A stretch of DNA of 64,000 nucleotides from Catenovulum maritimum. GTDB taxonomy: Bacteria > Pseudomonadota > Gammaproteobacteria > Enterobacterales > Alteromonadaceae. The stretch spans positions 62,001-126,000 of the forward strand of contig NZ_KQ130482.1 of assembly GCF_001050375.1 (NCBI RefSeq), in the 5' to 3' direction. Below are positions 1 to 64,000 of this stretch, one piece after another. Each line of letters opens with the position of its first letter. Positions within the stretch are counted from its first letter, which is position 1. A program made the position numbers and the translations under genes. The notes under the pieces were generated by a model, which worked only from the letters and a program-made list of their open reading frames with translations, had not been told where the DNA came from and made no database searches.

Positions 1-3000
1 GGCTAGTGTGTTGATGTCGCTTTTCACGCCATCAGTATTAGCAGCAGAAGTTAGCTCAGTAATAAATGCCAATAAACAAGCAAATAATGATGTTGAAGTT
101 ATCGAAGTCAGCGGAGTTCGAGGTTCATTAGAATCAGCCTTAAGAGAAAAACGCGGTGCTTTATCTATTGTTGATGCCATTTCAGCAAAAGACATGGATG
201 CGCTACCTGCTCTTGATTTAGGTGAAGCCATGCAAGCCATCCCTGGTGTGCAGCTTAATACTGACGACTCAGGCCGTAACTCAGAAATTACCCTGCGAGG
301 TTTACCAGGCGGTTTCGCAAAAACCATGGCAGAAGGTCAATCTTTTGCTGTACCGAGTTTATCTCGAGGTGCAGTGGGTGAATCGAACCCATTTGGTGCG
401 TTTGAAGCAAGCACATTTGACGGTGTAACCGTAATTAAAGCGCCAACTGCAGATTTGCAAGAAGGTGGAATGGCCGGTGTCGTAAACAAAAAACTACAAC
501 GAGCACTCGGCTCTAGAGATGGTAAATACTCAATAGGTTTAGGTGGTCGCTGGGAAGAACTGACGGATGATTGGAATAAAACGATTAAATTATCTGCGTC
601 CAAACATATTATTAAAAATAAATTGGCCGTGGCGTTTAAAGTAGCTGGCTCTGAACAAAACTTCCGTAGTGACACCGCAAACTTCACTGAATATGTGCCG
701 TTAAACTCAGTTGAGAACAATTTAACTGTTGATAGTAATTTTATCAGTCGTGATGATTTAAACGCCTATAAAACCCAACATGGTATTAACGATCCACTAT
801 CTGTTATAAAAGCCATTGGTAAAGCTCATCAGGTTAGCGTGCATAATCGAGGTAATCGCGTTTCGGCAACTGCTAACATTGAGTGGAAACCAACAGATTC
901 ATTAAAACTAGGTGCCAATTTCCTCTATACCTTGAAGAAGATGGACGAAAGTAATATGGAAGATGCACAGTTTCAGGTTGATACCAGTGGCAACAATGAT
1001 ACTCAGCGAATTACACCGCTAAGCACCCCTATTCGTTTAGATAGCATTGATAACCCAGATTATAGACCTGGCATAGATGACCCTACTTTAGCAAAAATCC
1101 CTCAATATGCGGTCACTCATACAAAGTTAACTAATGTTAACTATAGACCTGTTAACCGCCTAACCTCGTCAGAGCAGGAAGCGAAAGGTGTTTTCATCTA
1201 TGCTAATTATGCGACAGACGATTGGGTAATTGATGCCACAGCCACCAGATCAAACTCAGTGAGCGAAAACGTTCAAAGCGGTTTTGATTTTCGTTTAACC
1301 AATAGCAGTCACCGAACATACACTGACTTAGATGGCCTTCCATATAAACCCAATTATGCACCTACGGGGCTTAATGCCGAGGTTAAGACAGGTGAAGGTG
1401 ATTTAAAAAATGCGTCTGCTACCATCACAGGGCTTGAAAATTATAACTTCTCAGATGTAAACAACGTATTTCAACAAATTGATCCTGTTACAGGTGAGCT
1501 GATGTATGACTTAGGCGACAAGTCTTGGCAGCGTTTTGCCAATGGCTGGCAAACAACTCGGGTCAACTTTAATGGTAGTAAACTAGATCCAAAAATTAAT
1601 CCAGCTAACCTCGCTGATTACCCAGAAGATTATTTCTACAACAAAGCAATTGAGGCATTGCAGAACGCGAGCAAAGAGCCGACCGAAGAGAATATTGCCG
1701 CAGAAATATTGAACCTACAGAGTAAAGTTGGCGGAAAATCAGTAGATTTTTATACATTCGGTCGAGTGCAACGCCCTACACGCGAAATGAAATCAGCTGA
1801 AATTAATTTTGAACGTTATACCGACATAGGTAGTGATGCCTTTAGATTAACCAGTGTTAAATTTGGTAGCCGCCACTCTCGTGAAACTTTAGAAGCTTAC
1901 GATAGAACCATAGGTGGAGGTGGTATCAACATGGGTCTAGTTCAAAGTACCGACTTCTTCCAAAACGGCTTAACATCTGACCGTCAAAACGAATATTTTA
2001 ATGGTGACTATCCTAAGCACTTCCGATCAGGCATTGACAACGGTTGGTTAGTGATTAATTCACAAAACATGAAGCAAATAGTACAAACCGATATGGTGCT
2101 TTATGACAAAGACGGTAATCTTGACCCTAATTTGCGTATCAATCCAGAAACGGGTTTTGCTGAACGTTTGATCTCTATTGAGGGCTCAACTTCTATCGTG
2201 AATCAGCAATTCCGCCAAAACTTTTATGCAGACCAAGCAATCAATGCAGCCTACTTAATGGGTAAATTTGAAGGTGAACTTGCTGGTTTTACTTATACAG
2301 GTAATGCAGGTCTTCGTTACGTTTCTACGTCTAATGATGTAATAGGTTCAGGTTTTAACGTTGACGGTAACGAAATTGCTGTATTAACCGAAAACAACTA
2401 CGAGCACACTCTACCATCACTCAACTTAGCCATTGATGTGCATGACGATGTGGTGCTGCGTACAGCTTATTCACAAGCTTTAGTTCGTCCAAACCTACTC
2501 GCACAATCGCCAAGCCCGATATACACCTACGACGAAAACCGAGTGACTTTAGAAAATTCTAAAGCTGAAGTATTACCTTATACCTCGAATAACTTCGACC
2601 TTTCATTAGCTTGGTACAACCGTGATGGCTCATCTATTTCTGGTGGCTTCTTCTACAAAGAAATTGAAGGGCAAATCGTAACCGACACAATTTGTCCAGT
2701 CGGTGATCCTGAAACCGCTGCCTTTTGGGGGGTAGGTGAAGTCGCTATTGAGGGCTCAAACTGTAAAGAAGTTGGTGAATTCGTAACGGATGAAGGCGAA
2801 ATTTACAGCAACCGAATTGTAAAAATTAAACAAACCTACAACAGTGATATTCCAGTAAAAGTATTTGGTTATGAGTTTTCAATGCAGCAGAAGCTCGACT
2901 TTTTACCTTACCCTTGGAACGGTTTTGGTGGCAAGCTTAACTTCAGCAAAATCGATGTAGATGAAGGTGCTGGTAGAGCGATGACCCGAATCGCTCCTTA

Positions 3001-3328
3001 TACATCGAACCTGATTGGCTACTGGGAAAATAACGGCGCCAGCATTCAACTTGTATACAACTGGCAAGATGAAAAACTCCTGAGTACAGGCCAAGAATCA
3101 GGCACCTTCTTAGGTACTGAAGCGCGCACCCAAACCGCAGGTGGTCGTATCGATCTTTCAGCTAGGTACAAATTTCGTAAAAGTCTAAAAGGTCTAACGC
3201 TGAACCTTAAAGCAATGAATGTAAACAACCGAGAAGAATACGAATACATAGCCGGTAACGATAAGGCAATTAGCCGTATTCGTTATCAAGGACGTATTGT
3301 CTCGCTCGGCCTTAGCTATAGCTTTTAA
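1..3328 (+). CDS. TonB-dependent receptor (5' end cut by window)
   Basis: Outer-membrane, TonB-powered importer, here probably for ulvan oligosaccharides. The frame is open to the left edge (codons before position 8 read Ala-Ser), so the visible GTG/TTG/ATG cluster at 8-16 lies inside the signal peptide, whose end TPSVLAAE is visible. A plug domain follows, with IEVSGVRGSLESAL and AMQAIPGVQL, the pattern of the TIGR01782-type receptors common in Alteromonadales and Caulobacterales. The rest is a long beta-barrel ending in an aromatic C-terminus (SLGLSYSF), as expected for BAM assembly. Two lipoprotein genes follow on the same strand, a layout that replaces SusC/SusD in Gammaproteobacteria. 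The substrate is inferred from neighbours only. Confidence 0.93.
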   Translation, partial: ASVLMSLFTPSVLAAEVSSVINANKQANNDVEVIEVSGVRGSLESALREKRGALSIVDAISAKDMDALPALDLGEAMQAIPGVQLNTDDSGRNSEITLRGLPGGFAKTMAEGQSFAVPSLSRGAVGESNPFGAFEASTFDGVTVIKAPTADLQEGGMAGVVNKKLQRALGSRDGKYSIGLGGRWEELTDDWNKTIKLSASKHIIKNKLAVAFKVAGSEQNFRSDTANFTEYVPLNSVENNLTVDSNFISRDDLNAYKTQHGINDPLSVIKAIGKAHQVSVHNRGNRVSATANIEWKPTDSLKLGANFLYTLKKMDESNMEDAQFQVDTSGNNDTQRITPLSTPIRLDSIDNPDYRPGIDDPTLAKIPQYAVTHTKLTNVNYRPVNRLTSSEQEAKGVFIYANYATDDWVIDATATRSNSVSENVQSGFDFRLTNSSHRTYTDLDGLPYKPNYAPTGLNAEVKTGEGDLKNASATITGLENYNFSDVNNVFQQIDPVTGELMYDLGDKSWQRFANGWQTTRVNFNGSKLDPKINPANLADYPEDYFYNKAIEALQNASKEPTEENIAAEILNLQSKVGGKSVDFYTFGRVQRPTREMKSAEINFERYTDIGSDAFRLTSVKFGSRHSRETLEAYDRTIGGGGINMGLVQSTDFFQNGLTSDRQNEYFNGDYPKHFRSGIDNGWLVINSQNMKQIVQTDMVLYDKDGNLDPNLRINPETGFAERLISIEGSTSIVNQQFRQNFYADQAINAAYLMGKFEGELAGFTYTGNAGLRYVSTSNDVIGSGFNVDGNEIAVLTENNYEHTLPSLNLAIDVHDDVVLRTAYSQALVRPNLLAQSPSPIYTYDENRVTLENSKAEVLPYTSNNFDLSLAWYNRDGSSISGGFFYKEIEGQIVTDTICPVGDPETAAFWGVGEVAIEGSNCKEVGEFVTDEGEIYSNRIVKIKQTYNSDIPVKVFGYEFSMQQKLDFLPYPWNGFGGKLNFSKIDVDEGAGRAMTRIAPYTSNLIGYWENNGASIQLVYNWQDEKLLSTGQESGTFLGTEARTQTAGGRIDLSARYKFRKSLKGLTLNLKAMNVNNREEYEYIAGNDKAISRIRYQGRIVSLGLSYSF

Positions 3329-3417
3329 CAAAGTAGCGCTTAAAGATTAATTTATATTGCAAAACAATAAGTTAAAAAATTTAGCAATATAAGAACAGTA
3401 TTTATAGGAATAATCCA

Positions 3418-5073
3418 ATGAAAAAACAATTTTTGGCCATATCTATTATGGCCGCACTGACTGGATGTGATTTAGACAATCTAGATGACTTAAAGGTGCA
3501 AGCAACCTTTGATAATGCCTTTAAAACAGAAGTCGGTTTTTCTGGTACCGAAGGTGCTGGTTTTGATGTTGAGCTCACCACAGGTCATGGTCAAGCATCA
3601 GGTACATTAGTTGTCAACGATGTTAACTATGGTGAAGCCGAACCTAACTATGAACTCACCCCAGAAGCCATGTATGGCACATTTACTCTATCGCCCCTTC
3701 AATCAGGTTATGCCACATGGAGATATGATTTAGATGAAACTAACCCAAAGGTGGCAGAGATTCTTGATGTTGCTGATGCGACACTCACAGATAGCTTGAC
3801 TATTACTACCTTAGATGGCACCACAAAAACCATCAACTTTATTATTAAAGGGGTTGACCCAACTCTGCCAGCCGAGGTTAGAGGTGCGTTGATTGCCAAT
3901 GCATCTATTCGTGAAACCTCTGCATTTGGGAGTGTAACGGCATACGATCCAAATTTTGGCCAATCAAAATTAGTCGCAAATGCGACTTTTGATCCAACCT
4001 CAGCTGAACTTTCCCCAACCACATTTGACGATATAGGCAAAGCAGTCGGCATTTTATCAGATAAAGGTTTTGGCTCGCTATTTATCTCGGAACAAGGTGC
4101 TTGGGAGTTTAAGGTAAATAGAAATGCCAAAAACCCAGAAGATGATACCCAAACACTTAAAGATATGTTACCTGAGCCAGACAGCACACCAGTAACAGAC
4201 ACTGTCACTTTCACCACGATTGATGGTACAGCGACTACCATGGATATAAACATTTATGGTGCGGTACCAAATTTTGTCGCTCGTATAGTGAATCCAGACC
4301 CTGTTTCCACAGATCCTAATGCGAATCAAGGCCATGTTAGTTTCCGCATCGATATGGATGTTGCTGGAGTATCTGCCGCTGCTGCTGCCGAAGGGAAATT
4401 GGTGTTTAAAGCCAGAATATCAGAAGACCTTACCAAGCCAGCCATTATTAGTATGAGCTGTAATAGCAACTGGCATCCAAGCGCAGAGAACAGAAGGCTT
4501 GCTTCTTTTTATATTAAACCTGATGGTCAATTTGAAATGTGGTCAGGTGAACTCAAACCAGGCTTTGATCACGATGATCGCGGCATTCCATCGTCAATGA
4601 CAGGCACCGATAATAAAGTAGTTTTCGACCAAGGTTTTGTCCCTGGTGAGTGGTCAGAATTTACTTTGACTTGGGAAGGCGCGGGCAAGACGACAAAAGC
4701 TTTGCTTGAAATGTGGTTAGATGGCGAGCGCTTAACCTCAGATCATCCAGCCATTCCAACCGACCCAACTCAAAAGGTGACAGCACAAAATATTGGTGGT
4801 TTTACCGTCAATCAATGCCTGAATCAACTTGCGTTTTATATTAAGAAGAGTGGCGACAACGACACTGGTGGTGTAGGCGACTTTTTAGTTGATGATATTC
4901 AATACTACACAGACATCAATGCAATTCCAAAAACCGATGCAGACACCAAAGCTTTGTTGAATGAAAAGTTCGCCAACAACGTACCTGGAGATGTAGTTAA
5001 AGAAATTACTGTGGGCACAAACAAACCATACAGCAGTTATACAACTGAAGACGTGTTGGTTGTTAAAGACTAA
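3418..5073 (+). CDS. VCBS-repeat surface lipoprotein, probable glycan-binding partner of the receptor
   Basis: Starts at ATG after AGGAATAATCC. The signal peptide ends in a lipobox (MAALTGCDLDN), so this is a lipoprotein. Two VCBS/cadherin-like repeats follow (about residues 30-145 and 150-285), each closing with a T-x-DGT strand and a GVDP or GAVP linker. The C-terminal part (about 295-551) looks like a concanavalin/LamG-type beta-sandwich with a VDDIQYY strand near the end. It lies 89 bp behind the TonB receptor gene and 37 bp before a longer relative, so the three are probably one operon. I infer a surface glycan-binding role like that of SusD, although no SusD fold is present. No catalytic motif was recognised. 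Confidence 0.8.
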   Translation: MKKQFLAISIMAALTGCDLDNLDDLKVQATFDNAFKTEVGFSGTEGAGFDVELTTGHGQASGTLVVNDVNYGEAEPNYELTPEAMYGTFTLSPLQSGYATWRYDLDETNPKVAEILDVADATLTDSLTITTLDGTTKTINFIIKGVDPTLPAEVRGALIANASIRETSAFGSVTAYDPNFGQSKLVANATFDPTSAELSPTTFDDIGKAVGILSDKGFGSLFISEQGAWEFKVNRNAKNPEDDTQTLKDMLPEPDSTPVTDTVTFTTIDGTATTMDINIYGAVPNFVARIVNPDPVSTDPNANQGHVSFRIDMDVAGVSAAAAAEGKLVFKARISEDLTKPAIISMSCNSNWHPSAENRRLASFYIKPDGQFEMWSGELKPGFDHDDRGIPSSMTGTDNKVVFDQGFVPGEWSEFTLTWEGAGKTTKALLEMWLDGERLTSDHPAIPTDPTQKVTAQNIGGFTVNQCLNQLAFYIKKSGDNDTGGVGDFLVDDIQYYTDINAIPKTDADTKALLNEKFANNVPGDVVKEITVGTNKPYSSYTTEDVLVVKD

Positions 5074-5110
5074 TAAAGCGCTGGATTAAAATAGAATTAA
5101 AGGTAAATCA

Positions 5111-7900
5111 ATGAAACGTAAATTATTAACTTTATCCATTGTCGCAGCGCTAACCGCTTGTGGAGACAATAGTAACGACGAAACAATTGGCTTTACACCA
5201 AATCCCGACACTGTACCTGAATTTGTTGGTGAATTTTCTGCTATCGCCACCAAACACGCAGAAACTGGCAACCCAACAGGTCAAGTGGTTATTACCGACG
5301 CAAGTCCAGGTGAATCGCTGTTTAAACCGCTAGAAGCCGTTGGCACATACGGTGAGTTTACATTTAGTGCAAACGGAACTTGGACTTATACCCTATGGGA
5401 TAACCCAAAAGAATTTTCTGCCACACCACAGCACCCAGATGTGACTGCATTAACTAAAGCAGGTTTACCTGATTTGGTTGAAACATTTACGGTTACCACT
5501 GCAGATGGCACCGAAAAACAATTCACCGTCATTATTCGTGGTATCGACGAACCTGCAACCTTTAGTGGTTCGCTTGAACGAGCGGTTTCACGCGATACAG
5601 GTAAAGGCGATACAGCTGGCACAGTTATCGTTAAAGATGCAAACCCAGAAGAAGCCTCGTTTAACCTAACCCAAACAACGACGCCTCAAGTTATGTACGG
5701 TGCAGCAACCTTTGACCCGACTACAGGTAACTGGACTTATGACCTAGATGAAATGAACGCAGATGTAATGGCGTTAACCGATTCTAGCCAATCGTTAACC
5801 GACAGCTTTACCATCACGTCACTGGATGGGACTGAACAAATGGTCAGTGTATTTATCTCAGGTGCAGATCCAGTAGCGGCAACTTTTGTTGCAGATAAAA
5901 CCTTAACCACCAATGAAGATGGCACATTCTCAGCCATGGTTAGTGCTAATACTGGCAGCTTAGCAAGCTCCATTGCTGTGACCGATCCTAACTATATGGA
6001 AGAAACCTTTAAGCCTTTAGATAATGTGGAAACGGCTTTAGGCCATGTAACAATAGATGCAGCTGGCGCTTGGTCGTATAACATCGACTACAGCAAAGAT
6101 GCCGTTAAAGCACTTTTATCAAAAGATGCAGTTGATCCACTGCCAACAGCAACAGACGTATTAACGTTTGAAACCATAGATGGCACGTTAGCAACGGTAA
6201 ATTTAACTCTTGAAGGCGCACAATTGGTGCCTGCTGTTGTTGATGGTTTACCTATGGTTGAAGATGGTGTTTCATCCTCAGCAGTGAATGTTAACTTTCT
6301 AACAATTACTGGTAGCTTAACAGTTTCTGACACTAACTCGTGGCAAGCAGCCTTTATGCCTGACACTTTAACCACTACTTACGGTTCATTCACAATTGAT
6401 GCTGCGGGTAGCTGGAGTTACACGTTAAGCAATGACTCAGTAGCACTGATTAACGCTGGTACATTAGCTTTACCATTTACTGAGCAAGTGACAGTTAAAG
6501 CCGAAGATGGTACTGAAGTAACCTTGCCGGTGTCTATTACCTCAATTGAAGGTGTAAACTATGGTGCGCAAATTGCTGGTGACAGCACAGGGACCAAAGT
6601 TTGGGTGATGAAAATACCAGGCCCAACCGAGGCTGTAGGTAAGGCAAGCTTTACTGTAAGAGTACCTGAAAGCAATACCAAAGATGTAAAAATACAGTTC
6701 CACGGTTCAGAATGGCAAGGAGGTGACGTCAGAGTTCACCTACTATCTATGGCTCTACAACCTAGATCAAACTCAATCTTTATTCTTGATGGTACAGGCA
6801 CCAGCACCACAGGTAATTCAGTCAAGCTTGATCAACCTTTAACTATGGGTGAGTTATTGAAGTTTGAATTGACTTGGGACAGTTCTGCTGACGCGTTAGC
6901 GGCAAACGGCGACAAACCTTTGCTCACGTTAAAACTTAATGGCAAGCCAGTCACAGGCACTGAATCAGCAAGCGGCTCTAGCATTGTTAATGGTGAATTT
7001 CCGTCATTCTCAACAGCTGATGTATCTATGTTAGATAAAGGACCTAAATTCTTTGCTGTCTGGACTAAAGATGATTTACCTGTCGATCTAGACGATTTCA
7101 TCGTTTATTCAGATGTTGCGGGTACCACAGAAGTCTTTAGTGAACACTTCGATGCGGATGGCATAGCAGAAGGCGTTGAGTTTACGCCTGACTATGTAAA
7201 TGCTGGTCTAACCAACACTAAAACTGTGGGTGTTGAATTCCCTGCAACCGACAAGTTCTTGCGTCTTTCTAATGACGATAGCAACTATGGTGGCACTACC
7301 CTTCAATTTCCGAAACAAGAAAAAGGTAGTGTTAGTTTTGATGTTCGAATGTCTACAACTGCACAAGCAGGTTACGCAAGCCTATTTGGTGCCACAAGTG
7401 GTAGCCAGGGAACCGCTCTGGTCGATTTTGAGTTCAATAAGTTTAAGGCCTTTAAAGTAAGAGGAACCACTGATAAACCAGGCTATATCCCTGTCATCCG
7501 ATACCCTATGGACGAGTGGTTCCCTATCGAACTATCTTGGGATGCGACTGGTGATGGTACTCCAACGGTGATCATGAAGCTCGACGGTCAGTTGGTGACT
7601 GAAATTCCTAACTTCACTCTTGCTGCTGACGGCTCTTTTGAATCGAACAGTACCGCTCTTGCCGATATCGCAGATGGTGTGCATAGAATTGCCTTTAAGT
7701 GTGGTTTTAAGTTAAATGACCCAGCCAGCGTTTGTGACTTTGATAACGTGGTTGTTAAAGCCGCAGATGGCTCAGAAGTAGCTTCTGAAAACTTTGATAG
7801 CCTTGAAGCGGGTGAAGATGCTATTACTCAAGATGAAGTTTTACAAAGTGGTATGAAAACCCTAGGTACTATTCTTAACGCTGATATTGTTGAAAAATAA
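5111..7900 (+). CDS. Large VCBS-repeat surface lipoprotein with two C-terminal beta-sandwich domains
   Basis: Lipoprotein: the lipobox is AALTACGDN at about residues 13-21. Four VCBS-like repeats span roughly residues 30-490. Each contains a YGxFTxxxxGxWxY strand and ends in an xxDGTxxxxxVxI strand. Two concanavalin-like modules follow (about 490-700 and 700-929); both contain FELTWD or IELSWD-type strands and a DLDDF or DFDNVVV ending, so they look duplicated. Start ATG follows AAGG. The gene closes the receptor operon and is followed by a strong bidirectional terminator. Probable role: cell-surface capture of polysaccharide or presentation to the receptor. This is inferred from position, lipidation and folds, not from a known enzyme motif. 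Confidence 0.8.
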   Translation: MKRKLLTLSIVAALTACGDNSNDETIGFTPNPDTVPEFVGEFSAIATKHAETGNPTGQVVITDASPGESLFKPLEAVGTYGEFTFSANGTWTYTLWDNPKEFSATPQHPDVTALTKAGLPDLVETFTVTTADGTEKQFTVIIRGIDEPATFSGSLERAVSRDTGKGDTAGTVIVKDANPEEASFNLTQTTTPQVMYGAATFDPTTGNWTYDLDEMNADVMALTDSSQSLTDSFTITSLDGTEQMVSVFISGADPVAATFVADKTLTTNEDGTFSAMVSANTGSLASSIAVTDPNYMEETFKPLDNVETALGHVTIDAAGAWSYNIDYSKDAVKALLSKDAVDPLPTATDVLTFETIDGTLATVNLTLEGAQLVPAVVDGLPMVEDGVSSSAVNVNFLTITGSLTVSDTNSWQAAFMPDTLTTTYGSFTIDAAGSWSYTLSNDSVALINAGTLALPFTEQVTVKAEDGTEVTLPVSITSIEGVNYGAQIAGDSTGTKVWVMKIPGPTEAVGKASFTVRVPESNTKDVKIQFHGSEWQGGDVRVHLLSMALQPRSNSIFILDGTGTSTTGNSVKLDQPLTMGELLKFELTWDSSADALAANGDKPLLTLKLNGKPVTGTESASGSSIVNGEFPSFSTADVSMLDKGPKFFAVWTKDDLPVDLDDFIVYSDVAGTTEVFSEHFDADGIAEGVEFTPDYVNAGLTNTKTVGVEFPATDKFLRLSNDDSNYGGTTLQFPKQEKGSVSFDVRMSTTAQAGYASLFGATSGSQGTALVDFEFNKFKAFKVRGTTDKPGYIPVIRYPMDEWFPIELSWDATGDGTPTVIMKLDGQLVTEIPNFTLAADGSFESNSTALADIADGVHRIAFKCGFKLNDPASVCDFDNVVVKAADGSEVASENFDSLEAGEDAITQDEVLQSGMKTLGTILNADIVEK

Positions 7901-7957
7901 CTTCACCAATACCCTGCAAACCTAACCTCGCGCGGCTTGGTCGCGCAGGTTATAAAA

Positions 7958-7983
7958 AAACCCCAGCATGTCAGCTGGGGTTT
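7958..7983. terminator. Bidirectional rho-independent terminator
   Basis: A 10-bp perfect stem, AAACCCCAGC / GCTGGGGTTT, with a 6-nt loop, flanked by A-tract on the left and T-tract on the right. It ends the receptor-lipoprotein operon and overlaps the end of the relic gene on the other strand. Confidence 0.9.
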
Positions 7984-8389
7984 ATTTTTTCGACTCTAAA
8001 AGTTTAACCAAACCCATCAATTGAGCAATGGTGTTTTTGCCCTTTTTTAGATATTGACTGATGTCGATAGTGTCGTAGTACTTATTTGAAGCAATCACGT
8101 AGTTATCAATGCGTGGTGACGGTGTAACTGGGCTTGGGCCGCCAGTGAAGCCCCCTTCAAACACCACCATTTCACCGTTAATCCACAACTAGTATTTAGT
8201 GTCGGCACTAATATAAGCTTTGGCTTGTTGGTCGAGGTTATCAATTGTAACTTCTTTGCGAAACGCCACCCAAGAATTGGAGATACTGGCTCTTGTATTA
8301 CTCCAAATCCAATCTGCTTGTCAGTTGACCGCGAGTGATTGAAAACTGGCCCCAATAAATAACAAGGCTAGGGATATTATTATATGCAT
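7982..8389 (-). pseudogene. Decayed alpha-L-rhamnosidase (GH78) N-terminal fragment
   Basis: Reading the minus strand from ATG at 8389 gives a signal-like start (MHIIISLALLFIGASF), then an in-frame TGA, then QADWIWSNTRASISNSWVAF, a lysine-rich strand and AYISADTKY. An in-frame TAG follows, then LWINGEMVVFEGGFTGGPSP and YDTIDISQYLKKGKNTIAQL, and a short unrelated tail before TAA. The order WIWS...RK...isAd..Y.lwiNG...Y...DIs.yLkkGkNtIa is the classic N-terminal beta-sandwich layout of GH78 rhamnosidases. All catalytic parts are missing. Two stops plus truncation make it a pseudogene. Rhamnose is the main neutral sugar of ulvan, so the relic suits this locus. Confidence 0.75.
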
Positions 8390-8415
8390 AGAATTTGTGT
8401 CATTCCTATATTAGA

Positions 8416-8435
8416 GCTAAATCAATATAAATAGC
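8416..8435. repeat. 20-bp repeat, copy 1
   Basis: GCTAAATCAATATAAATAGC occurs here and again at 22235-22254 in the same orientation, with partial similarity in the preceding bases. The ends GCTA/TAGC are inverted, so it may be a small palindromic intergenic element. Function unknown. Confidence 0.6.
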
Positions 8436-8463
8436 TTTAGTTTCTAGAGTTTGTTGAATAAAA

Positions 8464-8499
8464 AAGCCAACACATTGCTACATAACAAAGTGTTGGCTT
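8464..8499 (-). terminator. Terminator of the long ulvan lyase gene
   Basis: Ten-base stem AAGCCAACAC / GTGTTGGCTT. On the minus strand it is followed by TTTTTTATT. It lies 20 bp past the stop codon of the lyase gene. Confidence 0.8.
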
Positions 8500-8518
8500 G
8501 GATTAGGTATTAAAAGAT

Positions 8519-10948
8519 TTATTTGATTACTTTACGTCGGCCAGCTAAGGCTATTAGAGCTAATAAAGAAATGAAACCAAACGAGCCACCACCTTCACTC
8601 TCTTTATCTTGTGTTGGAGTTGGTGTTGGTTTAGCACTAACAGTTACTGTCATACTAGCCTCTGAAGTAGTCCCATTGCTATCGGTTAGCGCTGCTATCA
8701 AGGTATGAGTGCCGATTGAAAGACTACCCAATTCTTCCGTCGTCAGATCCCACTGATATGGTGCTTCAGAGTCTGTGCTAATGATCTTGTTGTTTAGCAC
8801 TAAAGAAACTTGAGCGATTGACGCGGTATCGGATGATATTTGAGGGTTAACTTTCACCAAAATAGTTTCATAACCTTTTTCCAATGCCAAAGTTTCATTG
8901 GCAAACGAAATGGCTGGCGTAGGTTTTGCTTTTATTGTTAAGTTGCTAGTTGTTTGTACGCTAAGCCCTGTATCATCGGTCACGACAGCTTTTAAACTAT
9001 ATGAACCCGGCGCAAGGTTTTGCAATTCAGGACTGGTTTGAGTCCATTCATGTGCGACAGCAGCATCAGAACTGACTTTAATTTCATTAATGTACAGGTC
9101 AACCGTAATATTGCGATTAGCGACTGGCGTGTTTGCATCCACTTTTATTGCGATTGTTTCATAGCCTTCTAACAGGGTTAAGCTATCACCAGTAAAAGCG
9201 ATACTCGGGGTCACGTCTACTGTAAAACAAGCAAATTTCGAGTCTGGTGGTGCAACTGAAAAGCTCGCCGCATCACAAGTGACATTTTGCGTCTGATTGG
9301 TTAAGTAAGTGAAATTTTCGTTCGCACCAAAAGCAATATCCATAGTGCCTGTTACTTGTACTGTTTCACCTTGCTTTGCAGCATAACTAAAACCTTCTGG
9401 GCTTGAAGGTTGAATATCTAGGTCGATGACTTGTAAATGAGTTGTGCGGGTATCGCCCGAGCCACCCTCCAATAAGTAGTAATACACTTTGCCGTCGTAG
9501 ATATACACAACGCCTTTCTCAAAAGTTTTACTTTGCACCGGCGCTTCATAAACCTTAGTAAAATTGTTGGTGCCACCTAAAGCCTGCTGAACAAAAGGTC
9601 TGCCGTTATCAAGACCAATTATGTATATATTGTCGCCAGCAGCATAAATTTCAGAAGCACTAGGAAAATCTGTGGATGTAACAAACTCCCCGACTCCGTC
9701 TTTTTGATAGTGATGTGAATAAATTGTCCGAATATTTTTACCATTAACTCTTTCACTTGCTCGGCCAATCATGTGAACATCACCCTTGTCAGTCACAGCA
9801 AAGTCGAAACCTCCAGTAATACTCACTTGATCACGACCAGTTGCTTCTGGCATTAATGTACTTTGATCAAACACGAGTACTTCATCCGCTTTAACCAAAG
9901 GCATGGTAATTAATTCACCTTTGTAGTTTTTCCATTCGGTCGCACCTGTAGGGTCGTCTGAATAAGCGTAATGCATACCTTCGTTTGCATAAAATTTGTC
10001 AGGGCGATTTAAGCGTCGTTGAAAACCAATTCGTATTTTGCCATCTTGGTATTTCATGTGGCCATAAATGCTCCAGTCGTCTATTTCACCTTTGCTTTGC
10101 GCCTTTAATACGTTAAAACGCTGAAAGTTAGTCCATTTAGATTGCTCTGGAAGGTATCTGTTAAAGACAATTCCACCATCATGTGATGTGCCTTGACGCA
10201 TGTGCATTAATAAATCGTTTTGGTCATTCAAAAAAAAGCCCGGATAAGTCAGCTGTTGAAACGCTGAGACATTTTCAACGCCTGTCATAGTGACGTGATT
10301 GTAATCGTTAGGACCTTCGCTATTTGCACCTGTATCTTTGACAAACTGTGCAAGGGTGAATTTATCGTCCTCGACGCTTGCTGCACCAGGCAGGCTATAG
10401 GCATAACGGAAATAATCGTGTTTGAAACTACCATTACCGCCAGTGTCTTTCCCTGGGCTATATGCGTGCATATCAAACAATAAGTGAATGGTTTCGTCTT
10501 TCGGGCTAATACCAACAGCGATAGTATTGTGCGTTTCCCCTACCCACCATCGGCCTTCAAAACCCGTGTGTTGGTGTGGAAATTCAATGTCAACTTTTGC
10601 GCCAGTTTTGGTGTTGTAGCGCGTTAACATCATATGGCGGTCTAAAATACCACCTCGATACCAAGTCATAAAAATGTAGTCTTTATATGCCTTTATCGCA
10701 TCACCATGCGGTACAATTGAACGTCCGTAGGCGTAATTATATTTCTGCCCTTCGATATAAGGTTCATTTCTAGCCTGCGTAACTGACTTTTTCTCACCAT
10801 CAAAATATAAAGCTTGATCGCTCACTTCAATTTCTAATTCAAGCTTCGCTGTTGCAAAACAGTTGGCAGCAAACAGCATTAACCCGACGGGTACCAACAA
10901 TTTTTTAAGCGCATTCCTCGAATGATAGAACCTAGGCCCTATGTCCAT
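8519..10948 (-). CDS. Ulvan lyase, long form (PL24/PL25-type propeller) with GlyGly-CTERM tail
   Basis: Secreted polysaccharide lyase expected to cut the rhamnose-3-sulfate to uronic acid bonds of ulvan by beta-elimination. A signal peptide (about residues 15-32) precedes a propeller domain to about residue 510, with the conserved stretches IVPHGDAIKAY, FPHQHTGFEGRWWVGETHN, DTGGNGSF, SEGPNDYNH and MRQGTSHDGG. These are rich in His, Arg and Tyr and are shared with the short paralogue at 13763-15337. Two Ig-like modules follow (about 570-670 and 680-770). The tail, GGGSFGFISLLALIALAGRR, is a GlyGly-CTERM sorting signal usually processed by rhombosortase, so the enzyme is probably anchored or released at the surface. 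Start ATG follows AAAGGGG. PL24 fits better than PL25 because of the short/long pair, but I cannot separate the families by eye. Confidence 0.82.
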   Translation of the reverse strand: MDIGPRFYHSRNALKKLLVPVGLMLFAANCFATAKLELEIEVSDQALYFDGEKKSVTQARNEPYIEGQKYNYAYGRSIVPHGDAIKAYKDYIFMTWYRGGILDRHMMLTRYNTKTGAKVDIEFPHQHTGFEGRWWVGETHNTIAVGISPKDETIHLLFDMHAYSPGKDTGGNGSFKHDYFRYAYSLPGAASVEDDKFTLAQFVKDTGANSEGPNDYNHVTMTGVENVSAFQQLTYPGFFLNDQNDLLMHMRQGTSHDGGIVFNRYLPEQSKWTNFQRFNVLKAQSKGEIDDWSIYGHMKYQDGKIRIGFQRRLNRPDKFYANEGMHYAYSDDPTGATEWKNYKGELITMPLVKADEVLVFDQSTLMPEATGRDQVSITGGFDFAVTDKGDVHMIGRASERVNGKNIRTIYSHHYQKDGVGEFVTSTDFPSASEIYAAGDNIYIIGLDNGRPFVQQALGGTNNFTKVYEAPVQSKTFEKGVVYIYDGKVYYYLLEGGSGDTRTTHLQVIDLDIQPSSPEGFSYAAKQGETVQVTGTMDIAFGANENFTYLTNQTQNVTCDAASFSVAPPDSKFACFTVDVTPSIAFTGDSLTLLEGYETIAIKVDANTPVANRNITVDLYINEIKVSSDAAVAHEWTQTSPELQNLAPGSYSLKAVVTDDTGLSVQTTSNLTIKAKPTPAISFANETLALEKGYETILVKVNPQISSDTASIAQVSLVLNNKIISTDSEAPYQWDLTTEELGSLSIGTHTLIAALTDSNGTTSEASMTVTVSAKPTPTPTQDKESEGGGSFGFISLLALIALAGRRKVIK

Positions 10949-10993
10949 AACTTTCCCCTTTGATTTATATAATTATATTTTTCAGGCCAGCTA

Positions 10994-11350
10994 TTGATGC
11001 AACAATATTTTTATATTTGCGCAACAAACAAACCCATCCTTATTAATAAGCGCGCAAATCAAAATATTGATACCCCTCAAACGGAATTAATCCAAACAAA
11101 TGTGCTTCAGCCAACGCTAAGCTCATCAATCAGGCGCTATCAAACTATGTTGGACTTACTTTTTCTCTGCGTTGGCATTGCAGTAAATCAAAGAATATTG
11201 CAATTTGATCAATGGGTGATGGTAGGCTCTGCGATACTGCAGCTGTTGTTTTTGCTGAGTGGGCGCCGTGTAAACCGAGCTGAAAGCGCTCTGTTGCTAA
11301 TAGGTTATAGTGTGTATATTGTCTTAAGTTTTACTCTTTTTGTCGGCTGA
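10994..11350 (+). pseudogene. Possible C-terminal relic of a Na+/Ca2+ antiporter
   Basis: A 118-codon frame beginning at TTG/ATG with no good ribosome site. The last 50 residues form two hydrophobic helices around SGRRVNRAESALLLIGYSVY, which resembles the extreme C-terminus of CaCA-family antiporters (pattern GRR.(N/S)R.EgalLL..Y..Y). The first 60 residues look unrelated and polar. The rest of an antiporter (about 300 residues) is absent. It may be a truncated relic or a small membrane protein in its own right. It is divergent from the ulvan lyase gene, with 45 bp between the starts. Confidence 0.4.
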
Positions 11351-11375
11351 TAGGATAAAACACCCCTGGGATAAA

Positions 11376-11409
11376 AACTTGGGCATTTGCCTTATGCCAT
11401 GCCCAAGTT
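11376..11409. terminator. Terminator between convergent genes
   Basis: Ten-base stem AACTTGGGCA / TGCCCAAGTT with a 14-nt loop and short A/T flanks on both sides. It lies directly past the stop of the minus-strand lyase gene that ends at 11415. Confidence 0.7.
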
Positions 11410-11414
11410 AAAAA

Positions 11415-13289
11415 CTAAGGGGCATAGGTCAATATTTCAGTAGCAGTGAATTTATCTTTACCATCTAAATTTCCTGACAAAATATCTTTTCCCAGTATTA
11501 GCTCAGCCTTTGTAAACATAGGCAATGCTAAATTTTGTAATGATGGTTCAACGCCACCACCAGTAATTTGTTTCCATGTCCAAGCCTCAGGGTTGTCAAA
11601 ATAAGGGATCACAAAATCGAAAACCGTTTTTAAACTGACACCGTCTGTGTTGGTATAGTCCCATAAGTCATTGTTGGTATGGCGAGCTCCTAATTCAGCA
11701 ATACGGGTTAAAGCCCACAAATTATTCACTGTGTAATTAACTGATTTTGAGCGTTTTAATTCTTCAGGCAGGCTACCGTCAGCAGCAACTTGAGAGTCGA
11801 TACGCGTTTTAGTCACATTGATTTGTGCTTCCGCATCATCCAATTTGCCAAGGTAAATTTGTAGGCTGAGTGCTTGATGGTCATAGTTTGTGCCGTGATT
11901 ATTACTACGGGTACTTTCGAAAATGCCTAACTCACTTGTAGTTAACCAAACGTAGTAATCCTCAAACCATTGTTGCATAGTTTGGCTGTCTGAATCAGAC
12001 CAAGGATTATGTTTATCAATCAGTTGCACTGATGTAATAACATTGCCGATACTATTCCATTGTAAAATACCAAATCCGCTACCATCTGATTTCCCAGGAA
12101 TAGCACTACCGTGATTTACATTCGGGTTCATTTTAGTAGCTTCATCAACAAACCAGGTTTTGACAATCTCCTTGGCTTTTTCAAGGTATAGCATGTCCTC
12201 TGAAAAGTAGAAGGCAAGGTTCAATATTTCTAGTGCATTCAGCATGTCTCTACGACGTTTATAATCAGCATCTGGGCCATTGTTGGTTTTGCTATTGTAC
12301 TCACCATCGCGATAAACCCATGGTAAACCGTCGGCTGTATCAGGATTAGGCCAGTAATAAGGGCCTATCGAATAGTAATCATGAATATCACCACTTGCTG
12401 GTATTAACGTCTTGTTGGTAACAGGGTCAACTGCTTTGATTAGCTCTTTATCTGCTAGTTTGATCAGTTCTTGGTAAGCATCCACATAGGTTTGGTTATT
12501 GGCAGCAATAGCCTGTTTAGAGAGTTTTAGTCGCTCTTCATTAAAGAAAATTAAAGCAGGATTATCATTGTCGATTGGTTTATCAACGCCATTAATTGTG
12601 ATCATCAGTTCGGTGGTGCTACCGTCAGCCGAGGTCAAAGTAATCAGATCGCTTGTGCTATCTTGTTTACTCGTCCAAGACGAAAACATGCTATGAGATT
12701 CGTTTAAGCTGTAACTCCACTCACCGGCTTGGTTGATGGTAAAACTTCCGTATTGAGCTTTCGCTGAGGTTTGAAAAAGCGCTTCGCCATCATCCGGATC
12801 TGTCACTTGCGTTTTTCCAGCAGCATCACCATGGCTTAAATTGACTTGTGCGGTTAGATCACCCGCAAAGCTTGCTGGATAATTTTCGACACCTGAAATT
12901 TTAATCGCCAATGTTGTTGTGCTGCCATCAACCGAAGTTAAAGTTAAATTTTCGGTTAATGATTCTGATGCATAACTCAGCTTAGCCACGTCACTTTGTG
13001 CTTTGTTAACTTCAAAGATCCAAGCACCATCTTGGTCAACCGAGAAGCTGCCATAAGCAGTCGCAATGGCGGTTTGCTTACGAAATGCCGCTTCCCCGCT
13101 ATTAGTATCTGAAACATTTGCTTTTCCTGATATAGAGCTTGTTTCAGTAGTCAATTTAGCAGTTAAATCGCCTGAAAATATAGCAGGGTTATTAGCTGCT
13201 GGAGTCTCTGAATTCCCTTCGCTACTGCCGCTGCCACAAGCGGTTAAACCATGAATTATTGCTATTGTTATTAATGGTGATTTTTGCAT
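11415..13289 (-). CDS. VCBS-repeat lipoprotein with alginate-lyase-fold (PF05426) catalytic domain
   Basis: Lipobox HGLTACGSG gives Cys18. Two VCBS-like repeats (about residues 37-130 and 130-232) end with LTSVDGSTTTLAIKISG and LTSADGSTTELMITING. The rest (about 240-620) is an alpha/alpha-toroid lyase domain of the Alginate_lyase Pfam family: GDIHDYYSIGPYYWPNP, the GLPW...RDG..N motif, then SNNHGTNYDHQ, which carries the likely catalytic Asn/His, and a later Tyr-rich stretch (SVNYTVNNLWAL). Members include PL5, PL38 and relatives acting on uronate polymers. In an ulvan locus the likely target is a glucuronate-containing chain or a cut product, but this is inference. The VCBS repeats match those of the receptor-linked lipoproteins, so the enzyme probably sits on the same surface. 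ATG follows AAAGGG. Confidence 0.8.
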   Translation of the reverse strand: MQKSPLITIAIIHGLTACGSGSSEGNSETPAANNPAIFSGDLTAKLTTETSSISGKANVSDTNSGEAAFRKQTAIATAYGSFSVDQDGAWIFEVNKAQSDVAKLSYASESLTENLTLTSVDGSTTTLAIKISGVENYPASFAGDLTAQVNLSHGDAAGKTQVTDPDDGEALFQTSAKAQYGSFTINQAGEWSYSLNESHSMFSSWTSKQDSTSDLITLTSADGSTTELMITINGVDKPIDNDNPALIFFNEERLKLSKQAIAANNQTYVDAYQELIKLADKELIKAVDPVTNKTLIPASGDIHDYYSIGPYYWPNPDTADGLPWVYRDGEYNSKTNNGPDADYKRRRDMLNALEILNLAFYFSEDMLYLEKAKEIVKTWFVDEATKMNPNVNHGSAIPGKSDGSGFGILQWNSIGNVITSVQLIDKHNPWSDSDSQTMQQWFEDYYVWLTTSELGIFESTRSNNHGTNYDHQALSLQIYLGKLDDAEAQINVTKTRIDSQVAADGSLPEELKRSKSVNYTVNNLWALTRIAELGARHTNNDLWDYTNTDGVSLKTVFDFVIPYFDNPEAWTWKQITGGGVEPSLQNLALPMFTKAELILGKDILSGNLDGKDKFTATEILTYAP

Positions 13290-13323
13290 TCTATAACCCT
13301 TTAATTATATATAGTGACGATTG

Positions 13324-13345
13324 CGACTAGGTTCATACCTAGTCG
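13324..13345 (-). promoter_or_regulatory. Hairpin in the 5' leader of the PF05426 lyase gene
   Basis: Perfect 9-bp stem CGACTAGGT / ACCTAGTCG with a TCAT loop, 35-56 nt upstream of the ATG. It could be an operator palindrome or an mRNA leader stem; nothing else shows which. Confidence 0.4.
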
Positions 13346-13525
13346 GCTATCAAAGCCACCTGCTTACCTCTATTAAATTTCGAATAAGATAAATTCAATA
13401 GTGTCCTCACTCCGAGGAATGCCAAGCCTTGAGTGTATAGTGGGACATTCTAAAAAAAGTAAACTGAGCATATCGCCGGTATCGGAAGTTTTGTCTGTTA
13501 TTAAGAAGAGCGAACAACTAGTTAC

Positions 13526-13539
13526 ATTACTACCCCTAA
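13526..13539. promoter_or_regulatory. Shared 14-bp element, copy 1
   Basis: ATTACTACCCCTAA, repeated exactly in inverted orientation at 15627-15640 and with one mismatch at 56955-56968. It lies about 240 bp upstream of the lyase start. A TTATTACCC echo follows at about 13552-13560. The 13290-13762 gap holds this element, the leader hairpin and the weak stem near 13709, but no gene that I can see. Confidence 0.5.
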
Positions 13540-13708
13540 AGGTAAAAAATTGTTATTACCCTGAACTCAGCTAAAACATTGTAGAAAGCGTTGAAGCTGA
13601 ATTAGAGCTAAATCTTCAAGGATAAAATTGATTTGAAAGTGGGTTAAAAAGTGTGAATAAAATGTATGGGCTGATGAAAAAGCCTTCAGGGAGATTCAAG
13701 TTAAGTAA

Positions 13709-13747
13709 GCCTCTCACCGGTTAAACAGGGTAAAATTGGTGTGAGGC
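13709..13747 (-). terminator. Weak terminator-like stem after the short ulvan lyase
   Basis: GCCTCTCACC pairs with GGTGTGAGGC with one mismatch across a 19-nt loop, 16 bp beyond the stop. There is no clear T-tract, so it may be an mRNA-end stem rather than a strong terminator. Confidence 0.4.
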
Positions 13748-13762
13748 CTAGAAGTTAATAAT

Positions 13763-15337
13763 TTATTTGCCGAGTAAGTTAATCACTTGCAAATAAGTAG
13801 TGCGCTTGTCACCCTGCCCTTCAGCAAGCAAGTAATAATAAAGTTTCTCATCTGCAATATGCACTATGCCTTTGTTAAAGTCGGCAGCCTGTTTTTCGCC
13901 TTGATAAACCCGCTTAAATTCGTTGCTGCCACCTGCGGCTTGTTCAACATAAGGCTGGCCATTTTCTAGGCCAATAATGTAAATATTGCCGTTGGCAGTA
14001 TATATATTGTTAGCCCCAACAAAATTTGAGGTTGTAATAAATTCATTTTGGCCTGCCGGTTTATAATGGTGTAGTGATATGTCGACCTTGTTTTCGGTAT
14101 CCCGTACTCGACTAATAATATGTGTATCTCCGCGTTCAGTAATCGTCCAATCAAAACCGCCAGTGATTACCACACTATTTTTTCTAGTTGTCTCGACTAA
14201 ATCACCTGGCTCGGTTACAAATGCAGGTGCGGCGGCAATTAAAGGTAATTCTATAGGCTCTCCTTTGTAATTATGCCAGTCAGATTGACCTAGAGGATCA
14301 CCTGAATACATAAAATAAACACCATTTTGGTACTGATATTTATCGGTTTTATTGTTTAAACGTCGCTGAAAAGCAAAACCAAGTTTACCGTTGGCAAACT
14401 TCATGTTGCCATAATTGCTCCAATTAAATTCTCGGCCATTTTCTTTAACGTTCAGTTTGTTAATACTTTTAAAGTCGTGCCAAAGCCCTTGACCTTTGTA
14501 ATAAGTGAAGATGCCTTTACCATCATGAGAGGTACCTTGACGGATATAAAAAAACAAATCGCCATGTTCGTTCAGGAAAAACTTAGGGTAAGTCAGTTTT
14601 GAGTGGGCATCATGATCTTCAGCACCGGTTAAGGAAAGATGGTTATAATCATTTGGTCCTTCACTGTGGGCACTGGTATCTTTCACAAACAGACTTAAAT
14701 TAAAATCGTTATCTGCAACTGCAGCTGCACCATCTAAGCTGTAAGCATAACGAAAATAATCTTTAGCAAAACTACCATTACCGCCGGTATCTGAATGACG
14801 GCTATACGCGTGCAAGTCGAAAACCAAATGTATCGACTCATCTTTAGGGCTAATACCGACAGCAATCGTATTATGGGTCTCCCCTATCCACCATCTACCA
14901 ACCAATCCAGTATGCTGGTGCGGGAATTCAATATGTTTTAATACCCCAGTTTTTAAATTTAACCGAGATAACATCATGTGTCTGTCATACTTACCACCGC
15001 GATACCAAGTCATAAACACAAAGTGCTTATAAGTTTTTATTGCATCGCCATGAGGGACAATTGCCGAGCCGTATTGGTAATCATACTTGCCTATGGCATC
15101 ATTTTTGAGGCGGAGACTTTTTCGAACATTCCCCATCTTTTTGCCATCAAAGAATAAAGCCGCATTTGTAATTTTAACTTCCTGTTCAAGGTAAATACCT
15201 GATTTGTGTGCGGCTTTGGTCTCTGTTGTCGTACAGCCGATATTTAACAGGGCAGCTCCAATGGCAAACAATTGCAACATAGTTCGTTTGTTTACCGAAT
15301 TTTTAATAATTCCCATATAGTTCATGGTTAAATGCAT
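13763..15337 (-). CDS. Ulvan lyase, short lipoprotein form (PL24/PL25-type)
   Basis: 524 residues, close to the size of short PL24 enzymes. A hydrophobic stretch ends in a lipobox-like LLNIGCTTT (Cys35), so this form is probably a lipoprotein. The propeller has IVPHGDAIKTY, FPHQHTGLVGRWWIGETHN (His140, His142, His155), HSDTGGNGSF, SEGPNDYNH and RQGTSHDGKG, matching the long paralogue along its whole length. It lacks the Ig-like modules and the sorting tail. Possible starts are 15337, 15325 (TTAGGA 11 bp upstream) and 15316; I keep the longest. Expected reaction: endo-cleavage of ulvan, or trimming of oligomers in the periplasm, depending on which membrane holds the lipid anchor. Confidence 0.82.
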   Translation of the reverse strand: MHLTMNYMGIIKNSVNKRTMLQLFAIGAALLNIGCTTTETKAAHKSGIYLEQEVKITNAALFFDGKKMGNVRKSLRLKNDAIGKYDYQYGSAIVPHGDAIKTYKHFVFMTWYRGGKYDRHMMLSRLNLKTGVLKHIEFPHQHTGLVGRWWIGETHNTIAVGISPKDESIHLVFDLHAYSRHSDTGGNGSFAKDYFRYAYSLDGAAAVADNDFNLSLFVKDTSAHSEGPNDYNHLSLTGAEDHDAHSKLTYPKFFLNEHGDLFFYIRQGTSHDGKGIFTYYKGQGLWHDFKSINKLNVKENGREFNWSNYGNMKFANGKLGFAFQRRLNNKTDKYQYQNGVYFMYSGDPLGQSDWHNYKGEPIELPLIAAAPAFVTEPGDLVETTRKNSVVITGGFDWTITERGDTHIISRVRDTENKVDISLHHYKPAGQNEFITTSNFVGANNIYTANGNIYIIGLENGQPYVEQAAGGSNEFKRVYQGEKQAADFNKGIVHIADEKLYYYLLAEGQGDKRTTYLQVINLLGK

Positions 15338-15380
15338 CCTAATGATAGTTAAATAAGTTTTAAATCATGCGTGTTTGATA

Positions 15381-15555
15381 TTATTTTTCTTGCCCTCTTA
15401 TACAACCTTTGGCGCATAATGGGGTATTTTTTTGTGCTGTGAATTCTCCATAATCAGCTGCTGACTTAATGTTAAACAGCACCTCGCCAGAATCCACATC
15501 CGCAACCACTGCTTTCCCTAATATTGTTTTATTCTCAAGCAAATACTCCTTTATT
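15381..15555 (-). pseudogene. Relic of a VCBS-like repeat domain
   Basis: The minus strand reads LENKTILGKAVVADVDSGEV, then LFNIKSAADYGEFTAQKN, before drifting into unrelated residues and TAA. This matches the first half of the VCBS-like repeats in the lyase at 11415-13289 (KANVSDTNSGEAAF...AYGSF). No start, signal peptide or remaining domain is present. It is probably what remains of a deleted lipoprotein or lyase gene. The rest of the 15338-15721 gap carries the inverted repeat listed next. Confidence 0.7.
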
Positions 15556-15598
15556 AGATTTTATAAACGTCTAAACAGAAGAGCCTCAAATCAGCAGA

Positions 15599-15640
15599 AT
15601 TACTACCCATAAAAATTCATTACTTCTTAGGGGTAGTAAT
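15599..15640. promoter_or_regulatory. Inverted ATTACTACCC element between divergent genes
   Basis: ATTACTACCC at 15599-15608 and GGGTAGTAAT at 15631-15640 are perfect inverted copies 22 bp apart. The right half extends to TTAGGGGTAGTAAT, identical (inverted) to 13526-13539. It lies between the divergent short ulvan lyase and first sulfatase genes, so a dimeric regulator could act on both. Confidence 0.55.
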
Positions 15641-15721
15641 TTGGGCTTGTCATTGCTGATCTTACTGAAACCCAAGTTGTTTAGTGCTGAGCAGACTTAG
15701 CAATAAATTGAGAAAGTAAAA

Positions 15722-17209
15722 ATGAAAATAAAAAACATACCTGCAGTGTTTATACTCTGCTGGCGAAATTTTTTAGTAGCATCCTTGTTACTAGCACCAC
15801 ATTATTCTTTTGCACAGATACAACAGCCAAATGTCGTAATGATAGTCGTTGATGACCTTGGTTGGACTGATGTTGGCTATAACGATCATACGGGTGTATT
15901 TCAAACACCTAACATTGATGCTTTAGCGACTAAAGGCATTAATTTTACCAATGCTTACGCAGGTGCAGCTAACTGTGCGCCAAGTCGAGCTGTATTAATG
16001 AGTGGTCAATATTCACCTCGCCACGGTGTTTATACCGTTTCACCTTCTGCCCGTGGTAATGAGAAAACTAGAAAACTTATTCCTGAGCCAAACATAGATA
16101 TTCTTGCTGATGAGATTATTACCATGGCAGAAATGTTTAAATCTGCTGGTTACACCACAGGCTCTTTTGGTAAATGGCACTTAGGTGAAGATGCTAGAAC
16201 ACAAGGTTTTGACCACAACGTTGCTGGCCACATGAAAGGTCATCCAAAGTCGTATTTTAGTCCTTACAATATGCCATTTTTAGCAGATGGTCCTGGCGGT
16301 GAATACTTACCCAATCGCATTACCAGCGAATTACTGTCCTGGATTTCTGAAGTCAAAGAACAACCATTTTTCGCTTACGTGCCTTATTACACTGTTCATA
16401 CCCCCATTCAAGCCATTGAAAGTGTTAAACAAAAATACTTAAGCCACCCACGTATTAGAAATAGCAGACATGCGACTTATGCCGCCATGGTTGAACTCAT
16501 GGATATTAACATTGGCCGCATTATGCGTAGCTTAACTGAGCAAAAATTATTAGATAATACCTTGGTTATTTTCACCTCTGATAACGGTGGTATTCGCTCA
16601 ATCGCTTATCAAGATCCATTACGGGGTGGTAAAGGTAGCTACTATGAAGGCGGTACGCGCGTACCATTAATAGTTTCTTGGCCACAGAAAATTGTTGCCA
16701 AAACCGATTCGACACCTGTGATTAATGCAGACTTTTACCCAAGCTTAGCCCAAATTATTGGCGCTGATGTCAGTAAACAAGTATTAGATGGGGTTGATAT
16801 CACTCACCTTTGGTTCGAACAAAAAGGGTTCAATCAAGAACCGCTAGCAGAGCGCAGCCTATTTTGGCATTTCCCAATTTATTTACATGCTTACAATCCA
16901 AAAGCAGATCAAAGCCGAGACCCGCTTTTTAGAACCCGCCCTGGAACCACTATGCGTAAAGGTAAATGGAAACTTCATCATTATTTTGAAGATAATAAAT
17001 ACGAGCTTTACGACTTAGAAAATGACTTAGGTGAGCATGTTAACTTAGTGGAATATTTACCTAATGTGGTATCAAGCTTAGCTAAAGAGTTAGACACTTG
17101 GCGTAAAGAAGTTAATGCGCCAGTGCCAACCCAAAAGAACCCGAAATACGACGCTAAATTTACTGCTGAACTAACTGCTATACGACTGTTAAAAGAGTCC
17201 AAAAAATAA
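15722..17209 (+). CDS. S1-family sulfatase, secreted
   Basis: Type I sulfatase that would remove sulfate esters from ulvan oligosaccharides after Cys-to-formylglycine conversion. The signal peptide covers about residues 10-31. NVVMIVVDDLGW supplies the metal-binding Asp pair (44-45), and NCAPSRA holds the formylglycine Cys85 in C-x-P-x-R. GKWHLGE and FTSDNGG supply the other metal and sulfate ligands, and YYEGGTRVP is the usual late motif. Length (495) is normal. It is the first of three sulfatase genes on this strand and starts 81 bp past the inverted element. The exact sulfate position cannot be read from the sequence. No maturation enzyme is encoded in this window. Confidence 0.92.
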   Translation: MKIKNIPAVFILCWRNFLVASLLLAPHYSFAQIQQPNVVMIVVDDLGWTDVGYNDHTGVFQTPNIDALATKGINFTNAYAGAANCAPSRAVLMSGQYSPRHGVYTVSPSARGNEKTRKLIPEPNIDILADEIITMAEMFKSAGYTTGSFGKWHLGEDARTQGFDHNVAGHMKGHPKSYFSPYNMPFLADGPGGEYLPNRITSELLSWISEVKEQPFFAYVPYYTVHTPIQAIESVKQKYLSHPRIRNSRHATYAAMVELMDINIGRIMRSLTEQKLLDNTLVIFTSDNGGIRSIAYQDPLRGGKGSYYEGGTRVPLIVSWPQKIVAKTDSTPVINADFYPSLAQIIGADVSKQVLDGVDITHLWFEQKGFNQEPLAERSLFWHFPIYLHAYNPKADQSRDPLFRTRPGTTMRKGKWKLHHYFEDNKYELYDLENDLGEHVNLVEYLPNVVSSLAKELDTWRKEVNAPVPTQKNPKYDAKFTAELTAIRLLKESKK

Positions 17210-17222
17210 TTTAGCCAAGCGC

Positions 17223-17261
17223 AATCACGCTATCGGTAGCAAAGCTAGCGATAGCGTGATT
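17223..17261 (+). terminator. Strong intercistronic hairpin between sulfatase genes
   Basis: 13-bp perfect stem AATCACGCTATCG / CGATAGCGTGATT with no T-tract. It is more likely an mRNA-stabilising or attenuating stem than a full terminator. The next gene starts 28 bp later. Confidence 0.55.
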
Positions 17262-17289
17262 ATAAAACGACAACAGACGGAGAAACTCT

Positions 17290-18864
17290 GTGTTGAATAA
17301 CATAAAAAAAGTTTTACTTTCTTGCGTAATTACAACAGCCTGCATTACCGCAGTAACCAGTTGCGCACTAACTAGGATATCAACCGAAAGTGCTTCAGCT
17401 AAAGCACGCCAAGTCGAACAAGCCAACTCAGCTAAGCCCAATGTTATCTACATTATTGTTGATGACCTAGGTATTGGTGATATTGAGCCCTATGGCCAGG
17501 AAAAGATTCGTACTCCTCATTTACAAAAAATGGCTGAGCAAGGTTTAACTTTCACCCAGCATTATGCCGGTAACCCTGTTTGCGCACCGTCTCGCGCTGC
17601 AGTAATGACGGGTTTACATTCTGGCCATAACCAGATTCGAGGTAACTACGAATTAGGCGACTTTTCTGATGAAAGAGAATATGGCCAACTGCCATTAAAG
17701 CCTGGCACAACGACCCTAGCAACAGTGATGAAACAAGCGGGTTATCAAACCGCGTTAATTGGTAAATGGGGACTAGGCGGCCCTGGCTCATACGGCACAC
17801 CGAATAAACAAGGGTTTGATTATTTTTTTGGTTATCTAGATCAAAAACAAGCCCACAACCATTACCCAACTCACCTGTGGAAAAACGAAGAGTGGTTCTC
17901 ATTAAATAATAAATGGTTAGATGCGCATGCAGCGCTACCTGTAGGTGCAGATCCTTACGATCTTGAAAGTTACAAAGCATTTTTACGAGAAGATTTTGCT
18001 CAAGAGCGCTTAACTCAAGATGCGCTGAAATATATAAAAGAAAACAAAGATAAACCTTTCTTTTTATACCTAGCTTACGCTGGCCCTCATGCTGCCTTGC
18101 AAGCACCAGAAGATTTAATTGACGAATATAGCTTTGAAGAAACACCTTACGGGGTACATTCAAAATATTTAGCTCAACGAAGACCTCGCGCAGCACGTGC
18201 AGCGATGATCACCCATATTGATAAAGGTGTAGGTCAAGTTAAAGCGCTATTAAAAGAGCTTAACCTTGATGAAAATACCTTGATCATCTTCACCAGTGAT
18301 AACGGCCCAAGCGCCGAAGGTGGTGCTGATATGGAGTTCTTCGACAGTAATGGTAAGTTCAGAGGTTACAAGCGCGACTTATACGAAGGCGGCATTCGTA
18401 TGCCAACGCTTGCATACTGGCCAGGGAAAGTAGCTGCAGGACAAAAAACTGAGCATGTTTCTGCTTTTTGGGACCTATTACCCACCTTGGCTGATTTAAC
18501 TAATGTTGAACTTAAAACCAAAACCGATGGTATTTCATTTTTACCGACTTTGTTAAACCAAGATGGGCAAAAGCAGCATGACAGCTTATATTGGGAATTT
18601 CATCGTGCTAATGGTTTCCACTCCCAAGCGGTGCGTATAAAAGATGATGTTAATGGTGATTGGAAAGCGGTTCGCCACTACAAAAAAGGTCAACGGCTTA
18701 ATCCGCCAATTGAGCTCTATAATTTAAAAACGGATCCTGCGGAAACAACTAATGTTGCCAGCAAGTACCCTGAAATTGTCAACAAAGCAACTGAGTTAAT
18801 GAGAACCTCACGAACGCCTTCATTTATGGATGCGTGGAACTTTGATTACTGGCCAAGAAAGTAA
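17290..18864 (+). CDS. S1-family sulfatase, lipoprotein
   Basis: Lipobox AVTSC (Cys25) marks a lipoprotein. The sulfatase domain has YIIVDDLGIGD, the formylglycine site CAPSR (Cys98), FTSDNGP and LYEGGIRMP. The motif that is usually GKWHLG reads GKWGLGG here, so the usual His is replaced by Gly, as in some S1 subfamilies; substrate preference may therefore differ from the first sulfatase. The start codon is GTG at 17290 (or TTG at 17293), 8 nt after GGAG; no ATG fits. It follows the first sulfatase after a hairpin. Likely a surface or periplasmic desulfation step in ulvan use. Confidence 0.9.
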   Translation: MLNNIKKVLLSCVITTACITAVTSCALTRISTESASAKARQVEQANSAKPNVIYIIVDDLGIGDIEPYGQEKIRTPHLQKMAEQGLTFTQHYAGNPVCAPSRAAVMTGLHSGHNQIRGNYELGDFSDEREYGQLPLKPGTTTLATVMKQAGYQTALIGKWGLGGPGSYGTPNKQGFDYFFGYLDQKQAHNHYPTHLWKNEEWFSLNNKWLDAHAALPVGADPYDLESYKAFLREDFAQERLTQDALKYIKENKDKPFFLYLAYAGPHAALQAPEDLIDEYSFEETPYGVHSKYLAQRRPRAARAAMITHIDKGVGQVKALLKELNLDENTLIIFTSDNGPSAEGGADMEFFDSNGKFRGYKRDLYEGGIRMPTLAYWPGKVAAGQKTEHVSAFWDLLPTLADLTNVELKTKTDGISFLPTLLNQDGQKQHDSLYWEFHRANGFHSQAVRIKDDVNGDWKAVRHYKKGQRLNPPIELYNLKTDPAETTNVASKYPEIVNKATELMRTSRTPSFMDAWNFDYWPRK

Positions 18865-19065
18865 TCAGTCCCATTGTTTTTGAGGGTAGAAGTTTTCAAC
18901 AATACGATCTAGGGTCTGTTGATCTTTGTTTTATATTTTCAGCAATAGGCTATTTTAAGTGGTAATAAAGCAGATTGAAGCTTGTTTGGTTATACCAAAT
19001 GAGTGAAATTCTAATGCAGCTATTATTTGCAATCGCACCAATAATGCGTCGATAGGAATAAATTA

Positions 19066-20577
19066 ATGACATATATGATGAATAAAAATAAATTATTAAG
19101 GCTTTTAACTAGTGTAAGTTTGCTTATTTATGTAAGCGGATGCGGTCAAATTAGCCCCAAAGAATCGCAGCCAACGAGTATTCATAATATAAAAGCACCT
19201 AATATTTTGTTTATTTATACCGATGACCAAGCTCCTTGGGCGCTTGGCAGGTCAGGAAATAAACAAGCGTTAACCCCAAATCTTGACAAATTAGCCAAAC
19301 AGGGAATGTTTTTACCAAATGCCTATTCAACTACGCCAGTATGCACCCCATCTAGAGCTGGTTTATTAACGTCTCAATACGGTTATGAATTAGGCTTAGA
19401 TGATTGGATTAATACTAAAGCAAAAACCTTAACAGGTCATCAACCAGATTTAGGGCTTGCACAAGAGCTAGAAACTTGGCCTGAGGTTTTGCAAAAAGCG
19501 GGCTACACGACAGGTTTGATCGGTAAATGGCATTTAGGGTATCAACCACAACATCACCCAAAGCATCACGGTTATGACGAATTTGTTGGTTTTGTTGGTG
19601 GCGGTACAACACCAGTGAATCCATTCTTAGAAATCAATGGCATTGAGACAAAAACTCAAGGTTTAACCACAGATATTCTAACCGACCATGCATTGAAATT
19701 TTTAGAAAATCATAAAGACAAACGCTTTGCTTTATCCTTGCATTACCGAGCGCCACATTATAAATTTTTACCGGTTGCACCTGAAGACGAAGCACCATAT
19801 CTTAATATGGATATAAAATTACCACATCCAGATTATCCAGATTTAAATACCAAGCGCGCTAAAAAATTAATGCGTGAATATTTATCGAGTGTACGAGGTA
19901 TCGACCGCAATGTCGGCAGGGTTTTAGCAGCGTTAGATCAACTCGATTTGACTGATAATACCTTAGTCGTATTCACCTCAGATCACGGTTATAACATTGC
20001 ATTCAATGGCATGTGGCATAAAGGGAATGGCTTTTGGTTATTAAATAATAAAACTAAAGCAACGGAAAACATTCCTTCTGGACAACGACCTAATTTATAC
20101 GATCCTAGTTTAAAAGTACCTACGATTGTACGTTGGCCTAACGTAATTAAAGCTAACTCAGAAAATCGTTCAACTATGTCAAACCTTGACTGGTTTCCAA
20201 CCTTAGTAGGTATAGCTCAAGCTAAAGCTAGTTCAGCTAATATCATACGTGGTAAAGATTTTTTCCCCGCCTTATTAGATGAAAATATTATTCTCTCCAC
20301 AGACTATTATGCCGCTTATACGACGCAGCACCAGTCAATTACCGGCATGAGAATGTATAGTGATGGTCAATTTAAGTTGTTACGTGATTTTAAAAATAAA
20401 GGGCGCGATGAGTTTTATGATCTAAAAAATGATCCTGACGAGACAACTAATTTATTCATGCAGCATATGACCTCTGAACAGCAGAAAATAGTTAATAAGT
20501 TTGATCAAATCATTTTAAACAAAATGCGAAGTACAAAAGACCCCTTACTCCAACTGGCAAATGAATTTCGCCAATAA
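19066..20577 (+). CDS. S1-family sulfatase, lipoprotein
   Basis: Lipobox YVSGC (Cys26). NILFIYTDDQAPWA carries the metal-binding Asp pair, CTPSR the formylglycine Cys93, and GKWHLGYQ and FTSDHGYN further active-site residues. DHGYN has His where the other sulfatases have Asn, typical of another S1 subfamily (often iduronate- or choline-sulfatase-like). Ulvan contains iduronate and glucuronate, but its sulfate is mainly on rhamnose, so the substrate remains open. ATG follows AGGAATAAATTA. The 201-bp gap upstream contains AT-rich sequence and may hold a promoter of its own. Confidence 0.9.
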   Translation: MTYMMNKNKLLRLLTSVSLLIYVSGCGQISPKESQPTSIHNIKAPNILFIYTDDQAPWALGRSGNKQALTPNLDKLAKQGMFLPNAYSTTPVCTPSRAGLLTSQYGYELGLDDWINTKAKTLTGHQPDLGLAQELETWPEVLQKAGYTTGLIGKWHLGYQPQHHPKHHGYDEFVGFVGGGTTPVNPFLEINGIETKTQGLTTDILTDHALKFLENHKDKRFALSLHYRAPHYKFLPVAPEDEAPYLNMDIKLPHPDYPDLNTKRAKKLMREYLSSVRGIDRNVGRVLAALDQLDLTDNTLVVFTSDHGYNIAFNGMWHKGNGFWLLNNKTKATENIPSGQRPNLYDPSLKVPTIVRWPNVIKANSENRSTMSNLDWFPTLVGIAQAKASSANIIRGKDFFPALLDENIILSTDYYAAYTTQHQSITGMRMYSDGQFKLLRDFKNKGRDEFYDLKNDPDETTNLFMQHMTSEQQKIVNKFDQIILNKMRSTKDPLLQLANEFRQ

Positions 20578-20609
20578 ATAATCTCGCCCACAAGGTTTGT
20601 TCTTCAATA

Positions 20610-20650
20610 AGCTTGTTACCCATCGGCACTTTATCAGTGGTTAACAAGCT
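20610..20650 (+). terminator. Terminator after the sulfatase cluster
   Basis: AGCTTGTTA / TAACAAGCT stem followed by ATTTTCTTT, 33 bp past the stop codon. A second stem, CTCATGGT / ACCATGAG (20761-20796), ends the convergent SemiSWEET gene. Nothing else was recognised in 20578-20820. Confidence 0.7.
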
Positions 20651-20820
20651 ATTTTCTTTATGCTATGGAGCTAAAGAAATGTCCTTCGTAACAACCATAT
20701 CAAAGTCTAAAATCAAGCATAATCGATTAATTTTAAAAGATAAAAATGCTTGAGATAGCTCTCATGGTATCCCCCTCAGAACAGGTACACCATGAGATTA
20801 ACTTTAATCTTATCTGTTGT

Positions 20821-21138
20821 TTATGCTGATAAATCTCTAGTCGTATTGTCAGCATTTATCATTGTTGATTTGCGATCTGTAATAAATGCATTATAAAGCT
20901 TAATTGCTAATATTATCCCTGCGAGCACAAAAGTAACCATGTTCGCAACTATCATTGCCATATCTTGTTTAATCAAACCATACGCTAACCAGCCTGCCAC
21001 CCCAATAGTAAAAATACTGTACATTGCCAGTGAGAGTGAGGCGGTATCCCGAGTTTTTATTACTTGGATCGCCTGAGGTAAAAATGAAAAAGTTGTTAAA
21101 AATGCTGACGTAAAGCCAATAATTTCAATAGTTGTCAT
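20821..21138 (-). CDS. SemiSWEET-type sugar transporter
   Basis: 105-residue, three-helix membrane protein of the MtN3/PQ-loop family; two copies form a sugar pore in the inner membrane. FSFLPQAIQVIKTRDTASLS carries the PQ motif and the following conserved Asp/Ser. IGVAGWLAYGL and IVANMVTFVLAGIILAIKLY are helices two and three. I place the start at the ATG at 21138, 9 nt after AGAGG, rather than at the GTG three codons earlier. Next to the sulfatases and the AraC regulator it may carry a monosaccharide released from ulvan, such as rhamnose or xylose. That substrate is inference only. Confidence 0.82.
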   Translation of the reverse strand: MTTIEIIGFTSAFLTTFSFLPQAIQVIKTRDTASLSLAMYSIFTIGVAGWLAYGLIKQDMAMIVANMVTFVLAGIILAIKLYNAFITDRKSTMINADNTTRDLSA

Positions 21139-21305
21139 GATGTTCACCTCTAAATAGACACTTAATTAATTTTCCGCTGTTAGTTTGTTGCTTAACAGCT
21201 ATTTCTCAAAACTTGCAGGTATTTTAATCAACAAGTTCACAAAGCGTTATGGTTTAGGCTATCATAATATTTATCCATTCCTATCATTAGTCAAATTCGG
21301 TAATT

Positions 21306-22139
21306 ATGCATAAATACAACCCGTGGCCGGACATTCTTGAAATTGGCGAGCAATGCGACGAAAGATTTGTTGATGGTGAACGCACACCAGAAATGAAAGA
21401 TCTAAACTGCTCTGTTTCTGGCGTTTCAAATTTAGCGGGGAGATACCGAGTAGCGCGCTCTAATCCCGAGTGGCACGCCATTGTCTTTACCGTTGCAGGC
21501 GCCGTTGAGTTATATAACGAACAAGGGCATCAAACCGTTGAGAAATGTCATTTAATATCGTTGCCTGCCGGCAAGCCGTTTGTGATGGAATTAGAAGCGC
21601 CAAGTTTAGATATTGTTTGGTTTCATTTAGACCGCTGTAAACATTGGGACACTTATATCAAAACCTTGCCAAGCGTATCTTTTTGCGATCTAAACCAGCA
21701 AATCTATCATTTATTAAGTTTAATTTATTACGAGTTTGATTCAGGTTTACGCCAACCGGCGATGAAACAATTAAAAGCTTATTTAAATAAAGCCTTGAAT
21801 AAGCCAAATACCACATCCATTGATTCACAGCGTATTTGGCAACTAAAACAAGAACTAGAAAAGCGCCTACACTACCCGTGGAAAGTTCACGAAATGGCGG
21901 AAAAAATAAATTATTCAGCGGCACATTTACATCGCTTATTTCAAAGTCATTTTAAACAAAGCCCAATACAATATTTAATCGACTTGCGTATGGAAAGAGC
22001 TAAATATTTATTAAAAAACAGTGATTGGTCGATAGAACAAATTGCCGAACAAGTCGGCTATAGTGATGTATTCAACTTTTCAAAACGCTTTAAAAAGTCA
22101 ATTGGCTTAGCGCCTGGTAAGTTCCGTTTAAGCGAGTAA
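21306..22139 (+). CDS. AraC-family transcriptional regulator
   Basis: 277 residues. The N-terminal half is a cupin-like ligand domain (about 30-130; EWHAIVFTVAGAVELYNEQG, LISLPAGKPF). The C-terminal 100 residues carry two helix-turn-helix motifs (MAEKINYSAAHLHRLFQSHF and IAEQVGYSDVFNFSKRFKKS) followed by GLAPGKFR, the typical AraC signature. It is divergent from the SemiSWEET gene and closes the ulvan region, so it is the natural candidate sugar sensor for that region. Its target site is unknown; the ATTACTACCCCTAA elements are one candidate. The ribosome site is weak. Confidence 0.88.
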   Translation: MHKYNPWPDILEIGEQCDERFVDGERTPEMKDLNCSVSGVSNLAGRYRVARSNPEWHAIVFTVAGAVELYNEQGHQTVEKCHLISLPAGKPFVMELEAPSLDIVWFHLDRCKHWDTYIKTLPSVSFCDLNQQIYHLLSLIYYEFDSGLRQPAMKQLKAYLNKALNKPNTTSIDSQRIWQLKQELEKRLHYPWKVHEMAEKINYSAAHLHRLFQSHFKQSPIQYLIDLRMERAKYLLKNSDWSIEQIAEQVGYSDVFNFSKRFKKSIGLAPGKFRLSE

Positions 22140-22234
22140 TAGCGTTAGCCATCACCCATTGGAGTGTCTGTAGTTGTATACGAATTAGGTTATTTTTGCC
22201 AATGAGCTTGGGTGCTACAATCGAATATTGTAGC

Positions 22235-22254
22235 GCTAAATCAATATAAATAGC
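22235..22254. repeat. 20-bp repeat, copy 2
   Basis: Exact second copy of GCTAAATCAATATAAATAGC, 13.8 kb from the first (8416-8435), in the same orientation. It lies just after the AraC gene. Confidence 0.6.
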
Positions 22255-22301
22255 GATAATCAGCTGGAGATACTCGAAATTAATATTAATTTAGCTCAAT
22301 G

Positions 22302-22805
22302 TTAAGTTTGAAAGCTGACATACAAAACTCGCTTAGTCAGTTCGTGGTACATAATAACCACAGCTCCTTCAACATGCTTCCTATTAGCTTCAACAGACCA
22401 TATTTTGGCAGCTATGTTTTGTGATTCTGGATTAGACTCGCCTTCAAAGCATTTGTTAATTTTACCTGCGCTCGCAGCTAGCTCCCTAGCTTGGCTGAAG
22501 ATATGATTATCTTCTCGTCCATGCACCCACTCTCCTTCATTAGGTGTCTGAAACTCAAATCTCTCAATTTGAAGACAGTAATAATCTAGATGATCACCAT
22601 TAAATATTGGTGGCGACTGCTCGCTGTAAATGAGCTGATAATCTTGTTCAGTTACAATATTGCCGTGATTAAGGACAAATATAGAGTCTTTTGTTCCCTG
22701 TTTTCCCAGTGGACTAAATGAATAGATTAGAGCCAGCATAACGAAAATCACCAACAAAAGTGATAACCCAGATAATATAAAGTATATGGTTTTTAATGCC
22801 TTCAT
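22302..22805 (-). CDS. Single-pass membrane protein of unknown function
   Basis: I choose the ATG at 22805, preceded by AAGGAGTGTTGAG; the frame is open 33 codons further but looks non-coding. One N-terminal helix (YFILSGLSLLLVIFVMLALI) is followed by about 130 soluble residues, presumably periplasmic, with two cysteines (YYCLQIE and INKCFEG) that could form a disulfide. No family was recognised. It stands alone between the AraC gene and other short unknowns. Confidence 0.6.
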   Translation of the reverse strand: MKALKTIYFILSGLSLLLVIFVMLALIYSFSPLGKQGTKDSIFVLNHGNIVTEQDYQLIYSEQSPPIFNGDHLDYYCLQIERFEFQTPNEGEWVHGREDNHIFSQARELAASAGKINKCFEGESNPESQNIAAKIWSVEANRKHVEGAVVIMYHELTKRVLYVSFQT

Positions 22806-23009
22806 GATTATCTCAACACTCCTTAAAACTGCTATGGTCGAGGGACCAGATTCAGAGCCGTTCCCGAACAAGCGCCAGACATGCCGTAGTGTTAAAAACA
22901 GCATAGAATCCAGAATTTAGTTAATATATTTGCTCATATAAATCATAAGTCCCAACACCAATATAGAAGAATCAGCTTCAGTTGACTTGTGGTGTTTTAT
23001 CAGAACAAA

Positions 23010-23426
23010 CTACATTGAGCTAAAATAAGCCAAAGATTGAGTTAATTGTTCGACTGATAATAAAGCACCCGACTGATCTTCAATAGCAACGCCATTATAT
23101 TTGGTATTGAGTATTATTGCCGTCGTAAAAGCGGTTTTAACTTCCATTGCATCGCCACTAAACTTTAATTGATATACAAAGCCTTGCTGATAATCAGTTG
23201 GTACTAAAACTTTAAATTGATTAGGTAACTCATCAGCTAAAAAAGAATATAATTCGACACCAGTTTTTTGATTATCCAAAACGGCAGGTAGAAAACCTGT
23301 ATGGCGCTTAAGTTCTACATTTTTTGAATACTCAATATTATACCCAAACTCTTTCGCGCTAAGATTTAAAGTATTTGAATTAGGTTCAACTTCCAAAGCC
23401 AAAACCACAAACAAACTCATCGACAT
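23010..23426 (-). CDS. Hypothetical protein, possibly exported
   Basis: 138 residues from an ATG with AAGGAAATC upstream. The first 11 residues (SMSLFVVLALE) are hydrophobic and could be a short signal segment. The rest is soluble and acidic (EFGYNIEYSKNVELKRHTGF, then a GVAIEDQSGALLSVEQL ending). No domain was recognised. A DNA-level promoter cannot be judged. Confidence 0.5.
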   Translation of the reverse strand: MSMSLFVVLALEVEPNSNTLNLSAKEFGYNIEYSKNVELKRHTGFLPAVLDNQKTGVELYSFLADELPNQFKVLVPTDYQQGFVYQLKFSGDAMEVKTAFTTAIILNTKYNGVAIEDQSGALLSVEQLTQSLAYFSSM

Positions 23427-23593
23427 AAATGATTTCCTTTGAACACAATATCTTAATTTTAGTTATGGTATTGAACACAGTGACAAGAGGCAAACTTTTT
23501 AACTTCATTGGTTCATGCCACAGTTTTTGTAATGAATTAAGATCCAGATAAGTGACTGGTAAAACAAGAATAAGAGAGCTTATGTATTATGTT

Positions 23594-24022
23594 TCAATTT
23601 AAAAGTGTTAATGTGTTACTGATTGGTAAAATTGAAAAAATTAACCCCGCATACCAATACAAATGGGCATTAAACCTATCATGAAATTGGCTAGGTGTAG
23701 GATTATTTGACCAATTATCTCTCTTAATAATATGGGGGAAAATCAATAAGGTTAAGGCTATCAACCATTGGATAAACAAGTATATCTCTCCGCCACTTCT
23801 ACCCCGATAATCATTCCAGTCAATATTTATAGAGTTTACAAAGAAAGGGAAAAATAACTTCGCTGTAAGTATTATCAAAGCTAACAATATAGCAAACCAT
23901 ACACCGATCCTGTTTTTAACACCCCATCTAAAGTCAGCATATTTTCTATTCCCTCTTTGATAGATATACATTCCCATCAAAGGAAGATAAACAATAATTA
24001 GGGGCAGGTAAAAGTATTTCAT
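23594..24022 (-). CDS. Small multi-pass membrane protein, unknown function
   Basis: 142 residues starting at the ATG at 24022, 8 nt after GGAG (a longer GTG start at 24040 is less likely). Four hydrophobic segments: FYLPLIIVYLPLMGMYI, IGVWFAILLALIILTAKLFF, YLFIQWLIALTLLIFPHII and LYWYAGLIFSILPISNTLTL, with short charged loops. No family was recognised. Upstream, 24041-24423 shows only a TTG-initiated 86-codon frame that I do not trust. Confidence 0.6.
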   Translation of the reverse strand: MKYFYLPLIIVYLPLMGMYIYQRGNRKYADFRWGVKNRIGVWFAILLALIILTAKLFFPFFVNSINIDWNDYRGRSGGEIYLFIQWLIALTLLIFPHIIKRDNWSNNPTPSQFHDRFNAHLYWYAGLIFSILPISNTLTLLN

Positions 24023-24423
24023 AATACTCCATGATGGCACGGCTATTTCGAAGTTGATTATATCTCAAACATAATAAGTCACAAAAGTAAGTGAGGTCAT
24101 AAGTGGGCTTTTATCTTAAAATGCTTACAGGATGTTCTGTATGAAAAAATCGAAATTAAGCGCTTGTTCTGCACAAATAAACACAAAAATGTGTGCATAA
24201 AGAACAAACGTGCCCAAATAAGCAAGATATCATGACAACAAAATATCCATGAACACCACTTGAAAAATTGGGTGATCTTTAAACGAGCTAACTTACTTAA
24301 CCTAATGTGATGTTCTCCTCCCACATTCGACATTGATGCGCCATGATTGAATTGCAAACAATTAAATTAAACCTGTTACACGCTTCGCATATAGTCGGAC
24401 TGATTAAAGATAGTTTTGTATGA

Positions 24424-24657
24424 CTATTGAGCCTTCTGCTTCAAACCATAAAAGACATACTGGTTGATAAAGTCATTCGTCACGTCTGCTACTAACTTTC
24501 TCTCTAGATTCAGCGAACAAAGCGGTGAATTTAAGCCAATTTTAATTCCTTGTTGCTTACCTAGCCAACGAAAGCGATAATTGAAATATAAAGCCCTTGA
24601 CGATAACTCTAGCAGCCAACCGCTGTCGGTTAATTCTGCTTTGCCATTATAAAGCAA
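24424..24657 (-). pseudogene. C-terminal gene fragment, unknown family
   Basis: 77 codons with no ATG; the only start is TTG directly after an in-frame TAG and without a ribosome site. The residues (YFNYRFRWLGKQQGIKIGL, FINQYVFYGLKQKAQ) have protein-like composition, so I read it as the remaining 3' end of a gene. It lies upstream of sbcB on the other strand. Confidence 0.4.
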
Positions 24658-24823
24658 CTAAATTTTCTGCAAGTAGATATCAAACACAGGCATTGATAAT
24701 TAGTGGTCACAATTTGATGCACAAAAGCCATAAAAAATGAAAATTAGCACACAAAAAAATGCAAACTAGAATTAAAACAATATACATTAAAAACAAACAC
24801 TTAAACCAGAAAAGAGAACATAA

Positions 24824-26260
24824 ATGAATAGTACAAACCAACCTTCTCTACTCTGGCACGATTATGAGACTTTTGGGGTTAACCCGAAAAAAGATCACCC
24901 ATCTCAATTTGCTGCGATTAGAACCGATCTAGATTTAAACGAAATCGATGAGCCTATTGAATACTTTTGCTATCCACCCGCTGATTATCTCCCAAACCCA
25001 GAAGCTTGCTTAATTACTCGAATCACGCCGCAGCATACATTCAAAAAAGGGATGAATGAACATCAATTCATAACCAAGGTTTTGGCAGAAATGAGTAAGC
25101 CGAATACTTGTAGTGTTGGCTACAACACGATTCGGTTCGATGACGAGGTGACGCGTTACACAGCCTATCGCAATCTATTTAGTCCATACGAAAGAGAATG
25201 GAAAAACGGTAATAGTCGTTGGGATATTATTGATTTAGTCAGGGCTTGTTATGCATTAAGGCCAGAAGGTATTAACTGGCCAACACATGAAGATGGCAGC
25301 CCTAGTTTCAAGTTAGAAGACTTAACCAAAGCCAATGGTTTGTCGCATGAAAAGGCACATGATGCTGTATCTGATGTAAGAGCAACAATTGCTATGGCGA
25401 GGTTAATCAAAGAAAAGCAGCCTAAGCTATACAACTACTTATTTGAGCTCAGAAACAAAAGAAAGGTCGCAGAGCTTATCGACATCAATAATATGACACC
25501 TCTGGTTCATATTTCTTCTAAAATTAAATCGGTTTACGGCTGCTGTACTTGGATAGTGCCTATTGCTTGGCATCCAACCAATAGTAATGCCATTATCGTA
25601 TTAAATTTAGCACTCGATCCTAAACCGCTCGCAAACTTAACGGTTGACGAAATCAAACAAAAACTCTTTGCATCATCAGACATGCTGGCGCCGGGTGAAG
25701 ACAGATTACCAATTAAGCTAATTCACTTAAATAAGTGCCCTGTACTGGCAAGCGCAAAAACCTTGTCTGCCGACAATGCCGAACGATTAGCGATAAATCG
25801 GGAGCAATGCTTAGCCAATTTAAGCTTTATAAAAGCGAATCCAGACATTCGAGAAAAGCTGGTGAGCTTATACCAAGATATAGATTTTGAAGGCGAGAGC
25901 GATGCTGATTTTGGTTTATACGATGGCTTTGCCAGTAATGCAGATCAAGCTGTGATGCGTCAAATTCAAGATTTAGAACCCCACCAGTTTGATAGTTTCC
26001 AGCCAGTATTTGAAAACCCAAAATTTAAAACGCTCTGGTTTAGATTAAAAGCCAGAAATTATCCAGATACATTAACTGAGCAAGAAATGCATCAATGGCG
26101 TATGCATTGCCAAGCTAGACTGCTAGACGACTCAAACCAGTTTGGCCTCAGTATGAATAGCTACATGCAATTAATAGAAACGCTGGGGCAGCAACACAGC
26201 CAAAACCCAGAAAAACTAAAAATATTAGAGCAACTCTACCAATATGCGGAGCAATTCTAG
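24824..26260 (+). CDS. sbcB: Exodeoxyribonuclease I
   Basis: Single-strand 3'-5' exonuclease of recombination and mismatch repair. The DEDD exonuclease domain opens with LLWHDYETFG (Asp and Glu metal ligands), continues with SVGYNTIRFDDEVTRY, and closes with HEKAHDAVSDVRATIAMARL (third and fourth acids plus His). The family-specific C-terminal part follows: the SH3-like and helical domains with GCCTWIVPIAWHPTN, FRLKARNYPDTL and WRMHCQARL. Length (478) matches E. coli ExoI. ATG follows AGAGAA. This is a core gene and marks the backbone between the two polysaccharide loci. Confidence 0.96.
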   Translation: MNSTNQPSLLWHDYETFGVNPKKDHPSQFAAIRTDLDLNEIDEPIEYFCYPPADYLPNPEACLITRITPQHTFKKGMNEHQFITKVLAEMSKPNTCSVGYNTIRFDDEVTRYTAYRNLFSPYEREWKNGNSRWDIIDLVRACYALRPEGINWPTHEDGSPSFKLEDLTKANGLSHEKAHDAVSDVRATIAMARLIKEKQPKLYNYLFELRNKRKVAELIDINNMTPLVHISSKIKSVYGCCTWIVPIAWHPTNSNAIIVLNLALDPKPLANLTVDEIKQKLFASSDMLAPGEDRLPIKLIHLNKCPVLASAKTLSADNAERLAINREQCLANLSFIKANPDIREKLVSLYQDIDFEGESDADFGLYDGFASNADQAVMRQIQDLEPHQFDSFQPVFENPKFKTLWFRLKARNYPDTLTEQEMHQWRMHCQARLLDDSNQFGLSMNSYMQLIETLGQQHSQNPEKLKILEQLYQYAEQF

Positions 26261-26345
26261 TCAGCTTGATGCATATCAATAAAAAATAAATTTAATGTGT
26301 TAGAAAGTAACTATCGATACTTAGCAAAGCTTTTTAGCACATTAA

Positions 26346-26864
26346 ATGCCTTATCCAGAAAAACTATCTCCTAAACTGCAACAAAAGTTAACTGAAAATA
26401 CCTTCGGCATTAGCTTCCCCAGCCGCTCTGGCTGTCAAATGCGATTTGTTAGAAATGGTAAAGACTTAGGTGGCTTTTATTCGTACAAACAATGGGGTAG
26501 TGTAAATAAGGCAGTTGAAGCAGCCATTAGTAAAAATAGGCAGCTAAAAGCTCTCTACCCTATCAGTAAAACTAATCGAAAAAGAAAGCCCAAGCCAGAT
26601 GCTAGTTGTGGCTTTAATGGCGTTGGCTTTAGAGAAAAACTCGATAAACGACGAAACAAAATCGAGCGATTTTATTGGGCCAGCTTTAAACGAAATGGTA
26701 AACCTGCGATTAAAACATTTTCGTTAGGCTATAAAGAATTTAGCGCCGACCAGCAGCTACACGCCTACCGAACCGCAATCCAATTTAGAAAAGAATGGGA
26801 ATTGCTAGATTCAGAAATGAAAGAAGAAAAATACAAAGATTGGCAAAATAAAAGGCTCTATTAG
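26346..26864 (+). CDS. AP2-like DNA-binding domain protein (hypothetical)
   Basis: 172 basic residues. Around residues 95-150 the pattern FNGVGFREKLDKRRNKIERF, FYWASFKRNGKPAIKTFSLG, AYRTAIQFRKEW resembles the AP2/integrase-type three-strand plus helix fold, (G-x-x-x-W-x-a-xi-x-x-xGk...FsxGx...A...A...R). An earlier half (MRFVRNGKDLGGFYSYKQWG) looks like a partial repeat of the same fold. DNA binding is an inference. No nuclease motif is seen. It lies 86 bp after sbcB. Confidence 0.55.
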   Translation: MPYPEKLSPKLQQKLTENTFGISFPSRSGCQMRFVRNGKDLGGFYSYKQWGSVNKAVEAAISKNRQLKALYPISKTNRKRKPKPDASCGFNGVGFREKLDKRRNKIERFYWASFKRNGKPAIKTFSLGYKEFSADQQLHAYRTAIQFRKEWELLDSEMKEEKYKDWQNKRLY

Positions 26865-26924
26865 TCAAAATTCAGGATAAAAGCCCAGCTTGTCTTGTTT
26901 CTCAAAATCATAGGAGTAATTTTT

Positions 26925-27923
26925 ATGACTAAAATGATAATGGTGAGTGTTAAACCTTACGACCAAAAATACTTTGAACAAGCCAACCAAAAGTTTAATT
27001 TATCCATAGACTATAGCCCAATTCATTTAACCGAAGAGACAGCCCATCTTTTTCAAGGTTATAGCGCTATTTGTATTTTTGTAAATGATATAGCCAATGA
27101 AAAAGTACTGAACATATTAAAAAATAACGGCATTAAACTAATCGCACTTAGGTGTGCAGGTTTTAATAATATCGATCTCGAATGCGCCAAAAAACTAGGT
27201 ATCACAGTTTGCCGTGTCCCAGAATATTCACCACAAGCAGTCGCAGAGCACACAGTTGGTTTAATCTTAACCCTAAGCAGAAAATATCATAAGGCTTATA
27301 ACAGAGTTAAAGAAGATAACTTCGCGCTCGATGGCTTGCTCGGCTTTAATCTTTATCAAAAAACGGTTGGGATTATTGGTACGGGTAAAATAGGCTTGGC
27401 GACGATTAAAATCTTAATTGGATTTGGTTGTAAGGTCGTATGCTATGACCCAAGCCCAAATCCAGTAGTCAATGAAATCGGCGCTGAATATCTGCCACTT
27501 GACCAAGTTTTTCAACAAGCTGATATTCTTAGCTTGCACTGCCCGCTTACCCCGCAGACCCACCAATTAATCAATACAGAGAGTATTCAAAAAATGAAAA
27601 AAGGTGTCTGCTTAATTAACACCAGCCGAGGTGGATTAATTGACACCCAAGCAATCATTGCAGCACTCAAGCAAAAACATGTCGGTTACTTAGGCCTAGA
27701 CGTTTACGAACAAGAAGCTGACTTATTCTTTGAAGACCTATCAGATCAAATAATTGAAGACGATATATTTCAGCGACTGCTTACTTTTCCTAACGTATTA
27801 GTTACTGGCCACCAAGGTTTTTTCACCCAAGAAGCATTGCAATGTATCGCTGAAACCAGCTTAACCAATATTCAAAAATTTGAGGCTCAACAAGCGATTC
27901 CTGCAGAATTTATCTGCAGTTAA
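26925..27923 (+). CDS. ldhA: D-lactate dehydrogenase, fermentative
   Basis: 332 residues; NADH-dependent reduction of pyruvate to D-lactate in the cytoplasm. The Rossmann motif is VGIIGTGKIG; catalytic Arg lies in INTSRGGLIDT, and the later His in VTGHQGFFTQEAL. DVYEQEADLFFEDLSDQIIE is the insertion typical of the LdhA branch of 2-hydroxyacid dehydrogenases. The frame opens at 26895, but the ATG at 26925, 9 nt after AGGAG, gives the family-typical start (MTKMIMVSVKPYDQKYF). Backbone gene. Confidence 0.93.
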   Translation: MTKMIMVSVKPYDQKYFEQANQKFNLSIDYSPIHLTEETAHLFQGYSAICIFVNDIANEKVLNILKNNGIKLIALRCAGFNNIDLECAKKLGITVCRVPEYSPQAVAEHTVGLILTLSRKYHKAYNRVKEDNFALDGLLGFNLYQKTVGIIGTGKIGLATIKILIGFGCKVVCYDPSPNPVVNEIGAEYLPLDQVFQQADILSLHCPLTPQTHQLINTESIQKMKKGVCLINTSRGGLIDTQAIIAALKQKHVGYLGLDVYEQEADLFFEDLSDQIIEDDIFQRLLTFPNVLVTGHQGFFTQEALQCIAETSLTNIQKFEAQQAIPAEFICS

Positions 27924-28021
27924 TACCAATAAAAGATCTAATCTAGTCGGATTTAAGTATAACCTCAGTCAATATCAATAATTTTGTCTTAACATTAGTA
28001 ATTATATAACTGGGGTTAAAT

Positions 28022-28285
28022 ATGAAAAATAATCTAGACCTTCACCTATTTTTAAATGCATTCAACATAATATGCAAAAACGGTGAAAAACAGCATAATT
28101 ATCATTTACTTCAAGGCATGAGAGCTTGGAGCGATTTTGATGGCTATACCTGCTTTTTAGCCAATAGCAAAGTCACTATGACACTGCTATTCCACGGAAA
28201 ATACTCTATCGATGCAACAAATGATGCTGAGATAGATACTTTCACGCAGCAAGTTAAACGCCTTTGTATAGCAAATAAAGGTTAA
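28022..28285 (+). CDS. Small hypothetical protein
   Basis: 87 residues from ATG after GGGG. Motifs include WSDFDGYTCFLANSKVTMTL and LFHGKYSIDATNDAEIDTF. It is 4 bp upstream of the Trp-rich protein gene, so the two are translationally linked. This pairing resembles small DUF3081-like proteins in Gammaproteobacteria, but I am not certain of the family. Confidence 0.65.
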   Translation: MKNNLDLHLFLNAFNIICKNGEKQHNYHLLQGMRAWSDFDGYTCFLANSKVTMTLLFHGKYSIDATNDAEIDTFTQQVKRLCIANKG

Positions 28286-28289
28286 ATTA

Positions 28290-28505
28290 ATGAATAAGGT
28301 TTCACCTAAAAGCTTACTCAACAGTAAATGGACCAAGCAAGTCATCGCTAATAAAGAAAAACACTTTGTGATAACTGAAGTTGATTTTGATGAAGATAAA
28401 AATGTCATCAAATGCGTCATTCAAGCTGTGATCAATAAAAACGAGTACGCAATAAATTGGCGGGATTTAAAAAACAGCCAAAGTTGGCGTATTGGTTGGC
28501 AGTAA
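28290..28505 (+). CDS. TIGR02450-family Trp-rich small protein
   Basis: 71 residues matching the family layout: P-K-S-L-L-N-S-K-W-T near the start, KEKHFVITEVDFDED in the middle, then INWRDLKNSQSWRIGWQ at the end. Function unknown in the family. ATG follows AAGGTTAAATTA. Confidence 0.85.
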   Translation: MNKVSPKSLLNSKWTKQVIANKEKHFVITEVDFDEDKNVIKCVIQAVINKNEYAINWRDLKNSQSWRIGWQ

Positions 28506-28586
28506 GCAATTAAATCAATAGAAAAATCAGTTAAAAGTGATAGAGTAAAGCATACTCATTCTTAAAATTCATATATCAGGACGAAC

Positions 28587-28907
28587 ATGAAAGCCTATCT
28601 AATTTTAGTTTGCTTAATATTTACCGTACCAGCTCATGCCGAAGAAATATCTTGGTGGGAAACTGTAAAATCTTATGTATCAAGCGCTTGGGAAGATACT
28701 GAAGATGACAGAGAAGACCTTGCCGAGAAAACCAAAGAAAAAACTGCCACAGCGCTAAAAGCAGCAAAAGAAAAAGGCTCAGAATTATTAGACGTGACGG
28801 CTGAAAAATCAAAAGAATTAGCCGAAGATGGAAAAGAAAAGTCAAAAGAAGCTTGGCAAAAAACCAAAGAAAAATCGGGTGAACTTTGGCAAAAAATCAA
28901 AGAATAA
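28587..28907 (+). CDS. Secreted KE-rich helical repeat protein
   Basis: Signal peptide (LILVCLIFTVPAHA) then 87 residues of Lys/Glu-rich 11-residue-like repeats (KEKTATALKAAKEKGSELL, AEKSKELAEDGKEKSKEAWQ). The pattern resembles amphipathic LEA/apolipoprotein-like helices. It is probably periplasmic and of unknown role. ATG follows AGGACGAAC. Confidence 0.65.
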   Translation: MKAYLILVCLIFTVPAHAEEISWWETVKSYVSSAWEDTEDDREDLAEKTKEKTATALKAAKEKGSELLDVTAEKSKELAEDGKEKSKEAWQKTKEKSGELWQKIKE

Positions 28908-28944
28908 ACTAGGTTTCGCTACTCATGCTAGTTAGAAAGGTTTA

Positions 28945-29358
28945 ATGCCAATGAAGTTAGCACAAATAAAGCGTGTTTTTTATACTGCACTGGGTGTTAG
29001 CTTATTAGCTAGTTGCGGATCCACGCCAGAAAATATCTGCGAAAAATGGCCAAATCGTTATAAAGCACCATATACATTTTTACCTGACGAAATAAAGCCA
29101 TTAGTCAGAATTGAACCTAGATACCCTAAACACGCCTTTAAAGATAAAGTTGAAGGTTGGGTTGAGCTTGCGTACGTCGTCGTTAATGGTCGGCCAAGTC
29201 AAATAAGGGTCATCAGTGCTAAGCCAGAGGGGGTTTTTGACATTTCAGCCATTACGGCATTAAGTAAATGGATTTATCAAAAAACCTACCAGGATTGTAT
29301 CTTGGTACCTAAAGCCTACCCAATGAGAACCGTACTCACTTTTGCGATAAAAGATTAA
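28945..29358 (+). CDS. Lipoprotein with TonB C-terminal domain
   Basis: The lipobox is SLLASCGST (Cys near 26). The last 90 residues match the TonB C-terminal fold: RIEPRYPKHAFKDKVEGWVE, LAYVVVNGRPSQIRVISAKP, ALSKWIYQKT and MRTVLTFAI. No N-terminal transmembrane helix for ExbB/ExbD contact and no proline-rich spacer are present, so it is unlikely to be the energising TonB; it may bind a TonB box or TonB itself. It is followed 5 bp later by a PhyH-like gene. Confidence 0.75.
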   Translation: MPMKLAQIKRVFYTALGVSLLASCGSTPENICEKWPNRYKAPYTFLPDEIKPLVRIEPRYPKHAFKDKVEGWVELAYVVVNGRPSQIRVISAKPEGVFDISAITALSKWIYQKTYQDCILVPKAYPMRTVLTFAIKD

Positions 29359-29363
29359 GCCAA

Positions 29364-30152
29364 ATGCGTTTGTTGTCTGAGCTTCAAACTTATATCCAAA
29401 AACAATATTCAGCATATGGCTATGTTGTTTTAAAGCAATTTTTCAACTCGAACGAGCGCTTGCCCATTTATACTGAACTCATGGATTTTCAGCAAAATTG
29501 GCTTAAAGATAATTTCGAAGTTTACCTAGCTGGCGCAGTAAATTCAGCTTATTTAACTTCGACTCAACACCTAAACGAAGCAAGCCGAGAGACCTTGTTT
29601 AACCTGATTGCATCAAACAAAATAATGCAATTAGTACAAAGCTTAATACCCAAGTCTCCATGCTTTTTAAACACACAATTATTTTTTGATCCACTCAACC
29701 CAGATCAGAAAAATTACTGGCACAGAGACCCTCAATATCATATATCTCTGGTAGAGCAGCAAGCCGCATTAACCGGCCCAAATGTGATTCACTTTAGACT
29801 GGCATTAAAAAATGAAAGAGGCATAGAGTTAGTCCCTAAATCTCATATCAAGTGGGACAGCACAGAAGAGCTAGAGGTACGTTTATCGCAAAACGGTAAG
29901 CAGCATCATCAACCTCTTAGCACAGGCAAAGTAATAGCCTTAGATGCTGGTGACTTGCTAATTTTTTCAGCCAATATGATACACAGAGGCTTGTATGGTT
30001 TAGATAGGTTAGCGTTGGATATCCTATTTTGCGATCCAGCTCCAGAAGTCCTCAAATTTATTCAATTAGATTGCTTACCAAACACCGAGCAACTTGCTCA
30101 GTTAGAAGATGCTTCTGCTTTTGAGAATAGTTTGAGATTCATCCATAACTAG
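29364..30152 (+). CDS. Phytanoyl-CoA dioxygenase (PhyH) family protein
   Basis: 262 residues, Fe(II)/2-oxoglutarate-dependent cupin fold. The metal-binding facial triad is visible as WHRDPQYH (His and Asp) and the later His in MIHRGLYGLDR, whose Arg would bind 2-oxoglutarate. Substrate unknown; PhyH relatives hydroxylate many small molecules. The start lies 5 bp after the TonB-C lipoprotein stop. Convergent with the PilZ gene, with 4 bp between the stops. Confidence 0.75.
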   Translation: MRLLSELQTYIQKQYSAYGYVVLKQFFNSNERLPIYTELMDFQQNWLKDNFEVYLAGAVNSAYLTSTQHLNEASRETLFNLIASNKIMQLVQSLIPKSPCFLNTQLFFDPLNPDQKNYWHRDPQYHISLVEQQAALTGPNVIHFRLALKNERGIELVPKSHIKWDSTEELEVRLSQNGKQHHQPLSTGKVIALDAGDLLIFSANMIHRGLYGLDRLALDILFCDPAPEVLKFIQLDCLPNTEQLAQLEDASAFENSLRFIHN

Positions 30153-30156
30153 AGCT

Positions 30157-30849
30157 CTAGTCTTCATCCTCTTCGTGAATAATAATGTAGTTAATTAACT
30201 TAATCGCTTGTTTTTTGGATTCGGTGTCAAACTTTAAGCCCAGTGAAATATCGTCTCCAATTTTCTTATATGAGCAAGTAACGCATTCGACTTCTAGCTT
30301 TTCATTTTCAATAAAATTTTCGATGAGCAAGTGTAACTTATCACCTCTTTCTAAAACCACTTCAGCTGCTTCTTTTATCATTAGCTGACAGCCGGAAATG
30401 GAAATATCAGTAATCATACCATGGCGTTGTTTATCGGCTATTTCGAGTTTCGTTGCTATGTCTGTGTCAATACGGACTGCTTTTCTTAAACTTTGGACGC
30501 TTACGGTTTGCGGAAAATTAAGCACCATAATCCGAGAGGGTATTTTTAACACTTGTTTAATACTGCTAACAAAAGCAGCAACTGAGCCTTCGTGTCCCTC
30601 TTGTAAGCCACGAACCGTAACCGCGGCATCAGGTACTATATACTGCGAAATATTACCGATTTTACTACTTTCCGGTAACTGAACTAGTGCGTATTTTTTA
30701 GGTAAATAGCCGATAAAAATACTTCTAAATTTGATTTTTTGCCCTGATGGTGTCGATATTTCAACCGTTACAATTGAACCCGCTTGTAACAGCCCTAAAT
30801 TTCGACTCAATCTTTCCAGAGTATTAAATTCAACAGGCGTTGTTAACAT
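30157..30849 (-). CDS. PilZ-domain c-di-GMP receptor protein (YcgR-like layout)
   Basis: 230 residues from the ATG at 30849 (TTG 5 codons earlier is possible). The N-terminal half looks like the YcgR N domain (LLQAGSIVTVEISTPSGQKI). The C-terminal PilZ domain carries RKAVRIDTD in the arginine motif position and DISISGCQL in the D/N-x-S-x-x-G position. It probably binds c-di-GMP and affects motility or surface behaviour. It is divergent from a GGDEF-EAL gene, which suits a shared signalling role. Confidence 0.8.
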   Translation of the reverse strand: MLTTPVEFNTLERLSRNLGLLQAGSIVTVEISTPSGQKIKFRSIFIGYLPKKYALVQLPESSKIGNISQYIVPDAAVTVRGLQEGHEGSVAAFVSSIKQVLKIPSRIMVLNFPQTVSVQSLRKAVRIDTDIATKLEIADKQRHGMITDISISGCQLMIKEAAEVVLERGDKLHLLIENFIENEKLEVECVTCSYKKIGDDISLGLKFDTESKKQAIKLINYIIIHEEDED

Positions 30850-31041
30850 TATGACTGTGACCAATTAATCCTAATGCTTTAAAAGTAGTTAATTAAACTT
30901 ATTAATCAAAGAAACCATAACTAATCCTAGTTTTTTCCTTAATTAGTCAAGATAAGCGTCTATAATTATTAAAATCAATTGAAATTAAGTTACAAGATGT
31001 TAACTTAATTTAAACTTGCGCTAGCAAGATAAATTTATCTT

Positions 31042-33105
31042 TTGTTTTTTAGGCTACTCATTTTTCAGGCTTTATTTGTGTATAAATACTATTATAAAAT
31101 TCTTGATAAGCTCTCTCTTAATTCATTAAAAGCGAGAGTTGTATTAACTTTATTCGCTACCAGTTTGTTAATCACTGTTATTATTGCATCTGCGTTTTCT
31201 GCATATCAATTTATTAAGGTAAAACAACAAATAACCTTAACCGTACATGAAAACATTAATTCAACAATTAGTTCATTGTCCGAAGCTTTATGGAGCTTTA
31301 AAGAAGAAACTGTCTCGCATATAGTGGCTGGGCTAAACCAATCGCCCTATATTTCAGCAGTAGAAGTTATAAGCGACTCAGGTAAAACTTATGCCGAAGG
31401 CGTTAAAAGCAATTCGTTTTTTACCAAAAGGGATTTGTCATTTAAATCAGAACAAATAAGCCCAGTGAATGTCGGGACATTACAGATTTGGCTAAACCAG
31501 TCAGCGATTAATAAACAAATCTATAATACAGTTTATAACATCATTTTAGTTTATCTGATTTCAGCTTTGGTGATAGCACTGATAACGATTAAGCTGATAG
31601 ATGCAATTTTATCAAGGCACTTGTCTAGAATAGCCACTGGTCTGCAAAAATTTGATTTAAATGATTCAGATAATATCCACTTACAGTTAGACAGACCCAG
31701 CTACATTCAGGACGAATTAACTAGCATATTAGATGGTTTCAATACCCTCAGACAAAACGCTAAAGACTTTTTAACCACAAAAGAACAGTTTGAACAGCAT
31801 TTAACTTATCAAGCTAATTTTGACGATTTAACAAAACTAGCAAATCGTCGCTATGGTTTGGAGCTATTAAACAACAAAATCAAAAATATCCAAGACAAGG
31901 CTTGTTTTTCTATCTTGTTTATTGATTTAGATGGCTTTAAAGAAATTAACGACACACACTACCATTTGGTCGGTGATGAGCTATTAAAGATAGTTGCGAA
32001 AAGATTAACCGACATTTCCATTATACAAAACCCTATCATCTCTAGAATTGGGGGTGATGAATTTATGATGGCGATTAATTTAACTGGCGCCCAGCTAAAT
32101 TCTTTCTGTAATGATTTAATCAATGCAATCAAACGAAGTTACATCATAGCTGAGACTAGGTTATCGCTCAGCTGTAGCATTGGCATCGCCATGTATCCAG
32201 CCGACGGTGATACTGCGACCAGTTTGATTTCAAATGCCGATACGGCTATGTATCAAGCAAAACTCGCAGGTAAAAGTCAGTTTAAGTTTTACTCTGAGGA
32301 AATGTCTCAAGAACTAATTTTTAAATCTAATTTAAAAACGGCACTAAAAACAGCCTTAGCAAGAAAAGAAATCCAAGTTTATTTCCAGCCTATCTTTGCG
32401 ATATCTGATGCCAAAATTGTTGGCTTTGAAGCGTTATGTCGTTGGAATCACAAAGAATATGGTCCTATCAGACCTGATGTATTTATTGCTTTAGCTGAAG
32501 AGACAGGCGACATAGTTGAAATTGATAGATATGTGCTTTGCGAGGTAATTAAAAATTTAGCCGAATTTGAACAGCAATCAGATAAGATTTCGTTGTTTGG
32601 TACGGTAAATTTTTGTCCTCTCGATTTTGAGCAGAAAGACCTAACACAGTATCTAAACTTTCAGTTAGAAAAATACCAACTGACTAATAATAAATTAGAG
32701 ATCGAAGTCACCGAACGATCTATGCTGGCCGAAGATGAAACTGACATAAAGCAAAAGCTTGAAGAGCTCGCTAATTTAGGGGTAAAAATTGCGATAGATG
32801 ACTTTGGTACAGGCTATTCAGCATTAAGTTATGTTAAAAACTACCGCAGCTATATTTCTAAAATTAAGGTAGATAGGTTATTTGTTAGAGATATTGAAGT
32901 CGACCATGCTGACGCTGCTCTTATCAACTCAATAATCAGTATGGCTAAAGGTTTAGGGATGAAAGTGGTTGCTGAAGGAATAGAAACCGAGGAACAAAAA
33001 AATATGTTAGAAACGCTCGGCTGCCAATATGGTCAAGGCTATTTAATTAGTAAACCCATCCCAATTGAAGAGTTTAAGCAATTAGTATTTAACACTGAAA
33101 ACTAA
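31042..33105 (+). CDS. GGDEF-EAL c-di-GMP signalling protein
   Basis: Membrane sensor. A transmembrane segment (VVLTLFATSLLITVIIASAF) precedes a periplasmic domain and a second helix (NIILVYLISALVIALITIKL), then a HAMP-like linker. The GGDEF domain has RIGGDEFMM with its active-site motif intact, and the EAL domain has FEALCRW, NFCPLDFE and DDFGTGYSAL. Both catalytic motifs look complete, so it may make or degrade c-di-GMP. The frame opens with TTG at 31042; GTG at 31078 is an alternative and no ATG lies nearby, so the start is uncertain. Confidence 0.85.
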   Translation: MFFRLLIFQALFVYKYYYKILDKLSLNSLKARVVLTLFATSLLITVIIASAFSAYQFIKVKQQITLTVHENINSTISSLSEALWSFKEETVSHIVAGLNQSPYISAVEVISDSGKTYAEGVKSNSFFTKRDLSFKSEQISPVNVGTLQIWLNQSAINKQIYNTVYNIILVYLISALVIALITIKLIDAILSRHLSRIATGLQKFDLNDSDNIHLQLDRPSYIQDELTSILDGFNTLRQNAKDFLTTKEQFEQHLTYQANFDDLTKLANRRYGLELLNNKIKNIQDKACFSILFIDLDGFKEINDTHYHLVGDELLKIVAKRLTDISIIQNPIISRIGGDEFMMAINLTGAQLNSFCNDLINAIKRSYIIAETRLSLSCSIGIAMYPADGDTATSLISNADTAMYQAKLAGKSQFKFYSEEMSQELIFKSNLKTALKTALARKEIQVYFQPIFAISDAKIVGFEALCRWNHKEYGPIRPDVFIALAEETGDIVEIDRYVLCEVIKNLAEFEQQSDKISLFGTVNFCPLDFEQKDLTQYLNFQLEKYQLTNNKLEIEVTERSMLAEDETDIKQKLEELANLGVKIAIDDFGTGYSALSYVKNYRSYISKIKVDRLFVRDIEVDHADAALINSIISMAKGLGMKVVAEGIETEEQKNMLETLGCQYGQGYLISKPIPIEEFKQLVFNTEN

Positions 33106-33114
33106 ACAGAAGAC

Positions 33115-33178
33115 GACCAAGTGCATTTTTGATTTAATTTTGATGCTATATCAAAATCGTGTAAAAAGTTACTTGGTC
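33115..33178. terminator. Terminator between convergent genes
   Basis: Outer stem GACCAAGT / ACTTGGTC encloses an inner TTTTGAT / ATCAAAA stem. It lies between the GGDEF-EAL and GntR stops. Confidence 0.6.
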
Positions 33179-33187
33179 TAAAATTAA

Positions 33188-33901
33188 CTAGGCCGTTGAC
33201 TCTAAAGCTTCGTCAATTAATATTAAAGCTTCCTGAATGATAAACGCAGTCGCTTCTCTAGCAGCGGCCGCATCACGTGCCATTATCGCAGTTAATATTT
33301 TGTGGTGGTCGTCTAAGTCGCCCGCTTTTACCCCTTTTAATAAATTGGTATAGCGAATACTGACGTTTAATGCTGTTTTAACGAATTCACGAAGCTGGAC
33401 GAAGAATCGATTTTTACTCGCGTATAAAATGCTTTCATGAAAAGCGATATCAGATTCAAGTACGTCATCTAAGCCTTGATGTGCCAGCTCTAATCGACGC
33501 ATAGCATGTTTGATCTGTTGGATTAACTCTGGCGTAGCATGTTGCGCAGCTAAAGACGCAGCCTCAGGTTCAATCGCTAACCTAACTTGCAAAAACTCTT
33601 TTAAGAGCGTTAGAGAGGGTTTGCTGTCTAGAATCCATTTCAAGACATCTCGGTCAAAAATATTCCACTGATCTTGAGGTAAAATGCGAATACCTTGCCG
33701 AGGTCTAGAAATAATCATGCCTTTCGCAGAGAGCATCTTTATTGCTTCTCTCATCGCACTTCGGCTAATGCCAAACTCGCTACATAAAACGGCTTCAGTT
33801 GGTAGGCCACCACTTTGATCGTAAGTTCCACTCACAATCGATTTGCCTAGTTCATGTGCTATATGCCATGAGTAATTTAAATTTGGGATAGCTTGTTGCA
33901 T
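33188..33901 (-). CDS. FadR/GntR-family transcriptional regulator
   Basis: 237 residues. N-terminal winged helix (TEAVLCSEFGISRSAMREAI, KMLSAKGMIISRPRQGIRIL) and a C-terminal FCD ligand domain (LAIEPEAASLAAQHATPELI, ESDIAFHESILYASKN, DDHHKILTAI). FadR-type members of this sort usually sense sugar acids (UxuR, DgoR, ExuR). Start ATG at 33901 (after GAGTG) is preferred to one 10 codons earlier. Two AAACATA-type sites sit 25-56 bp upstream, and copies of the palindrome precede five other transcription units up to 58.8 kb, so it is probably the autoregulated controller of this locus. Confidence 0.88.
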   Translation of the reverse strand: MQQAIPNLNYSWHIAHELGKSIVSGTYDQSGGLPTEAVLCSEFGISRSAMREAIKMLSAKGMIISRPRQGIRILPQDQWNIFDRDVLKWILDSKPSLTLLKEFLQVRLAIEPEAASLAAQHATPELIQQIKHAMRRLELAHQGLDDVLESDIAFHESILYASKNRFFVQLREFVKTALNVSIRYTNLLKGVKAGDLDDHHKILTAIMARDAAAAREATAFIIQEALILIDEALESTA

Positions 33902-33925
33902 AATTTTCACTCTAAAACACCCGAC

Positions 33926-33957
33926 AAACATAGTATATACAAAAACATACTACGTTT
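33926..33957. promoter_or_regulatory. Putative GntR operators at its own promoter
   Basis: AAACATAGTATATAC (33926-33940) and AAACATACTACGTTT (33943-33957). The latter is nearly palindromic. It matches the 15-bp consensus AAACATAnTATGTTT found at other promoters. The remaining 33958-34200 gap is AT-rich and shows no gene. Confidence 0.65.
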
Positions 33958-34200
33958 AAAGATAAAGATGATTTAAACAACAAATACTATTTATCCGTTA
34001 AAATGGCAATTGAAGTGTGTTATTCAGCTGTTGAGCATAGATAGTATTCAACCTTATTTTCCACAGTAAAGTACGAAAATAATGTTCGACTTCTAACTTA
34101 CTTATTTAATATCAGGATCAAGCTTCTATCTAAAATATGAGCTCATTTAGGAAAGATGTTAACCCTAATAAAACACTGATTAATGGAGAAATCTAAAAAA

Positions 34201-34225
34201 GGCTTTGAGGGTTAATCTCAAAGCC
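34201..34225 (-). terminator. Terminator of the heme-LamG protein gene
   Basis: GGCTTTGAG / CTCAAAGCC stem with a T-tract on the minus strand (AAAAAA at 34195-34200), 26 bp past the stop. Confidence 0.8.
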
Positions 34226-34250
34226 AAAGGGAGGTGCCAACAAAATACAT

Positions 34251-37200
34251 TTAAAGCGACTGGCGAACACCAACTGCATTTATTTCTTGTAGTCCGACTG
34301 TTTGTCCACTCGGAGCTTGAAGCAATACTCGGACCTGACTTGCGCTAAAAGTAACTGAGTAAGTTTGTAAGTTTTGGTTACTGCTGGCTTGCCAATTAGT
34401 TACATCTAGCCAAGCATTACTGGCGTTATCCCAAGTTTGGATTTTCCATCTTGAAACTTGCTCAGGGTTCGAATTATCTTCCTTTAAAGTAAAACTGATA
34501 TCTTGGTACACAGCGCCGAAATCGAATTCCAACCAAACCGGAGAGGAATTTGCGCCTCTTTCACCAACCTGTGTAACGGCTTCTTCTGCACTGTTATCAG
34601 AATTATCATCTAATGCATAACCAATTGTAGCATTTACCCAGTTGCCACTATTACCGACCAGAGTTGATAAATTAACAATGTTTTCTGGCTGGTTTGGTGT
34701 GCTTGTATCTGTGTCTTCGCCTGTACTGGCGAGTACCAACCTGTCAATCGAAAAACCTTCTACCGGGTCGGCAATAAAATGCTCTGCTGGAATGCCTTGG
34801 CCCAACCAGTTAGCGGGAATATTACCAAATACCTTAGCATCCGGTTGCATAGGTTGTCGTCTCGGATCATCAACTGCATCTAAACTATTATTTAAGGTAA
34901 GCGCGTCAATATCTAAACCTTGCATCCCACCCGCTGTATGACAGCTTAAACAAAATGCGTTATTGCTAGAATCCGGTCTAGGAGCATTCCAAAGTAAAGG
35001 CCCTTCCGGAAAGTTAATAGAATCACGAATACTGTGCAGTCCTGCTGGTATATTCGCTAAATGCGCAGCATAGTCTGCACTATAGTCGCTGTAACAAACG
35101 TATTTGTCGTAGCTAGGCTTATTTCTAGTATTCAAAGTATTTCGAATTGCATTGTGAGAACCAGCAGGCATGCTATCTGCGTAATCATTCCAATAATGCC
35201 ATTGCGTATCATCAACAGGAGCAGCAGAGTCTAAACCAACTAAAGTACCATTGGCGTGATTACAAGCCATTTCTACATTCACTCTTTCCGCCATCACTTT
35301 AAAGTCGTCGATCCAGCCAATAAAATTCGATGAATCAGTCGTCTGACTATGGCCAAGCGTCAACTCTCCTTGCTGCATCTCAAATAGACTGTCGCTATGA
35401 GTGAATAAATTGACTCTGAAGCCATTAATATAAGTCGTGATGGTGCGGTTATTGTTAGTTGCTTGTATGCCAATATGTGTCCATGCATTGGTTGGAATAA
35501 CATTGCGAGTATTAATTAATCTAACTTGGTTACCCGTTGAATCAAAGTAAACTAATCGATTTGCGTTACGCACTCTTATTTCAGAGTTATCAGGGAAACG
35601 GATTAAAGTTTTATCTCCAGTCTGGCTACCTCGCATATCTAGAAAAAGACTATAGTACCAATCTGTCTCTTGGATATCTCTGGTTTGTGCCGGCACCGAA
35701 AATTCGATACCACTGCTATTACCGCTAAGCCAAAAACCTTTGCCGTTAATACCACCCTTGGCGATAGGCTCTATTCGGCCATCACCTAATATGTCACCAT
35801 ATAAGGGTATGTTCCATTCAGGTTCGGCAAAACTTGCATTACTTTCAGGTAAAACTCGTCCCGCAGTTGCTGCGTTTTGGACTTTTCCGTCGAGCGTTAT
35901 CCTACCGCCATTACTTCTTAATTCAACCACTTGAGCCATGTTTGCATTGATAAAACTATTTGGGTTTAAGTAGTCATCAAATGCCATTTCAGTGGTACCT
36001 CTACCAGAGCTAACCAGCCAGCTAACGTCCGCAGGGGTAACAGGTTTCATATGCTCTAAGTAATTAAACCTATGCTCATTACTATCAAAAAAGGTTGTAT
36101 TGCCAGAGCTAGCTAAAGGCAGTAGCTCTTCACGGTTATCGCGGCCACTACCAACACGGGTGTAACCATCAAAATTAGACGTTGCTTGATATAATTGCAC
36201 TTCTCGCTGTGAGCCGTCGTCTGCGTGCAAGGTAAAATCTATATTGTTAATTAGGTTATCTAATAAAACCATTTTACCTCGGGTCCAAAGCCCCATAATA
36301 ACCCTACCATTAAGGGCGGAACCATTTTGAGCATCCAAGTCATCAACACATTCATTTACTGACTCAAGGCATCTTGCAGGGTAAAGTGATTCACCTGTTT
36401 TAGTATCATAAAGGCTAGTACCAACTGCTGTAATTGTGATGTTATCCCCTTCTTTATCAATCCAAGGATAAGTGCCTATTGGGTTGCCATCTGGAATTAC
36501 ATTATTTGCCGTATCTCGAAACAACTGCATAGCAAAACCATATCTTTGGTTTATGGTCGTGTCGTAAGGCGCATGTCCAAGTGGATATGGCTTATCCCAT
36601 TGAGTCACGTCACAAGCCGTTTGTGATTCAGGGTTATCATTAACAAAGTAGATGTTATCTGATTTACTGGTATGGCTGACATTTTGGCTATCACGCCAAG
36701 TAATTTCAGTGCCTGCGCCGACTCTTACAAACAGTAATCGACCATCACTGGTAGTCATTGGCTCTAAGAAACTATTCAATTCAAAAGTAGCGCCTTGTAC
36801 AGCTGTTCCTGCTGTTACCTCTACAATTTCTGCATCAGCAGTTTTAGGATTGCTTACTCTAATCGTGACAGGCGTGCCGAAAATGGTTCTTAAATCTGCG
36901 TTATTGTCGTCTCTTTCCGAACGAATAATTGTCACGGTATAACAATCATCGGCATTATCTACACCACATGCCATCGGATTTTTAATATTAGATGTTTCAT
37001 CAAAAGCCGGATCACATAAACCTAAGTGTGAAGATGCGTCCCCTTGAATTTGATTGCTATATAGCACGGCATTACTATCCGCTAATGCATTTGGTTTGCT
37101 TAAAATATCTGTACCAGTCCCAACTTCAGAGTTAACAAATGCTTGTTCGAGTTTTTCGGGTACTTGTAACCTAAAAGCTACCCGTCCATTTTCTTGCAAT

Positions 37201-37400
37201 TTGTGAGAAATACCAACTCTACCGTCAGCGGTTGTTTGTAAGGTTGGAATAGTCGGCCGAGTAAACTGAGGTCGGATTTCACCATCACGTGTTTCCATCA
37301 TATACACGTCACGATCAATACTAGGTTGTTCCGGTAAAGCAAAAACTGAATGCGCAACAAATAGGTTTAAAGCACCTAATAATTTTATTTTCTTATTCAT
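34251..37400 (-). CDS. Large secreted protein: LamG domain, single CxxCH heme motif, F5/8-like C-terminus
   Basis: 1049 residues from ATG at 37400 (an upstream ATG 15 codons earlier is less likely). Signal peptide MNKKIKLLGALNLFVAHSVF. A long beta-rich N-terminal part (about 25-520) has no recognised family. A LamG/concanavalin module (about 530-715) reads WYYSLFLDMRGSQTGDKTLI, WTHIGIQATNNNRTITTYI and FIGWIDDFKVM. A short linker then carries one CLSCH motif near residue 815 (codons near 34940), the c-type heme signature, followed by a Met/Asp-rich segment. The last 150 residues resemble a discoidin (F5/8 type C) beta-barrel (WKIQTWDNASNAWLDVTNWQ, VRVLLQAPSG). I infer a secreted glycan-binding protein with a possible electron-transfer site. 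The heme ligation is unproven; a Met or His sixth ligand must be searched for. Confidence 0.75.
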   Translation of the reverse strand: MNKKIKLLGALNLFVAHSVFALPEQPSIDRDVYMMETRDGEIRPQFTRPTIPTLQTTADGRVGISHKLQENGRVAFRLQVPEKLEQAFVNSEVGTGTDILSKPNALADSNAVLYSNQIQGDASSHLGLCDPAFDETSNIKNPMACGVDNADDCYTVTIIRSERDDNNADLRTIFGTPVTIRVSNPKTADAEIVEVTAGTAVQGATFELNSFLEPMTTSDGRLLFVRVGAGTEITWRDSQNVSHTSKSDNIYFVNDNPESQTACDVTQWDKPYPLGHAPYDTTINQRYGFAMQLFRDTANNVIPDGNPIGTYPWIDKEGDNITITAVGTSLYDTKTGESLYPARCLESVNECVDDLDAQNGSALNGRVIMGLWTRGKMVLLDNLINNIDFTLHADDGSQREVQLYQATSNFDGYTRVGSGRDNREELLPLASSGNTTFFDSNEHRFNYLEHMKPVTPADVSWLVSSGRGTTEMAFDDYLNPNSFINANMAQVVELRSNGGRITLDGKVQNAATAGRVLPESNASFAEPEWNIPLYGDILGDGRIEPIAKGGINGKGFWLSGNSSGIEFSVPAQTRDIQETDWYYSLFLDMRGSQTGDKTLIRFPDNSEIRVRNANRLVYFDSTGNQVRLINTRNVIPTNAWTHIGIQATNNNRTITTYINGFRVNLFTHSDSLFEMQQGELTLGHSQTTDSSNFIGWIDDFKVMAERVNVEMACNHANGTLVGLDSAAPVDDTQWHYWNDYADSMPAGSHNAIRNTLNTRNKPSYDKYVCYSDYSADYAAHLANIPAGLHSIRDSINFPEGPLLWNAPRPDSSNNAFCLSCHTAGGMQGLDIDALTLNNSLDAVDDPRRQPMQPDAKVFGNIPANWLGQGIPAEHFIADPVEGFSIDRLVLASTGEDTDTSTPNQPENIVNLSTLVGNSGNWVNATIGYALDDNSDNSAEEAVTQVGERGANSSPVWLEFDFGAVYQDISFTLKEDNSNPEQVSRWKIQTWDNASNAWLDVTNWQASSNQNLQTYSVTFSASQVRVLLQAPSGQTVGLQEINAVGVRQSL

Positions 37401-37453
37401 ATAATTCTCTACAGTACTGGGACCTCCTTGAACCCTAAACATCAAATATTTTT

Positions 37454-37468
37454 AAACATACTACAAAT
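37454..37468 (-). promoter_or_regulatory. Putative operator half-site upstream of the heme-LamG gene
   Basis: AAACATACTACAAAT, in which the left 9 bases match the consensus and the right half is weak, about 54 bp upstream of the start codon. The 37401-37604 gap otherwise shows only AT-rich sequence. Confidence 0.45.
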
Positions 37469-37604
37469 AAAAAACATCAAGTGTCAAACAAAATAAACAT
37501 CTTATTAACAATAAGCCTGCTATTTTGTGAATTTTATGTAAATAATATTTATTACACCCCACCATAAAGGTATGATGTAATTACAGATATCAAGTTAAGA
37601 GTTA

Positions 37605-38684
37605 ATGATGAATAATTTTAAAAATAAAGCAGTTAGACATCTAACATGTTTGGCTGTTGTGACAAGCCTTTCCGCTTGTACCAGTACAGAAGACAATAAT
37701 CAGCCTTTACAAGCTGTAACCTCAACAACTCCTACCTCTCACCCCACTTTAGTCAAAACAGATATATTGCCTTTAAGCGATCCAGACAATAAAAGCGGTT
37801 GGTTACTCAATACTGTCGTCAGTGATGAGTTTGAAGATAATCACTTGGATGAAGACAGATGGTATATCGTTGGTAAATTTGAGAATGGAAAGCCCGTTTA
37901 CAAGCATCCTGACAAGCCGAATAAAAAAGTTTGGAAAGGTAGAGCTCCCTCACAATTCTCAGGTAGAAATCATAGGTTGGAAGATGGAAAGCTAATTTTA
38001 GAAACTCGTTGGGAACCTGATTTTCCATTTAGTGAAGAAATTAAAATTCCAGTATTTGGTGAACCCATGAAGTACGCCAATATAACCACAGCCTGTATTA
38101 TTGCACGAAAGTCTTTTAAATACGGTTACTTAGAAGTTAAAAGCAAAGCGGCAGATGCTGAAATATCCAGTGCTTTTTGGGCTATGGGGCCTCAGTTAGA
38201 AATTGATTTTTATGAGCAATTTGGTGATTACCGCGGCCAAGGTAAAGTAGATATTGATCGTCAGCTATGGTGGTCGATTCGTGATTGGGGTGATAAAAGA
38301 GTGAGAGGAAAACCAACCTATACAGAGAAAAAAGATCTTGGTTTTAGAGTTGCAGACGACTTTCACGTTTATGGCATAGAGTGGGATGAAACCGGCGTGA
38401 AATATTACATAGATGGTAAATTATTCAGCCAAGTTACCGCTGAGGAAGTCACAGCTTGGGCAAGAAAAAACCGAGATGTAGACGAGAATTACCAAGGCTA
38501 TGTTGCGGACAGACCAATCAATGTATGGTTTGATCAAGAAACCTTCCCATGGAACGGACTCCCTGAGAGTAAAGCAGACCTAGAACTAAATAGTCCTGAA
38601 GGTAAAAAAGACGACGGTGTGGTAGATTTTGAAATCGAGTATTTACGTATCTGGCAAAAACCGAGTCAGCTAGAAACTCAATAA
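37605..38684 (+). CDS. GH16-family glycoside hydrolase, lipoprotein (copy 1)
   Basis: 359 residues; lipobox SLSAC (Cys25). The GH16 jelly roll is clear: VVSDEFEDNHLDEDRWY, FKYGYLEVKSKAAD, SSAFWAMGPQ, then the catalytic LEIDFYEQ, with Glu199, Asp201 and Glu204 in the E-x-D-x-x-E pattern, and FHVYGIEWDETGVKYYIDGK. The family covers agarases, porphyranases, carrageenases and laminarinases. The context of sulfatases and other GH16s suggests a sulfated galactan (agar, porphyran or carrageenan type). This paralogue is distant from the other two. Two adjacent ATGs are possible starts (37605, 37608). Confidence 0.85.
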   Translation: MMNNFKNKAVRHLTCLAVVTSLSACTSTEDNNQPLQAVTSTTPTSHPTLVKTDILPLSDPDNKSGWLLNTVVSDEFEDNHLDEDRWYIVGKFENGKPVYKHPDKPNKKVWKGRAPSQFSGRNHRLEDGKLILETRWEPDFPFSEEIKIPVFGEPMKYANITTACIIARKSFKYGYLEVKSKAADAEISSAFWAMGPQLEIDFYEQFGDYRGQGKVDIDRQLWWSIRDWGDKRVRGKPTYTEKKDLGFRVADDFHVYGIEWDETGVKYYIDGKLFSQVTAEEVTAWARKNRDVDENYQGYVADRPINVWFDQETFPWNGLPESKADLELNSPEGKKDDGVVDFEIEYLRIWQKPSQLETQ

Positions 38685-38689
38685 AATTA

Positions 38690-38722
38690 AGCCCTTAATT
38701 CGATATTTTCGGGTTAAGGGCT
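38690..38722. terminator. Bidirectional terminator
   Basis: AGCCCTTAA / TTAAGGGCT stem with a 15-nt loop, between the convergent GH16 and DUF1080 genes. Confidence 0.6.
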
Positions 38723-38766
38723 ATCATATCTAATAGAGCCGACTCTACTCTGAGATTGAGTATGTG

Positions 38767-39663
38767 CTAATCAATTCGACGAATTTGAGCTTCGATTTCT
38801 GGTGGTAATTGAGTAACAGTTCGAATCTTCATATCCTTATAATAAATTTCTGCAGCTTCTGATTGAAATTGAACTTGTCCTTTAGTTAAAGGCTTGCCAT
38901 GTTTATCTTGTAAGTTTTCAACAAACATGACGACTTCGCCATTAACTATATGCACAGCTTCATCTCCAACTGCATATAACTCCACAGTATTCCAATTTCC
39001 TAGCGGCATTTCATTCTCTATATAAGCGTTTGTATATCTCGCCCCAGTAATGATGTTATCGCTATTAGGGTCGTAATAATATAATCCGTTATCACGTTTA
39101 TCTGGCTTATTGCCTTTTTCAACCATAAAGCCTCTATATTGACCTTTTGGCCCTTTAAGCCCTAAGTAATCCCCCACGTCGCTTTCTTGTATTTGGTATT
39201 CGAGGCAAGCCTTCCACGTGTGCCAAAAGACACCATGTTCACCTTGGCAATGATAGAGCAGACCGCTATCTCGCTTTTTATCTAATCTAGGCTCATACCT
39301 TGGCCAGCCCCACCTAAATTGAAAAACTAGATGATAGTTTTGGTACTCTTTTTTAGTATTAATACCTGCATAAATTTCACCTGTGACTTTCATAATAACT
39401 TGATTATCTTCTTGAATAACACTAAAAATCTTCAAGGGGTCATTATTCAAGCCAAGCGGTGTCCCTTTGGTCACATCATCACTTTGATAAGTCCCTGCTT
39501 GTAAGCCTTTTACACTTGAATGAGGAATACCGACCCAAGTTTCAAATTGAGATAATTCTTTGTCTATTAAGTAATGCCAAGTATCCGCACTAACTGTTTG
39601 GCAAGTAATAGAAAAGCCTATACCTAACAAAGTAAGCGCCTGTCGTTTTATAGTTAATCGCAT
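38767..39663 (-). CDS. DUF1080 (3-keto-disaccharide hydrolase-like) secreted protein
   Basis: 298 residues from ATG at 39663; signal peptide about 1-24 (LLGIGFSITCQTVSA). Concanavalin-like fold with the family strings WVGIPHSSVKGL, NYHLVFQFRWG, DSGLLYHCQGEHG, GNWNTVELYAVGDEAVHIVN and GQVQFQSEAAEIYYKDMKIR. The DUF1080 family contains glycosidases and 3-keto-glycoside hydrolases; Q-S-E-A in the GQVQFQSEAAE segment is typical. An export signal suggests the periplasm. It may cleave oligosaccharides from the GH16 enzymes. No strong operator precedes it; an AAACAT half-site sits near 39716. Confidence 0.8.
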   Translation of the reverse strand: MRLTIKRQALTLLGIGFSITCQTVSADTWHYLIDKELSQFETWVGIPHSSVKGLQAGTYQSDDVTKGTPLGLNNDPLKIFSVIQEDNQVIMKVTGEIYAGINTKKEYQNYHLVFQFRWGWPRYEPRLDKKRDSGLLYHCQGEHGVFWHTWKACLEYQIQESDVGDYLGLKGPKGQYRGFMVEKGNKPDKRDNGLYYYDPNSDNIITGARYTNAYIENEMPLGNWNTVELYAVGDEAVHIVNGEVVMFVENLQDKHGKPLTKGQVQFQSEAAEIYYKDMKIRTVTQLPPEIEAQIRRID

Positions 39664-39827
39664 AATTTTCACTTTTATTTTTTATTATCCACTTAAATTA
39701 AATCAAAAAAGTAAAAACATAACAACAAACCATGCATAACTACGCATAACTATGCAAAACTTAAAAGTATAAAGCAGTTAGGGAGAAGCAAAGTAAGAAA
39801 ATTAGATAACAAGGCGAGATAACAAAA

Positions 39828-39855
39828 TAGCGAATTAACTCAGGTTAATTCGCTA
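39828..39855 (-). terminator. Terminator after the SMP-30-like gene
   Basis: 12-bp stem TAGCGAATTAAC / GTTAATTCGCTA with a 4-nt loop, 20 bp downstream of the stop, with A/T-rich flanks. Confidence 0.65.
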
Positions 39856-39875
39856 TAAAACAACAGTAAATCGGA

Positions 39876-40949
39876 TTACTTCAGCGGTATGTAAGAAATA
39901 CGAGCCTGTTTATCATCTTTAGTGTTAACTATCCCTTTGCCTTTCATCAAGTCAAAGTTTGAAATAACAAGCTTGTCATTATAAACAATTAAGTCTGCAG
40001 GCTGATCAATTTGACCATTAGAACCATCATTATCTGGGTAATCTGCGATCACAGAAACTTGTTTCTGAGGGGTGATTTTAATAATTTGATTATTTAAAAA
40101 ACCTGCTAGATAAAGATTGTCTTCAGCATCTATATTAATACCATCTGGGCCAACATTTTTTGGTACAGTTGCAAAAACCTCTTGCTCAACAACTTTGCCC
40201 TGATTATTCAGCTTCAATTTATAAATAATGCCATCGCCTAAATTACCCGTGAATAAATTACCTTTACTATCAAACACTAAGCCATCTAGACCAAAAGCGC
40301 GATCTGGATTTAACGTATCAGCTGAAAAAATCAAGTGCTCAGAACTGCCATTGCTACTGACTTTAATATTTCTGTCCGTTGTTTTAAATCGGTATAAACC
40401 ACTAGCCATGCCTTTAGATTTCATTTTTGGCAATCTAAGCTGAGTTAGGTATAAAGCACCATCGTGATATCTCAAGCCATTTGGAGAGCTCATGCCATAT
40501 GCAACGACTTCAGTCGAAGCGACTTGATTACCCTTAAAAGTTAAGCGGAGTAACCTAGCTTGATTGCCGCCTTGATTGTCACATATATAAAGTGATCCGT
40601 CTGGTGCATAAGCAATGCCCATAGGTCTTACTTTGCCTTTACCATTTGACGGAGTTAAATCGGCAAGTTTAGTTACCTTTCCTTGGTTAGTAATATTGAG
40701 TAAAACGCCTGGATATCTACCTTTTTGTGAGTAGTTAACGCAAGATAAAGTTAAATCACCATTTGGTGCAATCGCAAACGCATCCGGCGTTGGACAATAA
40801 TCAGGTAAGTTTGCAAACAGCTTAGCAGGTTGTAATCCTGGTGCTGCGGTATCACTTACCTCTTTGGTTGAACTACATGCAGAAACAACACTGACTATAG
40901 CAGCAGATAATAACAATTTTTTAAATTGGTTTGACTTAACTAACTTCAT
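39876..40949 (-). CDS. SMP-30/gluconolactonase-like six-bladed propeller lipoprotein
   Basis: 357 residues from ATG at 40949, 7 bp after AGGAAT; the longer frame start has no support. Lipobox VSVVSACSST. NHL/SMP-30 propeller pattern: PNGDLTLSCVN, YAPDGSLYICDNQGG, SSPNGLRYHDGALYLTQLRL, FGLDGLVFDSKGNLFTGNLG, GPDGINIDAEDNLYLAGFL, the sequence of blades expected for lactonases and Ca-binding strand proteins. A sugar-lactone hydrolysing role fits a GntR sugar-acid regulator, but lipidation is unusual for a lactonase, so it may instead be a binding protein. It is divergent from GH16 copy 2, with one palindromic operator between. Confidence 0.75.
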   Translation of the reverse strand: MKLVKSNQFKKLLLSAAIVSVVSACSSTKEVSDTAAPGLQPAKLFANLPDYCPTPDAFAIAPNGDLTLSCVNYSQKGRYPGVLLNITNQGKVTKLADLTPSNGKGKVRPMGIAYAPDGSLYICDNQGGNQARLLRLTFKGNQVASTEVVAYGMSSPNGLRYHDGALYLTQLRLPKMKSKGMASGLYRFKTTDRNIKVSSNGSSEHLIFSADTLNPDRAFGLDGLVFDSKGNLFTGNLGDGIIYKLKLNNQGKVVEQEVFATVPKNVGPDGINIDAEDNLYLAGFLNNQIIKITPQKQVSVIADYPDNDGSNGQIDQPADLIVYNDKLVISNFDLMKGKGIVNTKDDKQARISYIPLK

Positions 40950-41016
40950 TTTAATTCCTAAATAATTACTTAGTTGTCTAAAAAGGATAACAACACACAA
41001 ACAAAAAATTAAAATT

Positions 41017-41031
41017 AAACATACTATGTTT
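41017..41031. promoter_or_regulatory. Putative GntR operator, perfect palindrome
   Basis: AAACATACTATGTTT, arms of seven perfectly paired bases around a central base (AAACATA-C-TATGTTT). It lies between the divergent SMP-30-like and GH16 genes, about 68 bp and 59 bp from their starts. Confidence 0.75.
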
Positions 41032-41089
41032 ATAATGTTAAAACAAGTGCTATACTGATAGCACGACCATAAAATTAATAGTATTGCTT

Positions 41090-42394
41090 ATGAAAAATAT
41101 TGTACTGAGTAGTTTATTGACCTTATCCACTAGCTTAATCTGCACTTTCGCAAATGCTAGCAACCCAACAGGGTTTGAACAGAGTAGCTTAGCCTTTTCA
41201 CCCATGGCTGACTTTAGCGACGAATTCAACGCTAACCAAATCAACACGAGCAAATGGGAAAATGCCCCCAAGAGTTTAGTGATAGGAGCTTGGAGTTTTG
41301 TCCCAGAAAATACCTATGTTAAAAATGGTGTTTTGAATATAGACGTCACTCAAGAAACCCATACAAGGCCCTTCCACGATAGCTGTTGGGACGGTGTAGC
41401 TGGCGGCTCTGCCAAGCTGACCCAAAGAGAGCTTTATTATAAATCAGGTGCTATCAGAACAGCGGCTGATACAGTTTATGGCTTTTATGAAGCAAAAATT
41501 AAAGGCGTGAAAATGTTTCCGGGTTTAAGCCCTGCGTTTTGGCTTTACAGTGACGGACACCCTTTTCCAGACAGCCATGTAGAAGGCAGCGTCGACTATA
41601 GTGAAATAGACATAGTTGAATTACAGCAAGCGGATTGGCATGGCCCGAAAAAGGATGATGCCGATCCGGTGAATGTAATGGACCATAACTTACATGCACG
41701 CATCGTCGGAAAAAATGGCAAAAAGATATGGCGACGTCCCAAAGCTTTTAGAGAAACGCAATTATTAAACTATCATGCGCCATTTGACCCTTCAGAGGAC
41801 TTTCACACATACGCTGTTGAAAACAGAAAAGATAGAATTTTTTGGTATGTCGACGGTAACTTAGTCGGTAGTAAAGCAAACTTATTTTGGCATAGACCTA
41901 TGCACTTAATCTTATCTATGGGATTAAGAAGACACTTTATTAAATTTAATGGTAAATGCCAGCGCGCCGATCCGCATCCAGATAATGTCACTAAAAAAGG
42001 CTTCCCGGAAGATGCTAACATGCAGATTGAATATGTCAGATCATGGCAAATTGAACCAAGTATCTGGTTAGCAAGCAGCCAAATGACAAACCAGAGCCTA
42101 GCTTTATCTTTTGATTACCATGCGGGTAGCACTGAAGAAGTAATTAAAGGCAACACAAACGGTATAGAACTGAGTGTCGTTGAAGTTAAAAATGGTAAAA
42201 TTGTTAAACACCTAAAAGGTATCACAGATAAAAGTGTGTTAGATGGTGACAAAAAATACGCCGGCTCTAGCCAATTTAAATTGGATTTAGCCGAGTTTAA
42301 TAAGCCGTTAACCGATTTAGCTGTCATTGCAATGTTTTCATCTTCTAACGGAAATGAAATCCAATCACAGTTGATCCCTATCTCTAATCTGTAA
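41090..42394 (+). CDS. GH16-family glycoside hydrolase (copy 2)
   Basis: 434 residues from ATG at 41090 (a TTG two codons earlier is not needed). Signal peptide ends near LICTFANA. The jelly roll has DFSDEFNANQINTSKWE, GFYEAKIKGVKMFPGLSPAF, then YSEIDIVELQ with Glu172, Asp174 and Glu177 as E-I-D-I-V-E. Later, MDHNLHARIV, FHTYAVENRKDRIFWYVDGN and LILSMGLRRHFIKFNGK. The C-terminal 90 residues form an extra small beta domain. It is clearly related to copy 3 (55810-56799) and resembles the carrageenase/porphyranase side of GH16, though I cannot fix the subfamily. The upstream palindrome links it to the GntR regulon. Confidence 0.86.
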   Translation: MKNIVLSSLLTLSTSLICTFANASNPTGFEQSSLAFSPMADFSDEFNANQINTSKWENAPKSLVIGAWSFVPENTYVKNGVLNIDVTQETHTRPFHDSCWDGVAGGSAKLTQRELYYKSGAIRTAADTVYGFYEAKIKGVKMFPGLSPAFWLYSDGHPFPDSHVEGSVDYSEIDIVELQQADWHGPKKDDADPVNVMDHNLHARIVGKNGKKIWRRPKAFRETQLLNYHAPFDPSEDFHTYAVENRKDRIFWYVDGNLVGSKANLFWHRPMHLILSMGLRRHFIKFNGKCQRADPHPDNVTKKGFPEDANMQIEYVRSWQIEPSIWLASSQMTNQSLALSFDYHAGSTEEVIKGNTNGIELSVVEVKNGKIVKHLKGITDKSVLDGDKKYAGSSQFKLDLAEFNKPLTDLAVIAMFSSSNGNEIQSQLIPISNL

Positions 42395-42413
42395 TACCTA
42401 ATACAGGTTAGCC

Positions 42414-42450
42414 TTTGTAGCAGGAGCTGCTTTTATGCTCTTGCTACAAA
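42414..42450 (+). terminator. Stem-loop after GH16 copy 2
   Basis: TTTGTAGCA / TGCTACAAA with an inner GAGC/GCTC pairing, 20 bp past the stop. Nothing else was recognised in 42451-42559. Confidence 0.55.
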
Positions 42451-42559
42451 ACTCTCAAAAAGTAAGCTAGTGATTACTCACTAAAAATAAACTCCAGCTT
42501 GTGACTGAAGTGCCAGAAAAGCTAAGCTTGAAATCTTAATCCTTTAAAATGCCACGATT

Positions 42560-43126
42560 TCAACAGCCGTAAAAGCCTTTTTTAAAGCACTTTTGTAAAT
42601 CTAAAGGTAATTGGTGCTCTTCGGGCCATGTGGCTTCAGAGAGCGATTTAAGGCTATTTTTGTCGACTAACTCAATTTGCACGTCCGACAACTCTCTTTT
42701 ATTAATTATCGCAATAACAGCTTGCTCAACTTGAGAGACAGAATCTAATACTAAAATAAACTGCTCTGGTTTATCTAACAGTCGGAAATTTTGCGCTTTA
42801 GCTAACTCAACCCCTGCATCATCAAAATCATTCTCTAAACTAAACACTAACCATTTAAACACGACCAAAATAGCTTGTTCGTTATTAATACCGAAAAAGC
42901 TCTGAATGTAAGTGTAGCCTTCGCGTTTTATATGAGTTAGCTCAATCCCAGCTTCTGAATATAACAGCTTAAAGGCTTTTTCTGGTAATTGACTCACCAG
43001 CTGGTGACTTAAATTAGTTAGTCTTAGCTGTGGGTGGCTATATTTTACAAAGCGAACACTGTATTCAGAGTCCTCGATATAAATCTGAAAGGAAACTTGA
43101 TTATTAGTGGTGCTAGCAATAAGCAT
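42560..43126 (-). CDS. Hypothetical protein
   Basis: 188 residues from ATG after AGAGGTTTAT. It contains short helical and beta segments (FFGINNEQAILVVFKWLVFS, LLDKPEQFILVLDSVSQVEQ) and a Cys-rich end (LQKCFKKGFYGC). No signal peptide and no recognised family. It lies between the GH16 gene and the receptor operon, with no operator seen upstream, and may be a cytoplasmic passenger. Confidence 0.6.
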   Translation of the reverse strand: MLIASTTNNQVSFQIYIEDSEYSVRFVKYSHPQLRLTNLSHQLVSQLPEKAFKLLYSEAGIELTHIKREGYTYIQSFFGINNEQAILVVFKWLVFSLENDFDDAGVELAKAQNFRLLDKPEQFILVLDSVSQVEQAVIAIINKRELSDVQIELVDKNSLKSLSEATWPEEHQLPLDLQKCFKKGFYGC

Positions 43127-43245
43127 ATAAACCTCTTTTCTCTTTAACAGGGTCTGTGAATGGCTGGCTTCGATACCGGTATAAAGAAGCTTTCTCTATG
43201 GCGTGCTTATTAAATATAAAAGACTTGCAGCAAAATTCAACGCAA

Positions 43246-43277
43246 AAAAAAACCTAGAGGCTAACCTCTAGGTTTTT
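43246..43277 (-). terminator. Rho-independent terminator of the receptor operon
   Basis: AACCTAGAGG / CCTCTAGGTT stem with loop CTAA; on the minus strand it is followed by a run of T residues (A-tract 43244-43250). It ends the receptor-lipoprotein unit. Confidence 0.9.
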
Positions 43278-43302
43278 AAAATCACATCGAACAAACTAAT
43301 GT

Positions 43303-45645
43303 TTATTCTGGTGAAGTGAACGCCCAGTTATCAATTACGATAGCGTCGTCTTTATTAACATTATGGAAGAAGAACATAGGGTAAACATTGTTACCGCCAC
43401 GACCTACGTTGTGACCAAACCAAGTTACACTATTATCACCTTCTTCAGGTAACTGAATATAATCAAGGTCTGTTTTCGGATCTTTAAATGTCACTAACTG
43501 CCACACTCCAATTAATGGTTTAACTTGAGCTGTCATTAACATAGCTGGATCATATCGGTTATTCCCAAGGTTCGTGTTAACCGGTCCACCTGGTGAGAAG
43601 TAGAAGTCCATTGTAATATCTTGGTCAAGTTGAGCTTTATTAGTTACTTTAACCCATACAGAAGGCTTAACTTTTTTACCATATGACTTAGCTGGACCTG
43701 ATACCATACCAAATTCACCTTTGAATAAAGATGCTGAAGCGCCGCCCCAGTCATTATATTCAATACCCGCACGTGAGCGGCCTTGATAAGTGTTTGAATC
43801 GCCAATGAAGTAGTACCAGCCATTAGCAAGTTTGCTATCATCTAAATCCGTTTGGAATTTAATGCCTAAACCTTTACCTGTCACACCATTCTCTAATGAA
43901 AGCGCAGCTGTAGGAGGGTTATCAACACTACCGCCCTGACCACCTCGAACAAAGAAGCTACCCTCACCAGTAGGTAACGCATCATATTCAAAGTCACCTC
44001 TATATTTGCCATTGTAAGTCCAGTTCGGGCTTGCATCATCACGTTTTTTCTTACACGCGATATTTTCAACAATGCTAATATCAAGCGTATCAGTTTGTGC
44101 AGGCTCAACACCGGTTAAACTTACACTAATACTTGCCATATTGGCATCAGGTGTTCCGTCTCTCCAATGATAAATATCTTTAGCTTGGAACACAGCACGA
44201 CCTGACTTCTCAGTTGAATTGTTAAAGTGACTACCAACATTGGTATTTAACTCACCTTGATAATCCCATTTGTATAAGAAGTCACCGTTAAGCATTTCAC
44301 CCGCTTTCGCAGTTGCAATCGCTTTGAAAGGTACAGCACTACAAGATGGTAGCTCAATGCTATCTGGCAAAGCTTGGTCTGTGGTATCTGAAATCGCGAT
44401 TGATTCTGAACCTGTTGGCGCTTCAACAACGTTAACTTCTAAGCGGATTGTGGTCTTACCTAGCATATCTTCAGCAGCAGGTTGAACTGGTGAGAAGCCT
44501 TCTGGCAATGTTGGATCAACGTCATACCAATCTGCAGGAATAGTCGCTGTCACGACTGTAGTTTGGCCCACTAAATGACCTGTAATGTTACCTTGCTCAT
44601 CGACTGAAGCGATAGTTGGATCTTCACTTGCCCAAGTCCAACCTCTAAAACCTGCGTCATACTGGTTTAGCGGCAAGCCTCTTACAATCGCACTATTTGT
44701 CGTGCCTTCAATCACTGGGATTTGGCCATCATTCGCTGCGTCTTCAGGTGCATCGTGCTGAGTAAATAAGCCTAAAACAGGATCTCTTAGTGCTTTAATC
44801 GTCAACTCAAATGTACGAATTGTCGAATCGATAGCAACAAGTACATTCTTAGTCGCTTGTTCACTTTCAGGATCATTTGGGTCTGCCTTAATAGGGTCAC
44901 CATTTGCATCCCATAAAGTTCTTGCTTCAACTCGAGCAACTGGCAAACCTGTAATAGGATGCGCTGGAATTTCAAAGCTATCACTTGGGTAAAGCCATAA
45001 TTCTGTCGCTAAATCCGCATTACGAACTAATTGTGGGTCTGTATCTAGCTCTAAACCATAAGTGGTTAAATCAGTGTTGTACTCATAACCATTGTCCATA
45101 CTGTAGTTAATACGGTATGTGCCTGAGTTAGTTGGACCATTTTCAGTTAACGCTCTCGCTAAACGATAAGGGCGAACAACTAATTCTGTACCATCAACAA
45201 CAAAAGTTGCACCCGGTACTGTTGGTGAACGCTCTTCGCCTTCATAAGAAATTGAGTATAGGTAAACCGTTGCGTCAGCAACATCACCTAAATTAGTGTC
45301 ACCCGATAAAGCATTCTTTAATAGGTTAAATCTAACTTCGTATGTTGCTAGCTCAGCATCAATCTCTCGCATACGAGTTGAAAGTGCTTCAGCTTCTTCT
45401 GTCGTAATACCAGGTTGTGCAAAGGCTTCACGTTTGCTGATTAATTCTTCGTATAAATCAAGAATTGCAACTGGTGTTTCTAATGTTTCACCTGTTAATG
45501 GTTGACCAGGCTCTTCAACAAAAGTAATCGGGCTGTCAGAGTTAAAGCCTTCGTTACTATAACCGTCAATATCACCACCACAGCTGGCTAATGCTGACGT
45601 TACGACAGCTGCTAATATTGATTTTTTGAGTAAGTTTGTTTTCAT
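43303..45645 (-). CDS. Surface lipoprotein with Ig-like (BIG2) and beta-sandwich domains
   Basis: 780 residues; lipobox SALASCGGD (Cys22). An N-terminal helical stretch (about 50-110, with KREAFAQPGITTEEAEAL) precedes beta domains. A BIG2-like Ig module lies at about 325-400 (WTWASEDPTIASVDEQGNIT). The C-terminal 220 residues look concanavalin-like (GQGGSVDNPPTAALSLENG, WFGHNVGRGGNN, AIVIDNWAF). It directly follows the TonB receptor gene (74 bp), as the VCBS lipoproteins do in the ulvan locus, and so is a second SusD-like partner with a different domain set. ATG follows GGAGAAGGTAAG. Confidence 0.75.
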   Translation of the reverse strand: MKTNLLKKSILAAVVTSALASCGGDIDGYSNEGFNSDSPITFVEEPGQPLTGETLETPVAILDLYEELISKREAFAQPGITTEEAEALSTRMREIDAELATYEVRFNLLKNALSGDTNLGDVADATVYLYSISYEGEERSPTVPGATFVVDGTELVVRPYRLARALTENGPTNSGTYRINYSMDNGYEYNTDLTTYGLELDTDPQLVRNADLATELWLYPSDSFEIPAHPITGLPVARVEARTLWDANGDPIKADPNDPESEQATKNVLVAIDSTIRTFELTIKALRDPVLGLFTQHDAPEDAANDGQIPVIEGTTNSAIVRGLPLNQYDAGFRGWTWASEDPTIASVDEQGNITGHLVGQTTVVTATIPADWYDVDPTLPEGFSPVQPAAEDMLGKTTIRLEVNVVEAPTGSESIAISDTTDQALPDSIELPSCSAVPFKAIATAKAGEMLNGDFLYKWDYQGELNTNVGSHFNNSTEKSGRAVFQAKDIYHWRDGTPDANMASISVSLTGVEPAQTDTLDISIVENIACKKKRDDASPNWTYNGKYRGDFEYDALPTGEGSFFVRGGQGGSVDNPPTAALSLENGVTGKGLGIKFQTDLDDSKLANGWYYFIGDSNTYQGRSRAGIEYNDWGGASASLFKGEFGMVSGPAKSYGKKVKPSVWVKVTNKAQLDQDITMDFYFSPGGPVNTNLGNNRYDPAMLMTAQVKPLIGVWQLVTFKDPKTDLDYIQLPEEGDNSVTWFGHNVGRGGNNVYPMFFFHNVNKDDAIVIDNWAFTSPE

Positions 45646-45719
45646 CTTACCTTCTCCAAAACTTTTTTGTAGGCTGCCTCTGCAGCCTAATAAATACTTT
45701 ATGAATTTGTTACGTTCGC

Positions 45720-48700
45720 TTAGAAATTAGCTCGTATACCAATGCGATATTGACGACCCGTTTTAAGTAAAGACATAGTTTTACTTGTATCAACTGAGCT
45801 ATCTTCCATAGCATTACCTTCATTCTCGATAAATACTTCACCATCTTCTGTGCGTAAATCTTGCGCAGTAAAGAAAGTGCGACGAACGTCATCTGTTAAA
45901 TTCAATGCTTGGAATGAGACAGTAAAGGTATTATTGATTTTGTAGCTAGAGCTAAAATCAAGTCTCGAAGTTGAATCTAACCATGATGCACCATTAATCA
46001 ACTGACGATTAATTAACTGCATAGAGCTATATCTGTGCGCTAATCTCAGTTGTACGCCATCTTTTTCCCAGAACACAGTTGTATTAGCTGAGTGCTTAGG
46101 CGTATGAGGCTGTGGCAATGGTTTTAATACTTGGCCAGTTGTTTCGATGATTTCTTCATCAGACTCTGAATGAGAATAGGTATAGTTAAACTGTGTCCCT
46201 AAACCAGACAAGAAACCAGGTAAGAAGTCATAGTTATGGGTATAACCAAACTCTAAACCTTTAATTGTCGCGCCTTTACCGTTACGACGAACTTGTACTT
46301 GGAACTCACGACATTTAATTTCAAATGCTTGGTCTGTGATATCGTTTGAAGCTAAACGCTCACGGAAACAGTCAGAATCAATAACACTTTGAACATCAGA
46401 ATTATCAACTAATGACGGGTCAATCAAAAACTCCATAGCGTCGATTTCTGTTTGATCTGTCACGTTTCTTAAATCTTTAGCATAGTAAGGTGTCGCAACG
46501 GTTTCTTCGAAGTTAGTCATATCTTTGTAGAATAAAGTTGCTGACAAAATACCTGTGTCATTAAAGTACCATTCAAATGATAAATCTAAGTTTTTAGACT
46601 CTAGAGGTACTAGGCTAGCGTTTCCTAAAGAACCACTACCCACAGGATCCCAAATACTTTCATTTAATCGAACCGCTGGATTTAATGAATCGAAGCGAGG
46701 ACGAGCCATAGTTTTAGAAATCGCAAAACGCGCTATCATTTGTTCATTAATTGCATAGTTTAAGTTCAAGCTAGGTAAAAACATGCTATAGCTAGAATCA
46801 GCATGACGACGGCTTGATACACGGTAGTCAGGTAGTAATAAACCTTTACCACTTAGTGCTGTAGTCGAACGGTCTAAATAAGCTCTTAAAGTTTCTGTAT
46901 CTCGGCCACGACCAGCAGGCGCGTATAAATCGCCTGCTCGGTTAGGGTTAGGCGCTTGATAAGAGATAGTTTCACCTGTCGGCATACCATTACTATCATA
47001 AGTAACAATTTGCTCTGGAGTTGGTTTGTTAATCAACTCATTTGCTAAACCATCTGCAAATGCACCAGGTGAATAATCAAATAGCATGATTAAAGCTGGA
47101 TCATCTTGTAAGTTATTCAGTGCAGCATCCCATGCAGCTTGGCTACCATCAAACTTATCAGGCGCAAAACCATTTAAATATTGATACTCATTACCTGTGA
47201 TAGGGTCCGTATATTCTTCGAGTAAACCATTGCCAACACTCGGTTGTGTGTTATCACGTTGATCATTAAAGGTGTGAGTTAAACGCCAGTCATAACACTT
47301 ATCGAAATCGGCAAAATCTTCATGATTTGGATAATAGAAATCAGCTGGGATTGAATTTCTGTTTGGTGTGAAGCTTAAGTCACGAGCACTTGTACATACA
47401 GGTAAGCTCATGTTGGCTAGCTGACGATCATTAATGGTGTCATGAGCATCAATTGCAAACACATTATTATAGTATTGAATGCTATCGAAACCAGATGAAT
47501 TCACTTCATCTTTTACATAACGTACACCTACGTTACCTGTTAACTGGCTGTCTAAGAATTCAAAGTTAATTTGTCCGTAAGCCGCAGTCGTATCGATTTC
47601 AATCGTGTTACTACCACTGTTGTTTGGTGTAACACGCATTAATGACGCATCACGACCCAATACTCGACCTAACGCTTTATCAACACTTAATAATGGCCAA
47701 CCATTAATCCACTCACCACCTGTATCTTCTAACTTATATGGGCGAATTAGGTTTTGAGAATCAGCAGTCCAAGCATTAACAGGACCAGTATCCACTTCAG
47801 ATGGCGTTATTATCTCATCTAAGAAGTTATTAACCGGGAAAGCACCATTATCGATAAATTGAGCGAGTGTAATATCCTGCATGCGGATTTGCTCAAGGTC
47901 TAAAATTTCACCTTCACTCGATTGAACACTAGAAGAGTTAGAAATTTGCGTTGTCGCACGTGACACATCACGCTTACGATTACTGCGTTTAACACCAAAC
48001 TCAACTTCACGAATATGCTCTGAATCAATCGCCCAATCAAAGTCAATGACTAAAGACTTAGCAGTATCATCACTTAAGTTACTGGTAAAGTTAACACCAC
48101 CAACATGGTTGGTATGTAAATCACGTGGATTGAATCGACTTGGTTTATAATCTAATGCGCCAGTAACTGCATCTCGGCTTGCAAACTCAGTACCTAAAGA
48201 TGGAATACATGAACCTGTAATACAGTTAAAGCCCATAGGTTGGAAATCGCTTAACGGCGTACTTTTAACCGCACCACCCCATAACGTACCCCAAGTTGCA
48301 GTAGATAAACGAACGTTTCTTGGGTTGTCATCAACTGTGTTTGAGTAACCCGCAACGATATTAACTTGAAGGTCATCCGTTAGCATTTGCTTTATATTTA
48401 AGCTAGCAACTTTTGTTTCAATCGTATTAACACCCATATTTCGCGCAAAGTTACCCTGTGTTCCACGGCCAACCCAACGCTCAAACGTGTCATTTGCTAA
48501 ATTAAAGTTGCGCCATGCATACATAGGATCTAATTCTAATGGCACATTAGAGTCAGGTGCATAGTTCATGAATAATGAATGGTTATCATTAGTCACTTCT
48601 TGTTTTGCATGACTTAAATCTAATTGAATATCTGTATCCGCACTAGGTGCGTATTGAAGACCAATATTCAAGGTTTTACGGTCACGTTGATTTCGGTTTA

Positions 48701-49679
48701 AGTAGAAGTTTTGACTCTCGCGAGTCATACCGTACTTATTAACCTCAGTTGTTAAAATTTGCGTATTTGGATCATAATTATCCGATGCTCTGTGGTAATT
48801 ATGTTTAGGGTATACATAATATTTACCATTTATTTCTTGAGCAAAAGCATCATTATCAGTTTGAGCAGCTAAGTACTCGGCTTCTGAATCAAACACGGCA
48901 CTCGGTACACGAATAACCTTATTATCCATGTCGCTCGCAGTAAAATCTTGGATGCGATAAGCTCTTTCACCCCAGTTTACGTTTGTTTCGTCGCGACGTG
49001 TTTTTTGAGTTTCGTCTGAATAAGTAACAATTACACCAAAAGACTCGTCAAAAAACTTATCTGAAACACTTGCTGTGATTTTGCGATCGTAATCAGTTGA
49101 GTAATCATTGTAACGACCTTGATACTCCAACATACGTCTAGGCTTATTTAAAGCAAGCGGTTTAATTGAATTTAACTGAACTGATGCACCTAAAGAGCCT
49201 TCGTCATTTTCAGCAGATTGAGTCTTGATAACATCAATTGAGCCTAAAATATCGGCAGAGAAAGTACTTAAATCAACACTTTGGTCAGATGAAGCACTTT
49301 CTGCGTCACCACTTAAACCACTGGTTAAAGCAATACCGTTCATTGAAATTTGATTCAAGTGAGCGCCAGCACCACGAACAGAAATTCGAGTCCCTTCACC
49401 ATCTTGCTCTTGTACGGTTACACCCGTAATTCTTGATAACGCATCAGCGATATTTTGGTCAGTTGATTTACCAATATCTTCTGCGTGAATTGAATCAGTT
49501 ACCGTATCAGCAAAACGCTTAGAGTTAATCGCTTTGATCAAGCTACCTCTAAAACCTGTTACTTCAATCGTTTCTACGTCGTTTTCTGTTTCAGTCTCTT
49601 CTGCTGCGTACAAAGGTGTTGTCATAAATGATGTAACAACAGCGGTAGCAACTGCTTTGAGTTTGAAGTTATTTATCAT
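45720..49679 (-). CDS. TonB-dependent receptor, large TIGR01782-type
   Basis: 1319 residues. Signal peptide to about residue 26 (FMTTPLYAAEE), then a plug domain with IEVTGFRGSLIKAINSKRF, DSIHAEDIGKSTDQNIADAL, SRITGVTVQEQDGEGTRISV and MNGIAL. A long 22-strand barrel follows with large loops, and the C-terminal strand ends in IGIRANF. It imports oligosaccharides released by the GH16 enzymes across the outer membrane, with energy from TonB-ExbBD. Gene order sulfatase (49836-51284) - receptor - lipoprotein on one strand suggests an operon led by the palindrome at 51310. ATG follows GGAGAGGCCAC. Confidence 0.92.
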   Translation of the reverse strand: MINNFKLKAVATAVVTSFMTTPLYAAEETETENDVETIEVTGFRGSLIKAINSKRFADTVTDSIHAEDIGKSTDQNIADALSRITGVTVQEQDGEGTRISVRGAGAHLNQISMNGIALTSGLSGDAESASSDQSVDLSTFSADILGSIDVIKTQSAENDEGSLGASVQLNSIKPLALNKPRRMLEYQGRYNDYSTDYDRKITASVSDKFFDESFGVIVTYSDETQKTRRDETNVNWGERAYRIQDFTASDMDNKVIRVPSAVFDSEAEYLAAQTDNDAFAQEINGKYYVYPKHNYHRASDNYDPNTQILTTEVNKYGMTRESQNFYLNRNQRDRKTLNIGLQYAPSADTDIQLDLSHAKQEVTNDNHSLFMNYAPDSNVPLELDPMYAWRNFNLANDTFERWVGRGTQGNFARNMGVNTIETKVASLNIKQMLTDDLQVNIVAGYSNTVDDNPRNVRLSTATWGTLWGGAVKSTPLSDFQPMGFNCITGSCIPSLGTEFASRDAVTGALDYKPSRFNPRDLHTNHVGGVNFTSNLSDDTAKSLVIDFDWAIDSEHIREVEFGVKRSNRKRDVSRATTQISNSSSVQSSEGEILDLEQIRMQDITLAQFIDNGAFPVNNFLDEIITPSEVDTGPVNAWTADSQNLIRPYKLEDTGGEWINGWPLLSVDKALGRVLGRDASLMRVTPNNSGSNTIEIDTTAAYGQINFEFLDSQLTGNVGVRYVKDEVNSSGFDSIQYYNNVFAIDAHDTINDRQLANMSLPVCTSARDLSFTPNRNSIPADFYYPNHEDFADFDKCYDWRLTHTFNDQRDNTQPSVGNGLLEEYTDPITGNEYQYLNGFAPDKFDGSQAAWDAALNNLQDDPALIMLFDYSPGAFADGLANELINKPTPEQIVTYDSNGMPTGETISYQAPNPNRAGDLYAPAGRGRDTETLRAYLDRSTTALSGKGLLLPDYRVSSRRHADSSYSMFLPSLNLNYAINEQMIARFAISKTMARPRFDSLNPAVRLNESIWDPVGSGSLGNASLVPLESKNLDLSFEWYFNDTGILSATLFYKDMTNFEETVATPYYAKDLRNVTDQTEIDAMEFLIDPSLVDNSDVQSVIDSDCFRERLASNDITDQAFEIKCREFQVQVRRNGKGATIKGLEFGYTHNYDFLPGFLSGLGTQFNYTYSHSESDEEIIETTGQVLKPLPQPHTPKHSANTTVFWEKDGVQLRLAHRYSSMQLINRQLINGASWLDSTSRLDFSSSYKINNTFTVSFQALNLTDDVRRTFFTAQDLRTEDGEVFIENEGNAMEDSSVDTSKTMSLLKTGRQYRIGIRANF

Positions 49680-49835
49680 GTGGCCTCTCCACTTCGTTTG
49701 TAGTGCTTGAGCTAAAGTGACAACCCCGTCATTTAGCTTTATTTACTTAAATTCAATAAAGCATTAGAAGAACTGCAAATTCCTAATGCTTCCAGGACAG
49801 CTGGCACAAAACATTCTGTGCTAGCTGAGATACTG

Positions 49836-51284
49836 CTAAGGAATCGATATTTGCGAGCTTGATTGCTTACTATCAGCATTTTTCCAGCGATACTTATCCA
49901 TACGATCTATATCCATGTTTTCGAACTTTCTTTGTAGTAACCAACGAGGTCTTTCCAATGTTGATTCCCACTCAAATAACTGTTTAAACATAGCTTTTAC
50001 GCGCTCTGGCTCTTGAGCTGCATAGTTTTTAACTTCTTTGATGTCGTTTGGTACGTAATACAATTCTGCTGGACGGTCAGGAAAACGAATTAATTTCCAA
50101 TCGCCAACTCGAATCGTGGCTCTGACATCTTTTTTCCAATACATAACTTCATGCGGTCTACCAGCTTTTTCGCCTATTACGAATGGAGCTAAATCAACAC
50201 CGTCAACACTGTTAAGGTCTTTAGTATCGCCACCACCCGCAGCATAGAATGTAGGTAACAAATCAAGAGTTAGTACCGGGAACTGATACTTAGTATTGGC
50301 TTTAAACTTGTTCGGCCATTTAGCAACAAATGGTACGCGTAAGCCGCCTTCTAAGTGGTTAGATTTAGTGCCACTAAATGGCGCATTATCAGAAGCGTTT
50401 TTGTCTGTAGGACCGCCATTGTCATTAGAGAAAACAACTAGAGTATTGTCATCTATGCCTAACTCTTCTAACTTATCCATGATTTTTCCAGACGCTCTGT
50501 CTAAAGAAAGTGTCATGGCTGCAACAATTTTGCGGTTGCCGGTTAAATTTGGGAATTGCGCCAAATCTTCTTCCGTAGCTTCCATTGGAGTATGAACCGC
50601 ATTAAAGGAAACAAAGGCAAAGAAAGGTTGCTTTTTAGCATGTTTGCGTTCAATAAAATCAACGACTTCATCAGCAATCACATCGGTTAAATAACCTTCA
50701 TGCTCTTTAAAGTTACCAAAGCCACGCTCTAAGTAGTTAAGCTCGTCATGTGGTTTATTCTTTTCGGTATATGGATAAAAGCTTCGAGCGCCGCCACGGA
50801 AACCGTAGAACTCATCAAAACCATTCTTAGTTGGATGAAATTTATCTGCGCCTCCTAAATGCCATTTACCATAGTAAGACGTCGCATAACCAAGCTTTTG
50901 CAAATACTCGCCCATGGTAACTTCTTCAACAGGCACGCCCATATCATTGTTATCTTTAGCTGAGTTTTTACTCATATAACCAGGTACATTATTTTCTTCA
51001 AAGCCAAACCTTTGTTGATATTTACCAGTAATAATACCGGCTCTAGAAGGACCACAAGTCGGATCAGATACATAGCCTTGGGTAAAAATCACCCCTTCTT
51101 TCGCTAATTTGTCTAGGTTAGGCGTCTTCATTACTTTGCTGCCATGAAAACCGAAATCGGCATATCCAGCATCATCAGCAAACAAAAAGACAATATTAGG
51201 TTGTTCTTCATTTCGAGATTTAGCGTTCGCTAAATTCGATAACACAAGTAAGAAACTAAAAATATATAAGGTTAAGTACTTCAT
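49836..51284 (-). CDS. S1-family sulfatase
   Basis: 482 residues, signal peptide to about 22. [19 protein letters not shown] carries the metal Asp pair; the formylglycine site is CGPSR (Cys77), followed by [20 protein letters not shown], and the late motifs HLEGGLRVP. It would remove sulfate from galactan oligosaccharides. It is upstream of the TonB receptor on the same strand, 157 bp away, and downstream of the palindrome at 51310-51324. Its formylglycine motif matches that of the sulfatase at 57286 (CGPSR), unlike the CAPSR/CTPSR pair of the ulvan locus. Confidence 0.92.
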
Positions 51285-51309
51285 CTCAAATCCAAATAAT
51301 TATGATAAT

Positions 51310-51324
51310 AAACATCATATGTTT
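51310..51324 (-). promoter_or_regulatory. Putative GntR operator for sulfatase-receptor operon
   Basis: AAACATCATATGTTT: palindromic arms AAACAT/ATGTTT around a short centre. It is 26 bp upstream of the sulfatase start. 51325-51564 is AT-rich and holds no gene. Confidence 0.7.
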
Positions 51325-51564
51325 AAGTTAATTATATTAAAGCATACGTTTACTAATTAATCAATATGTTATTTTTTTGTGTTATTTTTGATTAAACAAA
51401 AAATAACCCTAATGAAAATAAATATAAGATACTGATATTTAAACGTTTAATATAAAAACATATTAAATAGAAATTTATTAACCAAATTAAGTTTAGTTAA
51501 TAAATTTAACTTTTTTGTTTTTTTTATTATAAAAACTAAGTTAACATAAAAATAACACAAACAT

Positions 51565-51579
51565 AAAGATAATATGTTT
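51565..51579 (+). promoter_or_regulatory. Putative operator half-site for the secreted protein gene
   Basis: AAAGATAATATGTTT: the right arm TATGTTT is perfect and the left is degenerate. It lies 29 bp upstream of the ATG at 51608. Confidence 0.45.
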
Positions 51580-51607
51580 TGAGATAAACAACAACCGAGG
51601 TTAGATT

Positions 51608-52315
51608 ATGAAATATTGGTACTCCGCTTTTTTACTACTAGTAGTGACAAGTTTTGCTCACGCTGAAGATAAAATTATTAATTTTTCAGTTCAAGAAAAT
51701 ATCGGCTTAAAGGAAGTTCCAATTATTCATGTTGAAGTTGAAATTAGTAAAACCCGTGATTTATATGTCGCCCTACAAGATCTAGATAATGGCTGGAAGC
51801 AAATTACATCAAAAATGAAACGCCTGAGAAAATCAGGTAAGTACAGCTTACAGTTGAAAGTCGAAGATTTAAAACCAGGCAACTATCGTTGGAATGCTTA
51901 CATTGCCCCTAGAGGTAAAAACTGGAATGAAAAAATAGGTGAGCAGCTTAGTCAAAATATGCGTGTCGTTGATGCAGATAAATATGTAGAAGCAATTAAA
52001 TTCTCTAATAATGACCAAATCCAAAAAGTAGTCTGGCCAAAAGTAATCGCAGATAACTCAGAATATATACTCAATGTGGCTTATGCGATCACTCAGCCAA
52101 GAGATTTATATATTAAGCTTTATAACAAAGTCGGTTGGGTCGAACTAGGGAGCATCAAAGTCCCCGTCGCTAAACCAGGTGAAATTAAGTTCCCAATCGC
52201 AGATATGATTAAGGTTTATGGCAAAGGTGAATTCGCTTGGGTTGCTAATTTGTCAGAAACCGGCGAAACCGAAATTTTAGGTAAAAAACAAGGTCGCGTT
52301 TTTACTATTGAATAA
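51608..52315 (+). CDS. Secreted protein with two repeated beta domains, unknown function
   Basis: 235 residues; signal peptide to about 20 (FLLLVVTSFAHAED). Two similar beta-sandwich halves: the first (about 25-125) has VEVEISKTRDLYVALQDLDN and LKPGNYRWNAYIAPRG, the second (about 130-235) has VAYAITQPRDLYIKLYNKVG and GKGEFAWVANLSETG. The common pattern is a hydrophobic strand, x-x-RDLY(V/I)xL, then a late (Y/F)xW(N/V)A strand. No catalytic residues stand out. It is between the operator cluster and an FG-GAP lipoprotein; binding of glycan or a role as accessory domain is possible. Family not recognised. Confidence 0.75.
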   Translation: MKYWYSAFLLLVVTSFAHAEDKIINFSVQENIGLKEVPIIHVEVEISKTRDLYVALQDLDNGWKQITSKMKRLRKSGKYSLQLKVEDLKPGNYRWNAYIAPRGKNWNEKIGEQLSQNMRVVDADKYVEAIKFSNNDQIQKVVWPKVIADNSEYILNVAYAITQPRDLYIKLYNKVGWVELGSIKVPVAKPGEIKFPIADMIKVYGKGEFAWVANLSETGETEILGKKQGRVFTIE

Positions 52316-52359
52316 AGATTGTCGAATTGTGTTAGAAACACATATTTATTAAAAACTTT

Positions 52360-52383
52360 ACGCTCCAACTTGGAGCGTTTTTA
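52360..52383 (+). terminator. Rho-independent terminator
   Basis: ACGCTCCA / TGGAGCGT with a 3-nt loop, followed by TTTTATT, 44 bp past the stop. Confidence 0.85.
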
Positions 52384-52508
52384 TTATCTAAAACTACATT
52401 CAGAGAATAGGTCAACGAATATTCGCTCAATCTAGCTCTATCACCTTCAATAAATTAGCTAGCTAAATTATCCATTTCATTTTTTAAACATTTATAGGTA
52501 ATCATTAC

Positions 52509-54428
52509 ATGTCACTGAAACATAGTTTCATCAAACCAAAAGCCATTTTAACCGCGTTATTAGTAACGAGCGTATATACCAATCTTGCAGGGTGTAGCGC
52601 CACAATAACACCAGAAATAAATGAGTTAGTTTTCATTAAAGCCCAAGAAGATATCAATCTGGAAACGTTAAACCGAAGAAAGTGGGATAATCCAATTGTC
52701 GCGGATTTTGATCAAGACGGTCATACCGATCTACTTTTGCTCGATCACGGCAGGCTGATGAAGATGTATTGGAATAACGGCCAAGGAAAGTTTTTAAAAC
52801 CGATCACAATTAGAGGTGGTGACTTACATGGTGTCGCAGTCGGAGATATTAACCAAGACGGAAAACTTAATATTGTCGTTTCTCAAGGTGGTGGGGCTGG
52901 AACCAACCTTAGAAAACCAGAATTCTACCAAATAGAGAAAAATAGAAAAATATCTAAACTTGCTGATTTAGATAAAAACTTTGTAGCAGGTAGAGGCAGA
53001 GGCGCTAAACTTGTTGACGCTGACAAAGATGGCGATCTCGACTTAATCTTACCAGGCGCTATGTCATCAAAAGATAAACAGAGCCAGATTTTTGTCTACG
53101 AAAATAATGGCAAAGGTCATTATACGCTCCATTCAAGGCTACCAACGATTCGCGGTGAAGCACAAAGATTAAAAATCACTGACTTTAACAATGATGGGAT
53201 TTTTGACCTTATTTTTTATGGCACTTCTCAACCGATCAAACTATATCAGGGCGATGGCAACCTAGGCTATAAAAACGTCACCGAGCAAGTCCTAGCGGGT
53301 AACCAAATCACGCATGTATTAGGAATAGCTGAAATCGACTTTGATAATGACGGCGACTTTGACCTGTTCTTAAATCGCTCAGGCGAGATAGACAAGCAGT
53401 ACCTACATTATGATGCTGAAGAGAAAAATTTAGCAGTCGCAGTCAGAAACAGTAAAAAAATAGATATTAAGCAAATCCAAGCTGGTGACATTCTAAAAAT
53501 TACTAACTTCCAAAAAGTATTAAAGAAGCGAGTTTACTTAGGTAAAACTAAAACACTGTTAGATTTATCTAAAAATGATTGGCATGCTGGGGTCGATCTA
53601 AGCATTAATCATCACGATGCGAATGGATTCCCAGACCACTCCGACTTAGAAAAAGACAGCATACACATAGGTTATTTAGGTGATGGAAATTGGCGGTTAG
53701 CTGCACTAACTCAATTTTTAGGCACAATGACGTTAGTTGATGTCATTATAAATCAAATAGAAAACAAACCTATCGACCAACATTCAGGTATCTTACTCGA
53801 AAATATTCAAGGAAAGTTGCTCGATATTTCTGCATCAAGTCAATTAGACCAGCTTATCAACACGACAGGTACTGCAGTTGCTGATTACAATAATGATGGT
53901 TTTAACGATTTATTTGTTGTCAAGCATGGCACATTAGCGAATCCGGTTAAACAAGCCTTATTAATTAACAACGGCCGTGGCCAATTTAATTTAGTGACTC
54001 ACCATCAAATCGAATCTGCAGGGATGGGAACTTTTGGGATGGGAGCTGATGCACTGGATTACAACCAAGATGGTTTAGTCGATTTGATCTACACCAACGA
54101 AAGAGGTTTGTGGCATTTATATAAAAACAGTAAGTCAATCAAGCAGAAAAATAACTTCATCAAGTTTAAAGTATCGAACTCACCGACGGGGAAAGCGACT
54201 GCACTTGGCGCCATAGTGACCCTCTATCTAGATAATGGAATCACTCAAACTCAAAGAGTCGGTTACGGTGCCGCACCTTATTCTCAATCATTTAATGATA
54301 CTGTACATTTTGGTATTGGTAAGCAAGCTCAATTTGTAAAAATGGAAGTTAAGTGGACAAATGGAGAGTCTGTCGTATTGAATAGTATTAGTGACAATAA
54401 TAATAGCGTCAGTATGTTAACTAACTAA
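52509..54428 (+). CDS. FG-GAP/UnbV repeat lipoprotein
   Basis: 639 residues; signal peptide with lipobox LAGCSA (near Cys29). At least seven calcium-type FG-GAP motifs of D-x-D/N-x-D-G-x-x-D form appear: DFDQDGHTDL, DINQDGKLNI, DADKDGDLDL, DFNNDGIFDL, DFDNDGDFDL, DYNNDGFNDL and DYNQDGLVDL, making a seven-bladed propeller. A C-terminal UnbV/ASPIC module follows (FIKFKVSNSPTGKATALGAI, VKMEVKWTNGES). Such lipoproteins occur beside polysaccharide-degrading genes in marine bacteria but lack a tested role; adhesion or glycan binding is plausible. Preceded by a 52384-52508 gap with an AAACATTTATAGG half-site near 52486. A terminator invaded by an insertion sequence follows. Confidence 0.8.
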   Translation: MSLKHSFIKPKAILTALLVTSVYTNLAGCSATITPEINELVFIKAQEDINLETLNRRKWDNPIVADFDQDGHTDLLLLDHGRLMKMYWNNGQGKFLKPITIRGGDLHGVAVGDINQDGKLNIVVSQGGGAGTNLRKPEFYQIEKNRKISKLADLDKNFVAGRGRGAKLVDADKDGDLDLILPGAMSSKDKQSQIFVYENNGKGHYTLHSRLPTIRGEAQRLKITDFNNDGIFDLIFYGTSQPIKLYQGDGNLGYKNVTEQVLAGNQITHVLGIAEIDFDNDGDFDLFLNRSGEIDKQYLHYDAEEKNLAVAVRNSKKIDIKQIQAGDILKITNFQKVLKKRVYLGKTKTLLDLSKNDWHAGVDLSINHHDANGFPDHSDLEKDSIHIGYLGDGNWRLAALTQFLGTMTLVDVIINQIENKPIDQHSGILLENIQGKLLDISASSQLDQLINTTGTAVADYNNDGFNDLFVVKHGTLANPVKQALLINNGRGQFNLVTHHQIESAGMGTFGMGADALDYNQDGLVDLIYTNERGLWHLYKNSKSIKQKNNFIKFKVSNSPTGKATALGAIVTLYLDNGITQTQRVGYGAAPYSQSFNDTVHFGIGKQAQFVKMEVKWTNGESVVLNSISDNNNSVSMLTN

Positions 54429-54435
54429 TTGGACT

Positions 54436-54465
54436 AAAGGTGATAGCGAGTGCTATCACCTTTTT
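54436..54465 (+). terminator. Rho-independent terminator split by IS insertion
   Basis: 12-bp stem AAAGGTGATAGC / GCTATCACCTTT with loop GAGT, then TTTTT. The T-tract runs into the IS256 element whose target duplication (CCTTTTTG) is part of this terminator. Confidence 0.85.
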
Positions 54466-54466
54466 G

Positions 54467-55776
54467 GACCCTGAAACACATTTTGTGTAACTGCCAGGTT
54501 TAAATAACATCTTTCAAACGGTCTTCGAATTCAATCATAAATCGATTCAAGGCCGTTTTCCAATTTCTTATCGGCATCGTCCATTTTTTCGATGCTTGCT
54601 CAATCGCCAAATAGATAACTTTCTTCGCTGAATCATCATGCGGAAATAACTTACGTTTTTTAATCGCTTTACGAATAACACTGTTCAGTGACTCAATGGC
54701 GTTCGTGGTATAAATTGCTTTACGTATATCCTCAGGGTAATTAAATAGCGTGCTGACATTTTGCCAGTTGTTACGCCACGAGCGTGATATGTTGGGGTAT
54801 TTACTATCCCAACGCTGTTCAAATTGCTCAAGTGACAGCAAAGCATCATCTTCAGTGACTGATTGGTAAATACGTTTTAAATCAGCTGTGATAGTTTTGT
54901 AATCTTTCCATGGCACGAACTTCAATGAGTTACGCACCATATGGACAATACAGAGCTGAATTTGCGTATCAGGATAAACGGTATTAATCGCATCAGGAAA
55001 TCCTTTTAGCCCATCAACACAAGCGATGAGGATATCTTTGACGCCTCGATTTTTCAGCTCCGTGAGCACATTGAGCCAAAATTTAGCCCCTTCATTTTCT
55101 GATATCCACATGCCAAGTAATTCTTTATGGCCTTCAACATTGACGCCAAGCGCAAGGTAAACAGCTTTATTGATGACTTGCTTATCTTGCCTAATTTTAA
55201 CCACTAAACAGTCGAGATAGACGATAGGATAAACGGCATCGAGAGGTCTCGCTTGCCATTCAACCACTTGTTCAATAACCGCATTGGTCACTCTAGAAAT
55301 AAGTGTTGGTGAGACATCAGCATCATACATTTCTTTGAAGGTTGCGACGATATCACGCGTTGTCATACCTTTGGAATACAGGTATAAAATCTTGTCATCC
55401 ATCGAGGTAAAACGGGTTTGGTTTTTCTTAACGAGCTGAGGCTCAAAACTAGAGTCTCTGTCACGAGGTGCGTCTAACTCAACCTCGCCATCTTCTGTGC
55501 GAATGGTTTTAGGTGAATAACCATTACGGTAATTCTGATGCTCAGATTGTTCATGGCGGGCGTAGCCAAGGTGCTCGTCTAGTTCAGCGTTAAGTGCTGC
55601 TTCAACAGTTACCTTAGTTAGCATTTTACGAAAGTCAGTTAAGTCTGCTTCGGTTTTAATTGATTTAGCGGCTTGCTTTGCAAACGCTTCAAGTTCTTTT
55701 TTATTCATAGTCTGCCTATCTTAAACCCTACATGGGTATTAATAATAGGCAGTTACACAGATTTTGTTATAGGGTC
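54467..55776 (-). mobile_element. IS256-family insertion sequence
   Basis: Ends GACCCT.../...AGGGTC are inverted repeats (about 29 bp, with identical distal GTAACTGCC). Bases CCTTTTTG at 54459-54466 and 55777-55784 are a perfect 8-bp target duplication, normal for IS256. The 1310-bp element carries one intact transposase gene. It is inserted in the T-tract of a terminator. Confidence 0.92.
54500..55708 (-). CDS. IS256-family transposase (mutator type)
   Basis: 402 residues with the family layout: an N-terminal zinc-like or helical part (LDEHLGYARHEQSEHQNYRN), DDE catalytic core including VYLDCLVVKIRQDK, CVDGLKGFPDAIN and the IYTTNAIESLNSVIRKAIKK signature of the Transposase_mut family. Length is typical. 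It lies inside intact terminal repeats with a perfect 8-bp target duplication, so the element is likely recent and could still be active. ATG at 55708. Confidence 0.95.
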   Translation of the reverse strand: MNKKELEAFAKQAAKSIKTEADLTDFRKMLTKVTVEAALNAELDEHLGYARHEQSEHQNYRNGYSPKTIRTEDGEVELDAPRDRDSSFEPQLVKKNQTRFTSMDDKILYLYSKGMTTRDIVATFKEMYDADVSPTLISRVTNAVIEQVVEWQARPLDAVYPIVYLDCLVVKIRQDKQVINKAVYLALGVNVEGHKELLGMWISENEGAKFWLNVLTELKNRGVKDILIACVDGLKGFPDAINTVYPDTQIQLCIVHMVRNSLKFVPWKDYKTITADLKRIYQSVTEDDALLSLEQFEQRWDSKYPNISRSWRNNWQNVSTLFNYPEDIRKAIYTTNAIESLNSVIRKAIKKRKLFPHDDSAKKVIYLAIEQASKKWTMPIRNWKTALNRFMIEFEDRLKDVI

Positions 55777-55809
55777 CCTTTTTGCGTACTAAAAATTAAA
55801 AAAAACCAA

Positions 55810-56799
55810 TTAATCAAGCTTCTTATATACCCTTACCCAATCTACCAACATATCTGTTGGATAGCCGTCTGCAGTCGCAGCGCTAGGAACGACACATCGG
55901 TCTAAACCATCTGGACAATTGTTATAAGTCACATGCGGACGTCGCAGACCTAAAGATAAAGTAACATGCATAGGCAAATGCCAATGATGATTCACTTTTT
56001 GAGCAACTTGCTCACCATCTAAATACCAAGTGACGTATTCAGGCGTAACTTCTGCACCATAGATATGAAAATCATCTCTAGGATCAAAGTCGGCATGAAT
56101 TTCATTTTTGGTAAGTTCAGGATAACCCCCAGGTCGCTTCCAAACAACTTCTCCATTTTCAACGATTCGAGTATGTAAATTCATGTCAATCACTTCAGGA
56201 CCATGGAAAACATTTGGGATCCCCGCCCATTCAGATTGTGTTAACTCAACAATATCGACTTCTGAATATTTGATCGCCCCTTCAGCCATCCCAGCCTGCT
56301 CTTGGCCAATACTGTAAATCCAAAATGCAGGGCTAGATCCAGGAAACGTAGGTACGCCTTTAATCCTAGCTTCATAATAGCCGTAGATTTGAGTTTGTTT
56401 CGATCGCAAAATTCCAGAAGTATAAAATAAATCAACGTCGACCCATTTCCCGCCATCTTTCCATGCGCGACGCTGAGTTTGATGCGGTTCGTAATTCATG
56501 GTTATTTTTAAACGACCATCTTCAATCCCAGTATTTTCAGGCTTCCAAGACCAAGGTCCCCAATCAGATGGATCATTAACCCATTTTGCTAAATCAAAGT
56601 CTGATTGCTCGAATTCATCAGATAATTCGGGTACTAACTCCCACTTAGATGCATCCAGATGTTTTAAGCTAGGTACAATTTTATCTTCAACTTGTTCAGA
56701 ATCGTCTTTTTCAGGAGATGGAATAGAGACATCTAGCGTACCGCCACAATTGATCAATAAACCAGATATAAGGAGCGAACTCCATTTAATATTTTTCAT
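55810..56799 (-). CDS. GH16-family glycoside hydrolase, lipoprotein (copy 3)
   Basis: 329 residues from ATG at 56799; longer starts at 56817 and 56850 would place the coding region over the palindromic operator. Lipobox LLINCGG (Cys18). The jelly roll carries LSDEFEQSDFDLAKW, YYEARIKGVPTFPGSSPAFW, YSEVDIVELTQSEW (Glu180, Asp182, Glu185), DMNLHTRIVENGEVVWKRPG, DDFHIYGAEVTPEYVTWYLDGE and HVTLSLGLRRPHVTYN. It is close to copy 2 with the same E-x-D-x-x-E context, probably an endo-hydrolase of sulfated galactan. The IS element lies downstream. Confidence 0.85.
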   Translation of the reverse strand: MKNIKWSSLLISGLLINCGGTLDVSIPSPEKDDSEQVEDKIVPSLKHLDASKWELVPELSDEFEQSDFDLAKWVNDPSDWGPWSWKPENTGIEDGRLKITMNYEPHQTQRRAWKDGGKWVDVDLFYTSGILRSKQTQIYGYYEARIKGVPTFPGSSPAFWIYSIGQEQAGMAEGAIKYSEVDIVELTQSEWAGIPNVFHGPEVIDMNLHTRIVENGEVVWKRPGGYPELTKNEIHADFDPRDDFHIYGAEVTPEYVTWYLDGEQVAQKVNHHWHLPMHVTLSLGLRRPHVTYNNCPDGLDRCVVPSAATADGYPTDMLVDWVRVYKKLD

Positions 56800-56811
56800 A
56801 TACAAACTACA

Positions 56812-56826
56812 AAACATAATATGTTT
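56812..56826 (-). promoter_or_regulatory. Putative GntR operator for GH16 copy 3
   Basis: AAACATAATATGTTT, a perfect palindrome with a central base, about 13 bp upstream of the preferred ATG; a bound repressor would block translation start or transcription. Confidence 0.75.
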
Positions 56827-56954
56827 AAAAATATAACACAAATATAACAATTATAAATTTTCGGGTCAAAGTAAATAATTCTACTATTGCTTGCTTGAAG
56901 TTAAATAAGACTGGAAAGCCCCTTTCCGTATTTTTCTGATTTAAATAATCTGAA

Positions 56955-56968
56955 TTAGGGGTAATAAT
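56955..56968. promoter_or_regulatory. Shared 14-bp element, copy 3
   Basis: TTAGGGGTAATAAT differs by one base from TTAGGGGTAGTAAT at 15627-15640. It links the two polysaccharide loci. The 56851-57285 gap also holds a 14-bp hairpin (57043-57074) and the 197-bp repeat below, and no gene was seen. Confidence 0.45.
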
Positions 56969-57042
56969 TTTAGGTTTTATGTTGGTGATGGAAAAATGTA
57001 ATTTTGGCTTGGCTTGAATGAGAGCGGAGCTCGAAAGATGAT

Positions 57043-57074
57043 TAAACAGTTCATCTTAATAGATGAACTGTTTA
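57043..57074. terminator. Strong 14-bp hairpin of unclear role
   Basis: TAAACAGTTCATCT / AGATGAACTGTTTA with a TAAT loop. It is not next to a stop codon, so terminator function is uncertain; it may belong to the adjacent repeat element. Confidence 0.45.
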
Positions 57075-57080
57075 GTAATA

Positions 57081-57277
57081 AACCTGAACTCTGGATAACG
57101 AGTTAGCTAATACGTTGTAATTTACAACAAAGTTTATTCATAACTCTTCTAGGAAGGTAATTATTCTTAGAGCAAGGCAAATTTGTGTACGTAATAGCTG
57201 GCTATTACTAGCGAATTCAACGCAGTTATAAGGATAAGTAGCCCCTAGAAAGCAAGTTGTTATCCAGAGTTCAGGTT
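57081..57277. repeat. 197-bp element with 19-bp terminal inverted repeats (MITE-like)
   Basis: AACCTGAACTCTGGATAAC at 57081-57099 and its exact reverse complement at 57259-57277 bracket AT-rich sequence without a gene. The inside is non-coding. Length and ends suggest a miniature inverted-repeat element or a deletion derivative of an insertion sequence. No clear target duplication was found. Confidence 0.65.
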
Positions 57278-57285
57278 AATTATAT

Positions 57286-58716
57286 TTATAGACCAAAGGT
57301 TTCTTCAAACCTTGGCATTTTGTTTTCTTTCCACGTTTTTTCCGCCGATGGCGCATGGAACCAGTTCGGTTTTGAGTTCGATTTTGTCCATTGATGCATC
57401 TCTTCAACCATATCTTTTAGAATGTTTGGATGTTTCGAGCTTAAATCATTATTTTCAGCCATATCGTCGTAAATATTATATAAACGCCAGCCTTTGTTAC
57501 CATTTGATATCGCTTTCCACTGCCCTTTTCGCGAAGCAACGTCACTACCTTTTTCACGATGGCGTAATACATAGAAGGCTTCATTTTTATGAACCTCGGT
57601 ACCATTTATAATATGTGGCCACATTTTTTTACCATGCAACTCTTTGCCATTTGGTAATTTAGCTTGTGCAAGTTGAACGAAAGTAGGATAAAAATCTATA
57701 GCTAACACAGGATGTGGATACTGAGTGCCAGATTTAATTTTAGCAGGCCAGTGGAACAACATTGGTGTTCTATAACCGCCTTCTTGAACACTTCCTTTAC
57801 CTTCTTTTAGCGGGAAGTTACGCCCGCCTTGACTTGTTTTACCACCGTTATCGCTTAAAAAGACGATAAGTGTATTATCTAATTGGTTATTTGCTTTTAA
57901 TCTTGCCGTTATTCTGCCAATTCCGCGATCCATAGCATAGACCATAGCAACATAAGTTCTACGTTTTATGTCTTTGATATCAGAAAATAATGCTAAATCA
58001 TCCTCTTTAGCTTCAAGCGGTGTGTGCGGTGCATTGTAAGCAAGGTATAAAAAGAAAGGCTGTGACTTACCTTTAGCTTTGTCGATAAAAGATATCGCCT
58101 CTGTTGATAAAAAGTCAGTTACATACTCTGTTTGTCTTTCTTCAACACCATTTCGCTCCATCGGCAGTAAGTAATTCCAGATGTTTTTTGCATTGCGCTT
58201 TATCATGCTATCGTATTTCGGCAAATATTTTTCTGGAAAGTAAACATGACCGCCACCGAGAAAACCAAAAAATTCATCGAAACCGCGTTTATTAGGATGA
58301 AAATCAGGCGCTTCACCTAAATGCCATTTACCGATTGCGCCAGTAAAATAGCCTGAATCTTGTAGTACTTTACTAATGAAGGGTTCTTTTAGGCTAATAC
58401 CAAAATCAGAACCTGCTGCAGGCAAATTAAATTGGGAACCAATTTTATGTGGATATAAACCTGTCATTAAAGCAGCTCGGCTTGGCCCACAAAATGGATG
58501 CGCTGTGTAAGCTTGCGCAAACTGTAAACCATTCTCAGCAAGTTTATCTATCTTTGGTGTTTTAATATCAGGAGCGCCATTGTTAAAGCCAACGTCGGCA
58601 TAGCCTAAATCATCAGCCAAAATAAGCAGAATGTTCGGCCTTTCAGCACTAGTTGCAGTTAGTGTATAAAAAGCTAACACGCTCAACATTATTAGCTTAT
58701 TAAATTTTTTTATCAT
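57286..58716 (-). CDS. S1-family sulfatase
   Basis: 476 residues; signal peptide to about 24. NILLILADDLGYADVGF, formylglycine site CGPSR (Cys76), GKWHLGEA, FLSDNGGKTS, and VQEGGYRTPM. Similar to the sulfatase at 49836 in its formylglycine motif, but with a different late motif, so probably another sulfate position. It follows an operator-like site at 58760 and ends next to the 197-bp repeat. It completes the galactan locus. Confidence 0.92.
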   Translation of the reverse strand: MIKKFNKLIMLSVLAFYTLTATSAERPNILLILADDLGYADVGFNNGAPDIKTPKIDKLAENGLQFAQAYTAHPFCGPSRAALMTGLYPHKIGSQFNLPAAGSDFGISLKEPFISKVLQDSGYFTGAIGKWHLGEAPDFHPNKRGFDEFFGFLGGGHVYFPEKYLPKYDSMIKRNAKNIWNYLLPMERNGVEERQTEYVTDFLSTEAISFIDKAKGKSQPFFLYLAYNAPHTPLEAKEDDLALFSDIKDIKRRTYVAMVYAMDRGIGRITARLKANNQLDNTLIVFLSDNGGKTSQGGRNFPLKEGKGSVQEGGYRTPMLFHWPAKIKSGTQYPHPVLAIDFYPTFVQLAQAKLPNGKELHGKKMWPHIINGTEVHKNEAFYVLRHREKGSDVASRKGQWKAISNGNKGWRLYNIYDDMAENNDLSSKHPNILKDMVEEMHQWTKSNSKPNWFHAPSAEKTWKENKMPRFEETFGL

Positions 58717-58759
58717 TGATATATTTCCAATTAAATTTCAACAAAGATACTACAAAATT

Positions 58760-58774
58760 ATAGGTAGTATGTTT
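58760..58774 (-). promoter_or_regulatory. Putative GntR operator for the sulfatase gene
   Basis: Plus-strand ATAGGTAGTATGTTT; its complement reads AAACATACTACCTAT, matching the left arm AAACATACTA of the other sites. It lies 44 bp upstream of the ATG. Confidence 0.55.
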
Positions 58775-58823
58775 TGTTAATTACAAGAATTTTACAAATA
58801 ACACAAATGCACAAGCCCAAGAA

Positions 58824-61004
58824 CTACAAACTAAAACCCGATTTATTTAAAGGCAATTGATAAACCCTTTCACCCGTTGCCGCTGCGATTGCATTACATA
58901 AAGCAGGCGCTGTTGGCGGCAGAGCAGGTTCTCCTAATCCAGTTGGTTGAAAATCGCTTTGAATAAAATGCACCTCGATTTCAGGGATGCCATTTATTCT
59001 TTGTAATGGATAATCGTCGAAATTAGTCTGCTCTACCACGCCATTGGTAAAAGTAATTTCCTGCCCCATAGCAATACTAATTCCATCAATGACAGAGCCC
59101 TGACATTGATGCTCTGCGCCACTTAAATTAACGATTGGCCCTGCATCAGCAGCGACAGTAATCTTATGTAGCTTAATTTTCTTATTACTATCAACGCTTA
59201 ACTCAACAACCTGAGCTACAGGGGTTGAGTGACTAAAATAAAACGCAATCCCCATACCCTGCCCTTTGGCTAGAGGTTTACCCCACCCAGCTTTAGTTGC
59301 AGCAAGCTTTAACACCTCAGCAGCTCTTCCCGTGTGCAATGAATCTTTATTATTTGGTTTTAGCCAGACCGGGTCTCCGAGTATTTCGAGTAAGAACTCT
59401 AAATGATCACGTTTAGCTGCGGTTGATATTTCATGTAAAAAAGATTGTAGCGGAAAGGCTACGCCATTTGAAATAGGCGCACGCATTGCACCAATCGGCA
59501 TTCTAGATTTCACCAGTGATTGAGTTAACTCAAAATTACTCAGTAAAGGCGCAGGGAATTCAGGTAAAATCCGCCCAGCTGGTCCCCCAGCTTTTTTATT
59601 TCCGCCCAGTGTAATGAAATGCTCCTGCCAAGCAGAAATTTTACCCTGCTTATCTATTCCGGCTTTCATTTTAAAAAAGGCTGATGGGCGGTAATGATCA
59701 TGTGTCGTATCTTCTTCACGAGTTGAAACATATTGCACTGGTTGTTTAATCTGCTTGCTAATAGCGACAGCTTCCATCACATAGTCGTTGGCGAGACGGC
59801 GTCCAAATCCACCTCCAACTCGAGTTTGATGAAAAACCACTTTAGATTCATCTAACTTACAATATTTTGCCGCTAAACTTTTCCCGCCTTGTGGTATCTG
59901 CGCCGGCGCCCATATGTGAAGTGCGTCTCCTGTATACCATGCACTTGCATTCATAGGCTCAAGTGGAGTATGTGCTAAGTAAGGATAAGTATATAAACTC
60001 GATACGGTTTGCTCTGCCTGCTTAAACCCTTGCTTGACGTCGCCTTGAGTTAACAACGCCTGATCGCCTTTATCATGCAGTGCAAATTTACCTGCTTGTG
60101 CTTGTAGCTGGGTTAAACTGTCTTTAGCTGCTTTTTTTGTGTCCCATTTTACTTTTAAAATTTGCTTAGCTTTAAATACAGCCCAAGTCGAAGTCCCAAC
60201 TATTGCAACCCCATGCGGCAACTGCCTTGGGCTTCTGCTACCTTTAATGATAAAAGCATCAATTACACCGGGTTGCTGTTTTACTTCTGCTAAATTAGCC
60301 GAAATAGGTTTGCCATTATAGGCTGGGCATTTAGCATAAGTGGCATACAGCATGTTAGGTATTTGTTGGTCAATGCCAAATAAGGGCTGGCCTGTAACTA
60401 TCGCGGCATTATCGACGCCACCAACTCGCTTGCCAATTAAGTTATACTCGTTAACTGATTTTAATTTAACCTGCTTATCTGCGGGTACATCTAATAACGC
60501 CGCTTTTTCTGCTAGCTCGCCGTAACTAAGTTTTCTCTGTGTGGCTTTGTGGATCACATGTGCATTTTCAGCAAAGCACTCTGCTTCTGCTACCTGCCAT
60601 TCTAAGCTTGCCGCTTTTATCAACATTAATTTGGCACTGGCGCCCGCATATCTGAGTTTGTCCCAAGACACATTTACCGAACGAGAACCGCCTGCAGCTT
60701 GCCTTTTATATAACTTACTATCAATGGTCGATTGTTTAACGACGACAGCTTGCCAATCCGCTTCTAGCTCCTCAGCTATTATCATAGGTAGAGCCGTTTT
60801 TACACCTTGGCCGATTTCTGGGTTAGGTGAAAACAAGGTTATTGTATTGTCAGTTGATATGAGTAAATAAGCATTTAAACTGTGTTCGTTATCCGCTGTT
60901 GCCGCAATGGCAAACTTTGGAACACTCCAACCTAAAATTAAACCGCCCGCACTTATGCCTGTCATTTTTAAAAAATTTCGTCGGTTTACATTAAATAATT
61001 CCAT
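58824..61004 (-). CDS. Molybdopterin aldehyde/isoquinoline oxidoreductase large subunit (IorB-like)
   Basis: 726 residues. A Tat signal (NRRNFLKMTGISAGGLILGW) sends a folded cofactor enzyme to the periplasm. Domains match the xanthine-dehydrogenase beta family: EIGQGVKTALPMIIAEELEA, RRLANDYVMEAVAISKQIKQ, RVGGGFGRRLANDY, the molybdopterin-binding GAMRAPISNGVAFPLQSFLH, and GLGEPALPPTAPALCNAIAA near the C-terminus (with the active-site Glu of this family). IorB-type enzymes oxidise aldehydes or heterocycles and pair with a 2Fe-2S subunit; that subunit gene is upstream at 61100. The gene follows the galactan locus, so oxidation of a sugar aldehyde is possible but unproven. ATG follows AAGG. Confidence 0.85.
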   Translation of the reverse strand: MELFNVNRRNFLKMTGISAGGLILGWSVPKFAIAATADNEHSLNAYLLISTDNTITLFSPNPEIGQGVKTALPMIIAEELEADWQAVVVKQSTIDSKLYKRQAAGGSRSVNVSWDKLRYAGASAKLMLIKAASLEWQVAEAECFAENAHVIHKATQRKLSYGELAEKAALLDVPADKQVKLKSVNEYNLIGKRVGGVDNAAIVTGQPLFGIDQQIPNMLYATYAKCPAYNGKPISANLAEVKQQPGVIDAFIIKGSRSPRQLPHGVAIVGTSTWAVFKAKQILKVKWDTKKAAKDSLTQLQAQAGKFALHDKGDQALLTQGDVKQGFKQAEQTVSSLYTYPYLAHTPLEPMNASAWYTGDALHIWAPAQIPQGGKSLAAKYCKLDESKVVFHQTRVGGGFGRRLANDYVMEAVAISKQIKQPVQYVSTREEDTTHDHYRPSAFFKMKAGIDKQGKISAWQEHFITLGGNKKAGGPAGRILPEFPAPLLSNFELTQSLVKSRMPIGAMRAPISNGVAFPLQSFLHEISTAAKRDHLEFLLEILGDPVWLKPNNKDSLHTGRAAEVLKLAATKAGWGKPLAKGQGMGIAFYFSHSTPVAQVVELSVDSNKKIKLHKITVAADAGPIVNLSGAEHQCQGSVIDGISIAMGQEITFTNGVVEQTNFDDYPLQRINGIPEIEVHFIQSDFQPTGLGEPALPPTAPALCNAIAAATGERVYQLPLNKSGFSL

Positions 61005-61099
61005 AAGATTTACCTTATTTTACTCATCCCAACTGAGGGAAAATAAATTGTTAGTGATAGATATTCGATTTAAAAAGTATGACAAGCAGGGCCTAGCCG

Positions 61100-61594
61100 T
61101 TATTTGATATCAATTCGATAAATGCTGTCATCTTTGATACCTGCTGCCACTTTGATTGCGTCTTTAATTCGATTGTAAGTACCGCATCGACAAATATTAC
61201 CTGACATCATTTGTTCAATTTGCTCATCTGTCGGCTGAGGGATATTTTCCAATAAAGAAACCGCAGACATAATTTGTCCAGCCTGACAGTAGCCGCACTG
61301 AGGGACATCTAAATCTAGCCAAGCTTGCTGTACAGGGTGAAGTTTATCCGCTGTAGCTAAACCTTCTATTGTCGTAATTTTCTGCTCCGAAGCAGCTTCA
61401 ACCGGCAGCTGACAGGCGCGCGTAGGGCTGCCGTTAAAATGAACAGTACAAGCACCGCAAAGGCCCTTTCCACAGCCATATTTAGTGCCCTGTAGGTTAA
61501 GTGCATCTCTTAAAACCCAAAGTAAGGGGGTATCTTTAGCGACATCTGGCGTCACTATAGCTTGCTGGTTTAAGGTAAACTTATATTTAGGCAT
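61100..61594 (-). CDS. 2Fe-2S subunit of a molybdenum hydroxylase (IorA-like)
   Basis: 164 residues from ATG at 61594 (the 28-codon longer frame has no ribosome site). Two 2Fe-2S clusters: plant-type [13 protein letters not shown]...C and the helical [10 protein letters not shown]...CRCGTYNRI. This is the small subunit of IorAB-type enzymes that carries electrons from the Mo centre. It lies 95 bp upstream of the large subunit gene on the same strand. No cytochrome subunit is visible in the window. Confidence 0.88.
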
Positions 61595-61723
61595 AACAGG
61601 TTTCTCTATCGAACTAGGGTGAATAATTTTTTGTATTATTTTTGAGCTGTAATCAATAATTATAGGCCAAGAAAACATGCCCTAACGAATCAAGTAGGGT
61701 GAGGCTTACGCCTCATCCCTCTC

Positions 61724-61757
61724 ACAGAACCGTACGTACGGGTCTCGTATACGGCTC
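61724..61757 (-). ncRNA. Group II intron domain V
   Basis: On the minus strand GAGCCGTATACGAGACCCG is followed by TACGTACGGTTCT: a 34-nt hairpin with the catalytic triad-type AGC near its start and the distal stem typical of group II introns. Domain VI (GGATGAGGC/GCCTCACCC) follows. Confidence 0.85.
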
Positions 61758-61883
61758 ATGTATTCTTCACATACCTTTCGGTACAAGCTTGCCCGTATTA
61801 ACTTCGGATAATTCGAACAATCCCAGTTCTTTAAACCATTGGTTTGGCATCGCTAAATTTGACAGTGGACTCAATGAGTTGCG

Positions 61884-63035
61884 CTACGAGTTCATTTTGA
61901 TAAATTTGAACGGTGGTTTATACCCGCTTTGTTTGAGTTTTCTATGTAGTTTGGCTGGCTTTTTCCATTGGTTTAGTTGAATCGCTCTTAACCTTCGTCT
62001 TATCCAAGGCGCTAACTTCTTAAACTCCCTGCTGCAATTCGCTATTCTAAAATAATTCGCAAATCCTCTAACGACCGGATTTAATTGTTTTATCACCGCA
62101 GTTAAATTTTGACCTTGATTTCGTCTGGTCAACTTTTTCACCTTGGTTTTAAATCCTTGGAGTTTCTTTTTTTGTATCCGTGTAAATTGGCTACCAATTT
62201 CTACTCCCAGAAACTTTATGCCTTCACTGCTATGAGCTATATGCGTTTTGTTTCTGTTTACCGTTAGTTTCAATACTTTTTCCAGAATCTCTGTGGCTTT
62301 GGTTAATGCGTTTTCTGCACCTACCTTACTACTGCACAATATCAAGATGTCGTCTGCGTATCTCACTATTCTGTGATTGCGCTTTTTCATTTCTTGGTCA
62401 AATGCATCTAGGTAGATGTTCGCAAGTAGTGGGCTGATGACTCCGCCTTGCGGGCTACCTATTTCACTTGGCTGCCAACTGCCATTTTCCATTATGCCAC
62501 TTGTTAGAAATTGCTTTATTAGCTGCAATATACTGCTGTCTGTCACTCTGCGTTTGACGCTTGTTATGATTAACTCATGGTCAAGTCGGTCAAAGCATTT
62601 TGACAAGTCCATGTCTACAACCCATTGTCTTCGATATTCTCTTATGAATAACGTCGCTTTGTTGATTGCGTCATGGCAACTTCTATTTGGCCTATACCCA
62701 TAACTGGATGGATGAAATTCTGGCTCAAATATCGGCTCTAGCATTTCCTTTATTGCTTGTTGGACAATTCGGTCTCGAACTGCGGGTATGCCTAATAACC
62801 TTATTCCGCCATCGTCTTTAGGAATTTCTACCCGTCTGACGGGTTGTGGTTGGTAGGTTTTATTTCGCAATTCGCTTAGCAATTGTTGTAAGTTTCCTTC
62901 CAAATTTTGTGCATAGTCACTCAGGCTCTGCCCATCTATTCCGGCCGCACCTTTGTTTCTGTTCACTTGTTTGAATGCTTTATGGAGCACTTTTATATCC
63001 AGTAGCCGACCATATAAGCTGTAGTACACTTTCAT
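61884..63035 (-). CDS. ltrA: Group II intron reverse transcriptase/maturase
   Basis: 383 residues. Reverse-transcriptase blocks: NKGAAGIDGQSL, KDDGGIRLLGIPAVRDRIVQ, SSYGYRPNRSCHDAI, DLSKCFDRLDH, GSPQGGVISPLLANIYLDAF and the catalytic VRYADDILIL. The maturase X domain (LNPVVRGFANYFRI, LAPWIRRRLRAIQLNQWKK) ends the protein. No HNH endonuclease domain is present, as in class C and some other bacterial introns. The frame is intact, so it may be mobile. Confidence 0.93.
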   Translation of the reverse strand: MKVYYSLYGRLLDIKVLHKAFKQVNRNKGAAGIDGQSLSDYAQNLEGNLQQLLSELRNKTYQPQPVRRVEIPKDDGGIRLLGIPAVRDRIVQQAIKEMLEPIFEPEFHPSSYGYRPNRSCHDAINKATLFIREYRRQWVVDMDLSKCFDRLDHELIITSVKRRVTDSSILQLIKQFLTSGIMENGSWQPSEIGSPQGGVISPLLANIYLDAFDQEMKKRNHRIVRYADDILILCSSKVGAENALTKATEILEKVLKLTVNRNKTHIAHSSEGIKFLGVEIGSQFTRIQKKKLQGFKTKVKKLTRRNQGQNLTAVIKQLNPVVRGFANYFRIANCSREFKKLAPWIRRRLRAIQLNQWKKPAKLHRKLKQSGYKPPFKFIKMNS

Positions 63036-63776
63036 CGTTTGCCTTTGCTTGTGACACCTTCAATCACTTTTGTCTTCTACAGTGCTGACGCTTCTTGGTC
63101 ACTTCAGGTGTGCTAGCCTTATTGGCAATCTGCCTGAGCGGTTTCCAATACTCCTCGTTCAACCCAGTAAACCAGTTACATTATTCCTAATTCACCCGTT
63201 TGTGGTGTCTGCCTTCGTCAAGGCACTTGTGAACCACTGTAAAAAAAAATCGTGCTGTTGATGCACTTAAAGAATACTTCCCCCCTTCGCCATTTATTGC
63301 ACTTTTGGTGTCAATAAATGCCATCAAACCTGTTGATGGTCACCTTGGTTTTATCCTCCACACCATTACTGGCTTTCACCGGCCTAGGTTTATTCACTAC
63401 TACGGGTTCATCTGCCACCTCACATTCATCACTATCTTGAGTCACCTCTTGTATAATGATGTCCAGCAAAAAAAAAAAAACAGCTGGATTTAATGCCAGG
63501 CTTCCCCAGTTACTGCACTGACGCCCTGTTAACAATGCCACCCTCAAGCACGCTTTAGGTTTGATTGAGTATAGGGCTTTGCGCTATTTTGCACGCTTAC
63601 CCACCTAAAACGCCGAATCAGGTTCACTTACGTTGTGTACTGTTAACTTCCTATCGCTTCCTTCAGACCCAGTCGTTGGCCAACTACGCCCTTGCGATTC
63701 GGATTATCTTCCCCCCAATCTGGGTGATTCAGATTTCTTTCAATCTGACGGGTTTGCCAGCTTCGCTGGGCAAACA

Positions 63777-63809
63777 AAAAGCCAAAGTCATTCAATGGCT
63801 TTGGCTTTT
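63777..63809 (-). terminator. Terminator upstream of the group II intron
   Basis: AAAAGCCAAAG / CTTTGGCTTTT stem, 19 bp past the stop of the right-edge gene, followed on the minus strand by TTTTTG where the intron begins. Confidence 0.85.
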
Positions 63810-63827
63810 AAAATTAAGGCTTACTTT

Positions 63828-64000
63828 TTAATTTGCAGGGCTAATAACAAAGTCATCGACATACACTCTAATATTATCGCCATCGCTGCCTTTTACTTGG
63901 AATTCAGCACGGTTAATAAAATTAAAGCCATCAATGAAATCACCTTGAACTTGATATTCAATTTTTTGCCATTGATTGTTATTCACTGACACAGACTGGT
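63828..64000 (-). CDS. C-terminus of a probable surface or secreted protein (cut by window)
   Basis: The last 56 codons read QWQKIEYQVQGDF, FINRAEFQVKGSDG and NIRVYVDDFVISPAN before TAA at 63828. The ending matches the concanavalin/CBM-like C-termini of this window's lipoproteins (VDDIQYY, VIDNWAF). The start is outside the window, so signal and domains are unknown. Its gene ends in a terminator at 63777 and the intron behind it. Confidence 0.7.
   Translation of the reverse strand, partial: QSVSVNNNQWQKIEYQVQGDFIDGFNFINRAEFQVKGSDGDNIRVYVDDFVISPAN

Follow-up and report, generated by a model that had tools for sequence, protein, structure and literature searches.

A palindromic operator of a probable carrageenan regulon in Catenovulum maritimum and its association with a DgoR-related GntR regulator

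The 64 kb stretch of the Catenovulum maritimum genome analysed here (‘the window’) contains a palindromic element, AAACAT-n3-ATGTTT, that is real and specific. An earlier note on this DNA had described it as the operator of a GntR-controlled galactan regulon; the analysis supports that description and points to carrageenan as the galactan. We consider it very likely that the operator is read by DgoR-related GntR autorepressors of the FCD type, two copies of which are encoded on contig C16, and that these proteins govern the use of carrageenan and 3,6-anhydro-D-galactose. The positions of the sites, their target genes, their co-occurrence with the C16-type GntR and their autoregulatory placement were all obtained by computation. 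The earlier interpretation as a whole is partly supported, since it had assigned the sites to a different GntR protein, encoded at 33188 within the window. The relevant features of the window are as follows.

33188–33931, minus strand: GntR/FCD regulator (type A; Pfam GntR and FCD), an operator target and probably not its reader
33926–33957: tandem operator covering the leader of the GntR gene at 33188, with a weak 15-bp site at 33926 and a strong one at 33943, spaced 17 bp
34251–37400, minus strand: secreted protein with a LamG domain and a single CxxCH motif (ATG used as start)
37437–37468: two degenerate sites spaced 17 bp (37437, 37454) in the interval separating the LamG gene from the GH16 gene, with near-background scores
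37605–38684, plus strand: GH16 enzyme, nearest solved chain 9ijc
38767–39672, minus strand: 3-keto-disaccharide hydrolase domain protein
39876–40949, minus strand: SGL (lactonase-like) protein, oriented divergently to the GH16 gene (ATG used as start)
41017–41031: perfect operator AAACATACTATGTTT between the SGL and kappa-carrageenase-like genes
41090–42394, plus strand: kappa-carrageenase-like GH16 (5ocq, E 6e-60; start taken at ATG)
43303–49679, minus strand: TonB-dependent receptor together with a Big_2 (Ig-like) protein, lying downstream of the sulfatase gene
49836–51284, minus strand: S1 sulfatase, nearest an exo-4S-kappa-carrageenan sulfatase (6prm, E 1e-195)
51310–51324: strong operator AAACATCATATGTTT, centred 33 bp upstream of the sulfatase start
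51565–51579: strong operator AAAGATAATATGTTT, centred 36 bp upstream of the secreted-protein gene
51608–52315, plus strand: secreted-looking 235-aa protein, no Pfam match
52509–54428, plus strand: FG-GAP / ASPIC-UnbV protein
55810–56799, minus strand: kappa-carrageenase-like GH16 (1dyp, E 1e-66; second ATG used as start)
56812–56826: perfect operator AAACATAATATGTTT immediately before the GH16 start, overlapping the frame's first ATG (56817)
57286–58716, minus strand: S1 sulfatase, nearest an iota-carrageenan sulfatase (6bia, E 1e-186)
58760–58774: borderline site with an intact right half, before the iota-type sulfatase
58824–61678, minus strand: molybdopterin-binding large subunit and 2Fe-2S subunit

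Mismatches were counted against the 15 bp reference word AAACATAnTATGTTT. The sites at 41017 and 56812 match it exactly, those at 33943, 51310 and 51565 each differ from it at one position, and those at 33926 and 58760 each differ at three. Position 37454 (AAACATACTACAAAT) has four mismatches and keeps a single half, with a weak match adjoining it at 37437. A tolerance of three mismatches was rejected as a site criterion, because at that level the window holds no excess over chance (17 matches found and 11.5 expected, with 9 of 100 shuffles reaching 17). At no more than one mismatch, 5 of the 11 sites in the genome fall within the window (binomial p 2.4e-7, for a window that was not chosen blind), and a sixth lies beyond its end at C1:132732.

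Two matrices were used to grade the sites: matrix 1, trained on the sites of this region (33926 included, 58760 and 37454 left out), and matrix 2, trained on other genomes only, whose training set includes some of the genomes that it scored in the run covering the window sites and named loci, in the 78-locus survey and in the scan upstream of the 33188 relatives. With matrix 1 the five strong sites score 19.1–22.0, followed by 58760 (14.0), 33926 (12.8), 37437 (11.2) and 37454 (8.2), and scores of at least 14 occur at 8 sites in 98 kb versus 0.7 in simulated sequence. With matrix 2 the same five score 19.1–22.3, 58760 and 37437 score 11.6 and 11.5, 33926 and 37454 fall below 10, and a presumed background match at 19297 scores 11.4. 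On the scores from the two matrices, we therefore regard 33943, 41017, 51310, 51565 and 56812 as solid sites, 58760 as borderline, 33926 as a weak partner of 33943, and the 37454/37437 pair as near background. The observation of the palindrome set is thus partly confirmed: of the seven places first listed, five are strong, while 58760 is borderline and 37454 is close to background. The kinds of target gene that had been named (GH16, sulfatase, receptor-operon, heme-LamG and secreted-protein genes) held up, as did the claimed specificity within the window, where no other site reaches 12 with either matrix.

Across the 4.55 Mb genome there are two exact matches to the reference word, both inside the window, and nine more with one mismatch; all 11 stand before fitting genes (GH16, sulfatase, secreted, LamG, FG-GAP, molybdo-enzyme, 3-keto-disaccharide hydrolase and GntR genes). 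Many equal matches in unrelated promoters, which the earlier note held would count against its reading, are absent at no more than one mismatch, although two of eight matches to a looser core look incidental. A genome-wide scan at up to two mismatches was dropped as uninformative, because the reversed pattern gives a nearly equal count (66 versus 71). The set is larger than first noted, with extra sites past the window (L016:6405 and L016:6732) and others on contigs C1, C7, C10 and C16. A paralogue of the LamG protein on contig C7 has a strong site upstream, a paralogue of the FG-GAP / ASPIC-UnbV protein at C1:398 kb has its own strong site, and the sites at 51310 and 51565 are both syntenic in another genome (G003). 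Stretches of four other genomes, selected because they carry the motif, contain 38 sites, of which 30 stand before homologues of genes from the window or C16; of the remainder, three have no called target within 350 bp, two lie inside genes and three precede genes without a homologue in the set.

The co-occurrence comparison covered relatives of two regulators, the GntR at 33188 and the C16-type GntR. The former is the nearest regulator to the sites, is an FCD GntR with two sites over its own leader, and matches DgoR as closely as the C16-type protein does. Among genomes that lack a C16-type protein, the 63 with 33188 relatives at E≤1e-45 contain 1.97 matches versus 1.45 in those without such relatives (p 0.011), but this excess is mirrored in the reversed-pattern control (1.83 versus 1.14) and vanishes at 50% identity or more (44 genomes, 1.68 versus 1.64 in the control; p 0.41). 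With matrix 1, a paralogue of the protein on contig C6 has a match of 12.0 over its start, and one relative (L110) has a match of 14.2 at −161. Against this, the highest score in the 100 bp before the gene among 30 other relatives examined as loci is 9.1, short of 11.5, and 18 of 27 relatives have a different element in common, resembling TATGATATAA. Two genomes whose relatives possess a near-identical reading head (G006 and G007) contain only three matches each versus two in the control. With no site of 11.5 in the 100 bp upstream of these relatives and no motif excess over the control in their genomes, the protein at 33188 probably does not recognise these sites, and it is very unlikely that it both reads the palindrome and controls the surrounding locus.

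The two C16-type FCD GntR genes of this genome lie at about C16:74558–75292 and C16:83454–84185. Their neighbours encode an aldehyde dehydrogenase (dauA-like), an MR_MLE enzyme (dauB-like), a DGOK kinase (dauC-like) and an aldolase (dauD-like), together with GH127, an MFS transporter and sulfatases; ALDH, MR_MLE, DGOK and GH127 were identified by Pfam, and the aldolase by sequence and homology only. A C16-type GntR is present in 22 of 196 sampled genomes of the family (in 11 of 49 genera, every carrier having a best match below 1e-105). Every one of these carriers contains 5–13 motif matches (mean 8.6; reversed-pattern control 1.8), versus a mean of 1.6 (control 1.4) in the 174 non-carriers (Mann–Whitney p 1e-14, relatedness not corrected for). 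Five non-carriers with at least six matches were rejected as counter-examples because they resemble background: all their matches have one mismatch, and they are dispersed over four to seven contigs in four genomes and across 2.6 Mb of one contig in the fifth. The presence of a C16-type GntR predicts the motif almost perfectly.

The palindrome also precedes the regulator's own gene. Scored with the matrix from this region, 26 of 30 loci (24 of the 28 that lie in other genomes) have a site no more than 100 bp before the C16-type gene, and 3 of the 30 family loci have none of 11.5 there. A survey of named loci, covering the 78 best of 139 relatives, was scored for sites before the regulator's own gene: 69 of the 78 have a site of at least 12 in the 100 bp upstream, versus 0.013 matches per 100 bp elsewhere, and five have no site scoring at least 9 within 200 bp. 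This own-gene site extends to high-GC Alphaproteobacteria (18 of the 23 named loci with a GC content of at least 0.55 score at least 14), and the palindrome is likewise found directly upstream of C16-type genes in Vibrio and in a SAR324 record. Copy B in this genome has a weak site alone (12.4).

Such placement bears on two further readings. According to the first, the palindrome is recognised by some third regulator, unrelated to these two, that accompanies the carrageenan genes and has the C16-type GntR as just one of its targets. A LacI-like gene, recognised from sequence, adjoins a site in G003, and the available text of PMC5698469 places an AraC-family regulator in the Zobellia carrageenan locus. 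However, the palindrome keeps its position just upstream of the C16-type gene in Alphaproteobacteria, Vibrio and the SAR324 record, and in the three loci inspected (L178, L188 and L201) that gene is followed by ABC transporter and oxidoreductase genes rather than carrageenases, and we regard this reading as highly improbable. According to the second, which we also consider unlikely, the palindrome serves both GntR proteins: the C16-type would be the master regulator, and the window GntR would have been recruited as a competitor or co-regulator acting locally. Because the window gene has a tandem operator that its examined relatives lack, it seems to have been brought under the control of the regulon and could feed back on it. 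Yet its reading head is barely changed from that of relatives in genomes without enrichment, and among the 22 carriers the number of motifs is unaffected by the presence of a 33188 relative (p 0.75).

Matches above cut-off to PF00392 and PF07729 in both C16 copies, one distant relative and the window protein assign the C16-type GntR by its domains to the FadR/FCD subfamily of the GntR family; no NCBIfam cut-off was reached for it. Its nearest solved relative is DgoR (7c7e, E 3e-29, matched over residues 21–237), a match that does not single out DgoR because the window GntR scores the same. The available portions of PMC12288454 and PMC7674646 describe DgoR as a repressor of its own gene, whose promoter is covered by two inverted repeats; its effector is D-galactonate and it has a metal site. 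The alignment to 7c7e, read by eye, indicates that R102, D146, H150, D184, H195 and R224 are kept, the metal triad (D146, H150 and H195) among them, with Ser at T191. The DgoR pocket residues Q173, R179, W181 and S221 are not kept in the same alignment, and the ligand may therefore differ from that of DgoR.

The FadR-subfamily operator rule, TKGT-n3-ACMA, as given in the available text of PMC4494728, is not followed by AAACAT-n3-ATGTTT, in which AC and GT stand in opposite order; since the exceptions named there include BioR and NanR, this failure does not exclude membership in the subfamily. The palindrome is also unlike IR1 of E. coli DgoR (TTGTAGTACAA). The E. coli system resembles the present one in that the C16-type GntR is closest to DgoR among solved structures and adjoins a 2-keto-3-deoxy-galactonate kinase gene. 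It differs in its operator (TTGT-n3-ACAA), in several pocket residues, and in comprising a single operon rather than a multi-locus polysaccharide regulon.

The substrate is probably kappa/iota-carrageenan, judging from the sequences of the enzymes, because two of the GH16 proteins are kappa-carrageenase-like and the sulfatases are closest to kappa-/iota-carrageenan sulfatases. Agar and porphyran were rejected as substrates on these same nearest matches, of two GH16 enzymes and two sulfatases. For the GH16 at 37605, the nearest chain 9ijc is followed by generally named GH16 chains and then by porphyranases. Judged by sequence, the genes expected of a carrageenan utilisation system are present, with a predicted carrageenase and carrageenan sulfatases in the window and GH127 and dau pathway genes on C16.

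Comparable loci have been described in other marine bacteria. For Pseudoalteromonas carrageenovora, a figure legend names a GntR ‘galactonate operon transcriptional repressor’ with dauA–D (Gobet 2018, PMC6262041); the likeness is one of annotation, and the available text gives no operator, regulon or test. In Zobellia galactanivorans, dau, GH127 and sulfatase genes likewise form a core locus, and further genes co-expressed with it lie elsewhere (Ficko-Blean 2017, PMC5698469), but the regulator tested there, in the text available, is CgrA of the AraC family, and ‘palindrom’ is absent from the main text. Paraglaciecola hydrolytica S66 has a single locus that holds a kappa-carrageenase along with a new GH16 subfamily (PMC5943477, whose main text does not contain the word GntR), and its genome encodes a C16-type GntR with a weak upstream site (11.5). 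In literature searches that lay largely outside subscription journals, AAACATNNNATGTTT was not found, nothing combined anhydrogalact, GntR and operator, and carrageenan and DgoR occurred together only in a rat imaging paper.

We infer binding, repression and ligand of the C16-type GntR as follows. When no substrate is present, a repressor dimer would sit on operators close before start codons and would silence its own gene along with the dau genes and the dispersed carrageenan loci, including those in the window; the GntR at 33188 would be one of the controlled genes. A sugar acid from carrageenan breakdown would bind the metal-containing FCD pocket and release the repressor, with D-galactonate, 3,6-anhydro-D-galactonate and 2-keto-3-deoxy-galactonate as candidate ligands.

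A broader and more tentative possibility, which we hold with less than even confidence, is that the operator together with its GntR constitutes a module sensing 3,6-anhydro-galactose or its acid, distributed through marine Alpha- and Gammaproteobacteria, degraders and scavengers alike, with reversed contact bases. If so, the module would serve full carrageenan degraders and also scavengers that merely import and oxidise the released sugar (with GntR, an ABC transporter, an aldo/keto reductase and an aldehyde dehydrogenase as their gene set), and its operator would have the GntR-family contact bases in the reverse of the family rule order. AAACAT-n3-ATGTTT offers a testable departure from the operator rule of the GntR family, and the case shows that proximity alone does not identify the correct regulator. 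One predicted switch would tie together the scattered carrageenan genes of marine Proteobacteria, and its operator could guide the search, in other genomes, for carrageenan genes whose function is unknown, such as those for LamG, FG-GAP and molybdo-enzyme proteins.

The 15-bp palindrome AAACATAnTATGTTT, a candidate operator, had been reported in an earlier note in front of several genes of the window and assigned to the FCD-type GntR protein encoded at 33188 (the ‘window GntR’). All of the sites proved to be where that note had put them, but their strength was uneven. Of two scoring matrices, one trained on the window region and one on other genomes, both gave strong sites at 33943, 41017, 51310, 51565 and 56812. 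Position 58760 was borderline (14.0 with the window-region matrix, 11.6 with the other-genome matrix), 33926 was a weak tandem partner (12.8 and <10, respectively), and 37437 (11.2 and 11.5) and 37454 (8.2 and <10) were near background. Both tandem pairs, 33926/33943 and 37437/37454, share a 17-bp spacing.

At three or fewer mismatches to AAACATAnTATGTTT the window holds 17 matches versus 11.5 expected, which is not above chance, and at two or fewer the counts for the whole 4.55 Mb genome are nearly equal for the pattern and its reversed control (71 versus 66). Exact matches number two in the genome, both inside the window, and nine more sites differ at one position. The looser core AAACAT-n3-ATGTTT occurs exactly eight times in the genome versus none for the control; two of these matches, on contig C2, look incidental (one within a gene, one upstream of a gene with no evident link). 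The 11 best genome sites, five of them within the window and one just beyond its end, lie upstream of, or between, the following genes:

Window: window GntR gene
Window: between SGL and kappa-carrageenase-like GH16 genes
Window (two sites): between kappa-type sulfatase and secreted-looking protein genes
Window: second kappa-carrageenase-like GH16
Past the window: XdhC-MobA-Fer2-molybdo-enzyme genes
Contig C1, 398 kb: FG-GAP/ASPIC paralogue
Contig C7: LamG paralogue
Contig C10: GH16 with CBM4_9, plus a divergent small gene
Contig C16 (two sites): 3-keto-disaccharide hydrolase; GntR copy C

The carrageenan region contains two molybdopterin dehydrogenase gene sets, at window 58824-61678 and, just past the window, at L016:6781-11085, the latter with XdhC and MobA-like genes alongside and a strong predicted operator upstream. 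An isoquinoline 1-oxidoreductase is named among carrageenan-locus genes in a figure legend of PMC5698469. A mutator-family transposase and a group II intron reverse transcriptase also lie in the region (window 54500-55708 and 61884-63035).

A protein search with the window GntR gave 11 matches in its own genome, itself counted, including two on contig C16 at 32% identity, one with a strong site upstream. This second FCD GntR (‘C16-type’) is present in two copies that share ∼70% identity; the copies are neighbours in G003 and G004, and in the window's genome ∼9 kb separates them (L058, L060, L061-L062). Within the genus, only G000, G003 and G004 are motif-enriched (11, 11 and 8 matches; 2–5 in the other five genomes, 0–3 for controls), and the C16-type is confined to these three. 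Among 196 sampled family genomes it was found in 22, which hold 5–13 motif matches each (mean 8.6) versus a mean of 1.6 in the 174 non-carriers. At least five matches are present in 22/22 carriers versus 12/174 non-carriers, and at least six in 21/22 versus 5/174. Relatives of the window GntR (‘window-type’) occur in 77 of the 196 genomes (E≤1e-45), and among the 22 carriers they add no motif matches (p 0.75; this and the other co-occurrence p values across the family genomes ignore kinship). Non-carriers with a window-type relative at the same E-value averaged 1.97 matches versus 1.45 without (p 0.011); the reversed-pattern control differs alike across that split (1.83 versus 1.14), and the difference is gone at ≥50% identity to the window GntR (p 0.41).

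The promoters of the two regulator types were compared as well. With the window-region matrix, a site scoring at least 11.5 lies within 100 bp upstream in 26 of 30 C16-type loci (two of the 30 belong to the window's own genome); none was found within those limits at L095, L101 and L103, and at L099 the frame was misassigned in the upstream scan. Among the best 78 distinct loci in named genomes, drawn from 139 relatives, 73 have a site scoring at least 9 within 200 bp, and 69 and 63 have one within 100 bp scoring at least 12 and 14, respectively, although some of these loci appear to come from genomes also in the matrix training set (G003, G004). Loci of 55–67% GC are among those bearing sites. 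With the other-genome matrix, none of 30 window-type genes other than that of the window GntR itself reaches 11.5 upstream (best 9.1); with the window-region matrix, one of them (L110) scores 14.2 at −161, and the copy on contig C6 scores 12.0 over its start. An TATGATATAA-like element, found in 18 of 27 window-type promoters (L110-L136) versus 1 of 30 C16-type promoters, and also upstream of window-type genes in G006 and G007 (L031, L032), may be the window-type relatives' own operator or a promoter element.

Stretches of G003, G004, G016 and G173, most of them picked for holding motif matches, contain 38 sites at a cut-off of 14.5. For thirty of them, a gene homologous to one from the window or C16 lies within 350 bp downstream: GH127, dauB-like, MFS, sulfatases, GH16, FG-GAP, TonB receptors (26–41% identity) and GntR. 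For three others, the only genes downstream lack a homologue in the comparison set; a further three lie out of reach of any called gene, and two are within genes. Where a target is called, site centres are mostly 2 to ∼220 bp upstream of its start codon, a placement that agrees with repression without proving it.

C16-type proteins comprise GntR and FCD domains, score below every NCBIfam cut-off and, among solved structures, are closest to DgoR, the E. coli D-galactonate repressor (7c7e). In an alignment read by eye against residues taken from an excerpt of PMC7674646, R102, D184 and R224 of DgoR are conserved along with its metal triad and the remaining contacts are not, a pattern that makes some sugar acid bound together with a metal the likely ligand. 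Compared with the FadR rule, as excerpted from PMC4494728, AC and GT stand in reverse order in this candidate operator.

Among solved chains, kappa-carrageenases are closest to two of the three window GH16 enzymes, and kappa- and iota-carrageenan sulfatases to the two window sulfatases. Contig C16 carries ALDH, MR_MLE, DGOK and GH127 genes, the dau names of its genes following resemblance to published loci. Near carrageenan genes on the same contig (L057:8027-10963) stands a cytochrome P450 gene (Pfam), followed by ferredoxin-like and reductase-like genes recognised from sequence, a set of a kind that might demethylate 6-O-methyl-galactose.

Transport-like genes follow the C16-type gene in two alphaproteobacterial loci (L178, L201) and in Vibrio penaeicida (L188). 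Pfam identifies a periplasmic binding protein, an ABC ATPase and a permease in L201 and the binding protein in L188; the other transport-like genes were recognised from their reading frames. Next come an aldo/keto reductase and an aldehyde dehydrogenase (L178, L188) or a GMC oxidoreductase (L201). The gene content of these three loci suggests that such bacteria may use a monomer without carrageenases.
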